From: Cephalotus follicularis
Lineage: Eukaryota > Streptophyta > Magnoliopsida > Oxalidales > Cephalotaceae
Assembly (NCBI GenBank): GCA_001972305.1
Contig: BDDD01000427.1
Span: 244,619 to 308,618 of the forward strand
DNA: 64,000 nt
Direction of reading: 5' to 3'
In this document: positions 1 through 64,000 of the stretch, piece by piece
Layout: each line of letters starts with the position of its first letter
Position numbering within the stretch: position 1 is the stretch's first letter
Notes under the pieces: generated by a model
The model's input: the letters and a program-made list of their open reading frames with translations, nothing else
The model's database searches: none
Told to the model about the DNA's origin: nothing
Translations under genes and position numbers: made by a program

Positions 1-204
1 AGATACTTCGAAGCACGGATGAAGGATACAATCGGCGTAGAAAACCCATTGTCTCTCTTAAACTGGAAGGTAGTACCATCGGGCAGACGAAAATTAACCG
101 TCTTGCTATAGCAGTCCATGTAAGCATGATGTGCTGACAGCCAATCCATTCCCAAAATAATATCGAAGTCGCGGATAGGCAACGCTATCAAATCCGCATA
201 CAAG
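1..204 (-). pseudogene. Chromovirus (T-minus) protease-end fragment, distal half
   Basis: Read on the minus strand this gives the end of a Ty3/gypsy chromovirus protease and the start of the linker to RT, with the motif [19 protein letters not shown]. The same stretch appears on the plus strand at about 26,650-26,790 in another copy. Gag and the protease start of the same element lie at 11,818-13,230, so the two pieces are halves of one element split by Tat-I. RT, integrase and the second LTR would lie left of the window. It is a broken fossil, several breaks over both pieces. Confidence 0.85.
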
Positions 205-205
205 G

Positions 206-1066
206 TGATATGGGAAAAATTGAATTAAACCAAAAATGACACGTGTCCTTTGCAGACACAGCCAGATGTTCAAGAGTTTCAAAGGTTGTACCAACTCAAG
301 CCAGAGGAAGCTTATTAACTAAGGAAACAGTGACATGTGGAGAATTCCTCCTCGACATAGGTGCCGAGGAGCCACCCTGCAGTTGTCATGCAAAGATTAC
401 TCTCCTCGGCATTAGAGCCGAGGACCCCCTCTAAAGCAACAGTGCCGAGAACCTCCTCGGCTACATAGCAGAAAACCACTTTTTTCAAGCACAAGTCTAT
501 GAAGAAACTCTAGACGTTGAAGACCTTGAAGCAAGGGACTGAATACCTCAGTAGCATCACTACAGTTCGCCTCTTTGGCAGATCTGTGGCAGAGGATCCC
601 CTCTTCATTTATGGAATGAAACCATGAAGTTAGCCTACTTTTTAGGGATCCATATCTTCCAAGTATAGAAGATAAGATATAGTTAACAACCTACAAGGAA
701 AGTGGCAATAAATCAGGTGGAGATAAGGGAAATCCTGAGATCCTCGGCATTTCCTTAGGGGACAGCCATCACCTCCGCTTTTCACGCTCAGACAGTTACA
801 AACCAGTCCTATAAATACAAGAATCAAACACAAATCAAAGGTTAGCCATTTTTACATTGCAAAGAACCTTATACCCTCTGCACAATGTCTAACTTGAGCG
901 TCGGAGTGTCCCCGGGAGAACAACCTCCTGGACCTTCCACCAGTTTGTTACCTTGTGCAGGAATCAGAGATCGACGTCTTCCTCCCCGGCATCCTTTTTG
1001 AGCGTTTCTCTTAACAAATTATAGTCCTCCACGTAGGATACTGTTGAGAGAAGGATTTCTGTATCA
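206..1066 (+). repeat. Tat-I 5' LTR
   Basis: This 861-bp LTR starts TGATATGGG and ends TGTATCA. It is the same length as the right copy at 10,955-11,815 and about 95% identical. A TATA box lies near 810. From about 147 bp inside the 5' end there are recurring CCTCGGC / GCCGAGG words in both orientations. Confidence 0.95.
810..817 (+). promoter_or_regulatory. TATA box of the Tat-I 5' LTR
   Basis: TATAAATA in the context CAGTCCTATAAATACAAG, about 250 bp before the LTR end; the same octamer is kept in the right LTR at 11,559-11,566. The position fits the U3/R boundary. Confidence 0.7.
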
Positions 1067-1071
1067 ACATT

Positions 1072-1087
1072 TGGCACCGTCTGTGGG
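1072..1087 (+). other. Tat-I primer-binding site
   Basis: TGGCACCGTCTGTGGG begins a few bases after the LTR end, where minus-strand synthesis is primed by a tRNA. This sequence is familiar from plant Tat-type elements. I do not assign the tRNA. Confidence 0.75.
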
Positions 1088-1114
1088 AAACGCAGCAAAA
1101 AGTCATTAGAAATC

Positions 1115-2995
1115 ATGCCTCCGAGGAAGAACAACAACCAGGTTGGAGCCACGGGCAGCAAACAACAGGAGGTCACAGCTCCTCACCCAGAAGCCGTCCA
1201 GGGGGCGGTTCGAGAACAAGCTCCACTTACAGGGGAGCAGCTCAATCAACTCCTCTAGGGAATGGAGCGTATCACTGATCTGTTGGTCACCACTTTAGCC
1301 AACCAACAGCAGTAAGCCGGGCCCGCTCAGCAAGTGGTCCGAGGAGTATCTGGTCCCCACAGACCAGAGGCAGAGGTACGGCACCCACGAGGTGCCAGGC
1401 GAAACCCATCAAGGGGAGACAAACTTCCCCTTAGGCGGTCAGGGGACAACGTTCCCCTGGGAAGGAGGCTTGAGATCAATGCATCTCAGAGGGCAGAGTC
1501 CTCGACTGCTCGGGATCATCCAAACCATCCCAGGAGAGTGCATCCTCAGCAACAGGCAATGGATATGGATCCTCAGTAGGAAGCCAGGGTAGCTGAGGAG
1601 GCACATGTGCGTTCCAATGCTCCACGCAGAGCTGGCACAGCGCGAGGAAGTAGGGTTGACCCCCCAGCCTCAGCAACTGGAGGATCACGTGTTTCTAGCA
1701 GAGTTAGGAACATAGAAGATATGGAGCAAGCAGTAGATAGAAGGCTTGCAGAGTTTGAAAGGAGGTTCCGAGGAGTGGAACAGGACCGGGGGCATCTATC
1801 CGAGGTGCGAAATATTAGCGCCCACCCCTTCACGTCCGAGGTCATGGTAGAGCAAGTCCCCAGCGGGTTCCGATACCCAAGCATTGATAAGTACGATGGG
1901 TCCATGGACCCCATCCAACATTTACTTTCTTACATTTAGGCTATGTGGATATACCAGGCCTCGGACGCCATGCTTTGCCGAGGATTCCCAGCGACCTCGA
2001 TTGGAGCTTCCCAGTCATGGTATTTTACCTTGACGAGAAGCTCAGTGAAGAGCTTCGATCAATTTACGGAACTGTTCCTAACCAAGTTCCTCAACAGCAC
2101 CATGCAGAGGAGAAACTCTACCCACCTCATCAACGTGGTGCAGGGTATTGATGAGTCTCTGAGGGACTACCTCAAAAGATTCAACAAGGAATCCCTCACA
2201 GTGAAAGACCTGGAGCCTTCTTTTGCACTGGCAGCCTTAAACAACGGGCTGAGAAATAACTCGTCGTTCACCTTCTCCCTGTTGAAAAAACCGGCCAAGG
2301 ACATGGAAGACCTGCTAAAGAGGGCGGAGAGATATGTCAATGCCGAGGAAGAGATGGCGGCCAGAAAAGAAAAGATGCCCTGGTCAGGCCATCAGGAGGA
2401 GAAAGGGGGGCATTCACGAAATGCCCCAGAGAGGAAGGAGAAGAGGAAGGAGAGGTCGGACCTGTCCAAGGAAGACCTCAGACACAAACTCTCTAGACGT
2501 GAGTGTTCATCCAGGGGAGGGGCCCCAATCCCATCTTACAACACTTTTTCCCCCTCCTGGACACGCGTACCAGGATACTTGCTGTGGAGCAAGATAAACT
2601 CCCTTTCCAGTGGCAGAGAAGCCGAGGACTCCGGCAGAGAACAGAAATCTTCAGAAGTACTGTCGGTATCATCGTGACCACGGGCACAATATAGAGGAGT
2701 GCAGGCAGCTGAAAAATCAGATTGAGGACCTGATTAGGAAGGGACATCTGCGCAAGTACGTGCACAGAGATGCCCCCCAAGGAAGGAGGGATCAGAGAAG
2801 AGAAGAGGCTCCTCTACAACAAGACGAGCGACAGGAGCAGCAGCAACCCAGAGGTGTCATCCACACCATCTCTGGGGGGGTCGCATCTGGGGTGACCACA
2901 CAAATGGCAGAAAGGCCTACGGGAGACAGTCCCTTGCTATGCAACAAGTCCCTCACAGCAAAAGGCTCAAAACTGGTGGAGACGAGGAGGTGATA
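1115..2995 (+). pseudogene. Tat-I gag (capsid and nucleocapsid region)
   Basis: Gag builds the virus-like particle and binds RNA. The chosen start is the first ATG after the primer site (MPPRKNNN...), followed by a polar leader and a retrotransposon gag domain at about 1,850-2,360, with the family signatures DGSMDPIQHLLSY, LTKFLNSTM and LRDYLKRFNKE. A charged Lys/Arg/Glu stretch follows, then the Tat-type Cys/His motif YCRYHRDHGHNIEEC at about 2,650-2,700. The open frame overlaps the protease frame near 2,940. It is a broken fossil with several breaks. Confidence 0.88.
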
Positions 2996-3496
2996 ACCTT
3001 CTTAGAGGCGAACAATGAGGGAGTACGTCTCCCTCACGATGATCCAGTGGTGGTAACTCTTCTGGTGGAACTCTTTACCATGAAGAGGATCCTTATTGAC
3101 AGTGGCAGCTCGGCCGATATCCTATACAAACACGCATTTGATCAGCTGAGGATACCGGCAGACCAGCTAAAGCCCGTAAAGACCCCACTGGTTGGCTTCA
3201 CAGGTGAGACGATCCATCCTCTGGGATCTATCAACCTGTTCGTGGTTGCAGGCACAACCCCACGCCAGACTCAGGTGGAGATCACGTTCCTGGTGGTTGA
3301 TACCCCAAGCCCTTACAATGCTATAGTAGGGCGACCAGGTATGAACTTGTTGGAGGCAATAGTGTCTACGAGGCACTTAGTGGTGAAGTTTGCAATAAGG
3401 TTTTGTGTGGGGAGGTCAGAGGAGATCAACAGGCAGCAAGGCAGTGTTACAAAACTACCATCTCGGACAAGGGGAAGGGCAAGGTTCTCCCCATAG
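2939..3496 (+). CDS. Tat-I aspartic protease region
   Basis: This is a retroviral-type aspartic protease that would cut the polyprotein. The catalytic signature ILIDSGSSADILY is at about residues 51-63, with flap and core features further on (LVGFTGETIHPLG, VVDTPSPYNAIVGRPGM at about residues 120-135). It lies between gag and RT, the normal Ty3/gypsy order. Part of a broken element. Confidence 0.88.
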   Translation: MQQVPHSKRLKTGGDEEVITFLEANNEGVRLPHDDPVVVTLLVELFTMKRILIDSGSSADILYKHAFDQLRIPADQLKPVKTPLVGFTGETIHPLGSINLFVVAGTTPRQTQVEITFLVVDTPSPYNAIVGRPGMNLLEAIVSTRHLVVKFAIRFCVGRSEEINRQQGSVTKLPSRTRGRARFSP

Positions 3497-3552
3497 CAAA
3501 CATGGAGCTCAGAGGAGACCTGGAACTAGAGCGTCCATAGCCTGTTGAGGAT

Positions 3553-4677
3553 GTGCTCCAAGTGCCCATGGAAGAGGGAAACAATGAGAAAGTGCGCCAA
3601 CTTGGCTCACAACTTGGAGAGGCGGAGAAGGGGGAATTAATAACATTCCTCCGAGATAATAAAGATGTTTTCGCGTGGTCGGCAGAGGAGGTCCCTGGGA
3701 TCAGCCCAGACGTAATGGTTCACAAGCTAAGCGTGGACCCAGCCAGGCCTCTGACCAGACAAAAGAAGAGGAACTTTGCCCCAGAGAGGCAGCAGGCAAT
3801 AGCAGAGGAGGTGAGCAAGCTGTTGCAGGCAGGTTTCATAAGAGAAGTGCACTACTCAGACTGGCTGGCGAATCCAGTGCTAGTCAAAAAATCCAATGGC
3901 AAATGGAGGATGTGCATAGACTTCACAGACCTCAACAAAGCTTGCCCAAAGGATCACTTCCCTCTCCCAAAAATAGACCAGCTGGTAGACGCAACCTGGG
4001 GTTACAGAATATTAAGCTTCTTGGATGCTTACTCGGGATATAATCAAATCCCCATGTACAAGACTGATGAGAACAAGATAGCGTTCATAACAGACCGAGG
4101 AATGTACTGCTACAAGGTTATGCCCTTTGGCTTGAAGAATGCAGGGGCCACCTACCAGCGCCTGGTGAACAAAATTTTTGAGCCTCAGATTGGGAAGAAT
4201 ATGGAGGTGTACATAGACGATATGCTCGTCAAAACCCCTTCCAGGAGCCCCCACATAAAAGACTTGGAGGAGACGTTTGATGTACTAAGGAGGTATAATA
4301 TGAAACTCAATCCGTCCAAGTGCACGTTTGGGGTCACCTCAGGAAAGTTCCTCGGATTCATGGTCTCTAGCAGAGGGATAAAGGCCAACCCAAAGAAGAT
4401 CTCGGCAATTCAAAGCATGAGGCCACCTCAAACCATCAGGGACGTCCAGAGGTTAAATGGGGAGATTGCAGCCCTGAGCAGGTTTGTGTCAAAGTCAGCA
4501 GAGAAGTGCCTCACCTTCTTCAAAATACTTAGAGATCCCAAGGGATTCTCTTGGTCAGACGACTGTCAAGCAGCCTTCGACAAGTTGAAGGAATACTTGG
4601 CTTCCCCACCTCTAATATCGAACCTAAGAATGGGGAAGACTTGTATTTGTACCTTGCGGCCACCTAGGGCGCAGTGA
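3553..4677 (+). CDS. Tat-I reverse transcriptase
   Basis: This is the RNA-dependent DNA polymerase that copies element RNA in the particle. Conserved blocks are NPVLVKKSNGKWRMCIDFTD (about residue 112), NKACPKDHFPLP, SFLDAYSGYNQI, MPFGLKNAGATYQRLVN and the active-site block YIDDMLVK (about residue 220), then KCTFGVTSGKFLGF and the thumb. The wording NKACPKDHFPLPKIDQLVDAT is typical of the Tat branch rather than of chromoviruses. RNase H follows directly. Part of a broken element. Confidence 0.93.
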   Translation: MLQVPMEEGNNEKVRQLGSQLGEAEKGELITFLRDNKDVFAWSAEEVPGISPDVMVHKLSVDPARPLTRQKKRNFAPERQQAIAEEVSKLLQAGFIREVHYSDWLANPVLVKKSNGKWRMCIDFTDLNKACPKDHFPLPKIDQLVDATWGYRILSFLDAYSGYNQIPMYKTDENKIAFITDRGMYCYKVMPFGLKNAGATYQRLVNKIFEPQIGKNMEVYIDDMLVKTPSRSPHIKDLEETFDVLRRYNMKLNPSKCTFGVTSGKFLGFMVSSRGIKANPKKISAIQSMRPPQTIRDVQRLNGEIAALSRFVSKSAEKCLTFFKILRDPKGFSWSDDCQAAFDKLKEYLASPPLISNLRMGKTCICTLRPPRAQ

Positions 4678-5675
4678 GTGCAGTGCTGGTCAGAGAAGAG
4701 GAAAAAGTTCAAAAGCCAATATACTATGTGAGCAAGGCTCTGAATGATGCTGAGGGAAGGTACCCAGAGGTGGAGAAGTATGTTTATGCTTTGATCATCT
4801 CGCCCAGGAAATTGAGGCCATATTTCCAAGCCCATACAATCAAGGTTCTGACTGACAAACCGCTTAAACAAGTTCTCGCAAAACCAGACACCACGGGCAG
4901 GTACATCAAGTGGTCAGTCGAACTAGGCGAGTATGATGTGAAGTTTGAAGCCAGGTCAGCAATTAAAACACAGGTACTGGCCGACTTCGTTGGAGACAAT
5001 AAACCTACGGAGTGTATGGAGGAGACCCCTTCCAAGAGCGAGAAGGGGATGTGGAAATTGTTAGTAGATGGATCTTCCTGCCTCACTGGCAGTGGGGCAG
5101 GGTTAGTATTGATGAGCCTGGATGGTTGGACATTGGAGTACGCTCTGAGGTTCAAGTTTAAAGCTACAAATAATGGAGCTGAGTGGGAAGCTCTGATATC
5201 TGGACTGACTATTGCAAAGCACTTGGAGGTGCAAAAGATAGAAACCTCCAGTGATTCTCAACTAGCGGTTGGTTTGGCAAATGGGGAGTACGAGGCCAGA
5301 GAAAACCTTATGGTAAAATACTTATCCCATTTTCAGGGCATGAAGTCAGCATTCAAAGTTTTAAGAATTGTGAAGGTACCCAGGGCAGAAAACGTCCGAG
5401 CAGACCAGTTATCTAAACTAGCAACGACAAAGGAGTTGGAGAAAAATCAAACCGTGCTAGTAGACTACCTGGACAGGCCAACCATCTCTGAAGTAGGTGT
5501 GATAGACATAGATGTACCACCGGAGCCAAACTGGATGACTCCCTTTGTCAATTGGCTAAGGGACGGAACCCTGCCGAGTATCCCGTGGTGGCGAGGAAGT
5601 TGGTCTACAGAGCAAACAGATTCCAATTCCGAGATGGAATCCTCTATAAAAGATCTTTCTCATTCCCTTGGCTGA
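4674..5675 (+). CDS. Tat-I RNase H followed by a second, archaeal-type RNase H
   Basis: There are two RNase H-like domains in a row. Residues 1-105 are the usual Ty3/gypsy RNase H (KPIYYVSKALNDAEGRYPEVEK, ending ADFVGD). Residues 125-250 form a second domain with the acidic signatures LLVDGSS, NNGAEWEAL, SDSQL and ADQLSKLA, the pattern of the archaeal-type RNase H known from Tat/Ogre-group plant elements. RNase H removes RNA from the RNA-DNA hybrid. The dual set is the best lineage marker here. Part of a broken element. Confidence 0.9.
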   Translation: MSAVLVREEEKVQKPIYYVSKALNDAEGRYPEVEKYVYALIISPRKLRPYFQAHTIKVLTDKPLKQVLAKPDTTGRYIKWSVELGEYDVKFEARSAIKTQVLADFVGDNKPTECMEETPSKSEKGMWKLLVDGSSCLTGSGAGLVLMSLDGWTLEYALRFKFKATNNGAEWEALISGLTIAKHLEVQKIETSSDSQLAVGLANGEYEARENLMVKYLSHFQGMKSAFKVLRIVKVPRAENVRADQLSKLATTKELEKNQTVLVDYLDRPTISEVGVIDIDVPPEPNWMTPFVNWLRDGTLPSIPWWRGSWSTEQTDSNSEMESSIKDLSHSLG

Positions 5676-6763
5676 GGTGCTTGAACCCCTCAGAGGATGA
5701 CTACGCCCTAAGGGAGGTCCATGAGGGAATCTGTGGCAACCACACTGGGGGTAGGACATTGTCTCACAAGCTGTTGAGGCAAGGTTACTACTGGCCGACT
5801 ATGCATGAAGATGCTATAAACTTAGTGAGGAAGTGTGATAAGTGCCAGAGGAATGCCAATATAAGCAGGAAGCCTTCTCACCCTCGGACGTCTATTACAG
5901 CCCCATGGCCCTTCCCATAATGGGGAATGGACTTCGTTGGACCATTACCTATGGCAACCGACCAGAGGAAGTTTCTCATTGTAGCGGTTGATTACTTCAC
6001 TAATTGGGTGGAAGCAGAACCTCTGGCTACAATTACAGAGAAGAACACGAAGAGCTTTGTATGGAAGTCAATCATCTGCAGATTCGGAGTCCCAAGGACA
6101 ATTATCACTGATAATGGTAAGCAGTTTGATTGCCAAGCCTTTCGTGACTTTTGCAGAGAATGGAGGATAGAGCATAGGCTCGCATCGGTAGCCTACCCCA
6201 AAAGCAATGGTCAAGCCGAGGTGATCAACAGAGAAATCATCTCGGGCTTGAAGAAGCGCTTAGAAGATAGTAAAGGAAGATGGACCGAGGAGCTACCAAG
6301 CGTTCTATGGGAATATAGGACAACTCCTCAGACTACTATTGGTGAATCCCCATATAGTCTATGTTTCAGAGCAGAGGCTATGATACCAGTAGAGGTTGGA
6401 ATACAATCTCCTAGAGTTGTACATTTCACTAAAGATAATAATGAAGGTCTCAAATGCATCCTCGACCTAGTGGAAGAGCTCAGGGACAAGGCTGCGATAA
6501 GAGTTGCAGCCTACCAGCAGAGGGTAAGCTGTTACTATAACAAAAGAGTAAGCCCCAGACCACTAAGGCAAGGAGATCTAGTCCTACGCAACTCAGCCGT
6601 TGCAGATCCTACCGGTACCAGAGGAAAGCTAGCCCCTGCCTGGGAAGGGCCATACAAGATCAAAAGGGTCCTCTGCCTAGGAACATTCAAACTTGAAACT
6701 TTGGGGAGTAGGGAGATTGCCAGAGCTTGGAATGCCGAGTATCTGAGGAAGTACTATCAATGA
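5552..6763 (+). CDS. Tat-I integrase region
   Basis: Integrase inserts the cDNA into the chromosome. The zinc-binding HHCC region is at about 5,720-5,870 (HEGICGNHTGG ... CDKCQRNA). The catalytic core follows from 5,927, with aspartates in MDFVGPLP and IITDNGKQFD and the glutamate in SNGQAEVINREI. The C-terminal part includes KLAPAWEGPYKIKRVL and ends near 6,763. It lies downstream of both RNases H, as in other Ty3/gypsy elements. Part of a broken element. Confidence 0.9.
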
Positions 6764-8012
6764 TTGTAAGATATTTTGAATGAAGTTTGAATTTTTCAAG
6801 ATTTGTTCAAGATTTGTGTTCAATATTATATTTCCAAGTTTTCAAGGGACCGGAGGTCCAATGTTCATGTCCTCAAACCTCTGAACAACCACTGGTAAGC
6901 TCCCTCAGTTTTTACTTTGTACATCTCAGATCACGCCCCCAAGGGGGCACCTAGAGATCCAAAGCTTCCTAAGACTTACGGAGACTAACCCTCAAAAAGA
7001 AAGCCTCCTTCCGCGGAGCCTACAAAAGCGTCCTTCCAAGGAGCCTACAAAAGCCTCTTTCCGAGGAGCCTACAAAAACCTCCTTCCGAGGAGCCTACAA
7101 AAGCCTCCTTCCGAGGAGCATACAAAAGCCTCCTTCCGAGGAGCATATAGAAGCCTCCTTCCGAGGAGCATACAAAAGCTTCCTTCCGAGGAACCCCCCT
7201 ATATTAATCAACAAAGACTCCTTCCGAGGAGCACGCCTAAAGACTTCCAAGGAAGCACTAAGACTCGTCAGAGAGCAAATTCTGGTTGGCAACACCATAG
7301 GAACTTGTCCAACCAGACCTAAAGTCGTGACTTGAAAGGCGAACCCATGGGAACTCGCAACGATCAAGCTCGTCGGATTGAGCACTTTAATACAAGTGTC
7401 CCTAAGCGGACTGCAAGCTCAGTCGACCTGTCCTAAAACCTAATAGGTCAGACGATACTCTCCTCGGCAAACCCATAGGAACTTGTCTGAGTGGACCAAG
7501 AACTCAATCTATGAGTACAATAAAACCTTTCAAAGACTGAGTTACAATAACTTAAGCACTTTCAAAGTAAAGGGTCCTACGAGGACTGCCAAAGCTAAAG
7601 TGACCTTGTCTACGAAAAGTTAGTGATTTGGGCTAAGTTAAAATTCCTAAGGGAATTATCGGTGCATGTATACCCACAAAGCTCAAGCATACAACACAAG
7701 GGACTAGCCGAAGGCAAAGTCCAAGAATACAAGAGTTTTTTTATTAATATTTTTGATAAGTTACTTTAAGTCCTTTTGGAGGAGTGTTTGCTTCTACGAG
7801 AAGTCAGAGGTCCCAGTGAGCAAAATCCCTAAGGGGATTGTAAACATACATGCCAAGTGCAAAGACATCAAGTTCACAATGTGAAAAGTAAAGACAAAAA
7901 GCAGAGAATGCAAAAAGTTATCTTTATTCATAAGTTGAAGATACAAGTACAAGAAAAGGAAAATCATTACAAGGCAGAAAAAAAAGAAAAAGAAAAAGCT
8001 AGCCTATAAAAA
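6764..8012 (+). other. Tat-I non-coding region after pol
   Basis: About 1.25 kb between the integrase end and the antisense gene. It contains the 25-bp array (separate entry), then purine-rich AT-rich DNA with loosely repeated phrases on the theme GACTNCCTCCGAGGAGC. I see no gene in it. Confidence 0.7.
7001..7200 (+). repeat. 25-bp tandem array, 8 units, in Tat-I
   Basis: Units of the form AAGCCTCCTTCCGAGGAGCN followed by NTACAA start at 7001, 7026, 7051, 7076, 7101, 7126, 7151 and 7176, an exact 25-bp period with few mismatches. Each unit holds the inverted repeat CTCCTTCCGAGGAG. A weak further unit follows near 7,216. Tat-II has a different array in the matching place (33,221-33,350). Confidence 0.93.
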
Positions 8013-8666
8013 CTAAGCTAAGGAAGGAGCATCAGGAGAAGTTCCATCTTCAGGAGGAGGACAAACAAAAGGCCCAGCTGGCGGAGGTTGAGGAGTCACG
8101 AGGTCCGAGGCAGGATCATCAGAGGCAGGCTGAAGTCCCAGTTCCTCTTTCTCAACTCCTTGGCCAACACTCCCTTCCAAGCCCTCCTCGACCCTTACTT
8201 CCTCGTCTTCATACCCATCAGGATAGTAATCGAAAGCCTTAGCAGCTGAGCAGTAGGTGACCTCGTCCAGGGGAACCTCTGGATGCAAAGTCTTCACCCA
8301 ATTCCTGCAGGTGTACAATCCCCGACGATAGTACTCGGCAGATTCCTTGAAGACCTCATCTCCAAAGGCCTCAGAAGCTTTGAAGTCCTCCACGGAGGCT
8401 TCCATCAAGCTGTGGAACTCGTCCGAGGACCGGAACTCTGCCAGGGCGTCCTCCACTACTTTGGTCCGCAGCCCCTCATGCTTCTTGATGGACTCCTCAT
8501 GTTTTTTCTGCAGAGTCTGGTACTGATTGCTAACCCTGGAGAGGTCCTTCCTCAATTGGTCCTTCTCCAGGACAGCCCCGTTCCTTTCCTCCACAGTGGA
8601 CTCCTGGGCCTTGAGGACTTCCTCAAGCTGAGCTTTGGCCATCCGAGAAGTCTCGTTCTCCTCCAT
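8013..8666 (-). CDS. Tat-I antisense extra gene, distal coiled-coil segment
   Basis: This 217-residue open frame runs opposite to pol. Residues 1-75 are strongly charged and heptad-like (EENETSRMAKAQLEEVLKAQ, then KDQLRKDLSRVSNQYQTLQ), predicting a coiled coil. The middle has YYRRGLYTCRNWVKTLHPEVP, and the end is acidic and Pro-rich. Together with 8,738-9,379 and 9,442-10,338 it forms a minus-strand unit between integrase and 3' LTR, the usual place of the antisense extra ORF of Tat-type elements. The coiled-coil tail fits known proteins of this family; its role is unknown. Confidence 0.75.
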   Translation of the reverse strand: MEENETSRMAKAQLEEVLKAQESTVEERNGAVLEKDQLRKDLSRVSNQYQTLQKKHEESIKKHEGLRTKVVEDALAEFRSSDEFHSLMEASVEDFKASEAFGDEVFKESAEYYRRGLYTCRNWVKTLHPEVPLDEVTYCSAAKAFDYYPDGYEDEEVRVEEGLEGSVGQGVEKEELGLQPASDDPASDLVTPQPPPAGPFVCPPPEDGTSPDAPSLA

Positions 8667-8737
8667 CAGCTACCCCCTCATCTTGTCACACCTCTCCAAG
8701 ATGATCGAGAAGTTCTCGAACAAGAGGTGGTGATTAT

Positions 8738-9379
8738 TTAAAGCCTGCAAAGAAGACTGGAATGAGAACAGAAAACACCTAAGGGTGTAAAGCACACAGT
8801 CAGAGGATCACCCTTTACCTCGAATTGGCTTCGCAGAGAGTTATGGATTAAGTCCTTGTCGGACCAATCCTTCCTCTCCTTCAGCTCGTCTGGAAAGAGG
8901 CAGAAAGAACTAAGGGGGAATGGCACCCCCTGTGTGTTCAGACTGGAGGAGCCATTCCCTACCCCCTCCAGCTCTTCAATCATCCTCTCCACGTCCCGAG
9001 GAAGAGGCAGGATGATGGGGACGTCTGAGATCCGGCCGAGGATAGAGTCCAACTCGGTCTCGGTGATATATCTCCCCTTCTTGCTTGGGGGATGAGGAGG
9101 ATAGTCAGAGGAGCGCCCACCAGCAGGACGCTTGGATCCTTTCTCCTTGGCTACAGTCGCAGCTTTCTACATTTGCTTGGCCCCCGCGGCGGCGGCCTTG
9201 GTCCTCTGCTTGACCCCCTCAGCAGCAGCCCTCTCCTTCTGCTTGGCTGCTTCCTCGGCAGCCTTCTGCTTGTCTGCCGCTGCAGAGGAAGGCTTGGTGA
9301 CCTTGGTGGCGCTAAAAAGGGCATCAAATCCTCGCCGAGAGGCCATTGCTACCCAATAAGAGATAACAAAGTCGGTCAC
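8738..9379 (-). CDS. Tat-I antisense extra gene, middle segments
   Basis: Minus-strand coding-like segments link the two larger frames. One (9,167-9,379) begins MASRRGFDALF after an acceptor-like TTGGGTAG and continues into an Ala/Lys/Gln-rich basic stretch (KQKAAEEAAKQKERAAAEG) that looks like a disordered nuclear-type linker. The other (8,738-9,052) holds DSILGRISDVPIILPLPRDV and an acidic stretch. Plant extra ORFs of this type are known to be spliced, and the spacing fits exons with short introns. The exact structure cannot be read by eye. Confidence 0.55.
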
Positions 9380-9441
9380 TCAAAACTGAACTACAAGACA
9401 ATAGAAGGACGAAGACAAGAAAGACGGAGGAGACAAAAGCT

Positions 9442-10338
9442 TTATACAGTTTTCCCCCATCTCTTGGGGCATGGATTGGTCTGGGGATCCCCCACCCCTG
9501 AGGCTTCCTCGACCTCAGCCAAGTATGATGCTTGGACGGGAACTACACTTAGCCCAACTCGGAGGAGACGCTCCTCGACCATGACAGAGTTTACCTCCTC
9601 GGGCTCCAGGTGTATGAGTTTGTCGAAGTCTAAGTTATCGGCCATTGTCAATAAGGGCCTCCTGTTGAGACGTGTAGTTTCCATGGAATCACACCAGACA
9701 GGGGGAGTGAACCCTTCAAAGTTTTTTATGAGGAAGTATCTCCTCCTCCAATTCTTGATGGATTGGGTAGGTTTGACAAGAAGTTTCTTTATGCCAGGAT
9801 GCGACTTGAAGAAGTAGCCACGTTTCCCTGGCGAGGACGAGATGACATGGAAATGTTTGAACAATCCCACTATTGCGGTCACCTCGGACTCCAGACATCT
9901 AATTAGGAAACCTATAATGAAAATCCAAGATTGGGGTTGGAGAAGAGAAGGATGGAGATTAAACGTCTCCAAGACCGAGAGGGCAAAAGAGGGTACTGAG
10001 ACCCTCAGACCATGGGAGAGAGCACCTTCGAAGACAGTGAAGAGGCCCTCTCTACTCTCTGTGACCATCCGAGGATCCGAGGGGAGACTAAATCTCAACC
10101 AAGCAGGGAAATTGTACTTATGAGAGAGTGCAAGCACCTCATCGCGAGTAAGAGCACTGACACCAAAGCTATCAGAGGCAGGGGTGTTAGCCTCAGGAAT
10201 GGGAACAGCAGGGTCGCCCACTGTAACCCCTAGGCTACCCTCGGAGGGAAGGGGACTCTCGGCAGTGGGAACCACCATAGCCAGGGGTTCGACCTCTAAG
10301 GGAGGAGAAACCCTAGCAGTCAGTTTGGTTCTGGCCAT
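9442..10338 (-). CDS. Tat-I antisense extra gene, N-terminal part (putative gypsy-type transposon domain)
   Basis: This 298-residue open frame on the minus strand starts at the ATG at 10,338 (MARTKLTARVSP). Residues about 60-220 resemble the plant 'putative gypsy type transposon' domain (Pfam Transposase_28): LTRDEVLALSHKYNFPA, then FEGALSHGLRVSVPSFALSV, FIIGFLIRCLESE, FFKSHPGIKKL and WRRRYFLIKNF. Despite the name it has no recognisable transposase active site, and its function is not established. It lies about 210 bp downstream of a minus-strand TATA box, so it probably has its own promoter. Confidence 0.8.
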   Translation of the reverse strand: MARTKLTARVSPPLEVEPLAMVVPTAESPLPSEGSLGVTVGDPAVPIPEANTPASDSFGVSALTRDEVLALSHKYNFPAWLRFSLPSDPRMVTESREGLFTVFEGALSHGLRVSVPSFALSVLETFNLHPSLLQPQSWIFIIGFLIRCLESEVTAIVGLFKHFHVISSSPGKRGYFFKSHPGIKKLLVKPTQSIKNWRRRYFLIKNFEGFTPPVWCDSMETTRLNRRPLLTMADNLDFDKLIHLEPEEVNSVMVEERLLRVGLSVVPVQASYLAEVEEASGVGDPQTNPCPKRWGKTV

Positions 10339-10544
10339 CTATGAAGACAAAAGAAAAAGGAGAAGAGGACAGGGAAGACGCTGGATTCAACTTAGAGCGA
10401 AGAGAAACAAGCAGCTTACCAAAATCTTTAGCGAAAAAGTTGCAGGAAGACGAAGATTGGAAGCACGGAATATCTCAAGAGCTCTCAAAGGCATTGGAAA
10501 GAAGTTAGAAGGCGTAAAAGGTTGGCTTAGTGAAGTAGGGCTCC

Positions 10545-10551
10545 TTTTATA
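10545..10551 (-). promoter_or_regulatory. TATA box for the Tat-I antisense gene
   Basis: On the minus strand GCCTATAAAAGGAGCCC gives a classic plant TATAAAA. The start would fall near 10,515, giving a leader of about 180 bases before the ATG at 10,338. This is the best promoter match on that strand nearby. Confidence 0.7.
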
Positions 10552-10929
10552 GGCCCTGGCTTGGATCCTGGCCCTCCACCTATAATGGATCCAACGACTG
10601 AGGAGTGAATCGACAGATTGGGCGCGGGACACAAAAAGACAGAGGCGGGAAACGCTCTGGTCCTGCCAGGTGTGAGTTGTGTTCAATACGCTACTTAACT
10701 GCAATGATTTGGGCTCGTGACACGAGGCCCGTTAGATGGGACAGATACAGACAAGGAGGCAGACTTCGATCCCCTGCGAAGGCACATTCAACTCTGTGCA
10801 AAGGATCATCCAAAGCGATATTTTCTTTCTTGGCTCGCTCACAAACAGGAAAGCTAGTAGGAAGCTCTATGGAGGAGTTTGGCCTGAGCCACGGCTCTCA
10901 ACTCTGCTTCTCCTCGTCTGACCACGGTC

Positions 10930-10954
10930 AGAGAAGAAGGACAAGGGGGGCATA
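10930..10954 (+). other. Tat-I polypurine tract
   Basis: AGAGAAGAAGGACAAGGGGG lies immediately before the right LTR (10,955). It is the primer for plus-strand synthesis. Tat-II has a similar tract before 34,272. Confidence 0.85.
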
Positions 10955-11815
10955 TGATATGGGAAAAATTGAAATAAACCAAAAATGACACGTGTCCTCT
11001 ACAGACACAGCCAAATGTTCAAGAGTTGCAAAGGTTGTACCAACTCAAGTCAGAGGAAGCTTATTAACTAAGGAAATAGTGACATGCGGAGAATTCCTCC
11101 TCGACATAGGTGCCGAGGAGCCACCCCGAGGTTGTCATTCAAAGATTACTCTCCTCGGCATCAGAGCTGAGGACCCCCTCTGAAGCATCAGTACCGAGAA
11201 CCTCCTCGCTTACATAGCAGAAAACCACTTTTTTGAAGCACAAGTCTATGAAGAAACTCTAGACGTTGAAGACCTTGAAGCAAGGGACTGAATACCTCAG
11301 TAGCATCACTACAGTTCGCCTCCTCGGCAGATCTGTGGCAGAGGATCCCCTCTTCATTTATGGAATAAAGCCATGAAGTTAGCCTACTTTTCAGGGATCC
11401 ATATCTTCCAAGTATAGAAGATAAGATACAGTTAACAACCTACAAGGAAAGTGGCGATAAATCAGGTGGAGATAAGGGAAATCCCGAGATCCTCGGCATT
11501 TTCTTAGGGGACAGCCATCACCTCAACTTTTCAAGCTCAGACAGTTACAAACCAGTCCTATAAATACAAGAATAAAACACAAATCAAAGGTAAGCCATTT
11601 TTACATTGCAAAGAACCTTATACCCTCTGCACATTGTCTAACTTGAGCATCGGAGTGTCCCCGGGAGAACAACCTCCTGGACCTTCCACCAGTTTGTTAC
11701 CTTGTACAGCAATCAGAGATCGACGTCTTCCTCCCAGGCATCCTTTTTGAGTGTTTCTCTTAACAAATTAAAGTCCTCCACATAGGATACTGTTGAGAGA
11801 AGGATTTCTGTATCA
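10955..11815 (+). repeat. Tat-I 3' LTR
   Basis: 861 bp, the same length as the 5' LTR, with about 42 substitutions and no length difference by eye. The TATA box is kept at 11,559-11,566, and the CCTCGGC / GCCGAGG words recur. The edges TGATATG...TGTATCA match the left copy. Confidence 0.95.
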
Positions 11816-11817
11816 CC

Positions 11818-11822
11818 ACAAG
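11818..11822. repeat. Target-site duplication of Tat-I (right copy)
   Basis: ACAAG here matches ACAAG at 200-204. The host chromovirus needs it only once between its two halves. One extra base (G, 205) and two extra bases (CC, 11,816-11,817) lie between the duplication and the LTR edges. Confidence 0.88.
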
Positions 11823-13311
11823 AAAATACCTGCCACAGACATCTCACAACTCCTATATACAGTATCTGTATACATGGAAACTCCAGCAGGTGTGCTCACA
11901 TCCAAGGTATATGGCATACAGTATGGTGTTACATCTAAACACGATGCAAAATGTGATGATATGAAAGAATGTGATGCTCCAGGGTCTATCAATACTCTAG
12001 CAGTAAAACCATAAATATACAGTGTACCTCCAACAACCGAGGTAGACTCCGGAACCTCTGTCTATGAAAGGGTAAAAACTCTACCTTTTGCAATGCCCTT
12101 GCCGGTGTCCCTTCGCTGTGAAGGACCCGCTGCTACTAGCTGGTCCAGTAGGTGTTGTAGCCTGGCTCTTCGGGCAATCTCTCACGGAATGGCCAGATTC
12201 ACCGCACCTCAAACACAGTCCATTCATCCTCCAGCAATCTTTCTGTAAGTGCCCCTTCCGGCCGCAGTGATAAGAAGCTCCAACTCCTGCATTACTCCCC
12301 TGACTAGGAGTACCCTGTGTGGCAGTCTATCCAGATATGTTCTTCGATGATTTAGTCAGAGAACCACTGCCTTGCCATTTTGAAGAAGATGGTCTTGCTG
12401 GGCTCTGTTTATTTTGTTGTGCTTGGGCCCTGCCTGCTCGGGCCTCACTGGATATGCTCTCCAGCAGCCTCGCCTTTTGAGCGGCCTCTAAAAAAATACC
12501 CAACTCCATAGCCCTAATCCTTGACCGAAAATCCGGTCGCAAACCCTTCAGAAATCTCCGTATCTTTTTCACGTCATCGACTACCAGATAAGGTGAATTT
12601 CTGGCTAGCTCTATAAACCTGACCTGGTATTTGGCCACAGTCATCTCCCCTTGACGCAGCTCAAGAAGCTCTGTCTCCCTCCGTTCTTGCTCAATATGGG
12701 GTACATAGGAATCGAGGAACTATGTCTGGAACCTCTCCCATGTAGCATCGAGTCCAACTGACTCCCACTTCGCTCTGACCATCTCCCACCAGTGAGTGAC
12801 CTCTCCCATAGACGGTACACAGCAAACTTCAGCTTCTGCGAATCGGTACAGTCCATCACCTCAAAAATCTTCTCCAAGTCTTGAAGCCATCTTTCAATAA
12901 TCGTAGCATCAACTTCACCCCGGAAGCTGGGTGGATTCTAGCTCATAAACCTTTCGATGTCCCTTCCAAACTAACTACCATTCTCCCCCGGGCAGTGATC
13001 GGGAGCTCTATGTTGCGGTCGAGCTTGCGCGTAGTACTGGCACATCTCCTCCGCATTGGCCATATTAAAGTCCATCTGTTGCTGGAAGTAGTCCGCAATC
13101 CAGGCCATCGGGTCCCTATCTTCTTGGGGGACATTCACTCCTTGCGGCATATTCATTCCCTCGGGGGCATTGGCTCCAGCAGCTCTAGCCCTAGTACGTG
13201 CCCTCCTTCGGTCCATTTGTTCCTATAAGAAGGATGACGGTTAGTCACGACTTTAGAAAACAATTTATTGATTGCCAAGGAAAGTATCCTAGCTATGCAT
13301 ATATGGAATAT

Positions 13312-13323
13312 GCTCTGATACCA
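13312..13323 (-). other. Primer-binding site of the T-minus chromovirus
   Basis: On the minus strand TGGTATCAGAGC, the initiator-Met-tRNA type primer site, lies three bases beyond the LTR end (GGTGTGACA). It fixes both the LTR boundary and the orientation. Confidence 0.9.
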
Positions 13324-14549
13324 CGTTGTCACACCCCGTTTTTCCAAACAAGGCAGCATATATAAAGCGGTAAGGCAATCAACACAATACAATATCCAGC
13401 TCATGCAATTTTACCAATAATTAAATTTCTTGATAGCGGAAGCATTGATGTAAGAGCTGAATTTAAATATACATCACGTATCCCATACTACGTGATGCCC
13501 AACAAGTTTATAATAAAACCCAATCCCATTGTCGATCACCCAAAAACGGAGCGCGAAAATACAGTACGAGATAAAATAAATCAACGTTACAATAATCCGG
13601 TTTACATAATCATTGTTCAATAACTCAGTACATAAAACAAGAGAAATAGCTTAGTCTTCTCCTTAAGTCTCCTTGTGTGCTCCAAATCAAAACCCACTCC
13701 ATCAATCTGTTACAGTAGGGGGTTAGCCTTTGTCATCACTCGGCTAAGTAGAAAAGTTTATGTATACAGTTCAAGGTCAAGGTAATGCGTATCATGAATG
13801 AATGTATAATGATGCAGTATGACATGTAATTTTCACAATAATTTATATCTCCGTATGTACATATAAAAATATGTGCGTGTTCACAGTACAAGTATAACCT
13901 CATAAGTTATATCAACACAAGTAGTAAATATTTCCCAAAAGGAACCAGACAGGCCAGTCATCATAACTGTCGCCACCTCCTAGCCCCAACGTCATGCACT
14001 CTTACCCCATCCCCGTTTGCGAACGGTTTTGGAGCAAGTCCTCCGTATGTTGCCTAGCACGGTGGCTAAACCAACAGCAAGTTACTAGCACAGCGGCTGA
14101 GTAATCAACAGGTTATTAGCACAATGGCTAATAATCAATAGGCACAAGCATTGCATAGTACAAGTCAAGCAATAAAATATGATTACTTGATCACATATAT
14201 TTGTTTAAAATATATTACTCCGTTCACAAGTTGTGATAAGTTATAAAACTTTAAACAATACATTTGATTGTATAATCAATCTTTCGAAACATTTCTCCGT
14301 CTTTGGAAATACTTCCCCAATCATTTTGAAAATATATAATTTCATATGTTGACAAATATACATTTTCGTACAAAAATGATTGAAATAATCATGCAAGCTT
14401 TTCAAAATGGTTAACATATTTAGAAATCAACCATAATGCAATTCACAGTACAGTAGCAGTTCAAATACAGGGCAAACATATGCTCAGAATGCACCTAGGG
14501 TTGTTGGTAATTAACCTAGGCCTATCACCTTCTCTAACGATACAATTTC

Positions 14550-14790
14550 TTCTATAACAGTCGACTGTTTCCTCATAACAGCTGGCTGGATCCTTGAGTC
14601 AGTCGACTGTTCTCCCCAAACAGTCAACTGGTTCATCATGAGAATTCGGCAGTCGACTGCCTTCCTTCGACAGTCGACTGTTCTGGGTAAAAACGCATGC
14701 GTGGTCGACTATTATTACATGGCAGTCGACTGGATGTTTGAGTGTTTGACTGTTTTACTTAAACAGTCGGCTGTTCTGGGCTGGACAGTA
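14550..14790. promoter_or_regulatory. Cluster of CAG-TCGA-CTG near-palindromes (T-minus LTR, second cluster)
   Basis: About ten copies or variants in 240 bp: AACAGTCGACTGTT at 14,556-14,569 and GCAGTCGACTGC at 14,649-14,660 are perfect palindromes, and CAGTCGACTG recurs at 14,600, 14,671 and 14,723. Others are variants (CAGTCAACTG, CAGCTGGCTG, CAGTCGGCTG). Spacing is irregular, so this is not a tandem repeat. Confidence 0.85.
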
Positions 14791-15614
14791 CCAGCAATTC
14801 ACTGTTAATCCATTCTACAAACAATAGGAACTTATCCACATGTATTCAAACCTCAGAATATTACCAGTAATCAGATCCTGGTCTAAAACGCAACTCAATT
14901 CATGCATTATTCTCCGTTTTCATCATAATTCAAGTGACATCCAAACATGGCATTGCATGAAAACCAATCCAATTCTCCATTCAAAATTCAGTAAGCATGC
15001 CAGGTTATCTATCAACAATAACCACAACAACAATACTGGAATCCACAGCCAAAACAACTATACCATTCATTTATAATATAATTACTCTAAAACTCAAAAT
15101 GCATGCATAGAATTCTCTACTATTTTCCCCTACCTTTGATTTCAGGTTAGAAATCGGAAGTCCACCTCTTTGTGTCTCCTATCCAGTGTCTTTGAGCCTC
15201 CCAGTAGCTCCAAGGTCAATTCAACAGCTCCAATCCGAGCTCCAAGCTTAGCAGTGGAGAATGCCCTCTATTTCTCACTATTTCCTCTCTTGATTTCTCA
15301 CTATTTCTTTCACAATTTCACTGGCTCTTTGGCCTTTCGGTATCTCGACGAGAGGAGTGAGGAGAGGTGTTTTATGCAAAGACTTTTGTCTTCCTTCTCC
15401 CCTAGCTCCCTCACATGGCACTAAATGCCTTCCTCCCTCCTAACACTTGCATGCCACACACTTGTCATTCTTTCTCTTGCTTTCTGTCCTTGCAGGTTCT
15501 GGCGTGGTGGTGCATGCTCAACACGTTTTTATTTGTCATCAGATGGCGCCTGCAAGATGCCTTATCAGTGGCTACATGTGATCTCATCACATGCAAATGA
15601 AACAGAGCACGATC

Positions 15615-15775
15615 CAGTCGGCTGCCTTTCCATGGCAGTCGGTTGTTCGCCTGGCAGTCTATTGCCAAGTGTCACGACAATTGGCCAGTCGACTGGTTCA
15701 TCCCACCAGTCGACTGCTTCCACTCGCAGCCCTCCAGGGGGCTGGTCTTCTGTGCCAGTCGACTGCCTCCAGTAA
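15615..15775. promoter_or_regulatory. Cluster of CAG-TCGA-CTG near-palindromes (T-minus LTR, U3 cluster)
   Basis: Six or seven copies: CAGTCGGCTG near 15,618, CAGTCGGTTG near 15,634, CAGTCTATTG near 15,654, and CAGTCGACTG near 15,684, 15,701 and 15,758. It lies 150-310 bp from the LTR 5' end (15,927), the same offset as the clusters in other LTRs here. Confidence 0.83.
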
Positions 15776-15927
15776 ACTTACTAAGTAATTATGCTTCTAA
15801 GTACATAATTGACTTAATATCGACATCGACATCATCAATTTTGGAGAAAACCATCATTTTATTAATCCCACAAATGAAGTACATTTGCATTGCGAAATTA
15901 CAATACGCAAAAATTTCGGGCGTTACA

Positions 15928-18481
15928 ACATCACAACACAATCCGTCAGTAATATAATATGTGCCAAACACCACTTCACAATATCATTTATTACAACATT
16001 TATAAATAATTGTGAGGCTTACACTATATCCAAAACCAATGTCCTAGGATCTCTGTTTAGTATTTAATCGAATCAATTCAATTAATCAAGCACACATAAA
16101 CAAAACCGAATCCAATTTGGCATAAACATAGTGATTGGAATCATATCATCGTTTGGAGGCTCCACCATCTTTAGCCACCTCCTTCACAAGACATTATCAC
16201 CATATAAATTGAGCTCCATGCTTCTCTAATTGACAATAGCAAGCTGTCCCAAACAGCCCCAATATTGTCGTACCAAAATGCCCTACTTGGTTCCCTTGGG
16301 TGTGGAAAGATTGGATACCCATTTGCTCCAATTCCATGCTTCCATTTGTAAAAAACTTGACACACAATTTTCAGCATCAAGTGGGCGCACAAACTTCCCT
16401 ATATGTGTGCAACAACCTACCACAGATTTCTTCCCAAAGAAGTGCACAAAACCTATCCAAAGAAGCTGCACCAATAAGTCCACCTCTTGCGTGCGGCAAG
16501 GCCATCAAAATTGCCCTAATCGTTCGCAACAAGCAATCAAGGTAACACTAAGAATTGGCTATGATCACAACCCCAAATACAAACCAAAACTCACTGTTTT
16601 AATTGCAAAACAACCTTCAATTTCTGCATACATGGCTCAAAAACTATCCATGATTGCGTAAGAAATTCTCCATGGTACAAAGCCAAAATCCGAAGCCATA
16701 AAATGAAGAAAGCCTAAACTAAGTCAAAATAGATAAAGTTAATCTTCAATTAAAGTCTTAGATCCACCTATAATGATTAATATGGTGGAAAGAAGCTTAG
16801 GTTCAATGGAGGAAGTTAGAAATGTTGATGAAGAAGAACACCATGTTCTTTTCTACCTCTCAATTGCTCTCTTTCTTTTTCTCTTGTTCAAAGCCAAACC
16901 CTTGGCTAAGAGAAAATGTCTTGTTTCTTCAATTCTTCCTCTTGGCCGAACACACTCTTCTTTTTCTTTTAAAAATGGCAAGGCATAAGGAACTAGAATG
17001 AAGAAGAATGCTATATCCAAACGATTACTCTTCTCCAAATTACATGTGGCTGGCCTAAAGCATCTTAATGAGAGGTGTCTTACTATTCTTCCAACATGTG
17101 GCCGGCCACCTTGCAAGCATATGAGAGGTGTCACTAATTTCCTGCATCTTCATCTTCTCTTTATATCTCAATGTGACACTTAGTGGGATTAGGTGCACCT
17201 TGCAAGAATATGACAGGTGTCACTAATTTCCTGCATCTTCATCTTCTCTTTATATCTCAATGTGACACTTAGTGGGATTAGGTGCCACTTCCATGTGGTG
17301 CCAAGTGTCCCACTAGTGTTACATTAATATATACTAGTTAATTAACTCGTTTTACAACCAAGTGACATGTGTTCCACACATGTCACTTTCCGATACTCCG
17401 GCGGGACTCAAAAGTCCAGAATAAAATCGGCAACGTCGATAAATTAACGCAGCGCTCCTATGCACAGTTAAAATTACAGCAAATAGTCCCCGACTATTTT
17501 AATAACCCTAAAATCATGTTCAACATATTTCAGGTGATAAAATCAATCCCATATTAATTTCCCACATCGTACGTCCGTTTCTGACTCATCCGGGATTGTT
17601 TCTTGTTGACGGTTACCTTTTACTATAATCCCTCATTATCTCGGTTCCAACAGCGGCCTAGGGTAAGGATACGTGTCAACACTACTTTTTCACAATGCTT
17701 ATACATCCAAAAACTCATTACAACTATCAGAGGACAATTCCAGAAACCAAGTTTCCAGTCCCCATAACCTGCACAGGTATTTTCAGTCTTTAGTGAATAC
17801 AGATAGCATAAAGCCTATCACCCTCACTACGGGTGTGATGATTCCATCTTGCTTACTTGCCTACATTCACACAGATTCGGTAAGGCCCAAAGATCGTCTG
17901 TTTACCATCCCCTCAAGAGAACTGGGTAGGGCGGAGATCAAAGCCAAACTTCCACCACATAATGTAGAGCAGCGGCTCAGGTCTAAGGATCATACAGGTC
18001 CTCTTAGGTTCCACTAGGCACTAAGTGCCTGTACACCACCATCACATATAGGAATTGCTACTGACACGGGATTAGGTACCATCCAAATAGCATTCTTACG
18101 GTGGGTCAAGCTTAGTGTACATGTTCCCAGCATGCACATTGCATTAGCTTTAGGGTTTCTCATAAGTGGCAATGAGATACTCCACCCTCCAATCCGCGAG
18201 AGAAAGCATGACGCGGCAAGTCTAACCGGTTCACTTATGCCCCATATAATTGAACGTCTGACTTGGAACGGTTTAGTCACAAGGAATAAGGAAGTCCTTC
18301 TCATAGCCCCCAAGCCCGACATCCAACCCTTGATGTGACTGGGCACCATATGTGTAAGCAGATAATAAATTTAAACTACTTCGATGATATGATAAAGCAC
18401 ATATGTCTTGCCAGTATTAAATAAAAGTATGCACATATGTCACATAAATGAAATAAGACTGTTTTAACCCAGAGATAACAA
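15928..18481. other. Unassigned AT-rich intergenic or LTR-derived DNA
   Basis: I recognise no gene. It holds an 89-bp tandem duplication (17,108-17,285) and, at about 18,014-18,350, a block related in inverted orientation to 42,757-43,040 (AGTGAACCGG followed by TAGACTTGC on the appropriate strand in each). Open frames here, the longest 143 codons at 16,230-16,661, show no family motif. Parts are probably old LTR DNA. Confidence 0.5.
17108..17285. repeat. 89-bp tandem duplication
   Basis: Two adjacent copies, 17,108-17,196 and 17,197-17,285, start ACCTTGCAAG and end TGGGATTAGGTGC, with two or three differences. Each holds GTGTCACTAATTTCCTGCAT and TTTATATCTCAATGTGACAC. Confidence 0.92.
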
Positions 18482-21090
18482 CTAGATAACCGCAATTATA
18501 ATTAATGTATATTGTACAGTTGATGAATAAAATATGCATTCTATTGAGATTTAATGTCCAATCATTATATGAATTGTGGTTATTGAATTAATTGGTGGTT
18601 TGATTTAGAATGAAATGGGGAAATAAATGTAAGAAACAAGAATCAGCACACAACAGCTGACTACCACAGGGTAACAGACTGGCTGGTTTATGGAAGAAAA
18701 GCCGACTGTCACAGGGTAACAGACGACTGGTTGGTTTAAGTAAGGATAGTCGACATGTCACAGGGTAATAGCCGACTGGTCTGGCTCAGACAGATGTCTG
18801 TGCATGGCATGTGAAACAGGGCAGTGGCAGCCTAAACGTGTCATGCACGACTAATGCGTGCTGCCTGCTGTATAACATGTAAGAGTGGTGTCTTGCATGT
18901 GCTCTATTCCATCTGCAAACATGTAACCTGCAAAACAAAGGAGAAAAGAGTAAGACGAGGTGCATGTGAGAGAGAGAGAAGAGAAAAGTGGAAACCTTGA
19001 GTTAAGAGCTTGAACGAATTACTTGAACTTCGGTTCTATATATCAGTGGTTATGTGAGTGACTACAGTGTTAGAACACAGAGTAAAATAGGAGAATCTTG
19101 CTGGTGATTTTGGTCCTTGCATGTTGGACCTAAAGTGACCCATGAGGGTTAGAAGTTTGAAGTTAAGAGGTAAGCTTCTGTTATGATTTCAAATGTGTTA
19201 TAATCGTTCAATAGGTATATATGTACTGATTGTGTACTACGTATATCTCCTGTTAACATGCACACATAGTTTAATTGCTGGAATTGGAGTTGAGGTGATA
19301 TAAAGAGTTTTGGAACTCAAAGAGAGTTTGAGGCGTAGGATTCCTCTGGTAAGTTGCTGGTTAATTCAGTGATGTTGTGGTAGTTAGCCAACCATATGTA
19401 GTTACTGATTTTCGTTCTATATACCTGTCAACTGCACCTGTAGCATTAAACTTCTAGATTGTTGGTGTTGAGTTGAAGTTGGAACTCAAAGAGAAGAATC
19501 AATCCAATTTGATTCTGGGATAGCGATTGAGGTAGGGGTACTGACAAGTTTTTGAAGATAAAATATGTATAGCATGTATGGATAATTTCTCTGTGATTAC
19601 ATGTTATTAATTGGTTTGAATTGGAATTTGAACATGCATACTCTGTTCTGTTAATCTACTGCCTGACGTTTTCTGGACAAAAACAGTCAACTTTTGAGCC
19701 TAACAGTCTACTGCTCAATGAAAACAGCCGACTGTTAAGGACAAACAGTCAACTGCTCAATGTAAACAGCCGGCTATTCTTATGAACAGTCAATTGTTAA
19801 GAGATAAATTACTGATACTAGGTATTGTTTAGGCTTAAATGATATGTAATTACCCTGGCCTCCACATGGGATAAGTGTAACATTCAATCCTGGCCATATG
19901 TAGATACATTTCAGAAATTAAACAACTTATGCATTCCATTTGTGAATTGTGTAAGAATGACTTTGGATATGTTAATGAATCTTGTTGAATCCTTGAATTG
20001 CTACTGTCTATGTTATTAAGCTGCTATATTATGCTGCTGTTATAGGTATTATATATCTATTAAGTGTTCATAACCACTATTTTTCACTAAATTACAGGGA
20101 TTGAACAACTAAGTGCTATAAGCACAAATATGGATTTTAACTATGGTTTCCAAATGAAAAACTTACTCTCAAATGATTTACTAATTTTCCTCCCTTGAGA
20201 GGTACCACTATTGTATTGATACTGTTTCCTCCAAAGAGAGGTACGGTCACTGAATTGTTAAATGTTTCTAAAAGAAAACTACTATTATATTGCATGTTAT
20301 AAATCTATGTAATATTGCTATTGAATTGATTGAATTGTTTGTCTATGTTTATCGCCGTTAGTCGAGTGATAGGAGACATCACTGGTTACGGGGTGGTCCT
20401 ATGTGCCATGAGTTGGCTAGAGCTTCCACCACACTTATCTACAATGCAGATCTTGATTGTTACCTGCCTGCTAAATGCCGGTAGAATTGTTACCTGATCT
20501 ATCATCTTCGGAGTGTAGGGTGATAGTTAGGTGGTGCGCAGTTGGTACTAAGAGTTAGCGACATGTGACACCCAAACCACTGTATTGAGTGATTTTACCC
20601 TTGTGCGGTATTCTTGAATGGTATTGTCTATGGCCACTTGGAATGATTGCTCATAGATATTGCAATACTTAAATATATATGTTATTTCAAAATAAACTAT
20701 CAAACATGTTTACATTTATATATTCTTGCTCATGCTTTATTCCTACTTAGCCGAGTGAGGATAAAGGCTAACCCCTACAATTTCAGATTGACGAAGGTGT
20801 TGTTCAAGTGCTGCTGAAGCATTATTAGAGAGCTTCTATCTTCTTAAGGTTGTTAAAGATTGTATTGTAATAATCATACTCCGTTTGTTAGTTTTACATT
20901 TCCAATATGTAAAAGATAACTTGTTTTGATTTGTGTAAGCACATAATATGGGTTGCATGCGGATAATTTGGATAATCCGGTTATGGAATGCTTCTGCTTT
21001 TGTTTAATGAATTTTGATTAATGTTGAATGCTGGATTATTTTAACTGATATCTCCATATACGTTGTCTTGTTGGAAAATGGGGTGTGACA
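18482..21090 (+). repeat. LTR A: long chromovirus-type LTR, same family as solo LTR B
   Basis: About 2.6 kb. The start (ATAACCGCAA, then TAATGTATATTGTACAGTTG) and end (GGGGTGTGACA at 21,090) align with LTR B at 34,462-39,188. The conserved box GAGTGAGGATAAAGGCTAAC is at 20,753-20,772, about 320 bp from the LTR end. Clusters of CAGTCGACTG-type words lie at 18,655-18,790 and 19,680-19,800, whereas LTR B has GCGTCGACGC-type words in the matching places. No internal region adjoins it, so it is a solo LTR or fragment. A target duplication was not found. Confidence 0.75.
18655..18790. promoter_or_regulatory. Near-palindrome cluster in LTR A (CAG...CTG type, U3)
   Basis: Words such as CAGCTGACTA, CAGACTGGCTGG, GCCGACTG, CAGACGACTGG, AGTCGACATG and GCCGACTGG alternate with the phrase CACAGGGTAA. 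Offset from the LTR start is about 170-310 bp. A second set (CAGTCAACTG, CAGCCGACTG, CAGCCGGCTA, CAGTCAATTG) is at 19,680-19,800. Confidence 0.75.
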
Positions 21091-22098
21091 TGCTACATCC
21101 AGCCACTCATTGGCTTAATGGGTCACCATCTCTAACAATCTCCCACTTGGCCCTCAAGCCACGAGGACCAAAAATTCAAGTTCATTGCTTTGCGATGATT
21201 CTCAAAAGTTAAGTTGCCTTGAGCTTTGGATATGCTATGTTCATCTTTAAGGTGACATTATCAAGAAATTTGTCTCTCATGTTCATGATCCATAGGATCA
21301 AAAGATCGCTGCTAAATGTGTTTGGATCGCAAGTGAGACCGGGGTTCCTTCGCCTGTGCATTGGCCTCCAACGCAGTATAGAACTGACAGACTAGCAACA
21401 GTTGGAACAACCCTAAGTTCTTTCAAGAACTTTTGCATCCTTACACCATCCTTTGCAGCAACTTGGTTCGCTATGCATAAGGCTTTAGCCACGGAATCCA
21501 CTATGAATTCCTTCTGTGAGCTCTGATTGCTCTTTTCTACCCGTTTATCGTCTAAACTTATCTTGAGAATATTTGTGATTATCCCCATCACAAATAAAAG
21601 TGAAGTCTATTAAGACTTCCAATTACAATCAACTCACTCCATCTTAGTCGAGTGAGACATCCTTTTTGCCTCTAACGTACTTTAGGATTCCCTTGACTAT
21701 ATTCCAGTATGCAAACCGGAATTGGACTGATAGCTGCTTGTCACAAGCATGATATTAGGCCTAGTACAGAATATGGTATACATGACAAATCCTATAGCCT
21801 CACTAAACGGATTCGGCTCATGCGTGTTCTCCCCTGAAAGCATCCCCAAGAACACCCTTACTAGAGAGTTGAATTCCATAGGAAAAAATACGGAATTCCC
21901 CATGTTGAATAAATTCAGCATTATGCTGATGTAGTAGCTTTGGGAAAGCTAAAACAACCTATTGGATCTTCCCCGAAGATCTCTATACCTAGGTGGCTTC
22001 TCCCAAATCCATAACGGAGAATTCCTCAGCATTCCACACAAACGGATCACACACCAACGATGTTTATATTCGGTAGGATGCAATTCCTAGTACATAAC
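21091..22098 (-). pseudogene. Ty1/copia pol end on the minus strand (RT end, RNase H, polypurine tract)
   Basis: Minus-strand coding remnants from high to low coordinate: the RT end (LNLFNMGNS near 21,900, then SEAIGFVMYTIFCTRPNIML), RNase H (KDGVRMQKFLKELRVVPTV near 21,430) and, near 21,130-21,160, GCCAAGTGGGAGATTGTTAG, the usual copia polypurine tract and start of the 3' LTR. The upstream part of the same pol continues at 39,505. Old, broken fossil with many breaks. Confidence 0.8.
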
Positions 22099-22744
22099 TG
22101 ATATGGGAGAATTTCTAGACAAATAAGGCACTGACACGTGTCATTCAAAACCACAAATACATGGGCAAAATTATGGAAACGGTATAACAATCTTCAGAGG
22201 CAAAAATGGACTTAGGTGTATAGGGTGCAAAACAAAACATTAAAGATAAACATGGCAGCAGAATAAACACCCTAAACCATACAAAACAATTCCATTTAAA
22301 CAAAATGTCAACACACAAGGATCACCACCTCATCACTATAGTTGAAAAGGTGTCACCAATGCAACCGATGGTAACACAAAAACAAGGCAAAACATGGCCA
22401 CCAAGGAAGGAAGTCATAGAGTTTATATCTTCCGCTGGTAGCTCCTTCTATCTCTGCCCACTACAAGCTTGGGAGGACACCACACAAGCTACTCCCAAAG
22501 TCCCTGGTACAGCAGTTGCTCAAACCAGCAAAGCCACAACTATATTTCCTTACTCTCTCTCTTAATGCTTATAGAGAGAATATTGAATTTTGACAAGTAT
22601 TGTCAAAAGCAATCCACCCTAGATAAGTCACTTGCTTGTTGTGTGATCAGAGAAGGAAACTCCTAAGTGCAGAGAGGTCACTTATCCTTTTTTTGCCTAG
22701 CAAAAATTCAGCTCAATATTTCTAACCCGTTTTTCTGCAGATAA
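22099..22744 (+). other. Tat-II-like LTR start followed by unassigned DNA
   Basis: 22,099-22,150 (TGATATGGGAGAATTTCTAG, then a stretch with ACACGTGTCATTC) matches the start of the Tat-II 3' LTR at 34,272, so this is probably the left edge of the Tat-II block. After about 22,150 the similarity stops, and I recognise nothing until the gypsy pol fragment at 22,745. Confidence 0.5.
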
Positions 22745-23076
22745 TGAACTCACCAAGTCTATCTCATGTACACAATGTATTCCATGTATCACTACTACGG
22801 AAATATATGGCCAACCCATCTCATGTTCTAAGAGTGGAGCCTATTCAAGTGCATGAAGACTTGTCATACAACGAACAACCAGTGGAGATCCTAGATTAAA
22901 AAGAACAAGTCCTGCGGACCAAGACTGTTCTGTTAGTAAAAGTTTTATGGAAAAATCACGAAGTTGAAGAAGCCACATGGGAATTGGAAGATACCATGAG
23001 ACGAGAGTACCCTCATCTTTTTAAGTCTAATGTATAACAAAATTTTGAGGACAAAATTTTTGTAAGGAGGGTAGAT
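22745..23076 (+). pseudogene. Ty3/gypsy integrase C-terminus and polypurine tract preceding LTR G
   Basis: Plus-strand remnant with SPSLSHVHNVFHVSLLRKYM, then RVEPIQVHEDLSYNEQPVEIL and the chromodomain-like end EVEEATWELEDTMRREYPHL, as at the end of chromovirus pol. A polypurine-type tract (TTTGTAAGGAGGGTAGAT) leads into LTR G at 23,077. Only this 3' end is present. Broken fossil. Confidence 0.83.
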
Positions 23077-24206
23077 TGTAAGGACCCAAATTTCCATGTA
23101 AGATATTAAATATGATTTCTATTGTGTATATTGGCAGATAGTTCAAGGGACCCGTAGTATGACCCTACGCTCGGGGAGCACCCCTAGAAGAAATTTTTTT
23201 TTAGCTAAGTGATGAGAAGAAAACTGTCTAAAGCGCCGACAGTTACACTTAAAGCGTCGACGCTTTAGGTGAGAGTCGATCTCCTAATTTTGAACGTCGA
23301 CGCGTTGAAGTTATATGTGTCAGCTGACTCAAAGAGTCGACGCTTTGTGATAAAGCGTCAGCGCTTTAGTCGGGATAAAGGTGAAAAAGTCAGGTAAAAC
23401 CCTTAAGCGCCGACGCTTAGAAGGAAACGGTCGACGCTTTAAGCTGCAGACAAAGGTAAAATCTGACTTTTTGGCATTTTGTAAGTAAAATTCTTTAAGT
23501 GGGGACACGTGGCAGGCCAGGGGAAGATGCTAAAAGGTATTATCTGGAAGGCTCAATGTTAATGGAGCGTAAAGTGCTCACGGACATGCATGTGATGTAA
23601 GGATAGTAATCGGGGAGTGCACAATGCCCCGGTGAAGCGGTGTAAAGGGTTCATTAAGGTTTTTTTTTATTTTCATGTTTACGAAATGATCTAGTTATGA
23701 TATTAACTAGAAAAGTGATATGTTTTATGAAATGTTTTGGTCATATATGTTGACTAGAAAATTGTTATGATAAAATGTGTTTAAACACCTTACTGAGCTC
23801 TTTTGAGCTCATTCCTTTCAATGTTATTTTCAAATAAAATGTTTTCAGGAAAGGAATGAATGGAGATTGCAAGCTTGATGGAGCTTTTAAGGAGTTTTTG
23901 AGAAATAAAAGCTATGCGATGATATTCGCATTATGTTTTGTAATAAGAATAATGTTTTCCGCTGTAATACGTGCTTATGTAATAGTGATCCTGTGTAATG
24001 TAACCAACGATATGGTTAAGACACCTTAATGTAGAATGATTATGTATAAAGTTTGAAATTTAAGGTTATGTACGATTTTGCAAGACGTGAATTTATGATG
24101 TTATGAAAAGAGTACCAAAGGATATAACGTTTCACACCCAAGGTAGCGCAACCAATCTTCGTAGTTCGCTTTGAGCTTAAGGTGGACTCGGGTCGGGGTC
24201 GCTACA
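23077..24206 (+). repeat. LTR G (plus copy)
   Basis: 1,130 bp, starting TGTAAGGACCCAAATTTCC and ending GGGGTCGCTACA. The same family occurs as a 2.0-kb solo LTR on the minus strand at 35,727-37,727 and as a fragment at 43,311-43,720. It follows a pol end and polypurine tract, so it is the 3' LTR of that element. A dense AAAGCG-TCGA-CGCTTT cluster lies at 23,222-23,445. Confidence 0.85.
23222..23445. promoter_or_regulatory. AAAGCG-TCGA-CGCTTT near-palindrome cluster in LTR G
   Basis: TAAAGCGTCGACGCTTTA at 23,250-23,267 is a perfect 18-bp palindrome. TAAAGCGTCAGCGCTTTA at 23,351-23,368 is a variant found again in SIRE-2 (LTR and spacer). Others are AAGCGCCGAC, GAGTCGACGCTTT, AAGCGCCGACGCTT and GGTCGACGCTTTA. 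The offset is about 145-370 bp from the LTR start. Confidence 0.88.
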
Positions 24207-26643
24207 GAAGACGTCGACATCTTTGAAAGGAATATCAGTCACGTTATGAACTGACAGAATAACATACAATGGGGCAACTTTTGAGGCATCATCCTGTCAT
24301 CTTTCCATGCACAATGCGACATGGTGATCATGCTGGTGTGTTGCCAGGCATGCTCCAAAACGTGTTCCTCCCCTGGTGCATGCAAGGGCTGTGCCATCTC
24401 TTCACCTGCGACCTGCAGAAGAGAAAAGGGAGAGAGTCAAAAACAGAGAAGAGAGAAGAGGACACGGGTGTGGATGCATGTGAAACTAGAGGAAAGGGAA
24501 GGAACTCTGCCAACATAAAACACCTCCTCCTTCCCCTCCTCCTCTGTTAAACACTGTGAGAGAAAGAACAGAGAAAGAAAAGGAGAAGATAGAACCACCA
24601 TTGTCAAACTTGGTTGGAGCTTGGAACTTGGAGCTGGTGGCTTACAGCAGCAGGAAGGACCTAGAGGCTGCTGTAACCAGTTCTGAACTTAAAGGGGTGG
24701 ACTTTCCAGTTCCTAACATGGAACAACAAGGTAGGGGAAAGTGATGATTCTTATACATGCTTTTTGAGTTCTAAGATAATGAACGCCATTGATGAATTGC
24801 ATGCTAATGGGTGAATTGTAATCTCTGGACCTCTGTGATGACTACTGTGATATACGGAGTAACCATGCATGTGTGATTACATGAATATTTGAACTGGTTG
24901 TGTAAAGGATGGATTTGATAATAGCTTGGTGTGTTAAAACTATGGAGAAAACATTCTGGGTTGGATAGACGTCGACACTTACATAAAGACGTCGATGCCT
25001 TCGTGTGTAAATGTGAAAGACATCAATGCTTGAGTAAAGACATCGATACCTTTTTTGGGCATTGTATAATAGTAATGTTATGCCTTCGTGTGTGAATACG
25101 AAAGACATCGATGTCTTTGGGAAGACATCGACGCCTTTTCTGGGTATTGCAAAACAGTAGTGTTTACTATTGTTGGTGAACAACCTTTGGTGATTGCATG
25201 TTTTATTCATGAAATGATGTTCTGGTAACATATTATGATAACCAGTAGCATGCCTTACACTTTGAGAGGGTGAGATTCATTTATATGAAGGAGTGAGGGC
25301 CGGATTCTACCCTCTAGAATCAAGATCTGCGAACTGATACTCCCTGGTATCATAAAGACATCGACGTCTTTGGAAAAGCATCGATGTCTTTGGTCCAAAA
25401 ATGCCTCGGAATAAATGTACGAATTGTTGGTGCCTCAGAGTAAAGACGTCAACGCCTTTGGGATAAACATCGACGCTTATCCCTCTGTTTGGAAGAGTTT
25501 CACCCGAATGGAAAATGACTCTAGAAACGATCCTAGATGCCCTCTGAGCATATGTTTGCATTATTACTGTGAATTGCATTACGGTTGATTTCAAAAGGTG
25601 TTATACATTTTGAAAAGCTTGTATGATTATTATAATCATTATTGTATGAAAATGTATATTTGTGAACATATGAATATATATATTTTTGAAATGACTGGGG
25701 AAAGTATTTTCCAAAGACAGAGAAATGTTTTAAAGGATTGGTTACACAATTCAAATTGTATTGTTTTAAGTTTATAACTTATTACAACCTGATACGGAGT
25801 TTTATATTTTTAAATAAATATATTTGATCAAGTAATTTTATTCATTGCTTGACTTGTACTCTACGGTGTTTGTGCTTGTTGATTATTTGCCGATGTGCTA
25901 ATAACCTGTTGATTGTTTAGCCGTCATGCTAGGCAACCTGTACGGAGAACTTGCTTCAAACCGTTCGCAAACGGGGATTAGAGTAAGAGTGCATGACGTT
26001 CGGGCCAGGAGGTGGCGACGGTCATGACGCCTTGTTTGTCTGGTTCCTTTTTGGGACATACTTGCTGCTTGTGTGGATATAGCCTTTTGAGGTTATACCT
26101 GTATTATGAACATGCATATACTTTATACATGTATATCCTGTGATATATATATTCTATACTGCATCATAATGCATTCATTCATGTTGCTCGATATCATATA
26201 ACTCGAACTGTATTTATGAGTCTTTTCACTTAGCCGAGTGAGGACAAAGGCTAACCCCTACTATAACAGATTGATGGAGTGGGATTTGATACGGAGCAAC
26301 GCAAGGAGACTTAAGGAGAAGATGGAGTTGTTCTCTTATTTTATGTACTGGTCTATGGAACAATGATTATAACAATTGGATTATTGTAACGTGGTTTATT
26401 TATTCGTGCTGTATTATCACGCTCCGTTTATGGGCGATCGACAATGTTATTGGGTTTTATATAAACTTTGTGGGTATCATGTAGTATGGGATGCGTGATA
26501 CATATTTAAATTCAGCTTATTTCATGTTATTGCTTCCGCTATTGAAGGTCGTTGCTTTTACATTTTATCGCATAAGCTGAATTATGTTGTGTTGATTGCC
26601 TTACCTTTTGTGTTGCCTTCTTTGTGAAAACGGGGGCGTGACA
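24207..26643 (+). repeat. T-plus 5' LTR
   Basis: It ends CGGGGGCGTGACA at 26,643, like the right copy. It shares with the T-minus LTR the block around CCGTTCGCAAACGGGGAT (about 25,960) and the box GAGTGAGGACAAAGGCTAAC at 26,236-26,255. Near-palindromes of the AAGACA-TCGA-TGTCTT type lie at 24,208, 24,965-25,143 and 25,355-25,480; AAAGACATCGATGTCTTT at 25,101-25,118 is a perfect 18-bp palindrome. Confidence 0.85.
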
Positions 26644-27702
26644 ATATGGTCAGCACATCATGCTTACATGGACTGCTACAGCAAGACGGTTGATTTTCGC
26701 CTGCCCGATGGTACTGTTTTCCAGTTTAAGGGAGACAAGTGGTTCTCTACACCAATTATATCCTTCATTCGTGCGTCAAAGTATCTCGAGAAGGGATGCG
26801 AAGGATATCTCGCTTACGTAATTGACCGGAGGAAAGAGAAGAGTCTGAGCCTGGAGGACATCCCAGTGGTGTGTGAATTTCTAGATGTATTTCCTGATGA
26901 CTTGGGATCTTTGCCACCAAGAAGGAATATGGAGTTTGTTATCGACCTTATACCAGGTGCAGCTCCTATTTCTAAAGCACCATACAGAATGGCTCCTGCA
27001 GAATTGAGGGAACTAAAATTGCAATTACAAGATCTAATCGATAAGGGTTTTATTCGACCCAGTGTTTCTCCGTGGGGTGCACCTGTACTGTTTGTCAAGG
27101 AGAAGGATGGGTCGATGAGGCTTTTCATTGACTACAGAATGTTAAACAAGGCAACTATCAAGAACAAGTATCCTTTACCTCACATCAAGGATTTGTTTGA
27201 CCAGTTGCAAGGACCAAGAGTATTCTCGAAACTTGCTTTGAGGTCAGTCTATCACCAGTTGAGGGTGAGGGGAGGAGATATTGAGAAGACTGCTTTCCGG
27301 ACAAGGTATGGTCACTACGAGTTCCTCGTGATGCCGTTTGGTGTTACCAATGCACCGACTGCGTTCATGTCATTAATGAATTATGTGTTTCGACCGTACC
27401 TGGATCAGTTTGTCATTGTGTTTATTGAAGACGTACTAGTATACTCAAGGAGTGAGGAGGAGTATGCTTGCCATCCGAGGTTGGTTTTGCAGATTCTCCG
27501 AGAACAACAGCTGTATGCCAAATTCATTATGTGTGAATTTTGGCTTGACCGTGTGATCTTCCTTGGTCACATTGTATCTGGAGAGGGTTTGGAGGTGGAT
27601 CCGTCGAAGACAGAGGTGGTGCAAGATTGGCCACAGCCGAAGAACGTGATGGAGGTACGCAGCTTTTTTGGCTTGGCAGGGTATTACAGAAGGTTTATCT
27701 AG
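26644..27702 (+). CDS. T-plus protease end and reverse transcriptase
   Basis: The frame opens in the protease end ([19 protein letters not shown]), passes the linker ([16 protein letters not shown]) and continues through chromovirus RT blocks: [89 protein letters not shown] and [17 protein letters not shown]. This wording is typical of Tekay/Del chromoviruses and clearly differs from the Tat RT at 3,553. Part of a broken element. Confidence 0.9.
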
Positions 27703-28312
27703 AACTTTTCAAGGATAGCCGAGCCTTTGACTAGACTGACGCAGAAGAAGACTTTGTTTGTCTGGGATGAAGATTGTGAAGCTAGTTTCCGTGAACTGAA
27801 GGATCGGTTGGTTTTTCGCTCCTATCATGGCATTACCTGAGGGTAATGAGGGCTTTGCAGTCTATAGTGATGCATCGGGTAAGGGCTTGGGCTGAGTGCT
27901 GATGCAGCGAGGAAGGGTGATTGCTTATGCTTCTAGGAAGCTGAAGCCATATGAAGAAAACTACCCGACTCATGAACTTGAACATGCAGCTATTATATTT
28001 GCTCTTCAGAATTGGAGACACTACTTGTATGGAGCTCAGTTTGAGATCTTTACCGATCATAAGAGTTTGAGATACCGGTTTTGGCAAGACACACTGAACA
28101 TGAGACAGCACAGGTGGGTGGAGTTCTTTAATGATTATGACTGTAGTATCCAATACCACCCAGGGAAAGCAAATGTAGTCGCTGATGCATTGAGCCGCAA
28201 GGCTATGGTTGCCAGTACGATGGTGTCGCAATGGAACATGTTAGAGGACTTCCAAGAGTGGTCTCCGTTCTATCAGTCACCGGGGATTTTTGTGGCCGAC
28301 ATGCGGGTCTAG
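27703..28312 (+). CDS. T-plus RNase H
   Basis: Ty3/gypsy RNase H region. From about 27,900 it reads [53 protein letters not shown] and [16 protein letters not shown], the standard blocks. The domain would remove the RNA strand during cDNA synthesis. Part of a broken element. Confidence 0.85.
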
Positions 28313-28315
28313 CCA

Positions 28316-29740
28316 GTGTTACCGGATCACATCAGGGATGCACAACCACATGATCCAGAGTTGCAACGAATTCAGGAGAACCTGGACTCGGAATCCGATT
28401 TTCGAGTACATGCTGATGGTCTTCTAAAATATCGGGGACCTGTGTGTCTCCCAGATGAACTAGGATTGAAGAAGGAGTTGCTTTGCAGGGCTCATAAATC
28501 CTTGTGCAGTATTCATCCTGGTAGTACCAAAATGTACCAAGATATGAAGAAGACTTACTGGTGGCCTGGCATGAAGCCCAAAATTGCAGAATATGTCGCG
28601 AAGTGTTTGACTTGCCACAGGGTCAATGCCGAACACCAGAGACCGGCAAGACTGTTACAGTCATTACTAGTGGAAGAGTGGAAATGGGAACACATTACGA
28701 TGGACTTTGTTTCTGGATTTCCACTTACTAGGCATCGTCATAATGCAGTGTGGGTTATTATTGATAGACTCACCAAATCAGCACACTTTTTGCCTACACA
28801 CGTCACTGATTCAGCGAGCAAGTTGGCTCGATTATATGTGAAGGAGATTGTGAGACTACACGGTGTTCCGGTGAGCATCGTTTGTGATAGGGATTCGATC
28901 TTCACTTCCAACTTCTGGAAGAGATTTTAGACAGCATTCAGAACGAGATTGAATCTCAATATTGCTTTTCACCCTCAGACCGATGGGCAGTCTGAGCCTA
29001 CCATCCAGACCTTGGAGGATATGCTACGGGCTTGCATTATTGATTTTGCTGGTACTTGGGAGGATCACATTCCTTTGATAGAGTTCTCTTATAATAACAG
29101 CCATCATTCCAGTATCGGCATGGCACCGTTTGAAGTGCTGTATGGGAGGAAGTGTAGATCTCCTGTGTGTTGGGATGAGGTTGGTGAACGACCATTGCTT
29201 GGGTCAGATTTTGTGGAGGAGACTTCAGAGAAAGTCAAGTTCATCAAAGAGAAGTTGCTAACAGTACAGAGTCTACAGAAGAGCTATGCCGACAGTGTAA
29301 AGAGAAGGCCTTTAACCTTCAATGTTGGAGATAACGTTTTTTTGAAGGTATCTCTGTGGAAAGGCGTGCAAAGATTCAAAAAGAAGGGCAAGTTAGCGCC
29401 ACGCTATATTGGTCCTTTTGAGATTCTAGAGAGGGTTGGGGAGGTAGCTTATCAGCTAGCCTTCCCGCCTACTTTGTCGGGCGTACATGATATCTTCCAT
29501 GTATCGATGCTACGAGGTTATATCCGAGATGCATCACATGTCCTGGATTATGACTCGGTTATGGTGAGGGATGACCTTTCCTGTGAGGAGTCACCCATGA
29601 GAATCTTGGATTGGAAGACACAAGTATTGAGGAACCGTACCATTCCGATGGTAATGGTCCAGTGGCAATTTCATCGGCCGGATGAAGCGACCTGGGAATG
29701 TGGGGATGACATTCGAGAGCGTTACCCACACTTGTTCTAG
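28316..29740 (+). CDS. T-plus integrase with C-terminal chromodomain-like end
   Basis: The zinc-binding region is at about 28,490-28,640 ([32 protein letters not shown]). The catalytic core reads [42 protein letters not shown] and [20 protein letters not shown]. The C-terminal part has [17 protein letters not shown] and [11 protein letters not shown], and the end [19 protein letters not shown] fits the chromodomain-type tail of these elements. Part of a broken element. Confidence 0.88.
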
Positions 29741-29768
29741 TATTGTGTTAATTTTGAGGACGAAATTT

Positions 29769-29785
29769 CTTGAAGGAGGGGTGAA
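29769..29785 (+). other. T-plus polypurine tract
   Basis: CTTGAAGGAGGGGTGAA directly precedes the LTR start TGTAACGCC at 29,786 and follows GAGGACGAAATT, the usual chromovirus end phrase. Confidence 0.85.
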
Positions 29786-31873
29786 TGTAACGCCTGGTTT
29801 TTTTCCTGAATGTAACATTTTGATTTATGATGTAATCTTAAACTTGGTTGGAGCTTGGAACTTGGAGCTGGTGGCTTACAGCAACAGGAAGGACCTAGAG
29901 GCTGCTGTAACCAGTTTGGAAATTAAAGGGGTGGACTTTCCAGTTCCTAACGTGGAACAACAAGGTAGGGGAAAGTGATGATTCTTATACATGCTTTTTG
30001 AGTTCTAAGATAATGAATGCCATTGATGAATTGCATGTTAATGGGTGAATTTTAATCTCTGCACTTCTGTGATGACTACTATGATATACGAAGTAACCAT
30101 GCATGTGTGATTACATGAATATTTGAACTGGTTGTGTAAAGGATGGATTTGATAATAGCTTGGTGTGTTGAAACTGTGGAGAAAACGTTCTGGGTTGGAT
30201 AGACGTCGACTCTTACATAAAGACGTCGATGCCTTCGTGTGTAAATGTGAAAGACATTGATGCTTGAGTAAAGACATCGATGCCTTTTCTGGGCATTGTA
30301 GAGCAGTAATGTTATGCCTTCGTGTGTGAATACGAAAGACATCGATGTCTTTGAGAAGACATCGACGCCTTTTCTTGGTATTGCAAAACAGTAGTGTTTA
30401 CTGTTGTTGGTGAACTACCTTTGGTGATTACATGTTTTATTCATGAAATGATGTTCTGGTTACATATTATGATAACCAGTAGCATGCCTTACACTTTGAG
30501 AGGGTGAGATTCGTTTATATGAAGGAGTGAGGGCCGGATTCTACCCTCTAGAATCAAGATTCGCCTGATACTCCCTGGTATCATAAAGACACCGACGTCT
30601 TTGGAAAAGCATCGATGTCTTTGGTCCAAAAACGCCTGGGAATAGCTGTACGAATTGTTGGCACCTTAGAGTAAAGACGTCGACGACTTTGGGATAAACA
30701 TCGATGCTTATCCCTCTGTTTGGAAGAGTTTCACCCGAATGGAACCCGTTAGACCCGAAACGACTCTAGAAACGATCCTAGATGCCCTCTGAGCATATGT
30801 TTGCATTATTACTGTGAATTGCATTATGGTTGATTTCAAAAAGTGTTAACCATTTTGAAAAGCTTGTATGATTATTATTATCATTATTGTATGAAAATGT
30901 ATATTTGTCAACATATGAATATATATTTTTTCGAAATGACTGGGGAAAGTATTTTCCAAAGATGGAGAAATGTTTTAAAGGGTTGGTTACACAATTCAAA
31001 TTGTATTGTTTTAAGTTTATAACTTATTACAACCTGAGAGTTTTATATTTTTAAACAAATATATTCGATCAAGTAATTATATTCATTGCTTGACTTGTAC
31101 TATACGGTGTTTGTGCTTGTTGATTATTGGCCGCTGTGCTAATAACCTGCTGATTGTTTAGCCGTAGTGCTAGGCAACCTGTGCGGAGGACTTGCTTGAA
31201 ACCGTTCGCAAACGGGGATTAGAGTAAGAGTGCATGACGTTGGTGCCAGGAGGTGGCGACGGTCATGATGACTTCTTTGTCTGGTTCCTTTTTGGGACAT
31301 ACTTGCTGCTTGTGCGGATATAGCCTTCTGAGGTTATACCTGTATTATGAACATGCATATACTTTATACATGTATATAGTGTGATATATAGCATCATAAT
31401 GCATTCATTCATGTTGCTCGTTATCATATACCTCAAACTGTATTTATGAGTCTTTTCACTTAGCCGAGTGAGGACAAAGGCTAACCCCTACTGTAACAGA
31501 TTGATGGAGTGGGATTTGATACGGAGCAACGCAAGGAGACTTAAGGAGAAGACTGAGTTGTTCTCTTATTTTATGTACCGATCTATGGAACAATGATTAT
31601 AACAATTGGATTATTGTAACGTGGTTTATTTATTCGTGTTGTATTATCACGCTCCGTTTATGGGCGATCGACAATATTATTGGGTTTTATATAAACTTTG
31701 TGGGTATCATATAGTATGGGATACGTGATACATATTTTAATTCAACTTATTTCATGTTATTGCTTCCGCTATTGAAGGTCTTTGCTTTTACGTTTTATCG
31801 CATAAGCTGAATTATGTTGTGTTGATTGCCTTACCTTTTATGTTGCCTTCTTTATGAAAACGGGGGCGTGACA
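29786..31873 (+). repeat. T-plus 3' LTR
   Basis: 2,088 bp, from TGTAACGCCTGG to CGGGGGCGTGACA. Most of it aligns with 24,605-26,643. The conserved box is at 31,466-31,485. Near-palindromes lie at 30,198-30,375 and 30,590-30,715, including the perfect AAAGACATCGATGTCTTT at 30,335-30,352. Confidence 0.87.
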
Positions 31874-32800
31874 GTATTACACGAGGATCATGCTAGTACA
31901 CCACTCTTCAGACGTACTCCTATGACAAGGACTTCCGGAGACCTTAATAGGTGCTGCTTAGACGTGGTACTCAACACTGTCCCAGAAGTCAGTGGAGAAC
32001 TTTCAGCAATTCAGCAAGATGTTCGTCACGAAATTCCTTAACAGCACCACCTAGAGAAAGAATTGTATTCATTTGATCAACGTGATGCAAGGGAAAAATG
32101 AATCTGTTAGAGATTACCTGACTAGATTCAACAAGGATTCACCTTCTTTTGTTCTGGCAACCTTGAACAATGGATTGAGAGACAACTCAACTTTCACTTT
32201 CTCCATGATGAAGAAGCTTCCCTAGATATGGCAGAGCTAACCGAAGGTGACCCAAGGCACAAACTTTTTAAGAGGGAGGACTCGCCAAAAAGGGGATCAT
32301 CAATCCCCAATTACAATAGTTTCACTCCTCTCTTGGAGACGCGAACCAGAATCCTTACAGAGGAGAAGGAAGCAGTTCCAATCCAGTGGCCAGCTCCCTG
32401 GAGATCCCTGACAGACAAGTGGGACTCGAGCAACTACTATCGATACCACCCTGATCTTGGGCATGATACAGAGAAATGTAAGGAGTCAAAATTAGATGGT
32501 GGACATGATCCGCAAAGGCCATATGAGGAAGTATGTGGATAGGGAGGGCAGAGAAGAAGCTCCACAACAGGCAGAGGAGCAACAACCTTGAGGCGTGATA
32601 CACATCATTTCTGGAGGGATTGCGTCTGGAGGCGATCATAGTCTGGCCAAAAAGGCCTATGCAAGACAAACCTTTTCCATGCAGCAACAACACACGCGGG
32701 GAAAAAGTTTAAAGAATGGTCGAGTAGAGGAGGTTATATCCTTCTCAGAGTCGGATTTGGAGGGAGTTCGTCTCCCTCATGACAACCCAGATGTGTGATA
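31874..32800 (+). pseudogene. Tat-II gag remnant
   Basis: It aligns with Tat-I gag: the 32,030-32,110 region matches the part encoding KFLNSTM...LRDYLKRFNKE in Tat-I, followed by ATLNNGLRDNSTFTFSMMKK, then an equivalent of PIPSYNTFSP (SIPNYNSFTPLLETRTRIL), a Cys/His-type stretch (YYRYHPDLGHDTEKCKESK) and the pre-protease phrase near 32,590-32,640. No RT or integrase follows before the 3' non-coding region. Broken fossil. Confidence 0.78.
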
Positions 32801-33220
32801 CACACCATTTCTTGCTTAAGAATGGTTCTCAGTTGAGAGAGGTGGAAAAAAAAGGAACTGATTATGTTTCTCAAAAAAATAATAGAGATGTATTTCTTTG
32901 GTCTCAACAAAAAAGTGCTATCAGTGAAGTGTGTACAAATGTTCAACCCATTCAATAAAGATGATGTTTATTTAAACACAAGAATTAGTTCCAAGTTTGT
33001 AGAGGACTAGAGGTTCAAATGTTCACTGAACAACCTTTAACAATTCCGTCAAAATAGGTCCTTGATACAGGACCAGAGCTCTCCAAGCCTTAATACAGGC
33101 TTACCAGTATGGAGGATAAAGCCTTAGTACAGGCTCATTCAAGACTCCCAGCCGAATAGCTCTCTGAGATTAATTGGATTGGAGCAAGTCCTTAATACGG
33201 GGCCATAGCTCTCAGCACTT

Positions 33221-33350
33221 GAAGGCAGACCTCAATGTTTGATGGCAAAGTTTTTTGCTTGATGGCAGATTTCAATGCTTGAAGGCAGACCTTAGTGCTT
33301 GACGACAGACCTCGGCACTTGAAGGCAGACCTCGGTACTTGAAGGAAAGC
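33221..33350. repeat. 20-bp tandem array in Tat-II
   Basis: Units of the form GAAGGCAGACCTCAGTGCTT recur with an exact 20-bp period at 33,231, 33,251, 33,271, 33,291, 33,311 and 33,331, with degenerate edges. It occupies the same relative place as the 25-bp array of Tat-I but is unrelated in sequence. Confidence 0.85.
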
Positions 33351-33495
33351 CCTAAGGCCGTGTGGACTACGTGAACCCTTCTCTGAAAAATTGGTTTTCA
33401 ATACCAAATATTCCAAAAGGTTTTATATTTAAAGATATATAGGTCAAAGCTGTAATAGTTCCTAGAACAAAAGACTCCCAAGGGATCAGTCAGAG

Positions 33496-33655
33496 CAGGA
33501 GGTTGAATGTTCACATCCTCAAACCTCTGAACAACCTTCAACAGTCAAAGCAGGAGGTTCAATGTTCACATCCTTAAACCTCTTAACAACCTTCAATATT
33601 CAGAGAAAGAGGTTCAATGTTCATGTCCTTAAACCTTTGAACAACCTTCATCAGT
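33496..33655. repeat. About 55-bp repeat, three copies, in Tat-II
   Basis: Each copy contains GAGGTTCAATGTTCACATCC, then TAAACCTCTGAACAACC. The period is about 55 bp. A single related phrase occurs in Tat-I near 6,860-6,890, so the repeat expanded in this element. Confidence 0.85.
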
Positions 33656-34644
33656 CCCAAGGGAGCAGTCAGAGAAGATTCCCAAGGGAGCAATCAGAGA
33701 AGACTCCAAAGGGAGAAATCAGAGAAGACTCCTATGGAGAAATCAGAGAAGACTCCCAACATAGCGATTAGAGCAGGTCCTTGATATAGGACAATAGCTC
33801 TGACATTCTCAAGAAGACTAAATCTTTAATACTAGCTTACTCAAAGATTCCTAAGGAAGTAATCAGAGCAGGTCCTTGGTATAGGACCACAACTCTGCCA
33901 GTCTCAAGAAGACTAAAGCTTTAATACAAGCTTATTGAAAGACTCATTAGGGAGCAATCAAAGTAGGTCCTTCATACAGGACCACAGCTCTGCCAGTCTC
34001 AAAGAAGACCAAAGCTTTAATACAAGCTTATTTAAAGACTCCCAAGAGAGTAATCAGGCCAGTAAAAGCTTGGGAAACTTAGTATGAAAAATATCAGGCA
34101 AGTACGAAAGACTGCTGAAGCCTTGAAGTCTTCCATGGCCCCAGCCAAACGAACTCAGACGAAGTTTTGAATTCTGCAAGGGCTTTGTCAACTGCCTCTC
34201 TCCATAAAGACCACCTAAAAAATTCTCCTCATCCTCTGCAAAGTTCAGAGAAGAAAGAGCAGGGGGGCCACTGATATGGGAAAATTTCTAGACAAATAAG
34301 GTACTAACACGTATCATTCAAACTGACAAATACATAACGGAAGTAAACCTCCTCCAATCAAAGATGAGGAAATGGCTGAGATGACCAGTCATCTCTAATG
34401 GACCAATAACCTCCTCCAATTAAATATGAAGGAACGCCCGACGTTTCCAAGGGACCATTAATGTAATAACCGCAAATTTCAATTTATGTATATTGTACAA
34501 TTGAGAAATAAAATATACATGAAATTGAGATTTAATGTCCAATTACCATGTAAGTTATGATTATTGGATTAATTGAGCCTTAATGGAATTAGGTTAGACT
34601 TAATTGAAGGAGATGAGAAGTTGTATAATTTAAAGGTCAAAGAA

Positions 34645-34790
34645 AACGGATAAGGCGCCAAAACTGTCGACGCTTTATGCCTAACCTTTGGCCCTTTGTA
34701 CAACGCCAAACCGTCGACGCCTAACCTTAAGAGTCAACGCTTTAGGCCTAACCTTCAAAGCTTTAATAAAACTATCGACGCTTTGCACGG
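34645..34790. promoter_or_regulatory. GCG-TCGA-CGC near-palindrome cluster in LTR B
   Basis: ACTGTCGACGCTTTA, ACCGTCGACGCC, GAGTCAACGCTTTA and CTATCGACGCTTT occur within about 145 bp, 180-330 bp from the LTR start. The matching place in LTR A carries CAG...CTG-type words. A second set (AGCGCTGACGCTTAAG, CGTCGACGCTTAAG, GGTCGACGCTTT) is at 35,530-35,610. Confidence 0.82.
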
Positions 34791-35610
34791 TGTCAGGAAT
34801 GTGCTACGCGTCAATTACAATAGAACAGTGGTGTTTAATTGTTTATGACATAGACATGTGTCTAGAGACGTGTGAACAACACCAAAAACGTGTCCTTAGC
34901 TGCTGCCAACACCAGTTTAGTGGCATGCATGTGTCTCTAACCTGCAAGAACAGAAGGACAGTGAAGAAAACAAAACAGAACAATGAATGGGAGAGAGAAG
35001 AGAGAAAATGCTAATGGTTTGAGTTAGATGAATTCAGACGAACCTTGTTACTAGAATCCTTTATATCAGTGGTTAAGAGTATGAATTGAGTGTTAGAACG
35101 ATTGAAAGGGGAGGATCTATTCTGGACAATTTTCTAGAGATTGCATGTTGACAGTTGAAGTTTCAAAGGGAGTTTGAAGCTTAGATCCTCCCCGGTAAGT
35201 TATTGATTCGAGTTACTTGTGTTATCATGATTCAACAACTGTATAAACATACTCAATTGATATTATAACTACTGGTTAACATGCATGTATAGAGTGAATT
35301 TCTGGGAAGTGAAGATTGGATTGGAGGGAAAGTGTTGAGCTATAGAAGGTAAAGAATCAATTCAAATTGATTCTGGGATTTCAATTGAGGTAGGGGTTTT
35401 ATGACATGATTTTGAACATATACTGTGTACTCCATGTTGTGACAAGTTATACATGATTTCATGTTGTTATTGACTAGATTGAGTGATGATTTGAATATAC
35501 TATGTTCTGGAGAATTGTATGAACGCCAAAAAGCGCTGACGCTTAAGTAGTGATCGTCGACGCTTAAGGCTTTTGTATTTACGTTTTGAGTGAAAATTGG
35601 TCGACGCTTT

Positions 35611-35710
35611 GGATAAACCTTTGAAGGTTAGTACAACCCTTTGAAGGTTAGGATAAACCTTTGAAGGTTAGGATAAACCTTTGAAGGTTAGGATAAACCT
35701 TTGAAGCTTC
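35611..35710. repeat. 20-bp tandem repeat, five units, in LTR B
   Basis: GGATAAACCTTTGAAGGTTA repeats at 35,611, 35,651, 35,671 and 35,691, with a variant at 35,631. It directly follows a GGTCGACGCTTT word and ends 16 bp before the inserted solo LTR G. Confidence 0.95.
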
Positions 35711-35726
35711 ATACAAACTGTCAACG

Positions 35727-37727
35727 TGTAACGCCCCAGATCCGAGTCTACTTTATGCTCAAAGCGAACTTCGGGGAGTCGGTGCGTTACGTGGTGGTGA
35801 AACCTATTATCCTTTAACAATCCTACTAGTTGCTAATTTCTATAAATAACTTGATATACTAAACCTTAAAATTTTATACTCTTATTTAAATCATCATACA
35901 TCATAACAATTATAGTCAACATCTTACATCTCCATAGGATCTATCAAAAGGCATTATACAGCGAAAAACATTAGTTTATAATGTCATAAACTATTACACA
36001 AACTATATTTCGTAACCTAATTCGTAACATAATTTCTTCTCGAAATTATCACTTATGAGCTCCTGCCAAAGCTCGACTTTCCTCGTTCAATCTTTTCCTG
36101 GAAAATTTTAGTTGAAAACAAAAACATTGAAAGGAGTGAGCACCAAAATAGCTCAGTAAGAACTATCGAAATAAAACATTATTCAAATCCATTTTCTAGT
36201 ATTTTTATAAAACCAATACATTTCATATTCATTCATTTCTTTTCTGATCATATCTCATGAATCAGAATATTTTATAATTACTGAGGGGTTTATAAAATTA
36301 ATTAACCCTGTTGAACCATTGCTTCACCGGGGCATTGTGCACTCCCCGATTACTATCCTTACATCACATGCATGTCCGAGAGCACTCTCCGCTCTTCAAC
36401 ATTAATATTTTACTAGATTAATCCACCCTGGATCGCAATCCAGTCGTTGTTTATCTCAGTTTGTTGCCTTTTCTCATTTCGTAAAATTTATCATTTCTTG
36501 ATATGTTGAGTGATTAGGTCAACGCATTCATAAATAATTTTGTACAGCATTTTCTAGAATTCATTTTTCAAACGGAAATATTTTAAAATGGTAATATATA
36601 ATTTCGTTAAGAAATTGGCAGCAATTCAACATAGAATTTAAGAATTTACATAAATTTAATATAGACATTTACCACGAATATTGGCAGAAATTTAAAATAC
36701 AGGAACGTAATAATTATAAAAGATATATAAAAGTAAGTTATTTAAATATCGAGCATAAAAATTCCTTAATTGAAATATTAAATTAAAATTAACTTCCTCC
36801 ACTCAGTCAGACGGATATACCGATCATGTCGATGGGAAAGTTAAATTAAATTGAGTTGATAAAATAAACGGTTGCAACGAGCATAAAATTGCTTAATTAA
36901 AATATTAACTTCAAATTAACTTCCTTCACTCAGTCAGACGGATATACCGATCATGTCTATGGGAAAGTTAAATTAAATTGAGATGAATACAAAAAAAAAT
37001 TATTTAAAAGAGTGAGTTGAAATTCCTTACATAAAATACTAACATAAAATATATTGACAAAGTGGCCAGAAATCCTTACTAACATAAAGTACTTTTTGAA
37101 GAAGACTAGGGATCCTTACCTTGCTTTATCTCCTTCTCTCCTTTCTCCAACAAAATTCTCTTTTCTCCTCTTCCCTTCTTTCTCTCTTTCTCTCTTTCTT
37201 CTCTTCTTTCTCTTTTTCTCTCATCCTTCTCTTCTTTCTATCAGTAAACACACTCTCTCAATTTTTTGTACTGATCTTTCTCTCAAATTTTACTGCTATA
37301 TATAGGTAAAAATGCCGCCTCCATTTTTGTTGTTTTTTGCCTATTTTTTCCACGTCCGTTCGTTGCTCATGACTCACAAAACGTCGCAAAGCGTCGACAT
37401 TTACATTTAGAGCGTCGACCGTTACCCAAAGCGTTGACTCTTTACCCCTAAGCGTCGACGGTGTGAGGGCTTTGTCCAATTTTCCTTTGCGCTGGTTTAA
37501 AGCGCAGATAGAAGGGGTCTAAGCGTCGACCGTTACTACCAAATCGTCGACGCTTTAAGTGGGACTGTCGGCGCTTTAGACAGTTTTCCTTCTTATCACT
37601 TAGCCAATTTAAAATTTTCTTCTAGGGGCGTAGGGTCATACTACGGGTCCTTTGAAATATTTTCCAACTACACAATAGCAATCATTTTCCATAATTAATA
37701 TCTTACATGGAAATTTGGGTCCTTACA
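35727..37727 (-). repeat. Solo LTR G (minus strand)
   Basis: 2,001 bp, flanked by CAACG at 35,722-35,726 and 37,728-37,732. On the minus strand it starts TGTAAGGACCCAAATTTCC and ends GGGGCGTTACA, the same family as 23,077-24,206. It carries AAAGCG-TCGA-CGCTTT words at 37,385-37,575 (about 150-340 bp from its start), a TATA box near 37,300, and a 120-bp tract at 37,130-37,250 that is pyrimidine on the plus strand and GA-rich in the transcript. It lies inside solo LTR B. Confidence 0.93.
37296..37305 (-). promoter_or_regulatory. TATA box of solo LTR G
   Basis: CTATATATAG, about 425 bp from the LTR start on the minus strand, is followed downstream by a GA-rich leader (37,250-37,130). The TATA-then-GA-leader layout is a typical plant LTR promoter. 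The word is itself a palindrome, so the strand comes from the LTR orientation. Confidence 0.6.
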
Positions 37728-38370
37728 CAACGGATAAGGACAAATTGTTGACGCTTAAGGAAATTGGCAGCTTCTAAGTGCAAAATAGTACTGAAATTGG
37801 ATGGTATCTAACTGTTTATGCTTGATAAACATGAATTCATATCATATTATTGGATTCCTACTTCTAAGGATCGATACGTACTATGCATTGAACCGATTGT
37901 GCACTGTCACTGTTCGATTACATCTACTGTTTGATTTCATATTGCACTGGTTTCCAAGTAGGATGACTCAACATTTCATCCTTACTATGTGTAATCAATC
38001 TATAGCATTTGCCCAGCTTATACAACCATTGTTCACTTCACATAAGTGGATTGAGCGTATTGTTCAGTTAAATCACATAGAATTTCACCATTTCAATAGG
38101 GGATGATTTCCATAATCAACCTCTACTCGGTGAAATTGGAATATAGAAATTGTCCGACTACGGTCTATTGTTTGATTACATATATTGCTATTGTTTGTAT
38201 CGTCGAATTGTTAGTGATATTGTTACTGATTTCTCCTAAGTTATAATTACTGAAGTATTAATGTTTTCTCTAAGTGAGAACCAATGAGATGTTTTATTAC
38301 TTTCTTAACAGAAAACTTAATGTATCAAGTATATTATAACTATAAACTACTTGAAAATACTGTATTGAAT

Positions 38371-38674
38371 TGATTGTCGGTTACAAATCATAGAGTGTAA
38401 TATAACCGGATGCAATCATAGAGTGTACGCATACCTGAATTGTGTTGGTTGTTGGCTACAAATCATAGAGCGTAATGTAACCAGGATGCTAAACATGGAG
38501 TGTGTGCATCCCTAAATTAATTTGATTGTTGGTTACTAATCATAGAGCATAATGTAACAAGGATGCTAAACATGGAGTGTGTGCATCCCTGAATTAATTT
38601 GATTATTGGTTACCAATCATAGAGGTTAATGTAACCAGGATGCTAAACATAGAGTGTATGTATCCCTAAATGGT
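38371..38674. repeat. 76-bp tandem repeat, four units, in LTR B
   Basis: Units start at about 38,371, 38,447, 38,523 and 38,599, each with TGATTGTTGGTTACNAATCA, TAGAGNNTAATGTAACCAGG and ATGCTAAACATGGAGTGTGT. The first unit is the most divergent. LTR A has no such array at its matching place. Confidence 0.9.
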
Positions 38675-39504
38675 ATTGTTTGATCCTTAAGACATGTTTG
38701 ATTAAATGATTGTTTAGCCAGCTTGGCGTGGGTGCTTATATATATCCGTACATGTACATACTACTTCGGATTGTAAATTATCACGCATGGTTACATTTAT
38801 TTATTCATTTTCATGCATGATTCCTACTTAGCCAAGTGAGGACAAAGGCTAACCTCAACAATTTTCAGATTGACAAAGATTACTGTGGACGTGCTGCTGA
38901 AGTTATACCTTGGAGAACTTCTATTTTGAATAAGGTTGTTAATTGAAATGTTGTGTTGTATTGTAATGATTAATGTCATATCCCGTTACGTTAAAATTAC
39001 ATTTCAGATATGTAATGTATAACTTGTTTTCTATTGTGAGCGCGTAGTATGGGCTGCATGCGAAATAATTAAATAATCCGGTATATCGGATCCTTCTGCA
39101 AGGTTTTAATTTTTATGGATTATTGGTAATTGTTGGATTATTAACCTGATAACCACTTATGTTAAAGGATTGAAAACGAGGTGTGACAATTAATCTCCTC
39201 CATATTTATGCACAAGTCAGAGCAAGTTACAACATGTACAGTTATAAATACCCCTAAGAAAGACTATGAGGGGGTCAATCAACTCACTATACTTTCACAT
39301 TATCTTCTTTGCAAATCAACTGACTTAAGTATCGGAGGGTCCCCGGGAGTAAAAACTCCTAGACTTTCGATAGTGTTTTCTTTTCTTGTGCAAGGAAGAC
39401 GAGAGAATCATAAACCAAACACAATCTTTGGACCGTCGTATTTTTTTTGAAACAAATCAAACCTCTACATGTGGAGGACTGTTGTGAAGTTGAATTCCGC
39501 ATCA

Positions 39505-41100
39505 GCAAGAACCAATAATTGATTGCAGCCAGTTTTAACATCGGTAGACACATGGCTCACCCGCGTTCTTAAAGAAGTTAAAAGACTTGACCATCTCATA
39601 AGAACACACGATCCAGCTATGAGATTCTTGCTTAAGGTCATAACAACCTTTCGAGTTTGAACATTATGTGCAAAAAACTAGTTTGATGTACATCCCTTGC
39701 ATTAAGACATGCATTTGCCAAATGTCATAACCATGACGAGTGGCAATGGCAAGACAAATCCTAATGCATTTGAGTACAACTATTAGTGAGAAGGTTTCCA
39801 GTATACTCGACACCATGTCATGTACATTCCTTTATTACTAATTGCATTTAGGATTTCATGACTTCTAGCCAAGTCTCGAATTCATTGCTTTTCACTGTAT
39901 TCTAATAGCTAATAGGCTTGTCATCCTTGATGATGTTGGATTTATCAATGCCCTTGAAGAGAAAACCATATCTCTCAAGTATTGATAAAATCGTACATGA
40001 ATCCCTCATTAGAGGAGTGCATGAATAAGATTAATCTCAAGTTAAGATCAAATCTCAAATGTGTTTATAGAGGATTCAACCTCTAATTCGTATAATTCAT
40101 GCGTGGCTTCTACCTATGGCAACTCCTAGAGTTCAATTTTACTCCCACTGCTTCCTTGGAGAGGGTGCTCCCTATCTAGGATCATAATGTAACACATACA
40201 TTATAGTTGTTGAGAAAATAGAAGTAGTATCCCTCAGTTTCTTGAGGACACTCCACAAACCGACATCGGTCTTACCGCGTCTCTAGCTCACTAGGCTTCA
40301 GCCTATTAACATAAGCCAGACAATCCTAAACTTTGTTTAGGTTTGGCTTCCTCTTTATATATAGTTAGTATAGAATAGAGGGCAGGAATCTTTGAGGAAT
40401 CTAGTTTAGGGTGCATGCTGCTGCGTCCAGTGCATAATCCCAAATATGAGGCAAAGAGGTCATTAAAATAAAATATGGGCCGAACTATGGCCATCAAGGT
40501 CTAGTTCCTCCTTTGAGAAACACCGTTAGGATATAGTGTTCCCGGAGAGGTCCATTGAGAGAGTATTTCATTATCTCTAAGATAATCTTGAAATTTTCCA
40601 AAAAGGTATTTGCCTCCTCGATCCAATCGAAGTGTTTCAATAGGCTTACATGTCTGCTCCTCTTTGTCTTTTATGAGTTCTTTACTGAATTGTTAAAAAT
40701 TTTGTTTAAGACAATTAGACCATATTCAATAACCCCATTATATGCTCAAACATAATTAGACAATAAAGAACAACCACTGTTCTCAAAATCGAGCTCTAAG
40801 CCCATTTTGTATAAGTGAATAAACACTTATAATGTTTCTAATTAAGCTTAGTATATAACCACTAGGTCCAAGGTCCTGAGGCACCTCCTTGAGGTGGATC
40901 AGTAGAAGTGGAAGCAATAAACTCCTCGATATTCCCTTTACCAGGGCCCCTTCATGTCACAGAGGAAGGAGGTCTGGTCCTCAAAAAATTTCTCATTTAA
41001 TTTTTGGCAATTATCCCTTACGCTCCAAGCGCCTTAGCCTTCTCCTTTACTTCTTAGCTTTGACAAACTGAGAAATATAGGCCCTTTGAGTTAATTGGTC
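39505..41100 (-). pseudogene. Ty1/copia gag-pol remnant on the minus strand, upstream half
   Basis: Continuation of the copia fossil at 21,091-22,098 across the Tat-II block. Minus-strand remnants are an RT piece at the left edge (EPCVYR near 39,530), an integrase piece at about 40,505-40,556 (SPGTLYPNGVSQRRN) and a weak gag-knuckle-like stretch near 40,930-40,970. The order along the minus strand is gag, integrase, RT, as in copia. Heavily decayed, many breaks. Confidence 0.65.
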
Positions 41101-43123
41101 TCAATAATAAGGATGAAAGTAGCCATATCTAGCAACCTAGGTTCAGAAAACTAAAAGAAAGAGTTAGCATATATTCCATATTTTATGTGACTACCATAAC
41201 ACTTGGTCTTTAATGTTTATTGTTCCTCCCGTTATTTTAATAGTATTCCACACCCTCATGTGGAATTCGGGAGGTATCCAACCTCCTAGTGGGATTGGAA
41301 TCCAACTCAGCATATTATGGCCTTAGCTTTAGCATGAGAAACCATAATACAAAAGATGGGTAGGCTCGCTCGCCAATTTACACTTCGCAGGATCCCACCC
41401 TCACTGTGTAAGACCCAACCATAGATTCGACCCACAAGCTCAATACGGTCTTGGCTTTAGCTCTACAAACCATTAGAGTCAGCATAAGTCCATACCCACA
41501 ATCCTCAAAGAAATCTGCACGGGTTGACACCAACACGTTTGCATGTCCAAGTGCCAAATCATTGCGATCGCACTGCAGTGCCTAACACTGACATTGACAT
41601 GACATCTGACAGATCGTAGACCTCAGCTTTAACATGATCACCAACAGTCTGCCCATGCCACTCAACGAGAACCATGGAAGGCCATATCGGGTCATTAACT
41701 TATGTCCCTAGCATTAAGACTTATTATTTGTGATATGGAGGAATTTGGGTCTCACATTTTTAATATTACCAAGCCTTTAATTAATTGATTGGTTGTCTCA
41801 GCCAATTCCAATTAATTATGGCTGAACATGCTTGACGTGTTTGGACCACCATCTCATGCAACCTATGTCCAACATAGAAATAAAATGTCTTGGCTAGGGA
41901 CTAAAACTATAAGTGATACGCATTAGCCATATGCCATTACTCGGTCTCCTAGGTGAACTATTTAATTCTACTTTATTATAAAATGCACCATGCATTCATG
42001 GACTTCATTGGTCTTGTAATTTTATTCATCTTCCTCTTCTTCATCCTTTATCATTCCTTCTTTGTTACAAAATGAAATTTCTGAAAATACATTTAAATTT
42101 AAAGAATAGAATACAAATTAGGGGTAGAAGAGATCCCATCATAGAGAGGAAATAAAAGATAATAAATATGGTACACACATGCAACCTTATTGCAAACCAA
42201 TAAACCATTAAAGTAATAAATAAAATTAAAAATTCACAAAATAAACCAAAAGCTAGGTTGAATCCCTTAGCCTACCATCATGCATAAGATATTCAAAAAT
42301 TATATCTAATATAAAATTTGAATAAACACAAATAATTTCAATTTCCGATGGCTAATAGAAATAACTTAAACAAGTGCATCGATATTCCGGTAAAACTTCC
42401 ACTAGATTAATTGAAGCCTAATTTCCCCTGGGTTTAAGGAAAAATAATTTTACTTTTCAAAATTTTTCAAAAACAATGTACGTGCGCATGTGCACCCTGT
42501 GTGTGCGCGTGCACGTGCGTTACGTGGCTTGCACATGTCCGCATTGTGTGTTCTGCCTGTTAGATGTAGTGACCCGACAAGCCATTGGATGAGCTGTCGT
42601 ATTGTATCTATCCTTGTATATAAACAATCTTATTCTTTTATATATGACATGTGCTAATTTGTTATGGCAATATCACTTGTGTTTTATCACTTAATTAAAG
42701 TAGTTTATTATGTACCTGCTTGTGCTTGTGATGCCCTGACATAAGGTTGGATGCCTACCATTGAGGCTGTGAGATTGGTTACCTTATTCCTTATGTCGAA
42801 ATAGTTCGACGTCATAGGTTCACTTTGTGGGCCTTAGTGAACCGGATAGACTTGCGCGTATGTTGCCTGCTCATGGAATTGGAGGATGGATTCTCTCACT
42901 ACCATCGGTGTTGGACACTAGAGCAAATACGGGGTGCGCACTAGGAGCGTGTACACTGAACCGGACTCACGTAGGAAACACTAATTGGATAGTCGTTATT
43001 CTTGTGTCAGTAGTGATTCCTACATGTTGCGATTGTGTATAAGTGTTAGTCACTTAGTGAGTTCTCAAACTTGTATGATCCTTATATGTAAGCGACTGCT
43101 CTATATTGCATGGAGACGGTTAT
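41101..43123. other. Unassigned AT-rich DNA, probably decayed LTR material
   Basis: No gene is recognised. 41,100-42,030 may be leader or LTR of the copia fossil. 42,475-42,530 has alternating purine-pyrimidine TGCGCATGTGCA-type DNA. 42,757-43,040 is related, in inverted orientation, to 18,014-18,350. It ends at an LTR start at 43,124. Confidence 0.5.
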
Positions 43124-43310
43124 TGTAACTCCCGAAAATTTCATTTGAGGTGTTATTGCATTTCTCATTGAAGGATTTTCATAATTGATGAGGAATGATG
43201 GAATTTCATTTGAAATGTTGCCCGTTAGGGTAAGAATAGTGGAAAGCATTATGCGGATTGAAAAAAAAAGGGCTAACCTTAAGCGTCGACGCCTAAGAAG
43301 TAAGCGTCGA
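43124..43310 (+). repeat. LTR H fragment (5' end)
   Basis: TGTAACTCCCGAAAATTTC looks like a long-LTR chromovirus start. CTTAAGCGTCGACGCC and AAGCGTCGA lie near 43,280-43,310, about 156 bp inside the start. It is cut by LTR G at 43,311; the rest should lie beyond the window. Confidence 0.65.
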
Positions 43311-43720
43311 TGTAGCGCCCCCGACCCAAGTTCGCTTTATGCTCAAAGCGAGCTCCGAAGATCGGTGCGTTACGTGGGTGTGACCTTTGACCGTCAAATC
43401 GTTTAACCATTTAATGATTCATTTCATATCATTTAATCTTGACTTAGATTTAAAACCTAACATTATTACTCAATAACTTCACAGGATCACATATGCTTAC
43501 ATCTTTGAAACACCAATTTCAAAATATCATATTCTCGTTATCATGATCATTTTTAATACCTTTGCATTTGTAATTCACTTAACATGTAACCTTACGCAGC
43601 GGAAAAACATAAACTTATCACATCATAAAACAATCATATGCTCACCTTTATCATTAACTTCTCATACTCTCAAGTATGTTCAGTAACTTTTGATATCATC
43701 ATCTTACATACAAACATCAT
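43311..43720 (-). repeat. LTR G fragment (minus strand)
   Basis: It starts TGTAGCGCCCCCGACCCAAG, the reverse complement of the LTR G end, and continues with the family block TTCGCTTTATGCTCAAAGCG. It stops at the SIRE-1 LTR edge at 43,721. The flank GTCGA (43,306-43,310) is the expected left half of its target duplication. Confidence 0.78.
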
Positions 43721-44991
43721 TGTAGGAAGTCTAGAGAGGGGGTGAATAGACGTTTAAAAATTAACTAGCAAATATACTAGAACCAATTTAAACACAATCA
43801 CAAAATTGCGGGAATTAAAGAGTGTAGGGTTGATAGAGATGCAAACGAATATATAGTGGTTTGGCAAACCGCCTACATCCACTCCCCAAGGCCTCCCCTT
43901 GAGTATTTCACTAGTATGCCCCAATCCGGGCTTAAAACTCCAACTGAGCTTCAACGACTTTCGCTCCAACCAAGTGAATACAAGTTTGCTGCAATCGAGA
44001 AATACAAGAGACAACCTCTCTTGTTTATAAGTGAATGTAAGTGTTTAAAGGATTACAAATTCACAATGAATTTGTTTACAATTTAGGCTCAAAACTCACA
44101 AAGCTCTTAGTGATAGAAATTGTAAAATGTAAAGGCTTTGTAGTATGTGATGTAGCTTCTTTGATGCTTTCTTTTGATGTTTAGAGTGCTAGAATGTTGT
44201 TGAGTTAGCTTGAATGAATATTCAACTTGAATGCTTGATCACTTGTGCAAGAGCTCCACTTTGGCTTATATACTTGTGCTTCCAACGAATCTATTTTTGA
44301 AGTTCTGTTACAATCCAGTCGGCTGGATTTCTTGGGCAGTCAGCTGGATTTGATGGCGCGTATTTCAAATATAGCCATTAGATGAAGGCAGTCGGCTGAT
44401 TCCTCTGGGTAGTCGGCTGGTGGAGCCTGGCAGTCGGCTGGTGCTCTGTTCCAGCCGGCTGGTTGAGGTAAAATTGGAGTTCCAAAAGCTACTGCCAAAT
44501 GTTGCACAATTGGTGACAGCCGGCTGGATTTCTTGGCAGTCGATTGGTGACCCCTGGCAGTCGACTGGTGTCCTGCTTCAGTCGGCTGGATGAGGTGTTG
44601 TGAAGTTACAGAAGCTACTGCCTGAATTTTGTACCCTTGGCAGTCGACTGGACCTCCTTGGCAGACGGCTGTCTTGTCCTGGCAGTCGACTGCTCCCCTG
44701 TGGCAGTCGGCTGGATGAAGTGAACCTGCAGTTCCTGGAGCTCCTTCAAGAACCAGTCGACTACTCAACCATGGCAGTCGATTACTCAACCTATGGCAGT
44801 CGGCTGCTCAACCTAGGCAGTCGGCTGGATTGCCCTGTACCTGCATTAATAACCTTTTGTACACTTGGGACACAAAATCAAGTGAGTGTATGAATTGATA
44901 GCTCAGAGAATTATGCATACAAGTATTATATGTTTGTTAATCATCGAAATAACACATGTTAATACAATTAACGGGATGGCAAAGGTCAACA
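43721..44991 (-). repeat. SIRE-1 3' LTR
   Basis: 1,271 bp. On the minus strand it starts TGTTGACCTTTGCCATCC and ends CTAGACTTCCTACA. It adjoins the polypurine tract at 44,992. It carries the densest near-palindrome cluster of the window (44,310-44,840). The left flank ATCAT (43,716-43,720) should be one half of the target duplication. Confidence 0.85.
44310..44840. promoter_or_regulatory. CAG-TCGA-CTG near-palindrome cluster in the SIRE-1 LTR
   Basis: About twenty copies or variants: CAGTCGACTG at 44,558, 44,641 and 44,683, with CAGTCGGCTG, CAGCCGGCTG, CAGTCAGCTG, CAGACGGCTG and CAGTCGATTG. Most are preceded by GG and followed by G. The first is about 155 bp from the LTR 5' end (44,991). Confidence 0.9.
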
Positions 44992-45012
44992 ATCTCCCCC
45001 TTTTTGATGATT
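44992..45012 (-). other. SIRE-1 polypurine tract
   Basis: On the minus strand ATCATCAAAAAGGGGGAGAT, the standard tract of SIRE-type copia elements, sits immediately before the 3' LTR. Confidence 0.9.
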
Positions 45013-45719
45013 GACAAAACATGCTCATTTTGCATAAATTCTTGACAAACAAACCATTTTTAACTTCCATAGTTCAATTTTATCAATTGTGTCATAACCA
45101 TTTCATAAGGCATATCAACATACACTTGCTTACCATTAGATTTTCAATGAATATCTATTTTCAACAAAATGTGCAACATTAACAACATTGCATTTACAAA
45201 TGCAATGCAATGCAATGCAACATCAACATACCATTTTCGAAATACAAAACATTTATGCAACTTATTGCAACTTTCCAAGCATTTTCCCCCAAATTCAATG
45301 CAATATCTCTCCCCTTTTTTGTCAAAAAACAAAAAGTTAAACGGAAGCTCCCCCTCAATCAAAGCATGTGATTGACGAGCTCCCACTCAACATATGCATA
45401 CATTTTGGATTAAACGAAAGAGAAAAGCAATAATGTACAAGTAATAACATAATCCACATTCATTCAATACAAGAAAGTGAAGAGCTAAACGCATTTTCAT
45501 TAACCAAAAACGTCAAGTACATGAACCAACTTAAATTGTCTTTTGCAAAGCAAATCTCACAAACAACTGAAGAGGTACATTACATATTCAAGTTCAAAAA
45601 CACAATGAAAACATGAAATGCAGTAATGTCGCTCATGATGATCCGGGAGGAGGGTTTTGAGGAAACGCTTTCTGGAACATCTGAATAAGAGTGGCTTGAC
45701 CTTCATAGATTTGGTCCAC
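45013..45719 (-). other. SIRE-1 non-coding stretch before the 3' LTR
   Basis: AT-rich with no gene seen, apart from the tail of the extra ORF near 45,640-45,719. (TGCAA)4 lies at 45,201-45,220. Such a non-coding stretch between extra ORF and polypurine tract is usual in SIRE elements. Confidence 0.65.
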
Positions 45720-46648
45720 TCATCCTCTAAGATAATAAATGTCAGCTTGAGGCAAATCCATCCTAGCCTGAAGAGACTCCAGAGTAGGTCTGCTGCTGTT
45801 GCTGCTTCTTGCTCCAACATTTGGTCGCATTTCAAATTGTTGACCATCATCATCCTCTTCTTCCTCATCATCCCCTCCAGCTCTCACATTAGCTGGTTCC
45901 CTCACTTGTTCTCTTCCCCCAGCCAGTTGCTTCACCCACAACCCATCCTCAAACCTAATATTGCAATTTCTAAGTCCGACCTTGTTTATTAATTGCTTAT
46001 GGGATGGTTTAACCGTATGCTCATCATCGGGTACATCGAGATTGAGAGATGCTAGGATCCTACTAATAAGCATAGGGTAAGGGATGTGGTTGGGTCTAGA
46101 CAACATGTGATTTATGATTAGGTATGGAAGATTCACAAGGGTGCCATTTTTAATGCAATAGGAAGATGGCTACTAGTTACGGTCATGATTGGGTTAAAAT
46201 TGGGTCGTTCTAAGCAAATGTCAATTGCTTCTAATTTTTCAACATCATTAAAGTGTATAATTTCGGAATTGGGAATCCCTAATGTTTCAGAAATTAACTC
46301 GGGAGTTATAGACACCGCATTTCCTAAGATAAAGGAATTGGCTACACAAGTTGTAGAATTATCAAGATTGGCATAAAAGAGTTTGACAAGCCTAGGGTAT
46401 ATGGTGTGTGATGAGCATAGATAATCAAACCATCCCATTCCCTCTAACCAAGACTTAATAATTGCAATATTACTAACTAATATATCACTAGATAACCACT
46501 TCTCATTGTGCAATTTAAAAAAGTTGATAACAGAGTGATACCTAGTTTCTTTCTCCTTGGAGAGAAAGAGTTCATTGTCGTAGTCAATAATGCCTTGAGA
46601 AGCTCGTGGTTGCCTTGTTGCTATGCTCTTTCATCTCTTTGAAGCCAT
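45720..46648 (-). CDS. SIRE-1 envelope-like extra ORF
   Basis: Minus-strand coding region after pol, from an ATG near 46,648 (open pieces 46,133-46,513 and 45,720-46,136). Features: MHNEKWLSSDILVSNIAIIK, the core VANSFILGNAVSITPELISE with TLGIPNSEIIHF, LVNLPYLIINHMLSRPNHI, and an acidic tail (GGDDEEEEDDDGQQ) with a short coiled-coil-like end. It matches the plant 'putative transposon/envelope-like' protein of SIRE elements. I see no clear signal peptide or membrane helix, so an envelope role is not supported here. SIRE-2 carries the counterpart at 62,901 onward. Broken fossil. Confidence 0.75.
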
Positions 46649-46759
46649 ATGGATCAATTGCAGGTTCATTGTAGAGAGTTTTAGGGTTTTAGGCAGTTTT
46701 AGAGTGAGAGGGATTAAGAGAAATAAGGGGAAATAGGGTTTTTAAAACCTGATTCCCGT

Positions 46760-46850
46760 GCCTCCAGTCGACTGGGCTCTATTGGCCAGTCGGCTGGCTG
46801 TTAGGCACTCGACTGGACAATGTGTCCAGTCGGCTGGTTTCTGCAGATTT
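46760..46850. promoter_or_regulatory. CAG-TCGA-CTG cluster in the SIRE-1 pol/extra-ORF spacer
   Basis: CCAGTCGACTGG at 46,764-46,775 is a perfect 12-bp palindrome, followed by CCAGTCGGCTGG, CACTCGACTGG and CCAGTCGGCTGG. These are the same words as in the SIRE-1 LTR. It lies just after the pol end and about 115-200 bp before the extra ORF start, a place where a separate promoter could act. Confidence 0.85.
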
Positions 46851-47054
46851 GGAAAATACAGAAACTTGCCTATCCCTTTGAATTGTAAACCTTTAGTTAG
46901 CTATTGTGGACTAATAGCAACTTAGGTACATGAGCTAATTGTTGTAATTGAGTTAAAAACTCAATGTTAAATGCATGATAGATTTTGAAAAACATTTTTC
47001 ATACCAAATCACAAAACATTTAGTAAATCATTACAATTTCACATATGATGAGAG

Positions 47055-48287
47055 TCAAGAGGGATTTTGCATACCTATCTCCCTTCGCAATGTGCAGAAC
47101 CTCTCATTGTCCAAAGGTTTTGTAAAAACATCTGTAACTTGATTCAAGGTGTCAATATATTCAAGAAAAATATCTCCTTTTTCAACATGATCTCTAAGAA
47201 AATGATGTCTTATTTCAATATGTTTATACTTAGAGTGTTGAACAGGATTTTTACTTAAATTAATAGCACTAGTATTATCACACTTTATACATACATTTTT
47301 TATGCTAATGCCAAAATCACAAAGTTGTTGTTTTAACCACAATATTTGTGCACAACAACTTCCCGCCATTACATATTCGCCTTCGGTGGTTGAAAGAGCA
47401 ACACTATTTTGTTTCTTGGAAAACCAAGACACTAAAGAGTTGCCAAGGAATTGGCAAGTTCCACTAGTGCTCTTTCTATCAAGTTTACAACCACCATAAT
47501 CGGCATCGGAAAACGCATGTAAATTAAACAAAGAATCATTTGAATAAAACAGGCCTAGTAAAGGGGTGTATGCAAGATATCTAAAGATTCGCTTAACCGT
47601 AATTAAGTGAGATTCTTTAGGTGATGATTGAAACCTAGCACATAGACACAAACTAAACATAATATCCGATCTACTAGCGGTAAGATAAAGAATAGATCCT
47701 ATCATTCTTCTATATAGTTTTTGATCTACCTCTTTACCATTCTTATCTTTGTCGAGTTTGGTCATTATGCTCATTGGAGTCTTGCAAGGCTTTGAGTTTT
47801 CCATTCCAAATCGTTTGAGTAAATCCTTTGTGTATTTTGATTGGTTGATGAATGTGCCTTCATTTCCTTGTTGGATTTGAAATCCAAGGAAGTACTTGAG
47901 TTCACCCATCATACTCATCTCGAATTCACCTTGCATAGTATTAGCAAACTCAACGCAAAGAGAATCATTAGTAGAACCGAAAATAATGTCATCTACATAA
48001 ATTTGCACAATTAGAATATCATTAAGCTTAGTTTTTACAAAAAGAGTTTTATCAACTAAGCCTCTTTTAAAATCATTTTCCAAGAGAAATTTTGAAAGCC
48101 TTTCATACCAAGCTCTTGGTGCTTGCTTCAAGCCATAAAGTGCTTTTGATAATTTGAAAACATGATCGGGAAAATGCATATTTTCAATACCCGGAGGTTG
48201 TTCAACATAAACTTCCTCATTTATGATACCATTTAAAAATGCACTTTTAACATCCATTTGATGCAATTTAAAACCTTTTGTTGACAT
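47055..48287 (-). CDS. SIRE-1 reverse transcriptase and RNase H
   Basis: 410-residue open frame on the minus strand. RT blocks are [56 protein letters not shown] and the active site [10 protein letters not shown] (about residue 97), then ELKYFLGFQIQQ. The RNase H part, from about residue 270, has DRKSTSGTCQFLG, NSVALSTTEGEYVMAGSCCA, KCDNTSAINLSKNPVQHSK and HIEIRHHFLRDHV, ending FTKPLDNERFCTLRREIGM. This wording is SIRE-specific and closely parallels 60,690-62,525 in SIRE-2. Confidence 0.93.
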   Translation of the reverse strand: MSTKGFKLHQMDVKSAFLNGIINEEVYVEQPPGIENMHFPDHVFKLSKALYGLKQAPRAWYERLSKFLLENDFKRGLVDKTLFVKTKLNDILIVQIYVDDIIFGSTNDSLCVEFANTMQGEFEMSMMGELKYFLGFQIQQGNEGTFINQSKYTKDLLKRFGMENSKPCKTPMSIMTKLDKDKNGKEVDQKLYRRMIGSILYLTASRSDIMFSLCLCARFQSSPKESHLITVKRIFRYLAYTPLLGLFYSNDSLFNLHAFSDADYGGCKLDRKSTSGTCQFLGNSLVSWFSKKQNSVALSTTEGEYVMAGSCCAQILWLKQQLCDFGISIKNVCIKCDNTSAINLSKNPVQHSKYKHIEIRHHFLRDHVEKGDIFLEYIDTLNQVTDVFTKPLDNERFCTLRREIGMQNPS

Positions 48288-48290
48288 TTA

Positions 48291-48772
48291 TGTCTCAATC
48301 CTAAGTTTTGATGATAACATATTTGTCTTTAACAAAGTTTCTTGATATGCAAGAAAGCCATGAAGTGAGCAAAACAGCAAGAATTATGCAGAATACAGGT
48401 CAGACTGTCGACGCCCAAGGTTAAAGCGTCAGCGCTTTAGGAGGCTGCCGAGACAAGAGCCTAAGCGTCTACCGGTGAAGCACTTGGAGAAGTGGAAGAA
48501 CTACTCAAACCGCCGACGTTCAATATTCAAGCGTCTACGCTTTGAGGTACAAAGTGCCTGCTCTTTGTGCAAAGCGCCTGCCGATTAAACCAGTGAACGC
48601 AACTTCAATTAAAAGTGGCTTAAGCGTCGACGCCCAAGACTAAGCGTCCGCGCTTTGAGGTGCCGGTCGAGTCCGACGTTTTGGACGCCTGCGCTTTGAG
48701 CTGAGAATTTGAATTTGAGATCGTTGGGAAAAGTGGACGTAGGCAAGAGTTACGCCGAACCACTCTAAACTA
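48291..48772 (+). repeat. SIRE-2 5' LTR sequence
   Basis: TGTCTCAATCCTAAGTTTTG is a typical SIRE LTR start. Near-palindromes follow at 48,405-48,690. The right edge is not clear: no primer-binding site was found before gag begins near 48,830. Confidence 0.75.
48405..48690. promoter_or_regulatory. AAAGCG-TCGA-CGCTTT cluster in the SIRE-2 LTR
   Basis: ACTGTCGACGCC near 48,414, TAAAGCGTCAGCGCTTTA at 48,422-48,439, then AAGCGTCTACCGG, CCGCCGACGTT, AAGCGTCTACGCTTTG, TTAAGCGTCGACGCCC, AAGCGTCCGCGCTTTG and GGACGCCTGCGCTTTG. The offset is about 120-390 bp from the LTR start. The first 18-mer recurs in LTR G (23,351) and in the SIRE-2 spacer (62,664). Confidence 0.88.
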
Positions 48773-49765
48773 GTGTTTGCAAATCTCTCTAACTCTATCT
48801 CTTTAAATTGGTGTTTAAATTGCTATTGCAACTATAGCCATTGGAAAGCAAAGATGACCATTTTCATCCAATCCCTTGACTACAATTTATGGGACCTCAT
48901 AGTTGATGGTCCAAATCTTCCCACCATTACTCTTGAAAATGGGGATGTAGTCTCCAAGCCTAGGAATCTCTATGACGACAATGATAGGAAGAGAGTCCAA
49001 ATAAATACTAAGGCTAAGCATATTATTATTTGTGCCATAAATTCTAATGATTTTAATAGAATTTCGTCTTGCATTTCCGCCAAGGAAATGTGGGATAGAC
49101 TTGAGGTCACCTATGAACGGACCAATCAAGTTAAGGAGGCCAAAATCAGCATGCTTGTACATGATTATGAAATGTTTACTATGAATGAGAATGAAGATAT
49201 TAAATCTATGTTCTCTAGATGTACAAACATTATTAATGCTTTACAAGCTTTAGATAAGACATATTCTAACAGTGAAATGGTAAGGAAAATTCTTAGGTGC
49301 TTGCCAAGATCATGGATGCCAAAGGTCACCACAATTGAGGAAGCAAAGAACCTCAATGTTCTTGCATTGGAAGATCTCCTTGGGTCATTGATGACTCATG
49401 AATTATCAATGAAAAAGAAGGATGACGATGAAGGAAAGGAGAAGAAGAAGAAGAAGAAGATTGTTGCCTTAAAATCATCCCAAACCGAAGATTCCGAGGA
49501 TGATGATGATGATGATGATGAACTAGCATTTATCACCCGAAGATTCAAGAAGTTTCTTGCTAGCAAAAAGAAATTTGGTGGAAAGCCAAACAAGAAATTC
49601 CACCAAAAAGGAGAGTCAAGCCAGCTTGAAGAAATTATATGCTTCGAGTGCAATAAACCGGGGCATTACAAAAGCGATTGCCCTCGTCTAAAGAAGAATG
49701 ACCTGGTGAAGAAGAAGAAGAAGGCTATGATCGCAACTTGGGATTATAGTGATGAGTCCAGATAG
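48773..49765 (+). CDS. SIRE-2 gag (capsid domain and CCHC knuckle)
   Basis: 330-residue frame; homology to copia gag starts near residue 21 (NYSHWKAKMTIFIQSLDYNL), so the first 20 residues may come from upstream DNA. Blocks: YDDNDRKRVQINTKAKHIII, EMWDRLEVTYERTNQVKEAK, FTMNENEDIKSMFSRCTNII, MVRKILRCLPRSWMPKVTTI and LEDLLGSLMTHELSMKKK. Then come Lys-rich and Asp-rich runs and a CCHC knuckle CFECNKPGHYKSDC near residue 295. Gag forms the particle; the knuckle binds RNA. Part of a broken element. Confidence 0.9.
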   Translation: MFANLSNSISLNWCLNCYCNYSHWKAKMTIFIQSLDYNLWDLIVDGPNLPTITLENGDVVSKPRNLYDDNDRKRVQINTKAKHIIICAINSNDFNRISSCISAKEMWDRLEVTYERTNQVKEAKISMLVHDYEMFTMNENEDIKSMFSRCTNIINALQALDKTYSNSEMVRKILRCLPRSWMPKVTTIEEAKNLNVLALEDLLGSLMTHELSMKKKDDDEGKEKKKKKKIVALKSSQTEDSEDDDDDDDELAFITRRFKKFLASKKKFGGKPNKKFHQKGESSQLEEIICFECNKPGHYKSDCPRLKKNDLVKKKKKAMIATWDYSDESR

Positions 49766-50083
49766 TGATGAGTCCATCTCGGATGAGGACTCAAATGAAG
49801 ATGTGGCTCAAATAGCCTTGATGGCTTTAGAGGAGGAACAAGAAGAAGAAGAAAGCAATGAGGTAACATTTGACGAACTTGTTCTAGTAGTAGAAAAGTA
49901 TAGCTCAATAATTGCTTCATTAAAGAAAAAGGTTAAGTCTTTGGCAAATGAAAATGATGAACTAAAATTGGCCAAGGAAGAAACCTCAAATGAAATTGAG
50001 GTAGACCTCTTAGAAAATGAAATAGAATATCTTGTCAAAGAAAACAAAAATTATAATGAGGAAATAGAAGCTCTAAAGAAAAC
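49749..50083 (+). CDS. SIRE-2 gag, acidic coiled-coil segment
   Basis: Continuation of the gag region: an acidic start (SDESISDEDSNEDVAQIALM, then EEEQEEEE) and a long heptad region rich in Leu, Lys and Glu (IIASLKKKVKSLANENDELK, ENEIEYLVKENKNYNEEIEA). Such an acidic coiled-coil after the knuckle is usual for SIRE gag. The LARD element is inserted in it at 50,083/50,084, and the gag sequence resumes at 58,815. Confidence 0.82.
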
Positions 50084-53000
50084 TGTAATATCCCGATTTT
50101 TCGTATAGAATTTTTGGGCTTTTCGATCTGTTTCGTATGGGCTATCGATTCTGTTTTGGTTTGTGAACTGCCCATTTATCGGTTTGTTTTGCTTTTGGCT
50201 TGGCTAAGCGGGTTTTAGTCTTAGCCAGTGGGTTTTGATATTATGACCATGATTTGATAAAATAAATTTTGGCTTTTTATTTTTGTGTTAAAAACCCATT
50301 TTGAGCATTTTTGAACAAAAGAAAACCGAGCTTTGTGTTAAGAAAAAGTTTCTCTCCCACACACATTTCTCTCCCTCTCTCTCCCTCTCTCTCCTGACCA
50401 TCTCTCTATCTCTCCCGTTCTCTCTCCTCCCCTCACCTGCTGTCGTCACCGTCAGTGCCGATATGGCACCGGCGAAGACACCGGTCGAACCCCCGCAATG
50501 CCCTGAGTCCACCGGTACCAATCCCTGCACCGGCCGACGTCTCCTCCGGTGTGCGCGACGACTTCTCTCCCCCGGACCTGTTTGGCGTCATTTCTCCCTC
50601 TCCGGTGATCGGCTCGACAAGGCAACCACAGATTCGGCATCCTGGCGACGAGATGAAACGAACCCGACCGGCCTCGACCGCTGACGACGTCAGAAAGGCA
50701 GATCGGCGACATGTCAAGCCGCGGTCAAAGGTGTTCGTTCTGGCCAAACGCGGCAGTTTCAGGCCAAACGCGCCCCAAATATGGAATCACCGACCTCAAA
50801 ACATCCAGATCGGCTTTTTTTGGTGACTGACCGACGACGCGTGACAGCCACGGGCCGGCCAGCGGCGGCACGTGAGCCCACGCACCGGCGACCCTCTGGC
50901 GAGAAATTTTTTTGGACAGTTTCCGACTCCGCTCTTCGCGTAGGTGTGATCCGTTCCAGTTCCGCGAAGTGATTATGGCTCTGTGCGCTGTTTCGACTGC
51001 TTTCGGTAAACTCTGAACCCTGCTCCGTTACATTATGTTTTCGATTGAATTATGTATTTATGTTATCGTTTTACGATATTATGAGCTGAAATAGTGTTAT
51101 GATTCGAAATTGGATGAATTGGACAAATTGGACTTACCTTAGTGAATCCGAAATATGTTTAGATGAGACTTAAGCGATTGGACGTATTAAACCAAATATT
51201 ATGTTATATGGTCATGATTAGTGTACAATGACCAATGAGTTAAGGTATGATTTTATTTCAAGTCCTTATGAGAATGATTTTATTTCTATTAGATGTTTGC
51301 AACAACCGAGGAGTGTTCTAGAGAAGTCTCGATATATATTCTTGAGGTTGTTTTGGTGGCTGCATGAGGTACGGATTTTTCGTTCCTTCATACACTCCTA
51401 CTGTTTTATAGTAAAAGAATAGTTTTACACTGTGGATGATGTACGGATTTTTCGTTCCTTCATACACTCCTACTGTTTTATAGTAAAAGAATAGTTTTAC
51501 ACTGTGGATAACGTACGGATTTTCCGCTCTTTGGCTATCTGATATTATTGGTACTGTCCCGTTCTACTTTTATGATTATGGTACGGATCTTCGTTCTTTG
51601 ATACACTCTGGTGATTTTATTAAAATAAACCATTTATGTGTTTTTTTGGTGAAAATGTACGGATTTCTATCGTTCCTTGGCTATCTGATTATCGAACTAA
51701 AATCAGTTTTATGCTATGTTCTCGTTTTATCGACTTCGTTATGTTTTATGATGGTTTCGGAAATAAAGTGCGGATGCTTTTGTTCTTTAGCTATCCTTTT
51801 GGTTTGATCGTAATAAATTCAATTTCTGTTTTGGAAGTACGGATTTTATCGTTCTTGGGCTATCCAACTTATTTGAAATAAACCCAGTTTTATAAGTATG
51901 TTCCTTTGGATTTTATGAACTTTGTTATGTTTCGGGTTTTGTCACGTTCTGGAACTAAAGTCAGTTTTGACATTTTCACGAAATTAAATGTTCTGACTTT
52001 ATATATGCTCAGTTATGATTTGTTTATGAAATGCTATGTGATCATCTCTTTTATGGTGAATTAAAATGAGTTGATTTCTGATTGTGAAAACGTTCGGATT
52101 TCTTCGTTTTTGGGTCATTATCCTCCGATTTTATTGAAATGGATTCAGATATGTTTTCCGTGTGGATTCTTCGTTTTGACTATTATGTTTCGATATGATT
52201 CGAATAAAATTCGTTTTATTACTTTGTGAATATAGTAAAGATTACTGGTTTTATTTTTGGACATGAACATGACTTTCACTATCGAGAGTGTGTTAAATGG
52301 GCATGACTTTCCCTATCGAAAGTATGCTGATTTTATGAAATGATATGTATATGTTTTGAATTGGTTATGGAGTAAACCAATATGTGAAATGATTTTGATA
52401 AATCATTATTTTCGAAATACTAAGTTTTGATATGGTGATATACTGAGCTTTTATAACAACCTATGGTGGCACCATAGGCATGCTGTGGGCCTGGCACGGG
52501 GGCATGACACTTTCCGTAACGGTGTGATTAGTTTACGGCGTCTCTCTGTGATATCCGTAGATCGGATTTGTGATAGGGGCGTATGGATCGATCCTAGTTA
52601 TATGTTTTTGGGATATGGGAATTGTATGTGTAGTGCCGTGTTTCGTTTTGGTAAACTGCTTTATTTTGGATACAGTTTTGGTTTCGTTCTTTTATGATTC
52701 GTAACTGATCTGTTATGATTCGTAACTGTTCTATTTTGTTTCGTAACCGTTCTGTTCTGATTCGTATCTGTTTTGATTCGTATTTATGTTATTTCGTAAT
52801 TTGATTTGTTTCATAAACTGTTTTATGATTCTATATCCGTACTGAGGTTTGCTCAGCCGCGTTTTTGTTTTCCAGGGATAGCATGGGCAAGTGTGATGAG
52901 AGAGTTACCCTATGTCAAAGGATCATCTAGGAGTTTGATCTGGTTATGTTTTTAGTGGTGTTATGGTCGTATATAGGCCAGTTATCTAAACAGAATTGTG

Positions 53001-53218
53001 GTTTTTGGATTATGATATTTTGGTTTTTAATAAAGTTTTCAGATTATGTTTTTGATTCAGTTTATGTTTCATGATGATACATATTTTCAGACTTTTAGAA
53101 CCACCACGTATTAATGATGATTAAGATTAAGATCTTGATATGTTTTTAGCTCTGTTTTGTGTGACAACCCGACTCGGAATCGGGGGTGATCCCTCGATCC
53201 CGAACCGGGGGTGTTATA
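50084..53218 (+). repeat. LARD left LTR
   Basis: 3,135 bp. Landmarks: a CT-rich tract at 50,365-50,420, a GC-rich, CpG-rich block at about 50,445-50,965, three 72-bp units from 51,369, and a dispersed phrase on the theme TACGGATTTTTCGTTCTTTG at 51,360-52,160. The end reads CGAACCGGGGGTG. It is shorter than the right LTR by about 0.5 kb. Confidence 0.92.
51369..51584. repeat. 72-bp tandem units in the LARD LTR
   Basis: GTACGGATTTTTCGTTCCTT begins at 51,369 and 51,441 with near-identical 72-bp units, and a third diverged unit begins at 51,513. The right LTR has the same units from about 56,446. They are the start of a longer series of dispersed phrases with the same core. Confidence 0.88.
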
Positions 53219-55160
53219 GTTGTGGTATCAGAGAATAGATTTTTCTTTCCATAGAAGACCTATCTAGGTTTGACCTTTGAGATGGGTAGACATTTGGGAT
53301 AGGGCTATTCCTTAAGAGTCAGTTCGATATGTCCTTTGTATTCCAGTTTTCTGTCTCTATTTGTTTTTCTCCGTTTCGGTTTTGTTTCTTTGATGGCCCG
53401 AAGAGTCGGACGACTAAGGAATGTTAATCCGGAAGCTGAGTCAGCTGTTTCGCAAGAGGATGCACGGTAGTCAGCTGTTTCACAAGAGGACGCACGGTAT
53501 GAGCCAACTGTATAGCGATGAAAAGACCGACCGAACGAGCCGTAATGCTAAGCGATCGATCGAATGGGCCGAAAAGCATAAGTGTTGTCTGAATAGGTTC
53601 TGTATCGAACACTTGTTGATCGAGATAGAATGTGAATGGTCTTTGTGAATGGATAGTGTATGGATGGCTAGTGTATCGTTATCGATTGCATCGTATCGTT
53701 AAGGACCGTTATGGAACATATCGTGATCGTGATGACCGTTATTGAACGGATTGTGATCGTGAAAACCGTTATTGAACGGATCGTGATCGTAAGGACCATT
53801 GTTGAACGAATAGTGATCGTGTGACCCGTTATCGAACGAACAGTGATCAAATGGATCGTTATTGATCAGACAGTGTTCGAACGGGTCGTTATTGAACGGT
53901 TAGTGATCGGATGGATTGTTATTGAATGGATGGGCATTGCATGGATGATCGAAATAGTTTGTGAATGATCCGATGTGACAGTTAACTAGTTATATATGCT
54001 GGTATGTGATAATATATGTATTTAGTCAGCCCCTCGATGTCAACTACATATGGAGTTTACCTCTACATTCCTAGTGGAGTGCTATATGGCTATGAATTAT
54101 AAACGGATATGGATCGTAAATGGATATGGACCGCAAGCAGATATGAAATGTAATAGATATAGCATGGTTATGGATTGATATGGATAAAAGGCTTTGGATG
54201 ATGACATATGGTGGAGTTACTGATGATAGATTGTGTTATGACTTATATGGATATGATATGATATTGTTTACATCTTTTTATGCTAGATATGCATCTCACA
54301 TGATCGATATTATATATATTTGCTACACCTCTGCACACATTCATTGCTTATGATCATGGATATGGATTTGTTTATATGGTTTGTGAAGAGTACCTTTTGT
54401 TCATAAACTAAATTGTATAGATTTATTAGACTTGTTATGTATAAGAGGTAACTTAAGAGATATGTTTATTCAGTTATCGACCTACCGACATGTGGTAGTG
54501 CTTATGAGATATGTGTGTTGATGTATTGGATATGCATGAGTTTATACTTGAGAGATTGAAATGATGATTCGAATTTAAATTGTGGTTTACTGAGGGCTGA
54601 GCCCATTTATAACTGATTGTTCCTCCTTCAGGAGTGTGGATAAAAAAATTGTGTTTTCTTTTCAGGGGGCATATGTCCGATAAACGAATACTACATGCCC
54701 AATTTTCGGGAGATTATAAGAGTTAGAATGTACTCAATTGATTATTTCATTGACATGATTATCTTTTGGATGCTTGTGATATTATTGGATATGATTAAGC
54801 CAATCTTTGAGAGTATTGAAAGAACTGTCCTTCGCATAAAAATGGTATTTTTGGTTTAACGGTGATATAGTCTGGTGTGGGCTGAACCCCAGCATATAGA
54901 TTGTGATGAGATGTGAGAATTGATCTCCAAACATATAAACTATGGTTTATCATGTGGCATGGAGTCCGATAAACGAATACATCATGCCCGATATTTGGGA
55001 AATCCTAAGAGTATGGTTTGTAATGGTTATCCATACTGTTTTACATATGGTTTGAGGTTTTCGCTGATACGATATGGTGTGTTTCGTAGGGATAATCTGT
55101 TTGCTTCAGGTTAGTAGTTGTTTAGATTTCGGGACGAAATCTTTTTAAAGTGGGTGGAAA
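53219..55160 (+). other. LARD internal region, non-coding
   Basis: Primer-binding site TGGTATCAGAG at 53,223-53,233 (initiator Met tRNA type). A short gag-start-like ATG phrase at 53,395 (MARRVGRLRNVNPEAES) is the only coding trace. Degenerate repeats of about 30 bp on the theme GGACCGTTATTGAACGGATC / GTGATCGT occupy 53,690-53,945. A repeated phrase with GTCCGATAAACGAATAC occurs near 54,675 and 54,965. A polypurine tract (AAAGTGGGTGGAAA) ends it. I see no other gene. Confidence 0.82.
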
Positions 55161-58100
55161 TGTAATATCCCGATTTTCCGTATAGAATTTTTGGGCTTTT
55201 CGATCTGTTTCGTATGGGCTATCGATTTTGTTTTGGTTTGTGAACTGCCCATTTTTCGGTTTGTTTTGCTTTTCGCTTGGCTAAGCGGGTTTTAGTCTTA
55301 GCCAGTGGGTTTTGATATTATGACCATGATTTGATAAAATAAATTTTGGCTTTTTATTTTTGTGTTAAAAACCCATTTTGAGCATTTTTGAACAAAAGAA
55401 AACCTAGCTTTGTGTTAAGAAAAAGTTTCTCTCCCACACACATTTCTCTCCCTCTCTCTCCCTCTCTCTCCTGACCATCTCTCTATCTCTCCCGTTCTCT
55501 CTCCTCCCCTCACCTGCTGTCGTCACCGTCAGTGCCGATATGGCACCGGCGAAGACACCGGTCGAACCCCCGCAATGCCCTGAGTCCACCGGTACCAATC
55601 CCTGCACCGGCCGACGTCTCCTCCGGTGTGCGCGACGACTTCTCTCCCCCGGACCTGTTTGGCGTCATTTCTCCCTCTCCGGTGATCGGCTCGACAAGGC
55701 AACCACAGATTCGGCATCCTGGCGACGAGATGAAACGAACCCGACCGGCCTCGACCGCTGACGACGTCAGAAAGGCAGATCGGCGACATGTCAAGCCGCG
55801 GTCAAAGGTGTTCGTTCTGGCCAAACGCGGCAGTTTCAGGCCAAACGCGCCCCAAATATGGAATCACCGACCTCAAAACATCCAGATCGGCTTTTTTTGG
55901 TGACTGACCGACGACGCGTGACAGCCACGGGCCGGCCAGCGGCGGCACGTGAGCCCACGCACCGGCGACCCTCTGGCGAGAAATTTTTTTGGACAGTTTC
56001 CGACTCCGCTCTTCGCGTAGGTGTGATCCGTTCCAGTTCCGCGAAGTGATTATGGCTCTGTGCGCTGTTTCGACTGCTTTCGGTAAACTCTGAACCCTGC
56101 TCCGTTACATTATGTTTTCGATTGAATTATGTATTTATGTTATCGTTTTACGATATTATGAGCTGAAATAGTGTTATGATTCGAAATTGGATGAATTGGA
56201 CAAATTGGACTTACCTTAGTGAATCCGAAATATGTTTAGATGAGACTTAAGCGATTGGACGTATTAAACCAAATATTATGTTATATGGTCATGATTAGTG
56301 TACAATGACCAATGAGTTAAGGTATGATTTTATTTCAAGTCCTTATGAGAATGATTTTATTTCTATTAGATGTTTGCAACAACCGAGGAGTGTTCTAGAG
56401 AAGTCTCGATATATATTCTTGAGGTTGTTTTGGTGGCTGCATGAGGTACGGATTTTTCGTTCCTTCATACACTCCTACTGTTTTATAGTAAAAGAATAGT
56501 TTTACACTGTGGATGATGTACGGATTTTTCGTTCCTTCATACACTCCTACTGTTTTATAGTAAAAGAATAGTTTTACACTGTGGATAACGTACGGATTTT
56601 CCGCTCTTTGGCTATCTGATATTATTGGTACTGTCCCGTTCTACTTTTATGATTATGGTACGGATCTTCGTTCTTTGATACACTCTGGTGATTTTATTAA
56701 AATAAACCATTTATGTGTTTTTTTGGTGAAAATGTACGGATTTCTATCGTTCCTTGGCTATCTGATTATCGAACTAAAATCAGTTTTATGTTATGTTCTC
56801 GTTTTATCGACTTCGTTATGTTTTATGATATGTTTCAGAAATAAAGTGCGGATGCTTTCGTTCTTTGGCTATCCTTTTGGTTTGATCGTAACAAATTCAG
56901 TTTCTATTTTGGAAGTATGAATTTTATCGTTCTTGGGCTATCCAACTTATTTGAAATAAACCCAGTTTTATAAGTATGTTCCTTTGGATTTTATGAACTT
57001 TGTTACGTTTCGGGTTTTGTCACGTTCTGGAACTAAAGTCAGTTTTGACATTTTTACGAAATTAAATGTTCTGACTTTATATATGCTCAGTTATGATTTG
57101 TTTATGAAATGCTATGTGATCATCTCTTTTATGGTGAATTAAAATGAGTTGATTTCTGATTGTGAAAACATTCGGATTTCTTCGTTTTTGGGTCATTATC
57201 CTCCGATTTTATTGAAATGGATTCAGATATGTTTTTCGTATGGATTCTTCGTTTTGACTATTATGTTTCGATGTGATTCGAATAAAATCCGTTTTATTAC
57301 TTTGTGAATATAGTAAAGATTACTGGTTTTATTTTTGGACATGAACATGACTTTCACTATCGAGAGTATGTTAAATGGGCATGACTTTCCCTATCGAAAG
57401 TATGCTGATTTTATGAAATGATATGTATATGTTTTGAATTGGTTTTGGAGTAAACCAATATATGAAATGATTTTGATAAATCATTATTTTCGAAATACTA
57501 AGTTTTGATATGGTGATATACTGAGCTTTTATAACCACCTATGGGGGTACCATAGGCATGCTGTGGGCCTGGCACGGGGGCATAACACTTTCCGTAACGG
57601 TGTGATTAGTTTACGGCGTCTCTCTGTGATATCCGTAGATCGGATTTGTGATAGGGGCGTATGGATCGATCCTAGTTATATGTTTTTGGGATATGGGAAT
57701 TGTATGTGTAGTGCCGTACACTGCAATTCTATTTGGCATGTGGAATTTGCTACTCCCTTGCTATATGGGTTTCAATATGTGATATGTTTTGGTGCTCAGT
57801 TATGGAACCTATGTTTTGGGAAAGATATGCATTATGTTTTCGAAGTATGGAACTTATGTTTTGAAAGTTTTCGTGTATGTTTTGAAAGTTATGATCCGTT
57901 GTTTTGAAAAGGTACACTTTACGGTTTAAAGTTATGGACTTGTTTTATATATTTTGCCGAGGGCAATTGCAAAGTAAGTTTAAACTATTTTTATTGCTTA
58001 ATATTTCTGTTTGGAGTTAACTTTGAAATCTTACTGCTTTCAAATTATCGTTTAATGTTTTGTTTTGTTGTGAAATCTGTTTGTTTCGTACTGTTCAGAA

Positions 58101-58809
58101 ACTGTTTCCTTTTGTTTCGCAAAATGTTCTACTATGTTTCGTAAAGTGTTTCGTTTCGTAAAATGTTTTGTATCGTATCGTGCTTGTTTCAGATACTGTA
58201 TTGAGCATGATATTGTTTCATTTCAGATATTGTTTCATTTTGGTAAACTGCTTTATTTTGGATACAGTTTTGGTTTCGTTCTGTTATGATTCGTAACTGA
58301 TCTGTTATGATTCGTAACTGTTCTGTTTTGTTTCGTAACCGTTCTGTTATGATTCGTATTTATGTTATTTCGTAATTTGATTTGTTTCATAAACTGTTTT
58401 ATGATTCTATATCCGTACTGAGGTTTGCTCACCCGCATTTTTGTTTTCCATGCGGCAGGTTTACAGGAACAGCATGGGCAAGTGTGATGAGAGAGTTACC
58501 CTATGTCAAAGGATCATCTAGGAGTTTGATCTGGTTATGTTTTTAGTGGTTTTATGGTCGTATATAGGCCAGTTATCTAAACAGAATTGTGGTTTTTAGA
58601 TTATGATATTTTGGTTTATAATAAAGTGTTCAGATTATGTTTTTGATTCAGTTTATGTTTCGTGATGATACATATTTTCAGACTTTTAGAACCACCACGT
58701 ATTAACGATGATTAAGATTAAGATCTTGATATGTTTTTAGCTCTGTTTTGTGTGACAACCCGACTCGGAATCGGGGGTGATCCCTCGATCCCGAACCGGG
58801 GGTGTTACA
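55161..58809 (+). repeat. LARD right LTR
   Basis: 3,649 bp, from TGTAATATCCCG to GGTGTTACA. It repeats the landmarks of the left LTR (CT tract near 55,445-55,497, GC-rich block, 72-bp units) and carries about 0.5 kb not found in the left copy. Open frames in the GC-rich block occur identically in both LTRs and on both strands and are not genes. Confidence 0.92.
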
Positions 58810-58814
58810 AAAAC

Positions 58815-58992
58815 TTTCTCAAAGTTTTCTAACAGTAGTGAGAAGCTTGAAAATCTCCTTGGGATTCCAAGATGTGTTTTTGATAAAGCCGGCCTAGGAT
58901 ATGAGGAAATGAATAATGACAAGCTTTATCAAACATTCTTTGATAGGAAGGAGAAAATTGAAAAGGAAAAGGTTGAAAAGGCTAAGACTTAA
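58815..58992 (+). CDS. SIRE-2 gag, segment after the LARD insertion
   Basis: Continuation of the SIRE-2 gag region: FSKFSNSSEKLENLLGIPRC and VFDKAGLGYEEMNNDKLYQT, then a charged KEKIEKEKVEKAK tail. The phrase LGxxxxVxDKxGLGY is a known SIRE gag signature. It directly follows the right AAAAC duplication. Confidence 0.82.
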
Positions 58993-59001
58993 AGGAAAAC
59001 C

Positions 59002-59436
59002 ATGTGTGACTATTGTGGTAGAATTGGACACACATCCTTTACTTGCTTCCATAAAAAGAATGCCATGTTTAGGAAGAATGTGATTAGATCATGTAATTTT
59101 TGTGGAAAACATGGGCACACACTTTCACAATGTTATCATTTGAAGAATGCCATTAATAAGAAAAGAATGAATGTCATGTGTGCACATTGTGGTAAGTATG
59201 GTCATGCATTTTCATCTTGTTTTCATAAAAGAAATAATGTGTATAAAAGAAATGTAGTTGTGTCTTGCAATATTTGTGGTAATAATGGACACACTTCTGC
59301 ATCATGCTTTTATAAACAAAATGCATTGAATGACTTGAATTTCTCAAGGGTAAAAAGAAGTTGGGTTCCCAAAGGAACCATATTGACTAACCCTAAAGGA
59401 CCCAAGATTTGTTGGGTACCTCAAACAAAAATTTGA
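59002..59436 (+). CDS. SIRE-2 tandem CCHC zinc-knuckle array
   Basis: 144-residue frame with four evenly spaced C-X2-C-X4-H-X4-C knuckles: CDYCGRIGHTSFTC, CNFCGKHGHTLSQC, CAHCGKYGHAFSSC and CNICGNNGHTSASC, each followed by a basic linker, about 31 residues apart. They are followed by RSWVPKGTILTNPKGPKICW, the usual lead into protease. With the knuckle near 49,650 this makes five. They are probably RNA-binding nucleocapsid units. Confidence 0.88.
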   Translation: MCDYCGRIGHTSFTCFHKKNAMFRKNVIRSCNFCGKHGHTLSQCYHLKNAINKKRMNVMCAHCGKYGHAFSSCFHKRNNVYKRNVVVSCNICGNNGHTSASCFYKQNALNDLNFSRVKRSWVPKGTILTNPKGPKICWVPQTKI

Positions 59437-59445
59437 AATTCATGC

Positions 59446-60696
59446 TTGTCGGTGTGCTTGAAGGCATTATCCAAGAAGACACAATGGTACTTGGATAGTG
59501 GATGCTCCAAGCATATGACGGGCGACAAGAGTCTCATCGTCAAATATGAACCAAAGGAAGGAGGAGAAGTAACATTCGGAGACAATGCAAAAGGAAAAAT
59601 CAAAGGTGTTGGCTCCATAGGTAACCTTAAAACTTCCATTCATAATGTGTTGTTTGTTGATGGACTCAAACACAATCTATTGAGCATAAGCCAATTATGT
59701 GACAAGGATTGTAGAGTCATTTTTGAAAAGGACTTATGCAAAGTGATGAATATAAATGATGATCAAGTAAAGTTTATTGGACATAGACATGGAAATGTAT
59801 ATGTAGTAGATATAGATGACTTAGTTAATATTAAATGTTTGGTTTCCATGAATGATGATAGTTGGCTATGGCATATAAGATTAGGTCATGTAGGGATGCC
59901 AACCATTTCAAAGTTTTTGAAACATGAACTAGTTAAAGGACTTCCTAAGATTAGTTTTGAAAAGGATAGAGTATGTGATGCATGCCAATATGGTAAACAA
60001 ACTAGAGCCTCATTTCAAAGCAAGAACATTGTATCTACAACTAGGCCTTTGCAACTTTTACATCTAGATTTATTTGGACAAATAGATGTTAGAAGCCTAG
60101 GAGGAAAATCATATGCCATGGTCATAGAAGATGATTATTCAAGATATACATGGACTGTTTTTGTAGCCCACAAAAGTGAATCTTTTAAAGAATTTTCAAT
60201 TTTTTGCAAAACCGTTCAAAATGAAAAAGACACTTCAATTTCTAAAATTAGAAGTGATCATGGAAAAGAGTTTGAAAATCATTTGTTTGAAAACTTTTGT
60301 AATGAAAATGGTTTTATATATGAGTTCTCCACTCCCAGAACACCTCAACAAAATGGGGTTGTTGAAAGGAAGAATAGAACTCTACAAGGAATGTGTAGAA
60401 CACTTTTGAATGAAAATAGTTTACCAAAATATTTTTGGGCGGAAGCTATAAATACTTCGTGTTATATCCTAAATCGTATATCAATTAGGCCTATTCTAAA
60501 AAGACTCCATATGAGTTATGGAGGGGGAGAAAGCCGAACATTAGTTATTTTCATACCTTCGGTTGCAAGTGCTTTATCCACAATAATGGAAAAGAGCACC
60601 TTGGAAAATTCGACTCCAAAGTCGACGAAGGCATATTTCTTTGTTATTCCTCTAGTAGTAGAGCTTATAGATGCTTCAACAAAAGATCTTTGCTAG
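59446..60696 (+). CDS. SIRE-2 protease and integrase
   Basis: 416 residues. Aspartic protease signature [14 protein letters not shown] at about residues 14-27. The GAG-pre-integrase zinc region ([20 protein letters not shown] ... [14 protein letters not shown]) spans residues 143-190. Integrase core: first Asp in [14 protein letters not shown] (about 206), second in [14 protein letters not shown] (about 270), Glu in [14 protein letters not shown] (about 306). The order protease, integrase, RT is diagnostic for Ty1/copia. Part of a broken element. Confidence 0.92.
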
Positions 60697-62096
60697 TTGA
60701 AGAATCCATGCATGTTGTTTTTGATGAATCTAACCCCAAACTTCCAAAAGAAGTTATTGTTGATGATTGTGTAGATTTCATTAAAAATGGTGTTAGCAAG
60801 ATTAATCTAGATGAAGCAAAAAGGGAGGAGTCCACCAAAGGAGAGACCCCTCAAGAAAGCTATCAAGAGGCTCTTCATGATAAAACCTTGAAGGTGGTAA
60901 GAGGACATCCTCATGAAGCTATTATAGGTAACCCTAGATTAGGTGTTTCTACTAGTTCTAGCATTAATCATAATTATATTGCATTTTTATCTCAAATTGA
61001 GCCTAAAAATATAAACGAGGCCGAAAAAGATGAAAATTGGATCAATGCCATGCAAGAGAAATTGAATCAATTTGAAAGAAGTAAAGTATGGAACCTAGTA
61101 CCTAGACCTAGTAACCAAAACATAATAGGTACAAAATGGGTTTATAGGAACAAGGTAGATGACCAATGCACTGTTATTAGAAACAAAGCTAGGTTAGTTG
61201 CTAAGGGTTATTCCCAAGAAGAGGGAATAGACTTTGATGAGTCATATGCACCCGTAGCTAGATTAGAGTCCATACGCATGTTGCTTGCATATGCATCATT
61301 TAAAGATTTTACTCTTTTTCAAATGGATGTGAAAAGTGCGTTTTTAAATGGGTTAATAAAGGAGGAAGTGTATGTGGAACAACCTCCCGGGTTTGAAAAC
61401 CCTCTTTTTCGCAACCATGTTTTTAAGCTTTCAAAGGCTTTATATGGCCTAAAACAAGCTCTAAGAGCTTGGTATGAAAAGCTAAGTGGATATCTTCTTG
61501 AAAATGGTTTTAAAAGAGGCACTATTGGCGTTACCCTTTTTAAAAAAACTGTCAATAATGAAATATTAATTGTTCAATTATATGTAGATGATATCATTTT
61601 CGGTTCTACTAACAAAAACTTGTGCAAGAGTTTTGCTAAGATCATGCAGGTAGAATTCGAAATGAGCATGATGGGTGAGCTCAATTACTTCCTTGGACTT
61701 CAAGTCCAACAATTGGAGGAAGGTATCTTCATCAATCAATCAAAGTATGTCAAGGACTTACTGAAGAGATTTGGGATGGAGAATGCCAAGAAGAGCAAGA
61801 CACCCATGAGCACAACTACAAAGCTTGACAAGGATGAGCAAGGTAAGTCAATCGATCAAAAATTGTATAGAAGTATGATAGGATCTTTGCTCTATTTAAC
61901 GGCAAGTAGGCCAGATATATTGTTTAGTGTATGCTTGTGTGCTAGATTTCAGGCTTGTCCCAAAGAATCACATTTGCATGCCGTAAAACGCATCTTTAAA
62001 TATTTAGCATATACACCATCCTTAGGATTATGGTATCCTAGGAAATCATCCTTTGGCCTACATACTTACTCCGATGCCGATTTCGGAGGATATTAA
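60690..62096 (+). CDS. SIRE-2 reverse transcriptase
   Basis: 468 residues. The first 130 are the linker from integrase ([13 protein letters not shown]). RT blocks: [110 protein letters not shown] (about residue 300) and [20 protein letters not shown]. It closely parallels SIRE-1 RT at 47,055-48,287, although it carries the other near-palindrome type in its LTR. Confidence 0.93.
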
Positions 62097-62525
62097 GTGG
62101 ATAGAAAGACCACAAGTGGCACATGTCAATTCTTAGGCAATATGCTCATTTCTTGGTTTAGCAAGAAACAAAATTCGGTAGCACTTTCGACTATCGAAGC
62201 CGAATATATTGCCGCAGGCAGTTGTTGCGCACAAATCATGTGGATGAAGCAACAACTCCTTGACTATGGGTTTAACTTTGCCGAAGTGCCAATTAGGTGT
62301 GATAACACTAGTGCAATATGCTTAGGGAAAACCCCCGTTCATCACTCTAGAACTAAGCACATAGAAATTAGATATTGTTTCATAAAAGACCACATAGAAA
62401 AGGGTGATATAGAATTAGTTTTCGTCCCGACCCAAGAACAAGTCGCGGACATATTCACCAAGCCTTTAGATGAACAAACCTTCTCGAAATTTAGATTGGA
62501 AGTAGGTTTGTGTGAAATTGATTGA
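62097..62525 (+). CDS. SIRE-2 RNase H
   Basis: Copia RNase H: DRKTTSGTCQFLGNMLIS, NSVALSTIEAEYIAAGSCCA, IRCDNTSAICLGKTPVHHSR and KHIEIRYCFIKDHIEKGDIE, with the end DIFTKPLDEQTFSKFRLEVG. It follows RT directly and ends the pol region. Part of a broken element. Confidence 0.9.
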   Translation: MDRKTTSGTCQFLGNMLISWFSKKQNSVALSTIEAEYIAAGSCCAQIMWMKQQLLDYGFNFAEVPIRCDNTSAICLGKTPVHHSRTKHIEIRYCFIKDHIEKGDIELVFVPTQEQVADIFTKPLDEQTFSKFRLEVGLCEID

Positions 62526-62639
62526 TCAACATGGTTCTATGATTATTGTGAATATGTATGCTTGCTCAAAGTGCGTGTTTTCTCTTTTGTGCATCATTTG
62601 CATTCATTCTCGCGTGTTTGCGGAAAAACAGCAGAAAAC

Positions 62640-62790
62640 AGAGCTAAGCGCCGACTGTTGTGTTTAAAGCGTCAGCGCTTTAAGTAAAATTAGGGTTCGA
62701 GAATTGAGGAAATTGGTCTAAGTACCGACACTTAAACCCACTCTGTCGACGCTTCAGTCCCGTTTTAAGACAGAAAGCGCCGTCTGTCAA
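62640..62790. promoter_or_regulatory. AAAGCG-TCGA-CGCTTT cluster in the SIRE-2 pol/extra-ORF spacer
   Basis: AAGCGCCGACTGTTG near 62,646, TTAAAGCGTCAGCGCTTTAA at 62,664-62,683, GTACCGACACTTAA, CTGTCGACGCTTCAG near 62,745 and AAAGCGCCGTC near 62,774. These are the same words as in the SIRE-2 LTR. It lies 115-265 bp after the pol stop and about 110-260 bp before the extra ORF. Confidence 0.86.
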
Positions 62791-62900
62791 ATGTTTTAAC
62801 GCACAAACATAAACCCTAATCTTCGAAAATCACTCTCTCTGGCGATTTCGTAGCTCCAAACTCTCGAAAATCAAAGATTAACCATCTCCACTCTCCAATC

Positions 62901-64000
62901 ATGCCTAGAACTAAGAATGTTGAGGTTGGACAAGGCTCCAAAGCAAAGAAGAAAACTGCTTGGAAGAAGGGCAAGGGGGTTGCCACTGAATCTGCAGCTC
63001 CTGAGGTGATTCCCACTCTCCCTAGGTACCCAGAAGCTTAATTCAATAGAAAAATTCTTGTAGGTAAAGTATTAGACTTTGATTTTTGCACTAGAGAAGG
63101 ATTTCCCATTGTTGAGTGGATTAGGTTTCAAGGTTTATAACCTTTTTTCTCTCTTAATTTGCCTAGCTATCCCGAACTCATGAAAGAGTTCTATGTACAC
63201 ATATATTGTAGCTCTACGGATAGCTTAACCACTACGGTTAAAAATAAGACTATTGATTTAGACCTAAGAAGACTAAACATTATCTTGAATGTACCAAATG
63301 GTGGTGCTATGGGTTGGAATCAACGGTCTTGGGTGAATAGCGAAGATTTTGATAAAAAAGACTGTGTACGTGTGTTATTTGGTGAAAATGTTGATTATGT
63401 TCAGAGGATGTATACTAGGAATCTCCCCTTGCACTATAGATTCCCACACCGTGCGGTATGTACGCACATTCTACCAAAACCGGTGGGTTCGATGAGGTGA
63501 CCCACATGGAAGCCTACAGTATGTATCCCTTCATCACCGGGAGAATGCGAGATTAGGTTATAGCAATATTATAACCAAGATTCTCCAACATTTCAATATC
63601 GACCTTACTGGAGAAGTGCACCATGATCTCTAAAGTGCAGACAAACTTGGAAAAGGAACCCTTGGGAGAATGGGGTTCAAAAAGCGCAAGAGGCTCGGTA
63701 CGTGGATTCTGAGAGACGAGGACTCCAATAGAGTAGTGGAAGAGGAGGGAGAAGCTGAGATAGGAGAAGAAGCTGAAAACATACCTCTATAGATCGAACC
63801 ACAAGCTGAACCAATCCCGGATGTCCATCTTCCAAGGAATAGGCTAGATGAGATATTTGATGCAATCAAAGGGCTACAGAAAAATGTTGAGGAAATGAAG
63901 ATGAGTATGCAGTCCGTGAAGAGGCGTTAAAAGAGGATTGCCAAAAAGTTTCCTGACATGGGCATTATCGAGTATGGAGGAATCATCTCTTCATCATCTA
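62901..64000 (+). CDS. SIRE-2 envelope-like extra ORF region, runs to the window end
   Basis: The chosen start is the ATG at 62,901 (MPRTKNVEVGQGSKAKKKTA, a basic leader). The core lies at 63,159-63,500: ELMKEFYVHIYCSSTDSLT, LDLRRLNIILNVPNGGAMGW and GENVDYVQRMYTRNLPLHYR. The tail at about 63,670-63,930 is acidic with a short coiled-coil (LDEIFDAIKGLQKNVEEMKM). This is the counterpart of SIRE-1 45,720-46,648. No signal peptide or membrane helix is evident. Broken fossil, and its end is outside the window. Confidence 0.72.

Follow-up and report, generated by a model that had tools for sequence, protein, structure and literature searches.

LTRs of Sirevirus (Ty1/copia) and Ty3/gypsy retrotransposons of Cephalotus follicularis carry arrays of short motifs that start at a preferred distance inside the LTR, follow one another at about two helical turns and belong almost uniformly to one type per array, with the same types present in both superfamilies. 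These arrays look like a regulatory code shared by two unrelated kinds of retrotransposons. Palindromic arrays of Sireviruses are already known; the sharing with gypsy elements, the spacing rule and the segregation of types appear to be new, as we found no report of them in the searched open-licence PMC papers. A little-explained feature of Sirevirus LTRs would thus become a precise code (few keys, spacing of about two turns, mostly one key per element, unrelated retrotransposons), whose reader could thereby be found via DNA-affinity sequencing. The code is relevant to the sharing or borrowing of transcriptional control among plant retrotransposons and to their possible evasion of silencing, as well as to the persistence of the 'envelope' gene of plant Sireviruses in walled cells.

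Excess of TCGA-centred palindromes

With a minimum length of 10 bp, TCGA-centred palindromes number 20 in the window (the whole stretch of 64,000 nucleotides analysed), compared to 3.00 ± 1.42 after dinucleotide shuffling (100 shuffles); of the 15 further palindromic tetramer centres, TGCA has the next largest excess (11 vs 5.1). The three perfect palindromes named in the initial annotation were found exactly at 14,556, 23,250 and 25,101. A 200-kb sample drawn from 20 other contigs, 6,311 N included, contains 70 TCGA-centred palindromes against 8.0 ± 2.7 in shuffles; ATAT (61 vs 24) and TATA (57 vs 17) centres are likewise over-represented there. Furthermore, CCAGTCGACTGG occurs 14,615 times genome-wide (45 for the reversed pattern) and TAAAGCGTCGACGCTTTA 456 times (against 0). 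The palindrome clusters are confirmed to be real, and they are more extensive than first described. Chance or base composition as their cause is ruled out by the shuffle comparisons for the window, the 200-kb sample and the LTR loci.

Of the 89 near-consensus sites in the window, 77 fall within ten LTR stretches (16.6 kb, limits set from homology) and 12 within the remaining 47.4 kb, four of the latter being the array ahead of the SIRE-1 env-like gene. The arrays are not universal, since two repeat pairs of the window (206-1,066/10,955-11,815 and 50,080-52,639/55,158-57,717) carry one stray site or none.

At the genome level, 20 gypsy and 20 Sirevirus loci were analysed. The gypsy loci were hand-picked so as to cover seven PBS spacer types, out of 100 junctions listed (7,247 in total), and their proportions therefore do not reflect the genome; for Sireviruses, the first 20 loci listed out of 5,817 were taken. 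Of the 20 gypsy loci, which lie upstream of gypsy-type PBS junctions, 18 carry arrays (none in L034 and L042). Among the 20 Sirevirus loci, L058 and L063 have none, their LTR being interrupted by other sequence (gypsy pol homology in L063; judged by eye in L058). One sampled locus, L028, includes 945 N, and copies within one family are not independent of each other. Ty3/gypsy pol was seen for LTR group G1 only; none was found beside group G2, the assignment of which to a superfamily is tentative.

Motif types

At least four motif types can be distinguished: A (CAGYCGACTG), B (AAGCGTCGACGCTT), C (AAAGACATCGACGYCTTT) and D (GTCAACGC). They hardly mix. In the genome (1.58 Gb), neighbouring pairs are A-A in 48,686 cases, C-C in 18,444 and A-C in 12, and a single type per array accounts for 222 of 230 sites, whereas permutation yields a mean of 131 and a maximum of 146. 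Array growth by duplication accounts for part of this uniformity. Clusters separated by about 1 kb within an LTR mostly have their type in common, as do arrays in the LTR and ahead of env; L038 and L040 are mixed or unclear, and so is L031, in which A sites are followed by B sites closer to the PBS.

Homologous LTRs differ in motif type. Indeed, types A and C both occur among G1 LTRs that share 74-80% identity in their 3' parts, and LTR B (type B) is partly homologous to LTR A (type A). Type switches are not countable, because the LTR trees are weakly supported and long-branched (3 of 9 inner branches well supported for G1, 2 of 4 for G2). The initial annotation placed motif clusters in both Ty1 and Ty3 LTRs, which holds: the same types are found in Sirevirus and Ty3/gypsy LTRs, and the best 25 cross-matches between the two span only 36-93 bp. 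None of the 20 sampled Sirevirus loci is of type A, which was seen among Sireviruses only in SIRE-1 and L013.

Position of the arrays

The arrays start 123-206 bp inside recognised LTR starts, bearing out the proposed preferred offset from the LTR 5' end. The first site lies at 123-167 bp in Sirevirus LTRs that have at least five sites (15 of 20), and at 167-198 bp in five gypsy LTRs with a recognised start; in the window, it lies at 167 bp in T-minus, 169 in SIRE-1, 152 in SIRE-2 and, with the LTR start placed by eye, at about 206 in LTR B. A scan of density against offset with shuffled LTRs, as the initial annotation had suggested, revealed palindromes far above the shuffled level and confined to certain bins. 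The 20 Sirevirus 3' LTR starts (~890 bp each) contain 40 palindromes vs 2.5 shuffled, with zero at 0-100 bp and zero beyond 700 bp. All 20 gypsy loci contain 58 vs 3.4 shuffled; in the five with a recognised LTR start, palindromes are found only in bins 100-400 and 1100-1500 bp, and gypsy G1 LTRs have an additional cluster 1.1-1.5 kb inside. S1 and S2 Sirevirus LTRs possess 6-18 sites each. In 13 of 15 Sirevirus LTRs the array ends 90-144 bp upstream of a TATA matching TATAWAW (L060 has a nearer one, at 49), and SIRE-1 likewise has a TATA beyond its array, at 719 bp.

In the window, the Ty3/gypsy G1 LTR T-minus (13,326-15,927, minus strand; PBS junction 13,323, LTR start 15,927, G1 homology) has a U3 array of six type A sites (15,614-15,765; gaps 21, 19, 31, 21, 49) and a second cluster of seven (14,557-14,773; gaps 42, 21, 29, 21, 52, 41). 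LTR A of group G2 (about 18,480-21,090, plus strand; homology to L032 and L033) carries three type A sites near its 5' side (18,698-18,778; gaps 21, 49) and five in a second cluster (19,683-19,796; gaps 20, 21, 21, 41). The following LTRs are also on the plus strand. The first LTR G, with a type B array at 23,230-23,439, follows on the 3' side of an SH3 fragment of gypsy pol (22,729-23,022). A type C LTR of Ty3/gypsy G1 (24,208-26,647), incomplete in its 5' part and followed by pol, has its downstream cluster at 24,985-25,475 and a further site at 24,207; the paired LTR (29,840-31,877; 93.9% over 2,056 bp) has type C sites at 30,219-30,711. Type B sites occur in LTR B (34,661-34,742; LTR from about 34,462) and in the second LTR G at 37 kb (37,388-37,555; five sites, gaps 40, 21, 71, 21; six sites at a looser threshold). 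The palindrome scan found a lone type B palindrome in LTR H (43,279-43,296, no strand assigned).

The LTR of SIRE-1 (minus strand) contains 18 type A sites (44,315-44,827), 169-671 bp from its 5' end at 44,991. Four more (46,764-46,836; gaps 22, 19, 21) are located between pol and the env-like gene, i.e., two overlapping frames (45,720-46,630, minus strand) with weak PF20167 (Transposase_32) matches, close homologues of which carry PF20167. In SIRE-2 (plus strand, LTR from 48,279), six type B sites were detected at a loose threshold (48,423-48,655; gaps 39, 45, 21, 93, 20). Finally, a degenerate type B array (62,645-62,788, plus strand) is flanked by a copia pol on one side and by a PF20167-like frame (63,141-63,500) on the other; its sites at 62,652, 62,673, 62,726, 62,747 and 62,781 have 3, 2, 4, 4 and 5 mismatches of 14, and two of its gaps are of 21.

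Spacing of the sites

Spacing had been described as irregular, which is wrong: no signal is stronger than the interval of about 21 bp. In 51 clusters, 215 of 358 neighbour gaps are 19-23 bp long, compared to 55.8 ± 6.7 (maximum 77) for random placement, and the mode is 20 or 21 bp in 7 of 7 LTR groups, which span both motif types and both superfamilies, and in L041. The spacers between sites differ, and the arrays are indeed not satellite DNA, as had been stated. Among the genome pairs listed, those of type C are all (50 of 50) at 19-22, 29-31 or 40-42 bp, i.e., two, three and four helical turns. For type A, 57 of the 69 pairs listed are at 19-22 bp; the other 12, at 27-28 bp, are out of helical phase and speak against the explanation that we prefer below.

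Symmetry and polarity of the sites

Mispairs in the sites are biased, with 314 A.C to 86 G.T, and the polarity is even or reversed in 4 of 11 groups (16:19, 18:16, 0:2, 1:6). Type D is not palindromic and is one-sided by a simple pattern (14 vs 2 and 18 vs 4). The polarity along the LTR counts against a symmetric homodimer, because such a dimer predicts none. The initial suggestion of sites for a dimeric protein agrees with the dense, type-specific motifs in U3, whereas a plain symmetric dimer conflicts with the polarity and with type D. Strand-biased mutation as the source of the polarity is unsupported for gypsy LTRs, where TG exceeds CA outside the sites (4,491 vs 2,847) and type C sites lean the opposite way; for Sirevirus LTRs (CA 1,126 vs TG 835 outside the sites) it may play a part.

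Possible function of the arrays

The arrays are probably cis-regulatory, serving at the DNA level as binding sites for sequence-specific proteins with shared keys. The readers would be a related set of DNA-binding proteins, each probably a dimer or two-domain unit covering 10-18 bp; they would occupy adjacent sites at a distance of about two helical turns, perhaps cooperatively, and act on the LTR promoter. Each array would be keyed to one specificity (A, B, C or D), and LTR lineages may switch key over time. As unrelated superfamilies use the same keys, the readers would be shared in trans. We lean slightly towards a host factor family over an element-encoded protein as their origin. The oriented core RYCGAC resembles a CBF consensus. 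AP2/ERF proteins (CBF/DREB) are a lead only: the papers listed gave no confirmation, and type D is at odds with such a core.

A narrower form of this explanation, overlapping with it, is that the PF20167-like 'env' protein of a Sirevirus binds the motif type of its own element and activates or de-silences it, the protein also being borrowed by gypsy LTRs with that type. This is possible but doubtful. A type-matched array precedes the PF20167-like gene in both window Sireviruses (A; degenerate B) and in L013 (A), and two PF20167-like fragments are only 18% identical (92 positions) compared to 74% for pol (265 positions). In addition, the VANDAL literature describes VANC6 motifs in the unrelated AT9TSD1, which responds to VANC6. 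However, fast divergence may reflect weak constraint, the Pfam matches (34.8, 19.7 and 30.2 bits) are below the curated cut-off of 45, the structure prediction for a PF20167 protein has a pLDDT of 37, the evidence comes from three elements only, and Sireviruses without env are described as keeping the motifs (Bousios 2010, PMC2829016). It is rather unlikely that these genes encode fast-evolving, motif-specific activators or anti-silencers forming near-exclusive trans channels, with every element bearing its own key both in its LTRs and ahead of the factor gene, and with gypsy families that tune their LTRs to one of these channels and switch keys as wholes; if true, LTR retrotransposons of two superfamilies would possess a VANC-like system.

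The arrays could also be kept for RNA or single-strand structure, with hairpins or inter-site pairing in the antisense or minus strand and consequences for small RNAs. The antisense folding z-score is indeed more negative than the sense one in 16 of 16 segments (-3.4 to -14.5), the biased mispairs are mostly of the kind that remains G.U in the antisense strand, and palindrome-rich regions of maize Sirevirus LTRs have been described as small-RNA hot spots. We nevertheless regard this as improbable, as hairpins require neither exact 20-21 bp spacing nor the helical-turn steps of type C, and the polar position of type A (±2) would sit in the loop. Flanks of exact A sites display no clear covariation (of 58 sites, 24 are complementary at ±6 and 23 at ±7, vs 18.4 and 18.7 expected, and 5 at ±8 and 9 at ±9, vs 16.5 and 15.3), and hairpin stems reaching past the A core were rejected accordingly. 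Very unlikely is a neutral origin, in which a 21-bp unit spread by tandem duplication with the motif as its chance content. Some adjacent SIRE-1 spacers are near copies, and spacers are more alike than shuffled ones (46.5% vs 36.4%), but the sites are retained as the spacers diverge, spacing is equal in unrelated LTR groups, and distant clusters (~1 kb apart; LTR vs pre-env) are mostly of one type.

Comparison with known systems

The initial annotation knew of no such system for LTR retrotransposons. This is incorrect: Bousios 2010 (PMC2829016) describes element-specific palindromic repeated motifs (RM boxes) in Sirevirus LTRs, including TCGA-centred ones (Vitis CGGTCGACCG, Tnd-1 ACAATCGATTGT). 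RM boxes occupy the upper LTR half ahead of the TATA, start 200-400 bp into the LTR, recur before the env gene in env-bearing elements and, but for Tnd-1, contain a CGG-CCG core. Palindromes in maize Sirevirus LTRs are likewise on record (Bousios et al. 2016, as cited in PMC5311732 and PMC10760457). The Sirevirus arrays of Cephalotus fit this picture: SIRE-1 has 18 sites in the upper LTR half (at least eight copies for RM boxes), the position upstream of the TATA is shared, and pre-env copies exist in SIRE-1, the 62.6 kb element and L013. In contrast to RM boxes, the arrays start earlier (123-169 bp), types B, C and D do not contain CGG-CCG (some type A sites are CAGCCGGCTG), and Ty3/gypsy LTRs possess them too, with a second cluster inside the LTR. 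Spacing of ~21 bp, near-exclusive types, homologous LTRs of different type and a type without dyad symmetry are further differences. Among the listed papers matching the core word, none is by title about retrotransposons.

The parallel drawn to VANC proteins of VANDALs holds in some points. According to PMC5735166 and PMC10398659, VANC target motifs (YAGTATTAY, AGTTGTCC/AGTTGTAC) are short, family-specific, dense, noncoding and of one orientation, and evolve with tandem repeats. The short, dense, type-specific motifs of the LTRs and their presence in unrelated elements recall this system, with a polarity in some groups only. VANDALs are DNA transposons, and their motif sequences differ. The PF20167-like gene is a candidate reader only. 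The U3 of Tto1 reportedly contains a stress-responsive 13-bp box, a repeated cis element of the LTR promoter. Such boxes resemble the arrays as repeated promoter elements, but are said to be lineage-specific activator sites rather than alternative keys used across superfamilies.

Palindrome arrays in Sirevirus and gypsy-type LTRs

The three perfect palindromes quoted in the initial annotation were found exactly where it had placed them. TCGA-centred palindromes of at least 10 bp occur 20 times in the window (contig C427, 244,619-308,618; 3.0 ± 1.4 expected). A further 200 kb, drawn from 20 other contigs, holds 70 of them (8.0 ± 2.7 expected), and there ATAT and TATA centres are likewise in excess. 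The observation that palindromes cluster at a set offset in LTRs is confirmed; in a comparison with shuffled LTRs, neither the 5' offset cluster nor the second cluster of gypsy-type group G1 appeared in the shuffles. Arrays of such sites, some of them degenerate, were present at 18 of 20 Sirevirus (Ty1/copia) LTR starts and at 18 of 20 regions preceding a gypsy-type PBS junction.

The sites belong to at least four types: A (CAGYCGACTG), B (AAGCGTCGACGCTT), C (AAAGACATCGACGYCTTT) and D (GTCAACGC). Type D replaces the TCGA palindromes in two Sirevirus LTRs (L048 and L059); it is not palindromic and occurs predominantly in one orientation, with many gaps of 19-22 bp, similar to the palindromic types. 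In our reading, all four types would share an oriented core, R-Y-C-R-A-C.

By LTR homology, the Sirevirus set comprises groups S1 (type B), S2 (type C) and S3 (type D) besides two interrupted LTRs, and SIRE-1 of the window (type A) is separate from all three. The gypsy-type set falls into G1 (types A and C), G2 (types A and B), plus single loci. Its domains place G1 in Ty3/gypsy: the G1 repeat pair of the window (24,606-26,647 and 29,840-31,877) flanks RVT_1, integrase and Tf2-1 SH3 domains, and in another G1 locus (L019) the SH3 part stops immediately upstream of the 3' LTR. No pol was seen in group G2. In the gypsy element at 24,606-31,877 the RVT_1 frame starts at 26,596; gag seems to be missing, since pol directly adjoins the 5' LTR. 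A gag-like match lies at 31,890-32,216, after the second LTR.

In the 15 Sirevirus LTRs with at least five sites, the distance between the LTR 5' end and the first site is 123-167 bp, and in 13 of them TATAWAW follows 90-144 bp beyond the last site (L060 has an additional TATAWAW at 49 bp). The SIRE-1 LTR carries 18 sites spanning 169 to 671 bp, with TATA at 719. In G1, the first site is at 167-198 bp (five LTRs with a recognised start), and an additional cluster lies 1.1-1.5 kb into the LTR.

Sites are regularly spaced

Spacing had been described as irregular. In fact, 215 of 358 gaps between adjacent sites (51 clusters) measure 19-23 bp, against 55.8 ± 6.7 (maximum 77 in 1,000 runs) for random placement in the same spans. 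To allow for the non-independence of copies within a family, gaps were also tallied per LTR group: SIRE-1 13/17, S1 36/61, S2 80/123, G1-A 22/37, G1-C 29/52, G2-A 25/35, G2-B 10/16, the single loci L041 6/13 and L039 2/3, and the array preceding the SIRE-1 env-like gene 3/3. The modal gap is 20 or 21 bp in SIRE-1, S1, S2, the G1 and G2 groups and L041.

In word counts over the 1.577 Gb assembly, exact type A words lie 1-30 bp apart in 48,686 pairs, compared with 166 for the reversed pattern; for type C the numbers are 18,444 and 62. Among the 69 A pairs listed (+ strand, contig C1, 11-40 bp allowed), 57 are at 19-22 bp and 12 at 27-28 bp, the latter out of helical phase with the 21-bp rule. 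The 50 listed C pairs (contigs C1-C3) comprise 25 at 19-22, 3 at 29-31 and 22 at 40-42 bp, the last class abutting the limit of the 13-42 bp allowed. Some pairs in these lists are copies of one another. By eye, a word like TGCGTGTTGTG is frequent in the longer A spacers and is perhaps a second, putative binding site. Spacers inside one LTR are 46.5% alike (36.4% when shuffled), indicating a trace of duplication in the arrays.

Arrays are nearly uniform in type

With at most 15% mismatch, 222 of 230 sites match the majority type of their own LTR (32 LTRs; 8 of 40 with fewer than three such sites were dropped), whereas permutation gave 131 (maximum 146). The exceptions are L031, with A sites plus B sites closer to the PBS, and L038 and L040, mixed at looser thresholds. 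Exact A and C words occur within 30 bp of each other at 12 places genome-wide, alike in sequence and each with a degenerate third site in between.

Related LTRs may differ in type: the 3' parts of G1 LTRs of types A and C are 74-80% identical, and LTR A and LTR B of the window, of types A and B respectively, share homologous segments of 110 and 118 bp. Between the Sirevirus and gypsy sets, the 25 best matches cover only 36-93 bp, and those checked fall on the arrays; common ancestry of whole LTRs therefore does not account for the shared types. Sharing may have occurred by transfer of the array alone.

DNA site or RNA structure

At mispaired arm positions of the sense strand, A.C outnumbers G.T by 314 to 86 (eleven groups), so that sense RNA pairing is not the conserved feature. 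In both superfamilies the bias is most marked in type C (146:16 and 80:13); four groups show it even or reversed (16:19, 18:16, 0:2 and 1:6). The folding z-score is more negative on the antisense strand in 16 of 16 segments, so that maintenance of an antisense structure is a live rival, against which stand the regular spacing and site flanks that reveal no clear covariation. On these two grounds, we read the mispair bias and the strand asymmetry as the polarity of a DNA site. The proposal that the palindromes are sites for a dimeric binding protein is supported in part.

Arrays upstream of env-like genes

In SIRE-1, pol is separated from env-like frames with weak matches to PF20167 (Transposase_32; 45,720-46,630, minus strand) by a type A array (46,764-46,836, minus strand). 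A degenerate type B array (62,645-62,788, plus strand) likewise lies between a pol and a weakly matching PF20167-like frame (63,141-63,500, plus strand); its element is probably SIRE-2, with LTRs of type B, because of the gag at 48,743, the repeat pair at 50-58 kb and the pol at 59,437. The SIRE-1 arrangement recurs in L013, where a type A array precedes a PF20167-like gene. All three matches score under the curated Pfam cut-off of 45 bits; close database homologues of the env-like proteins bear PF20167, and the best match of the window's env-like protein among Cephalotus follicularis proteins (CFOL_v3) is 90%, which points to this species (Oxalidales) as the source of the window.

These type-matched arrays would suit an element-encoded protein that recognises the motif and evolves together with it, by analogy with the VANC proteins of VANDAL transposons. 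The env-like fragments of SIRE-1 and the 63-kb frame are only 18% identical (92 positions), whereas the pol proteins of the same elements are 74% identical (265 positions). However, weak constraint on the env-like gene would produce the same divergence, and Sireviruses devoid of env retain their motifs, according to Bousios et al. 2010 (PMC2829016).

The initial annotation considered such a system undescribed for LTR retrotransposons, but the same paper already describes repeated palindromic motifs, specific to each element, both in the LTRs of Sireviruses and upstream of the env gene, and states their absence from the classic elements of the Ty1/copia set studied there. The Sirevirus arrays of Cephalotus are a new member of this kind. 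For gypsy carriers, the 21-bp rule, near-exclusive types and type changes, no report was found in the open-licence literature.

Array-poor elements of the window

A pair of 2.56-kb repeats, presumably LTRs (50,080-52,639 and 55,158-57,717, 98.8% identical), carries no arrays; it sits between the gag and pol that look like the two halves of SIRE-2. The element at 206-11,815, which we take to be Tat-like (gag, RVT_1, RVT_3), has a repeat pair of 861 bp (95% identical), and its LTRs contain a single stray site.
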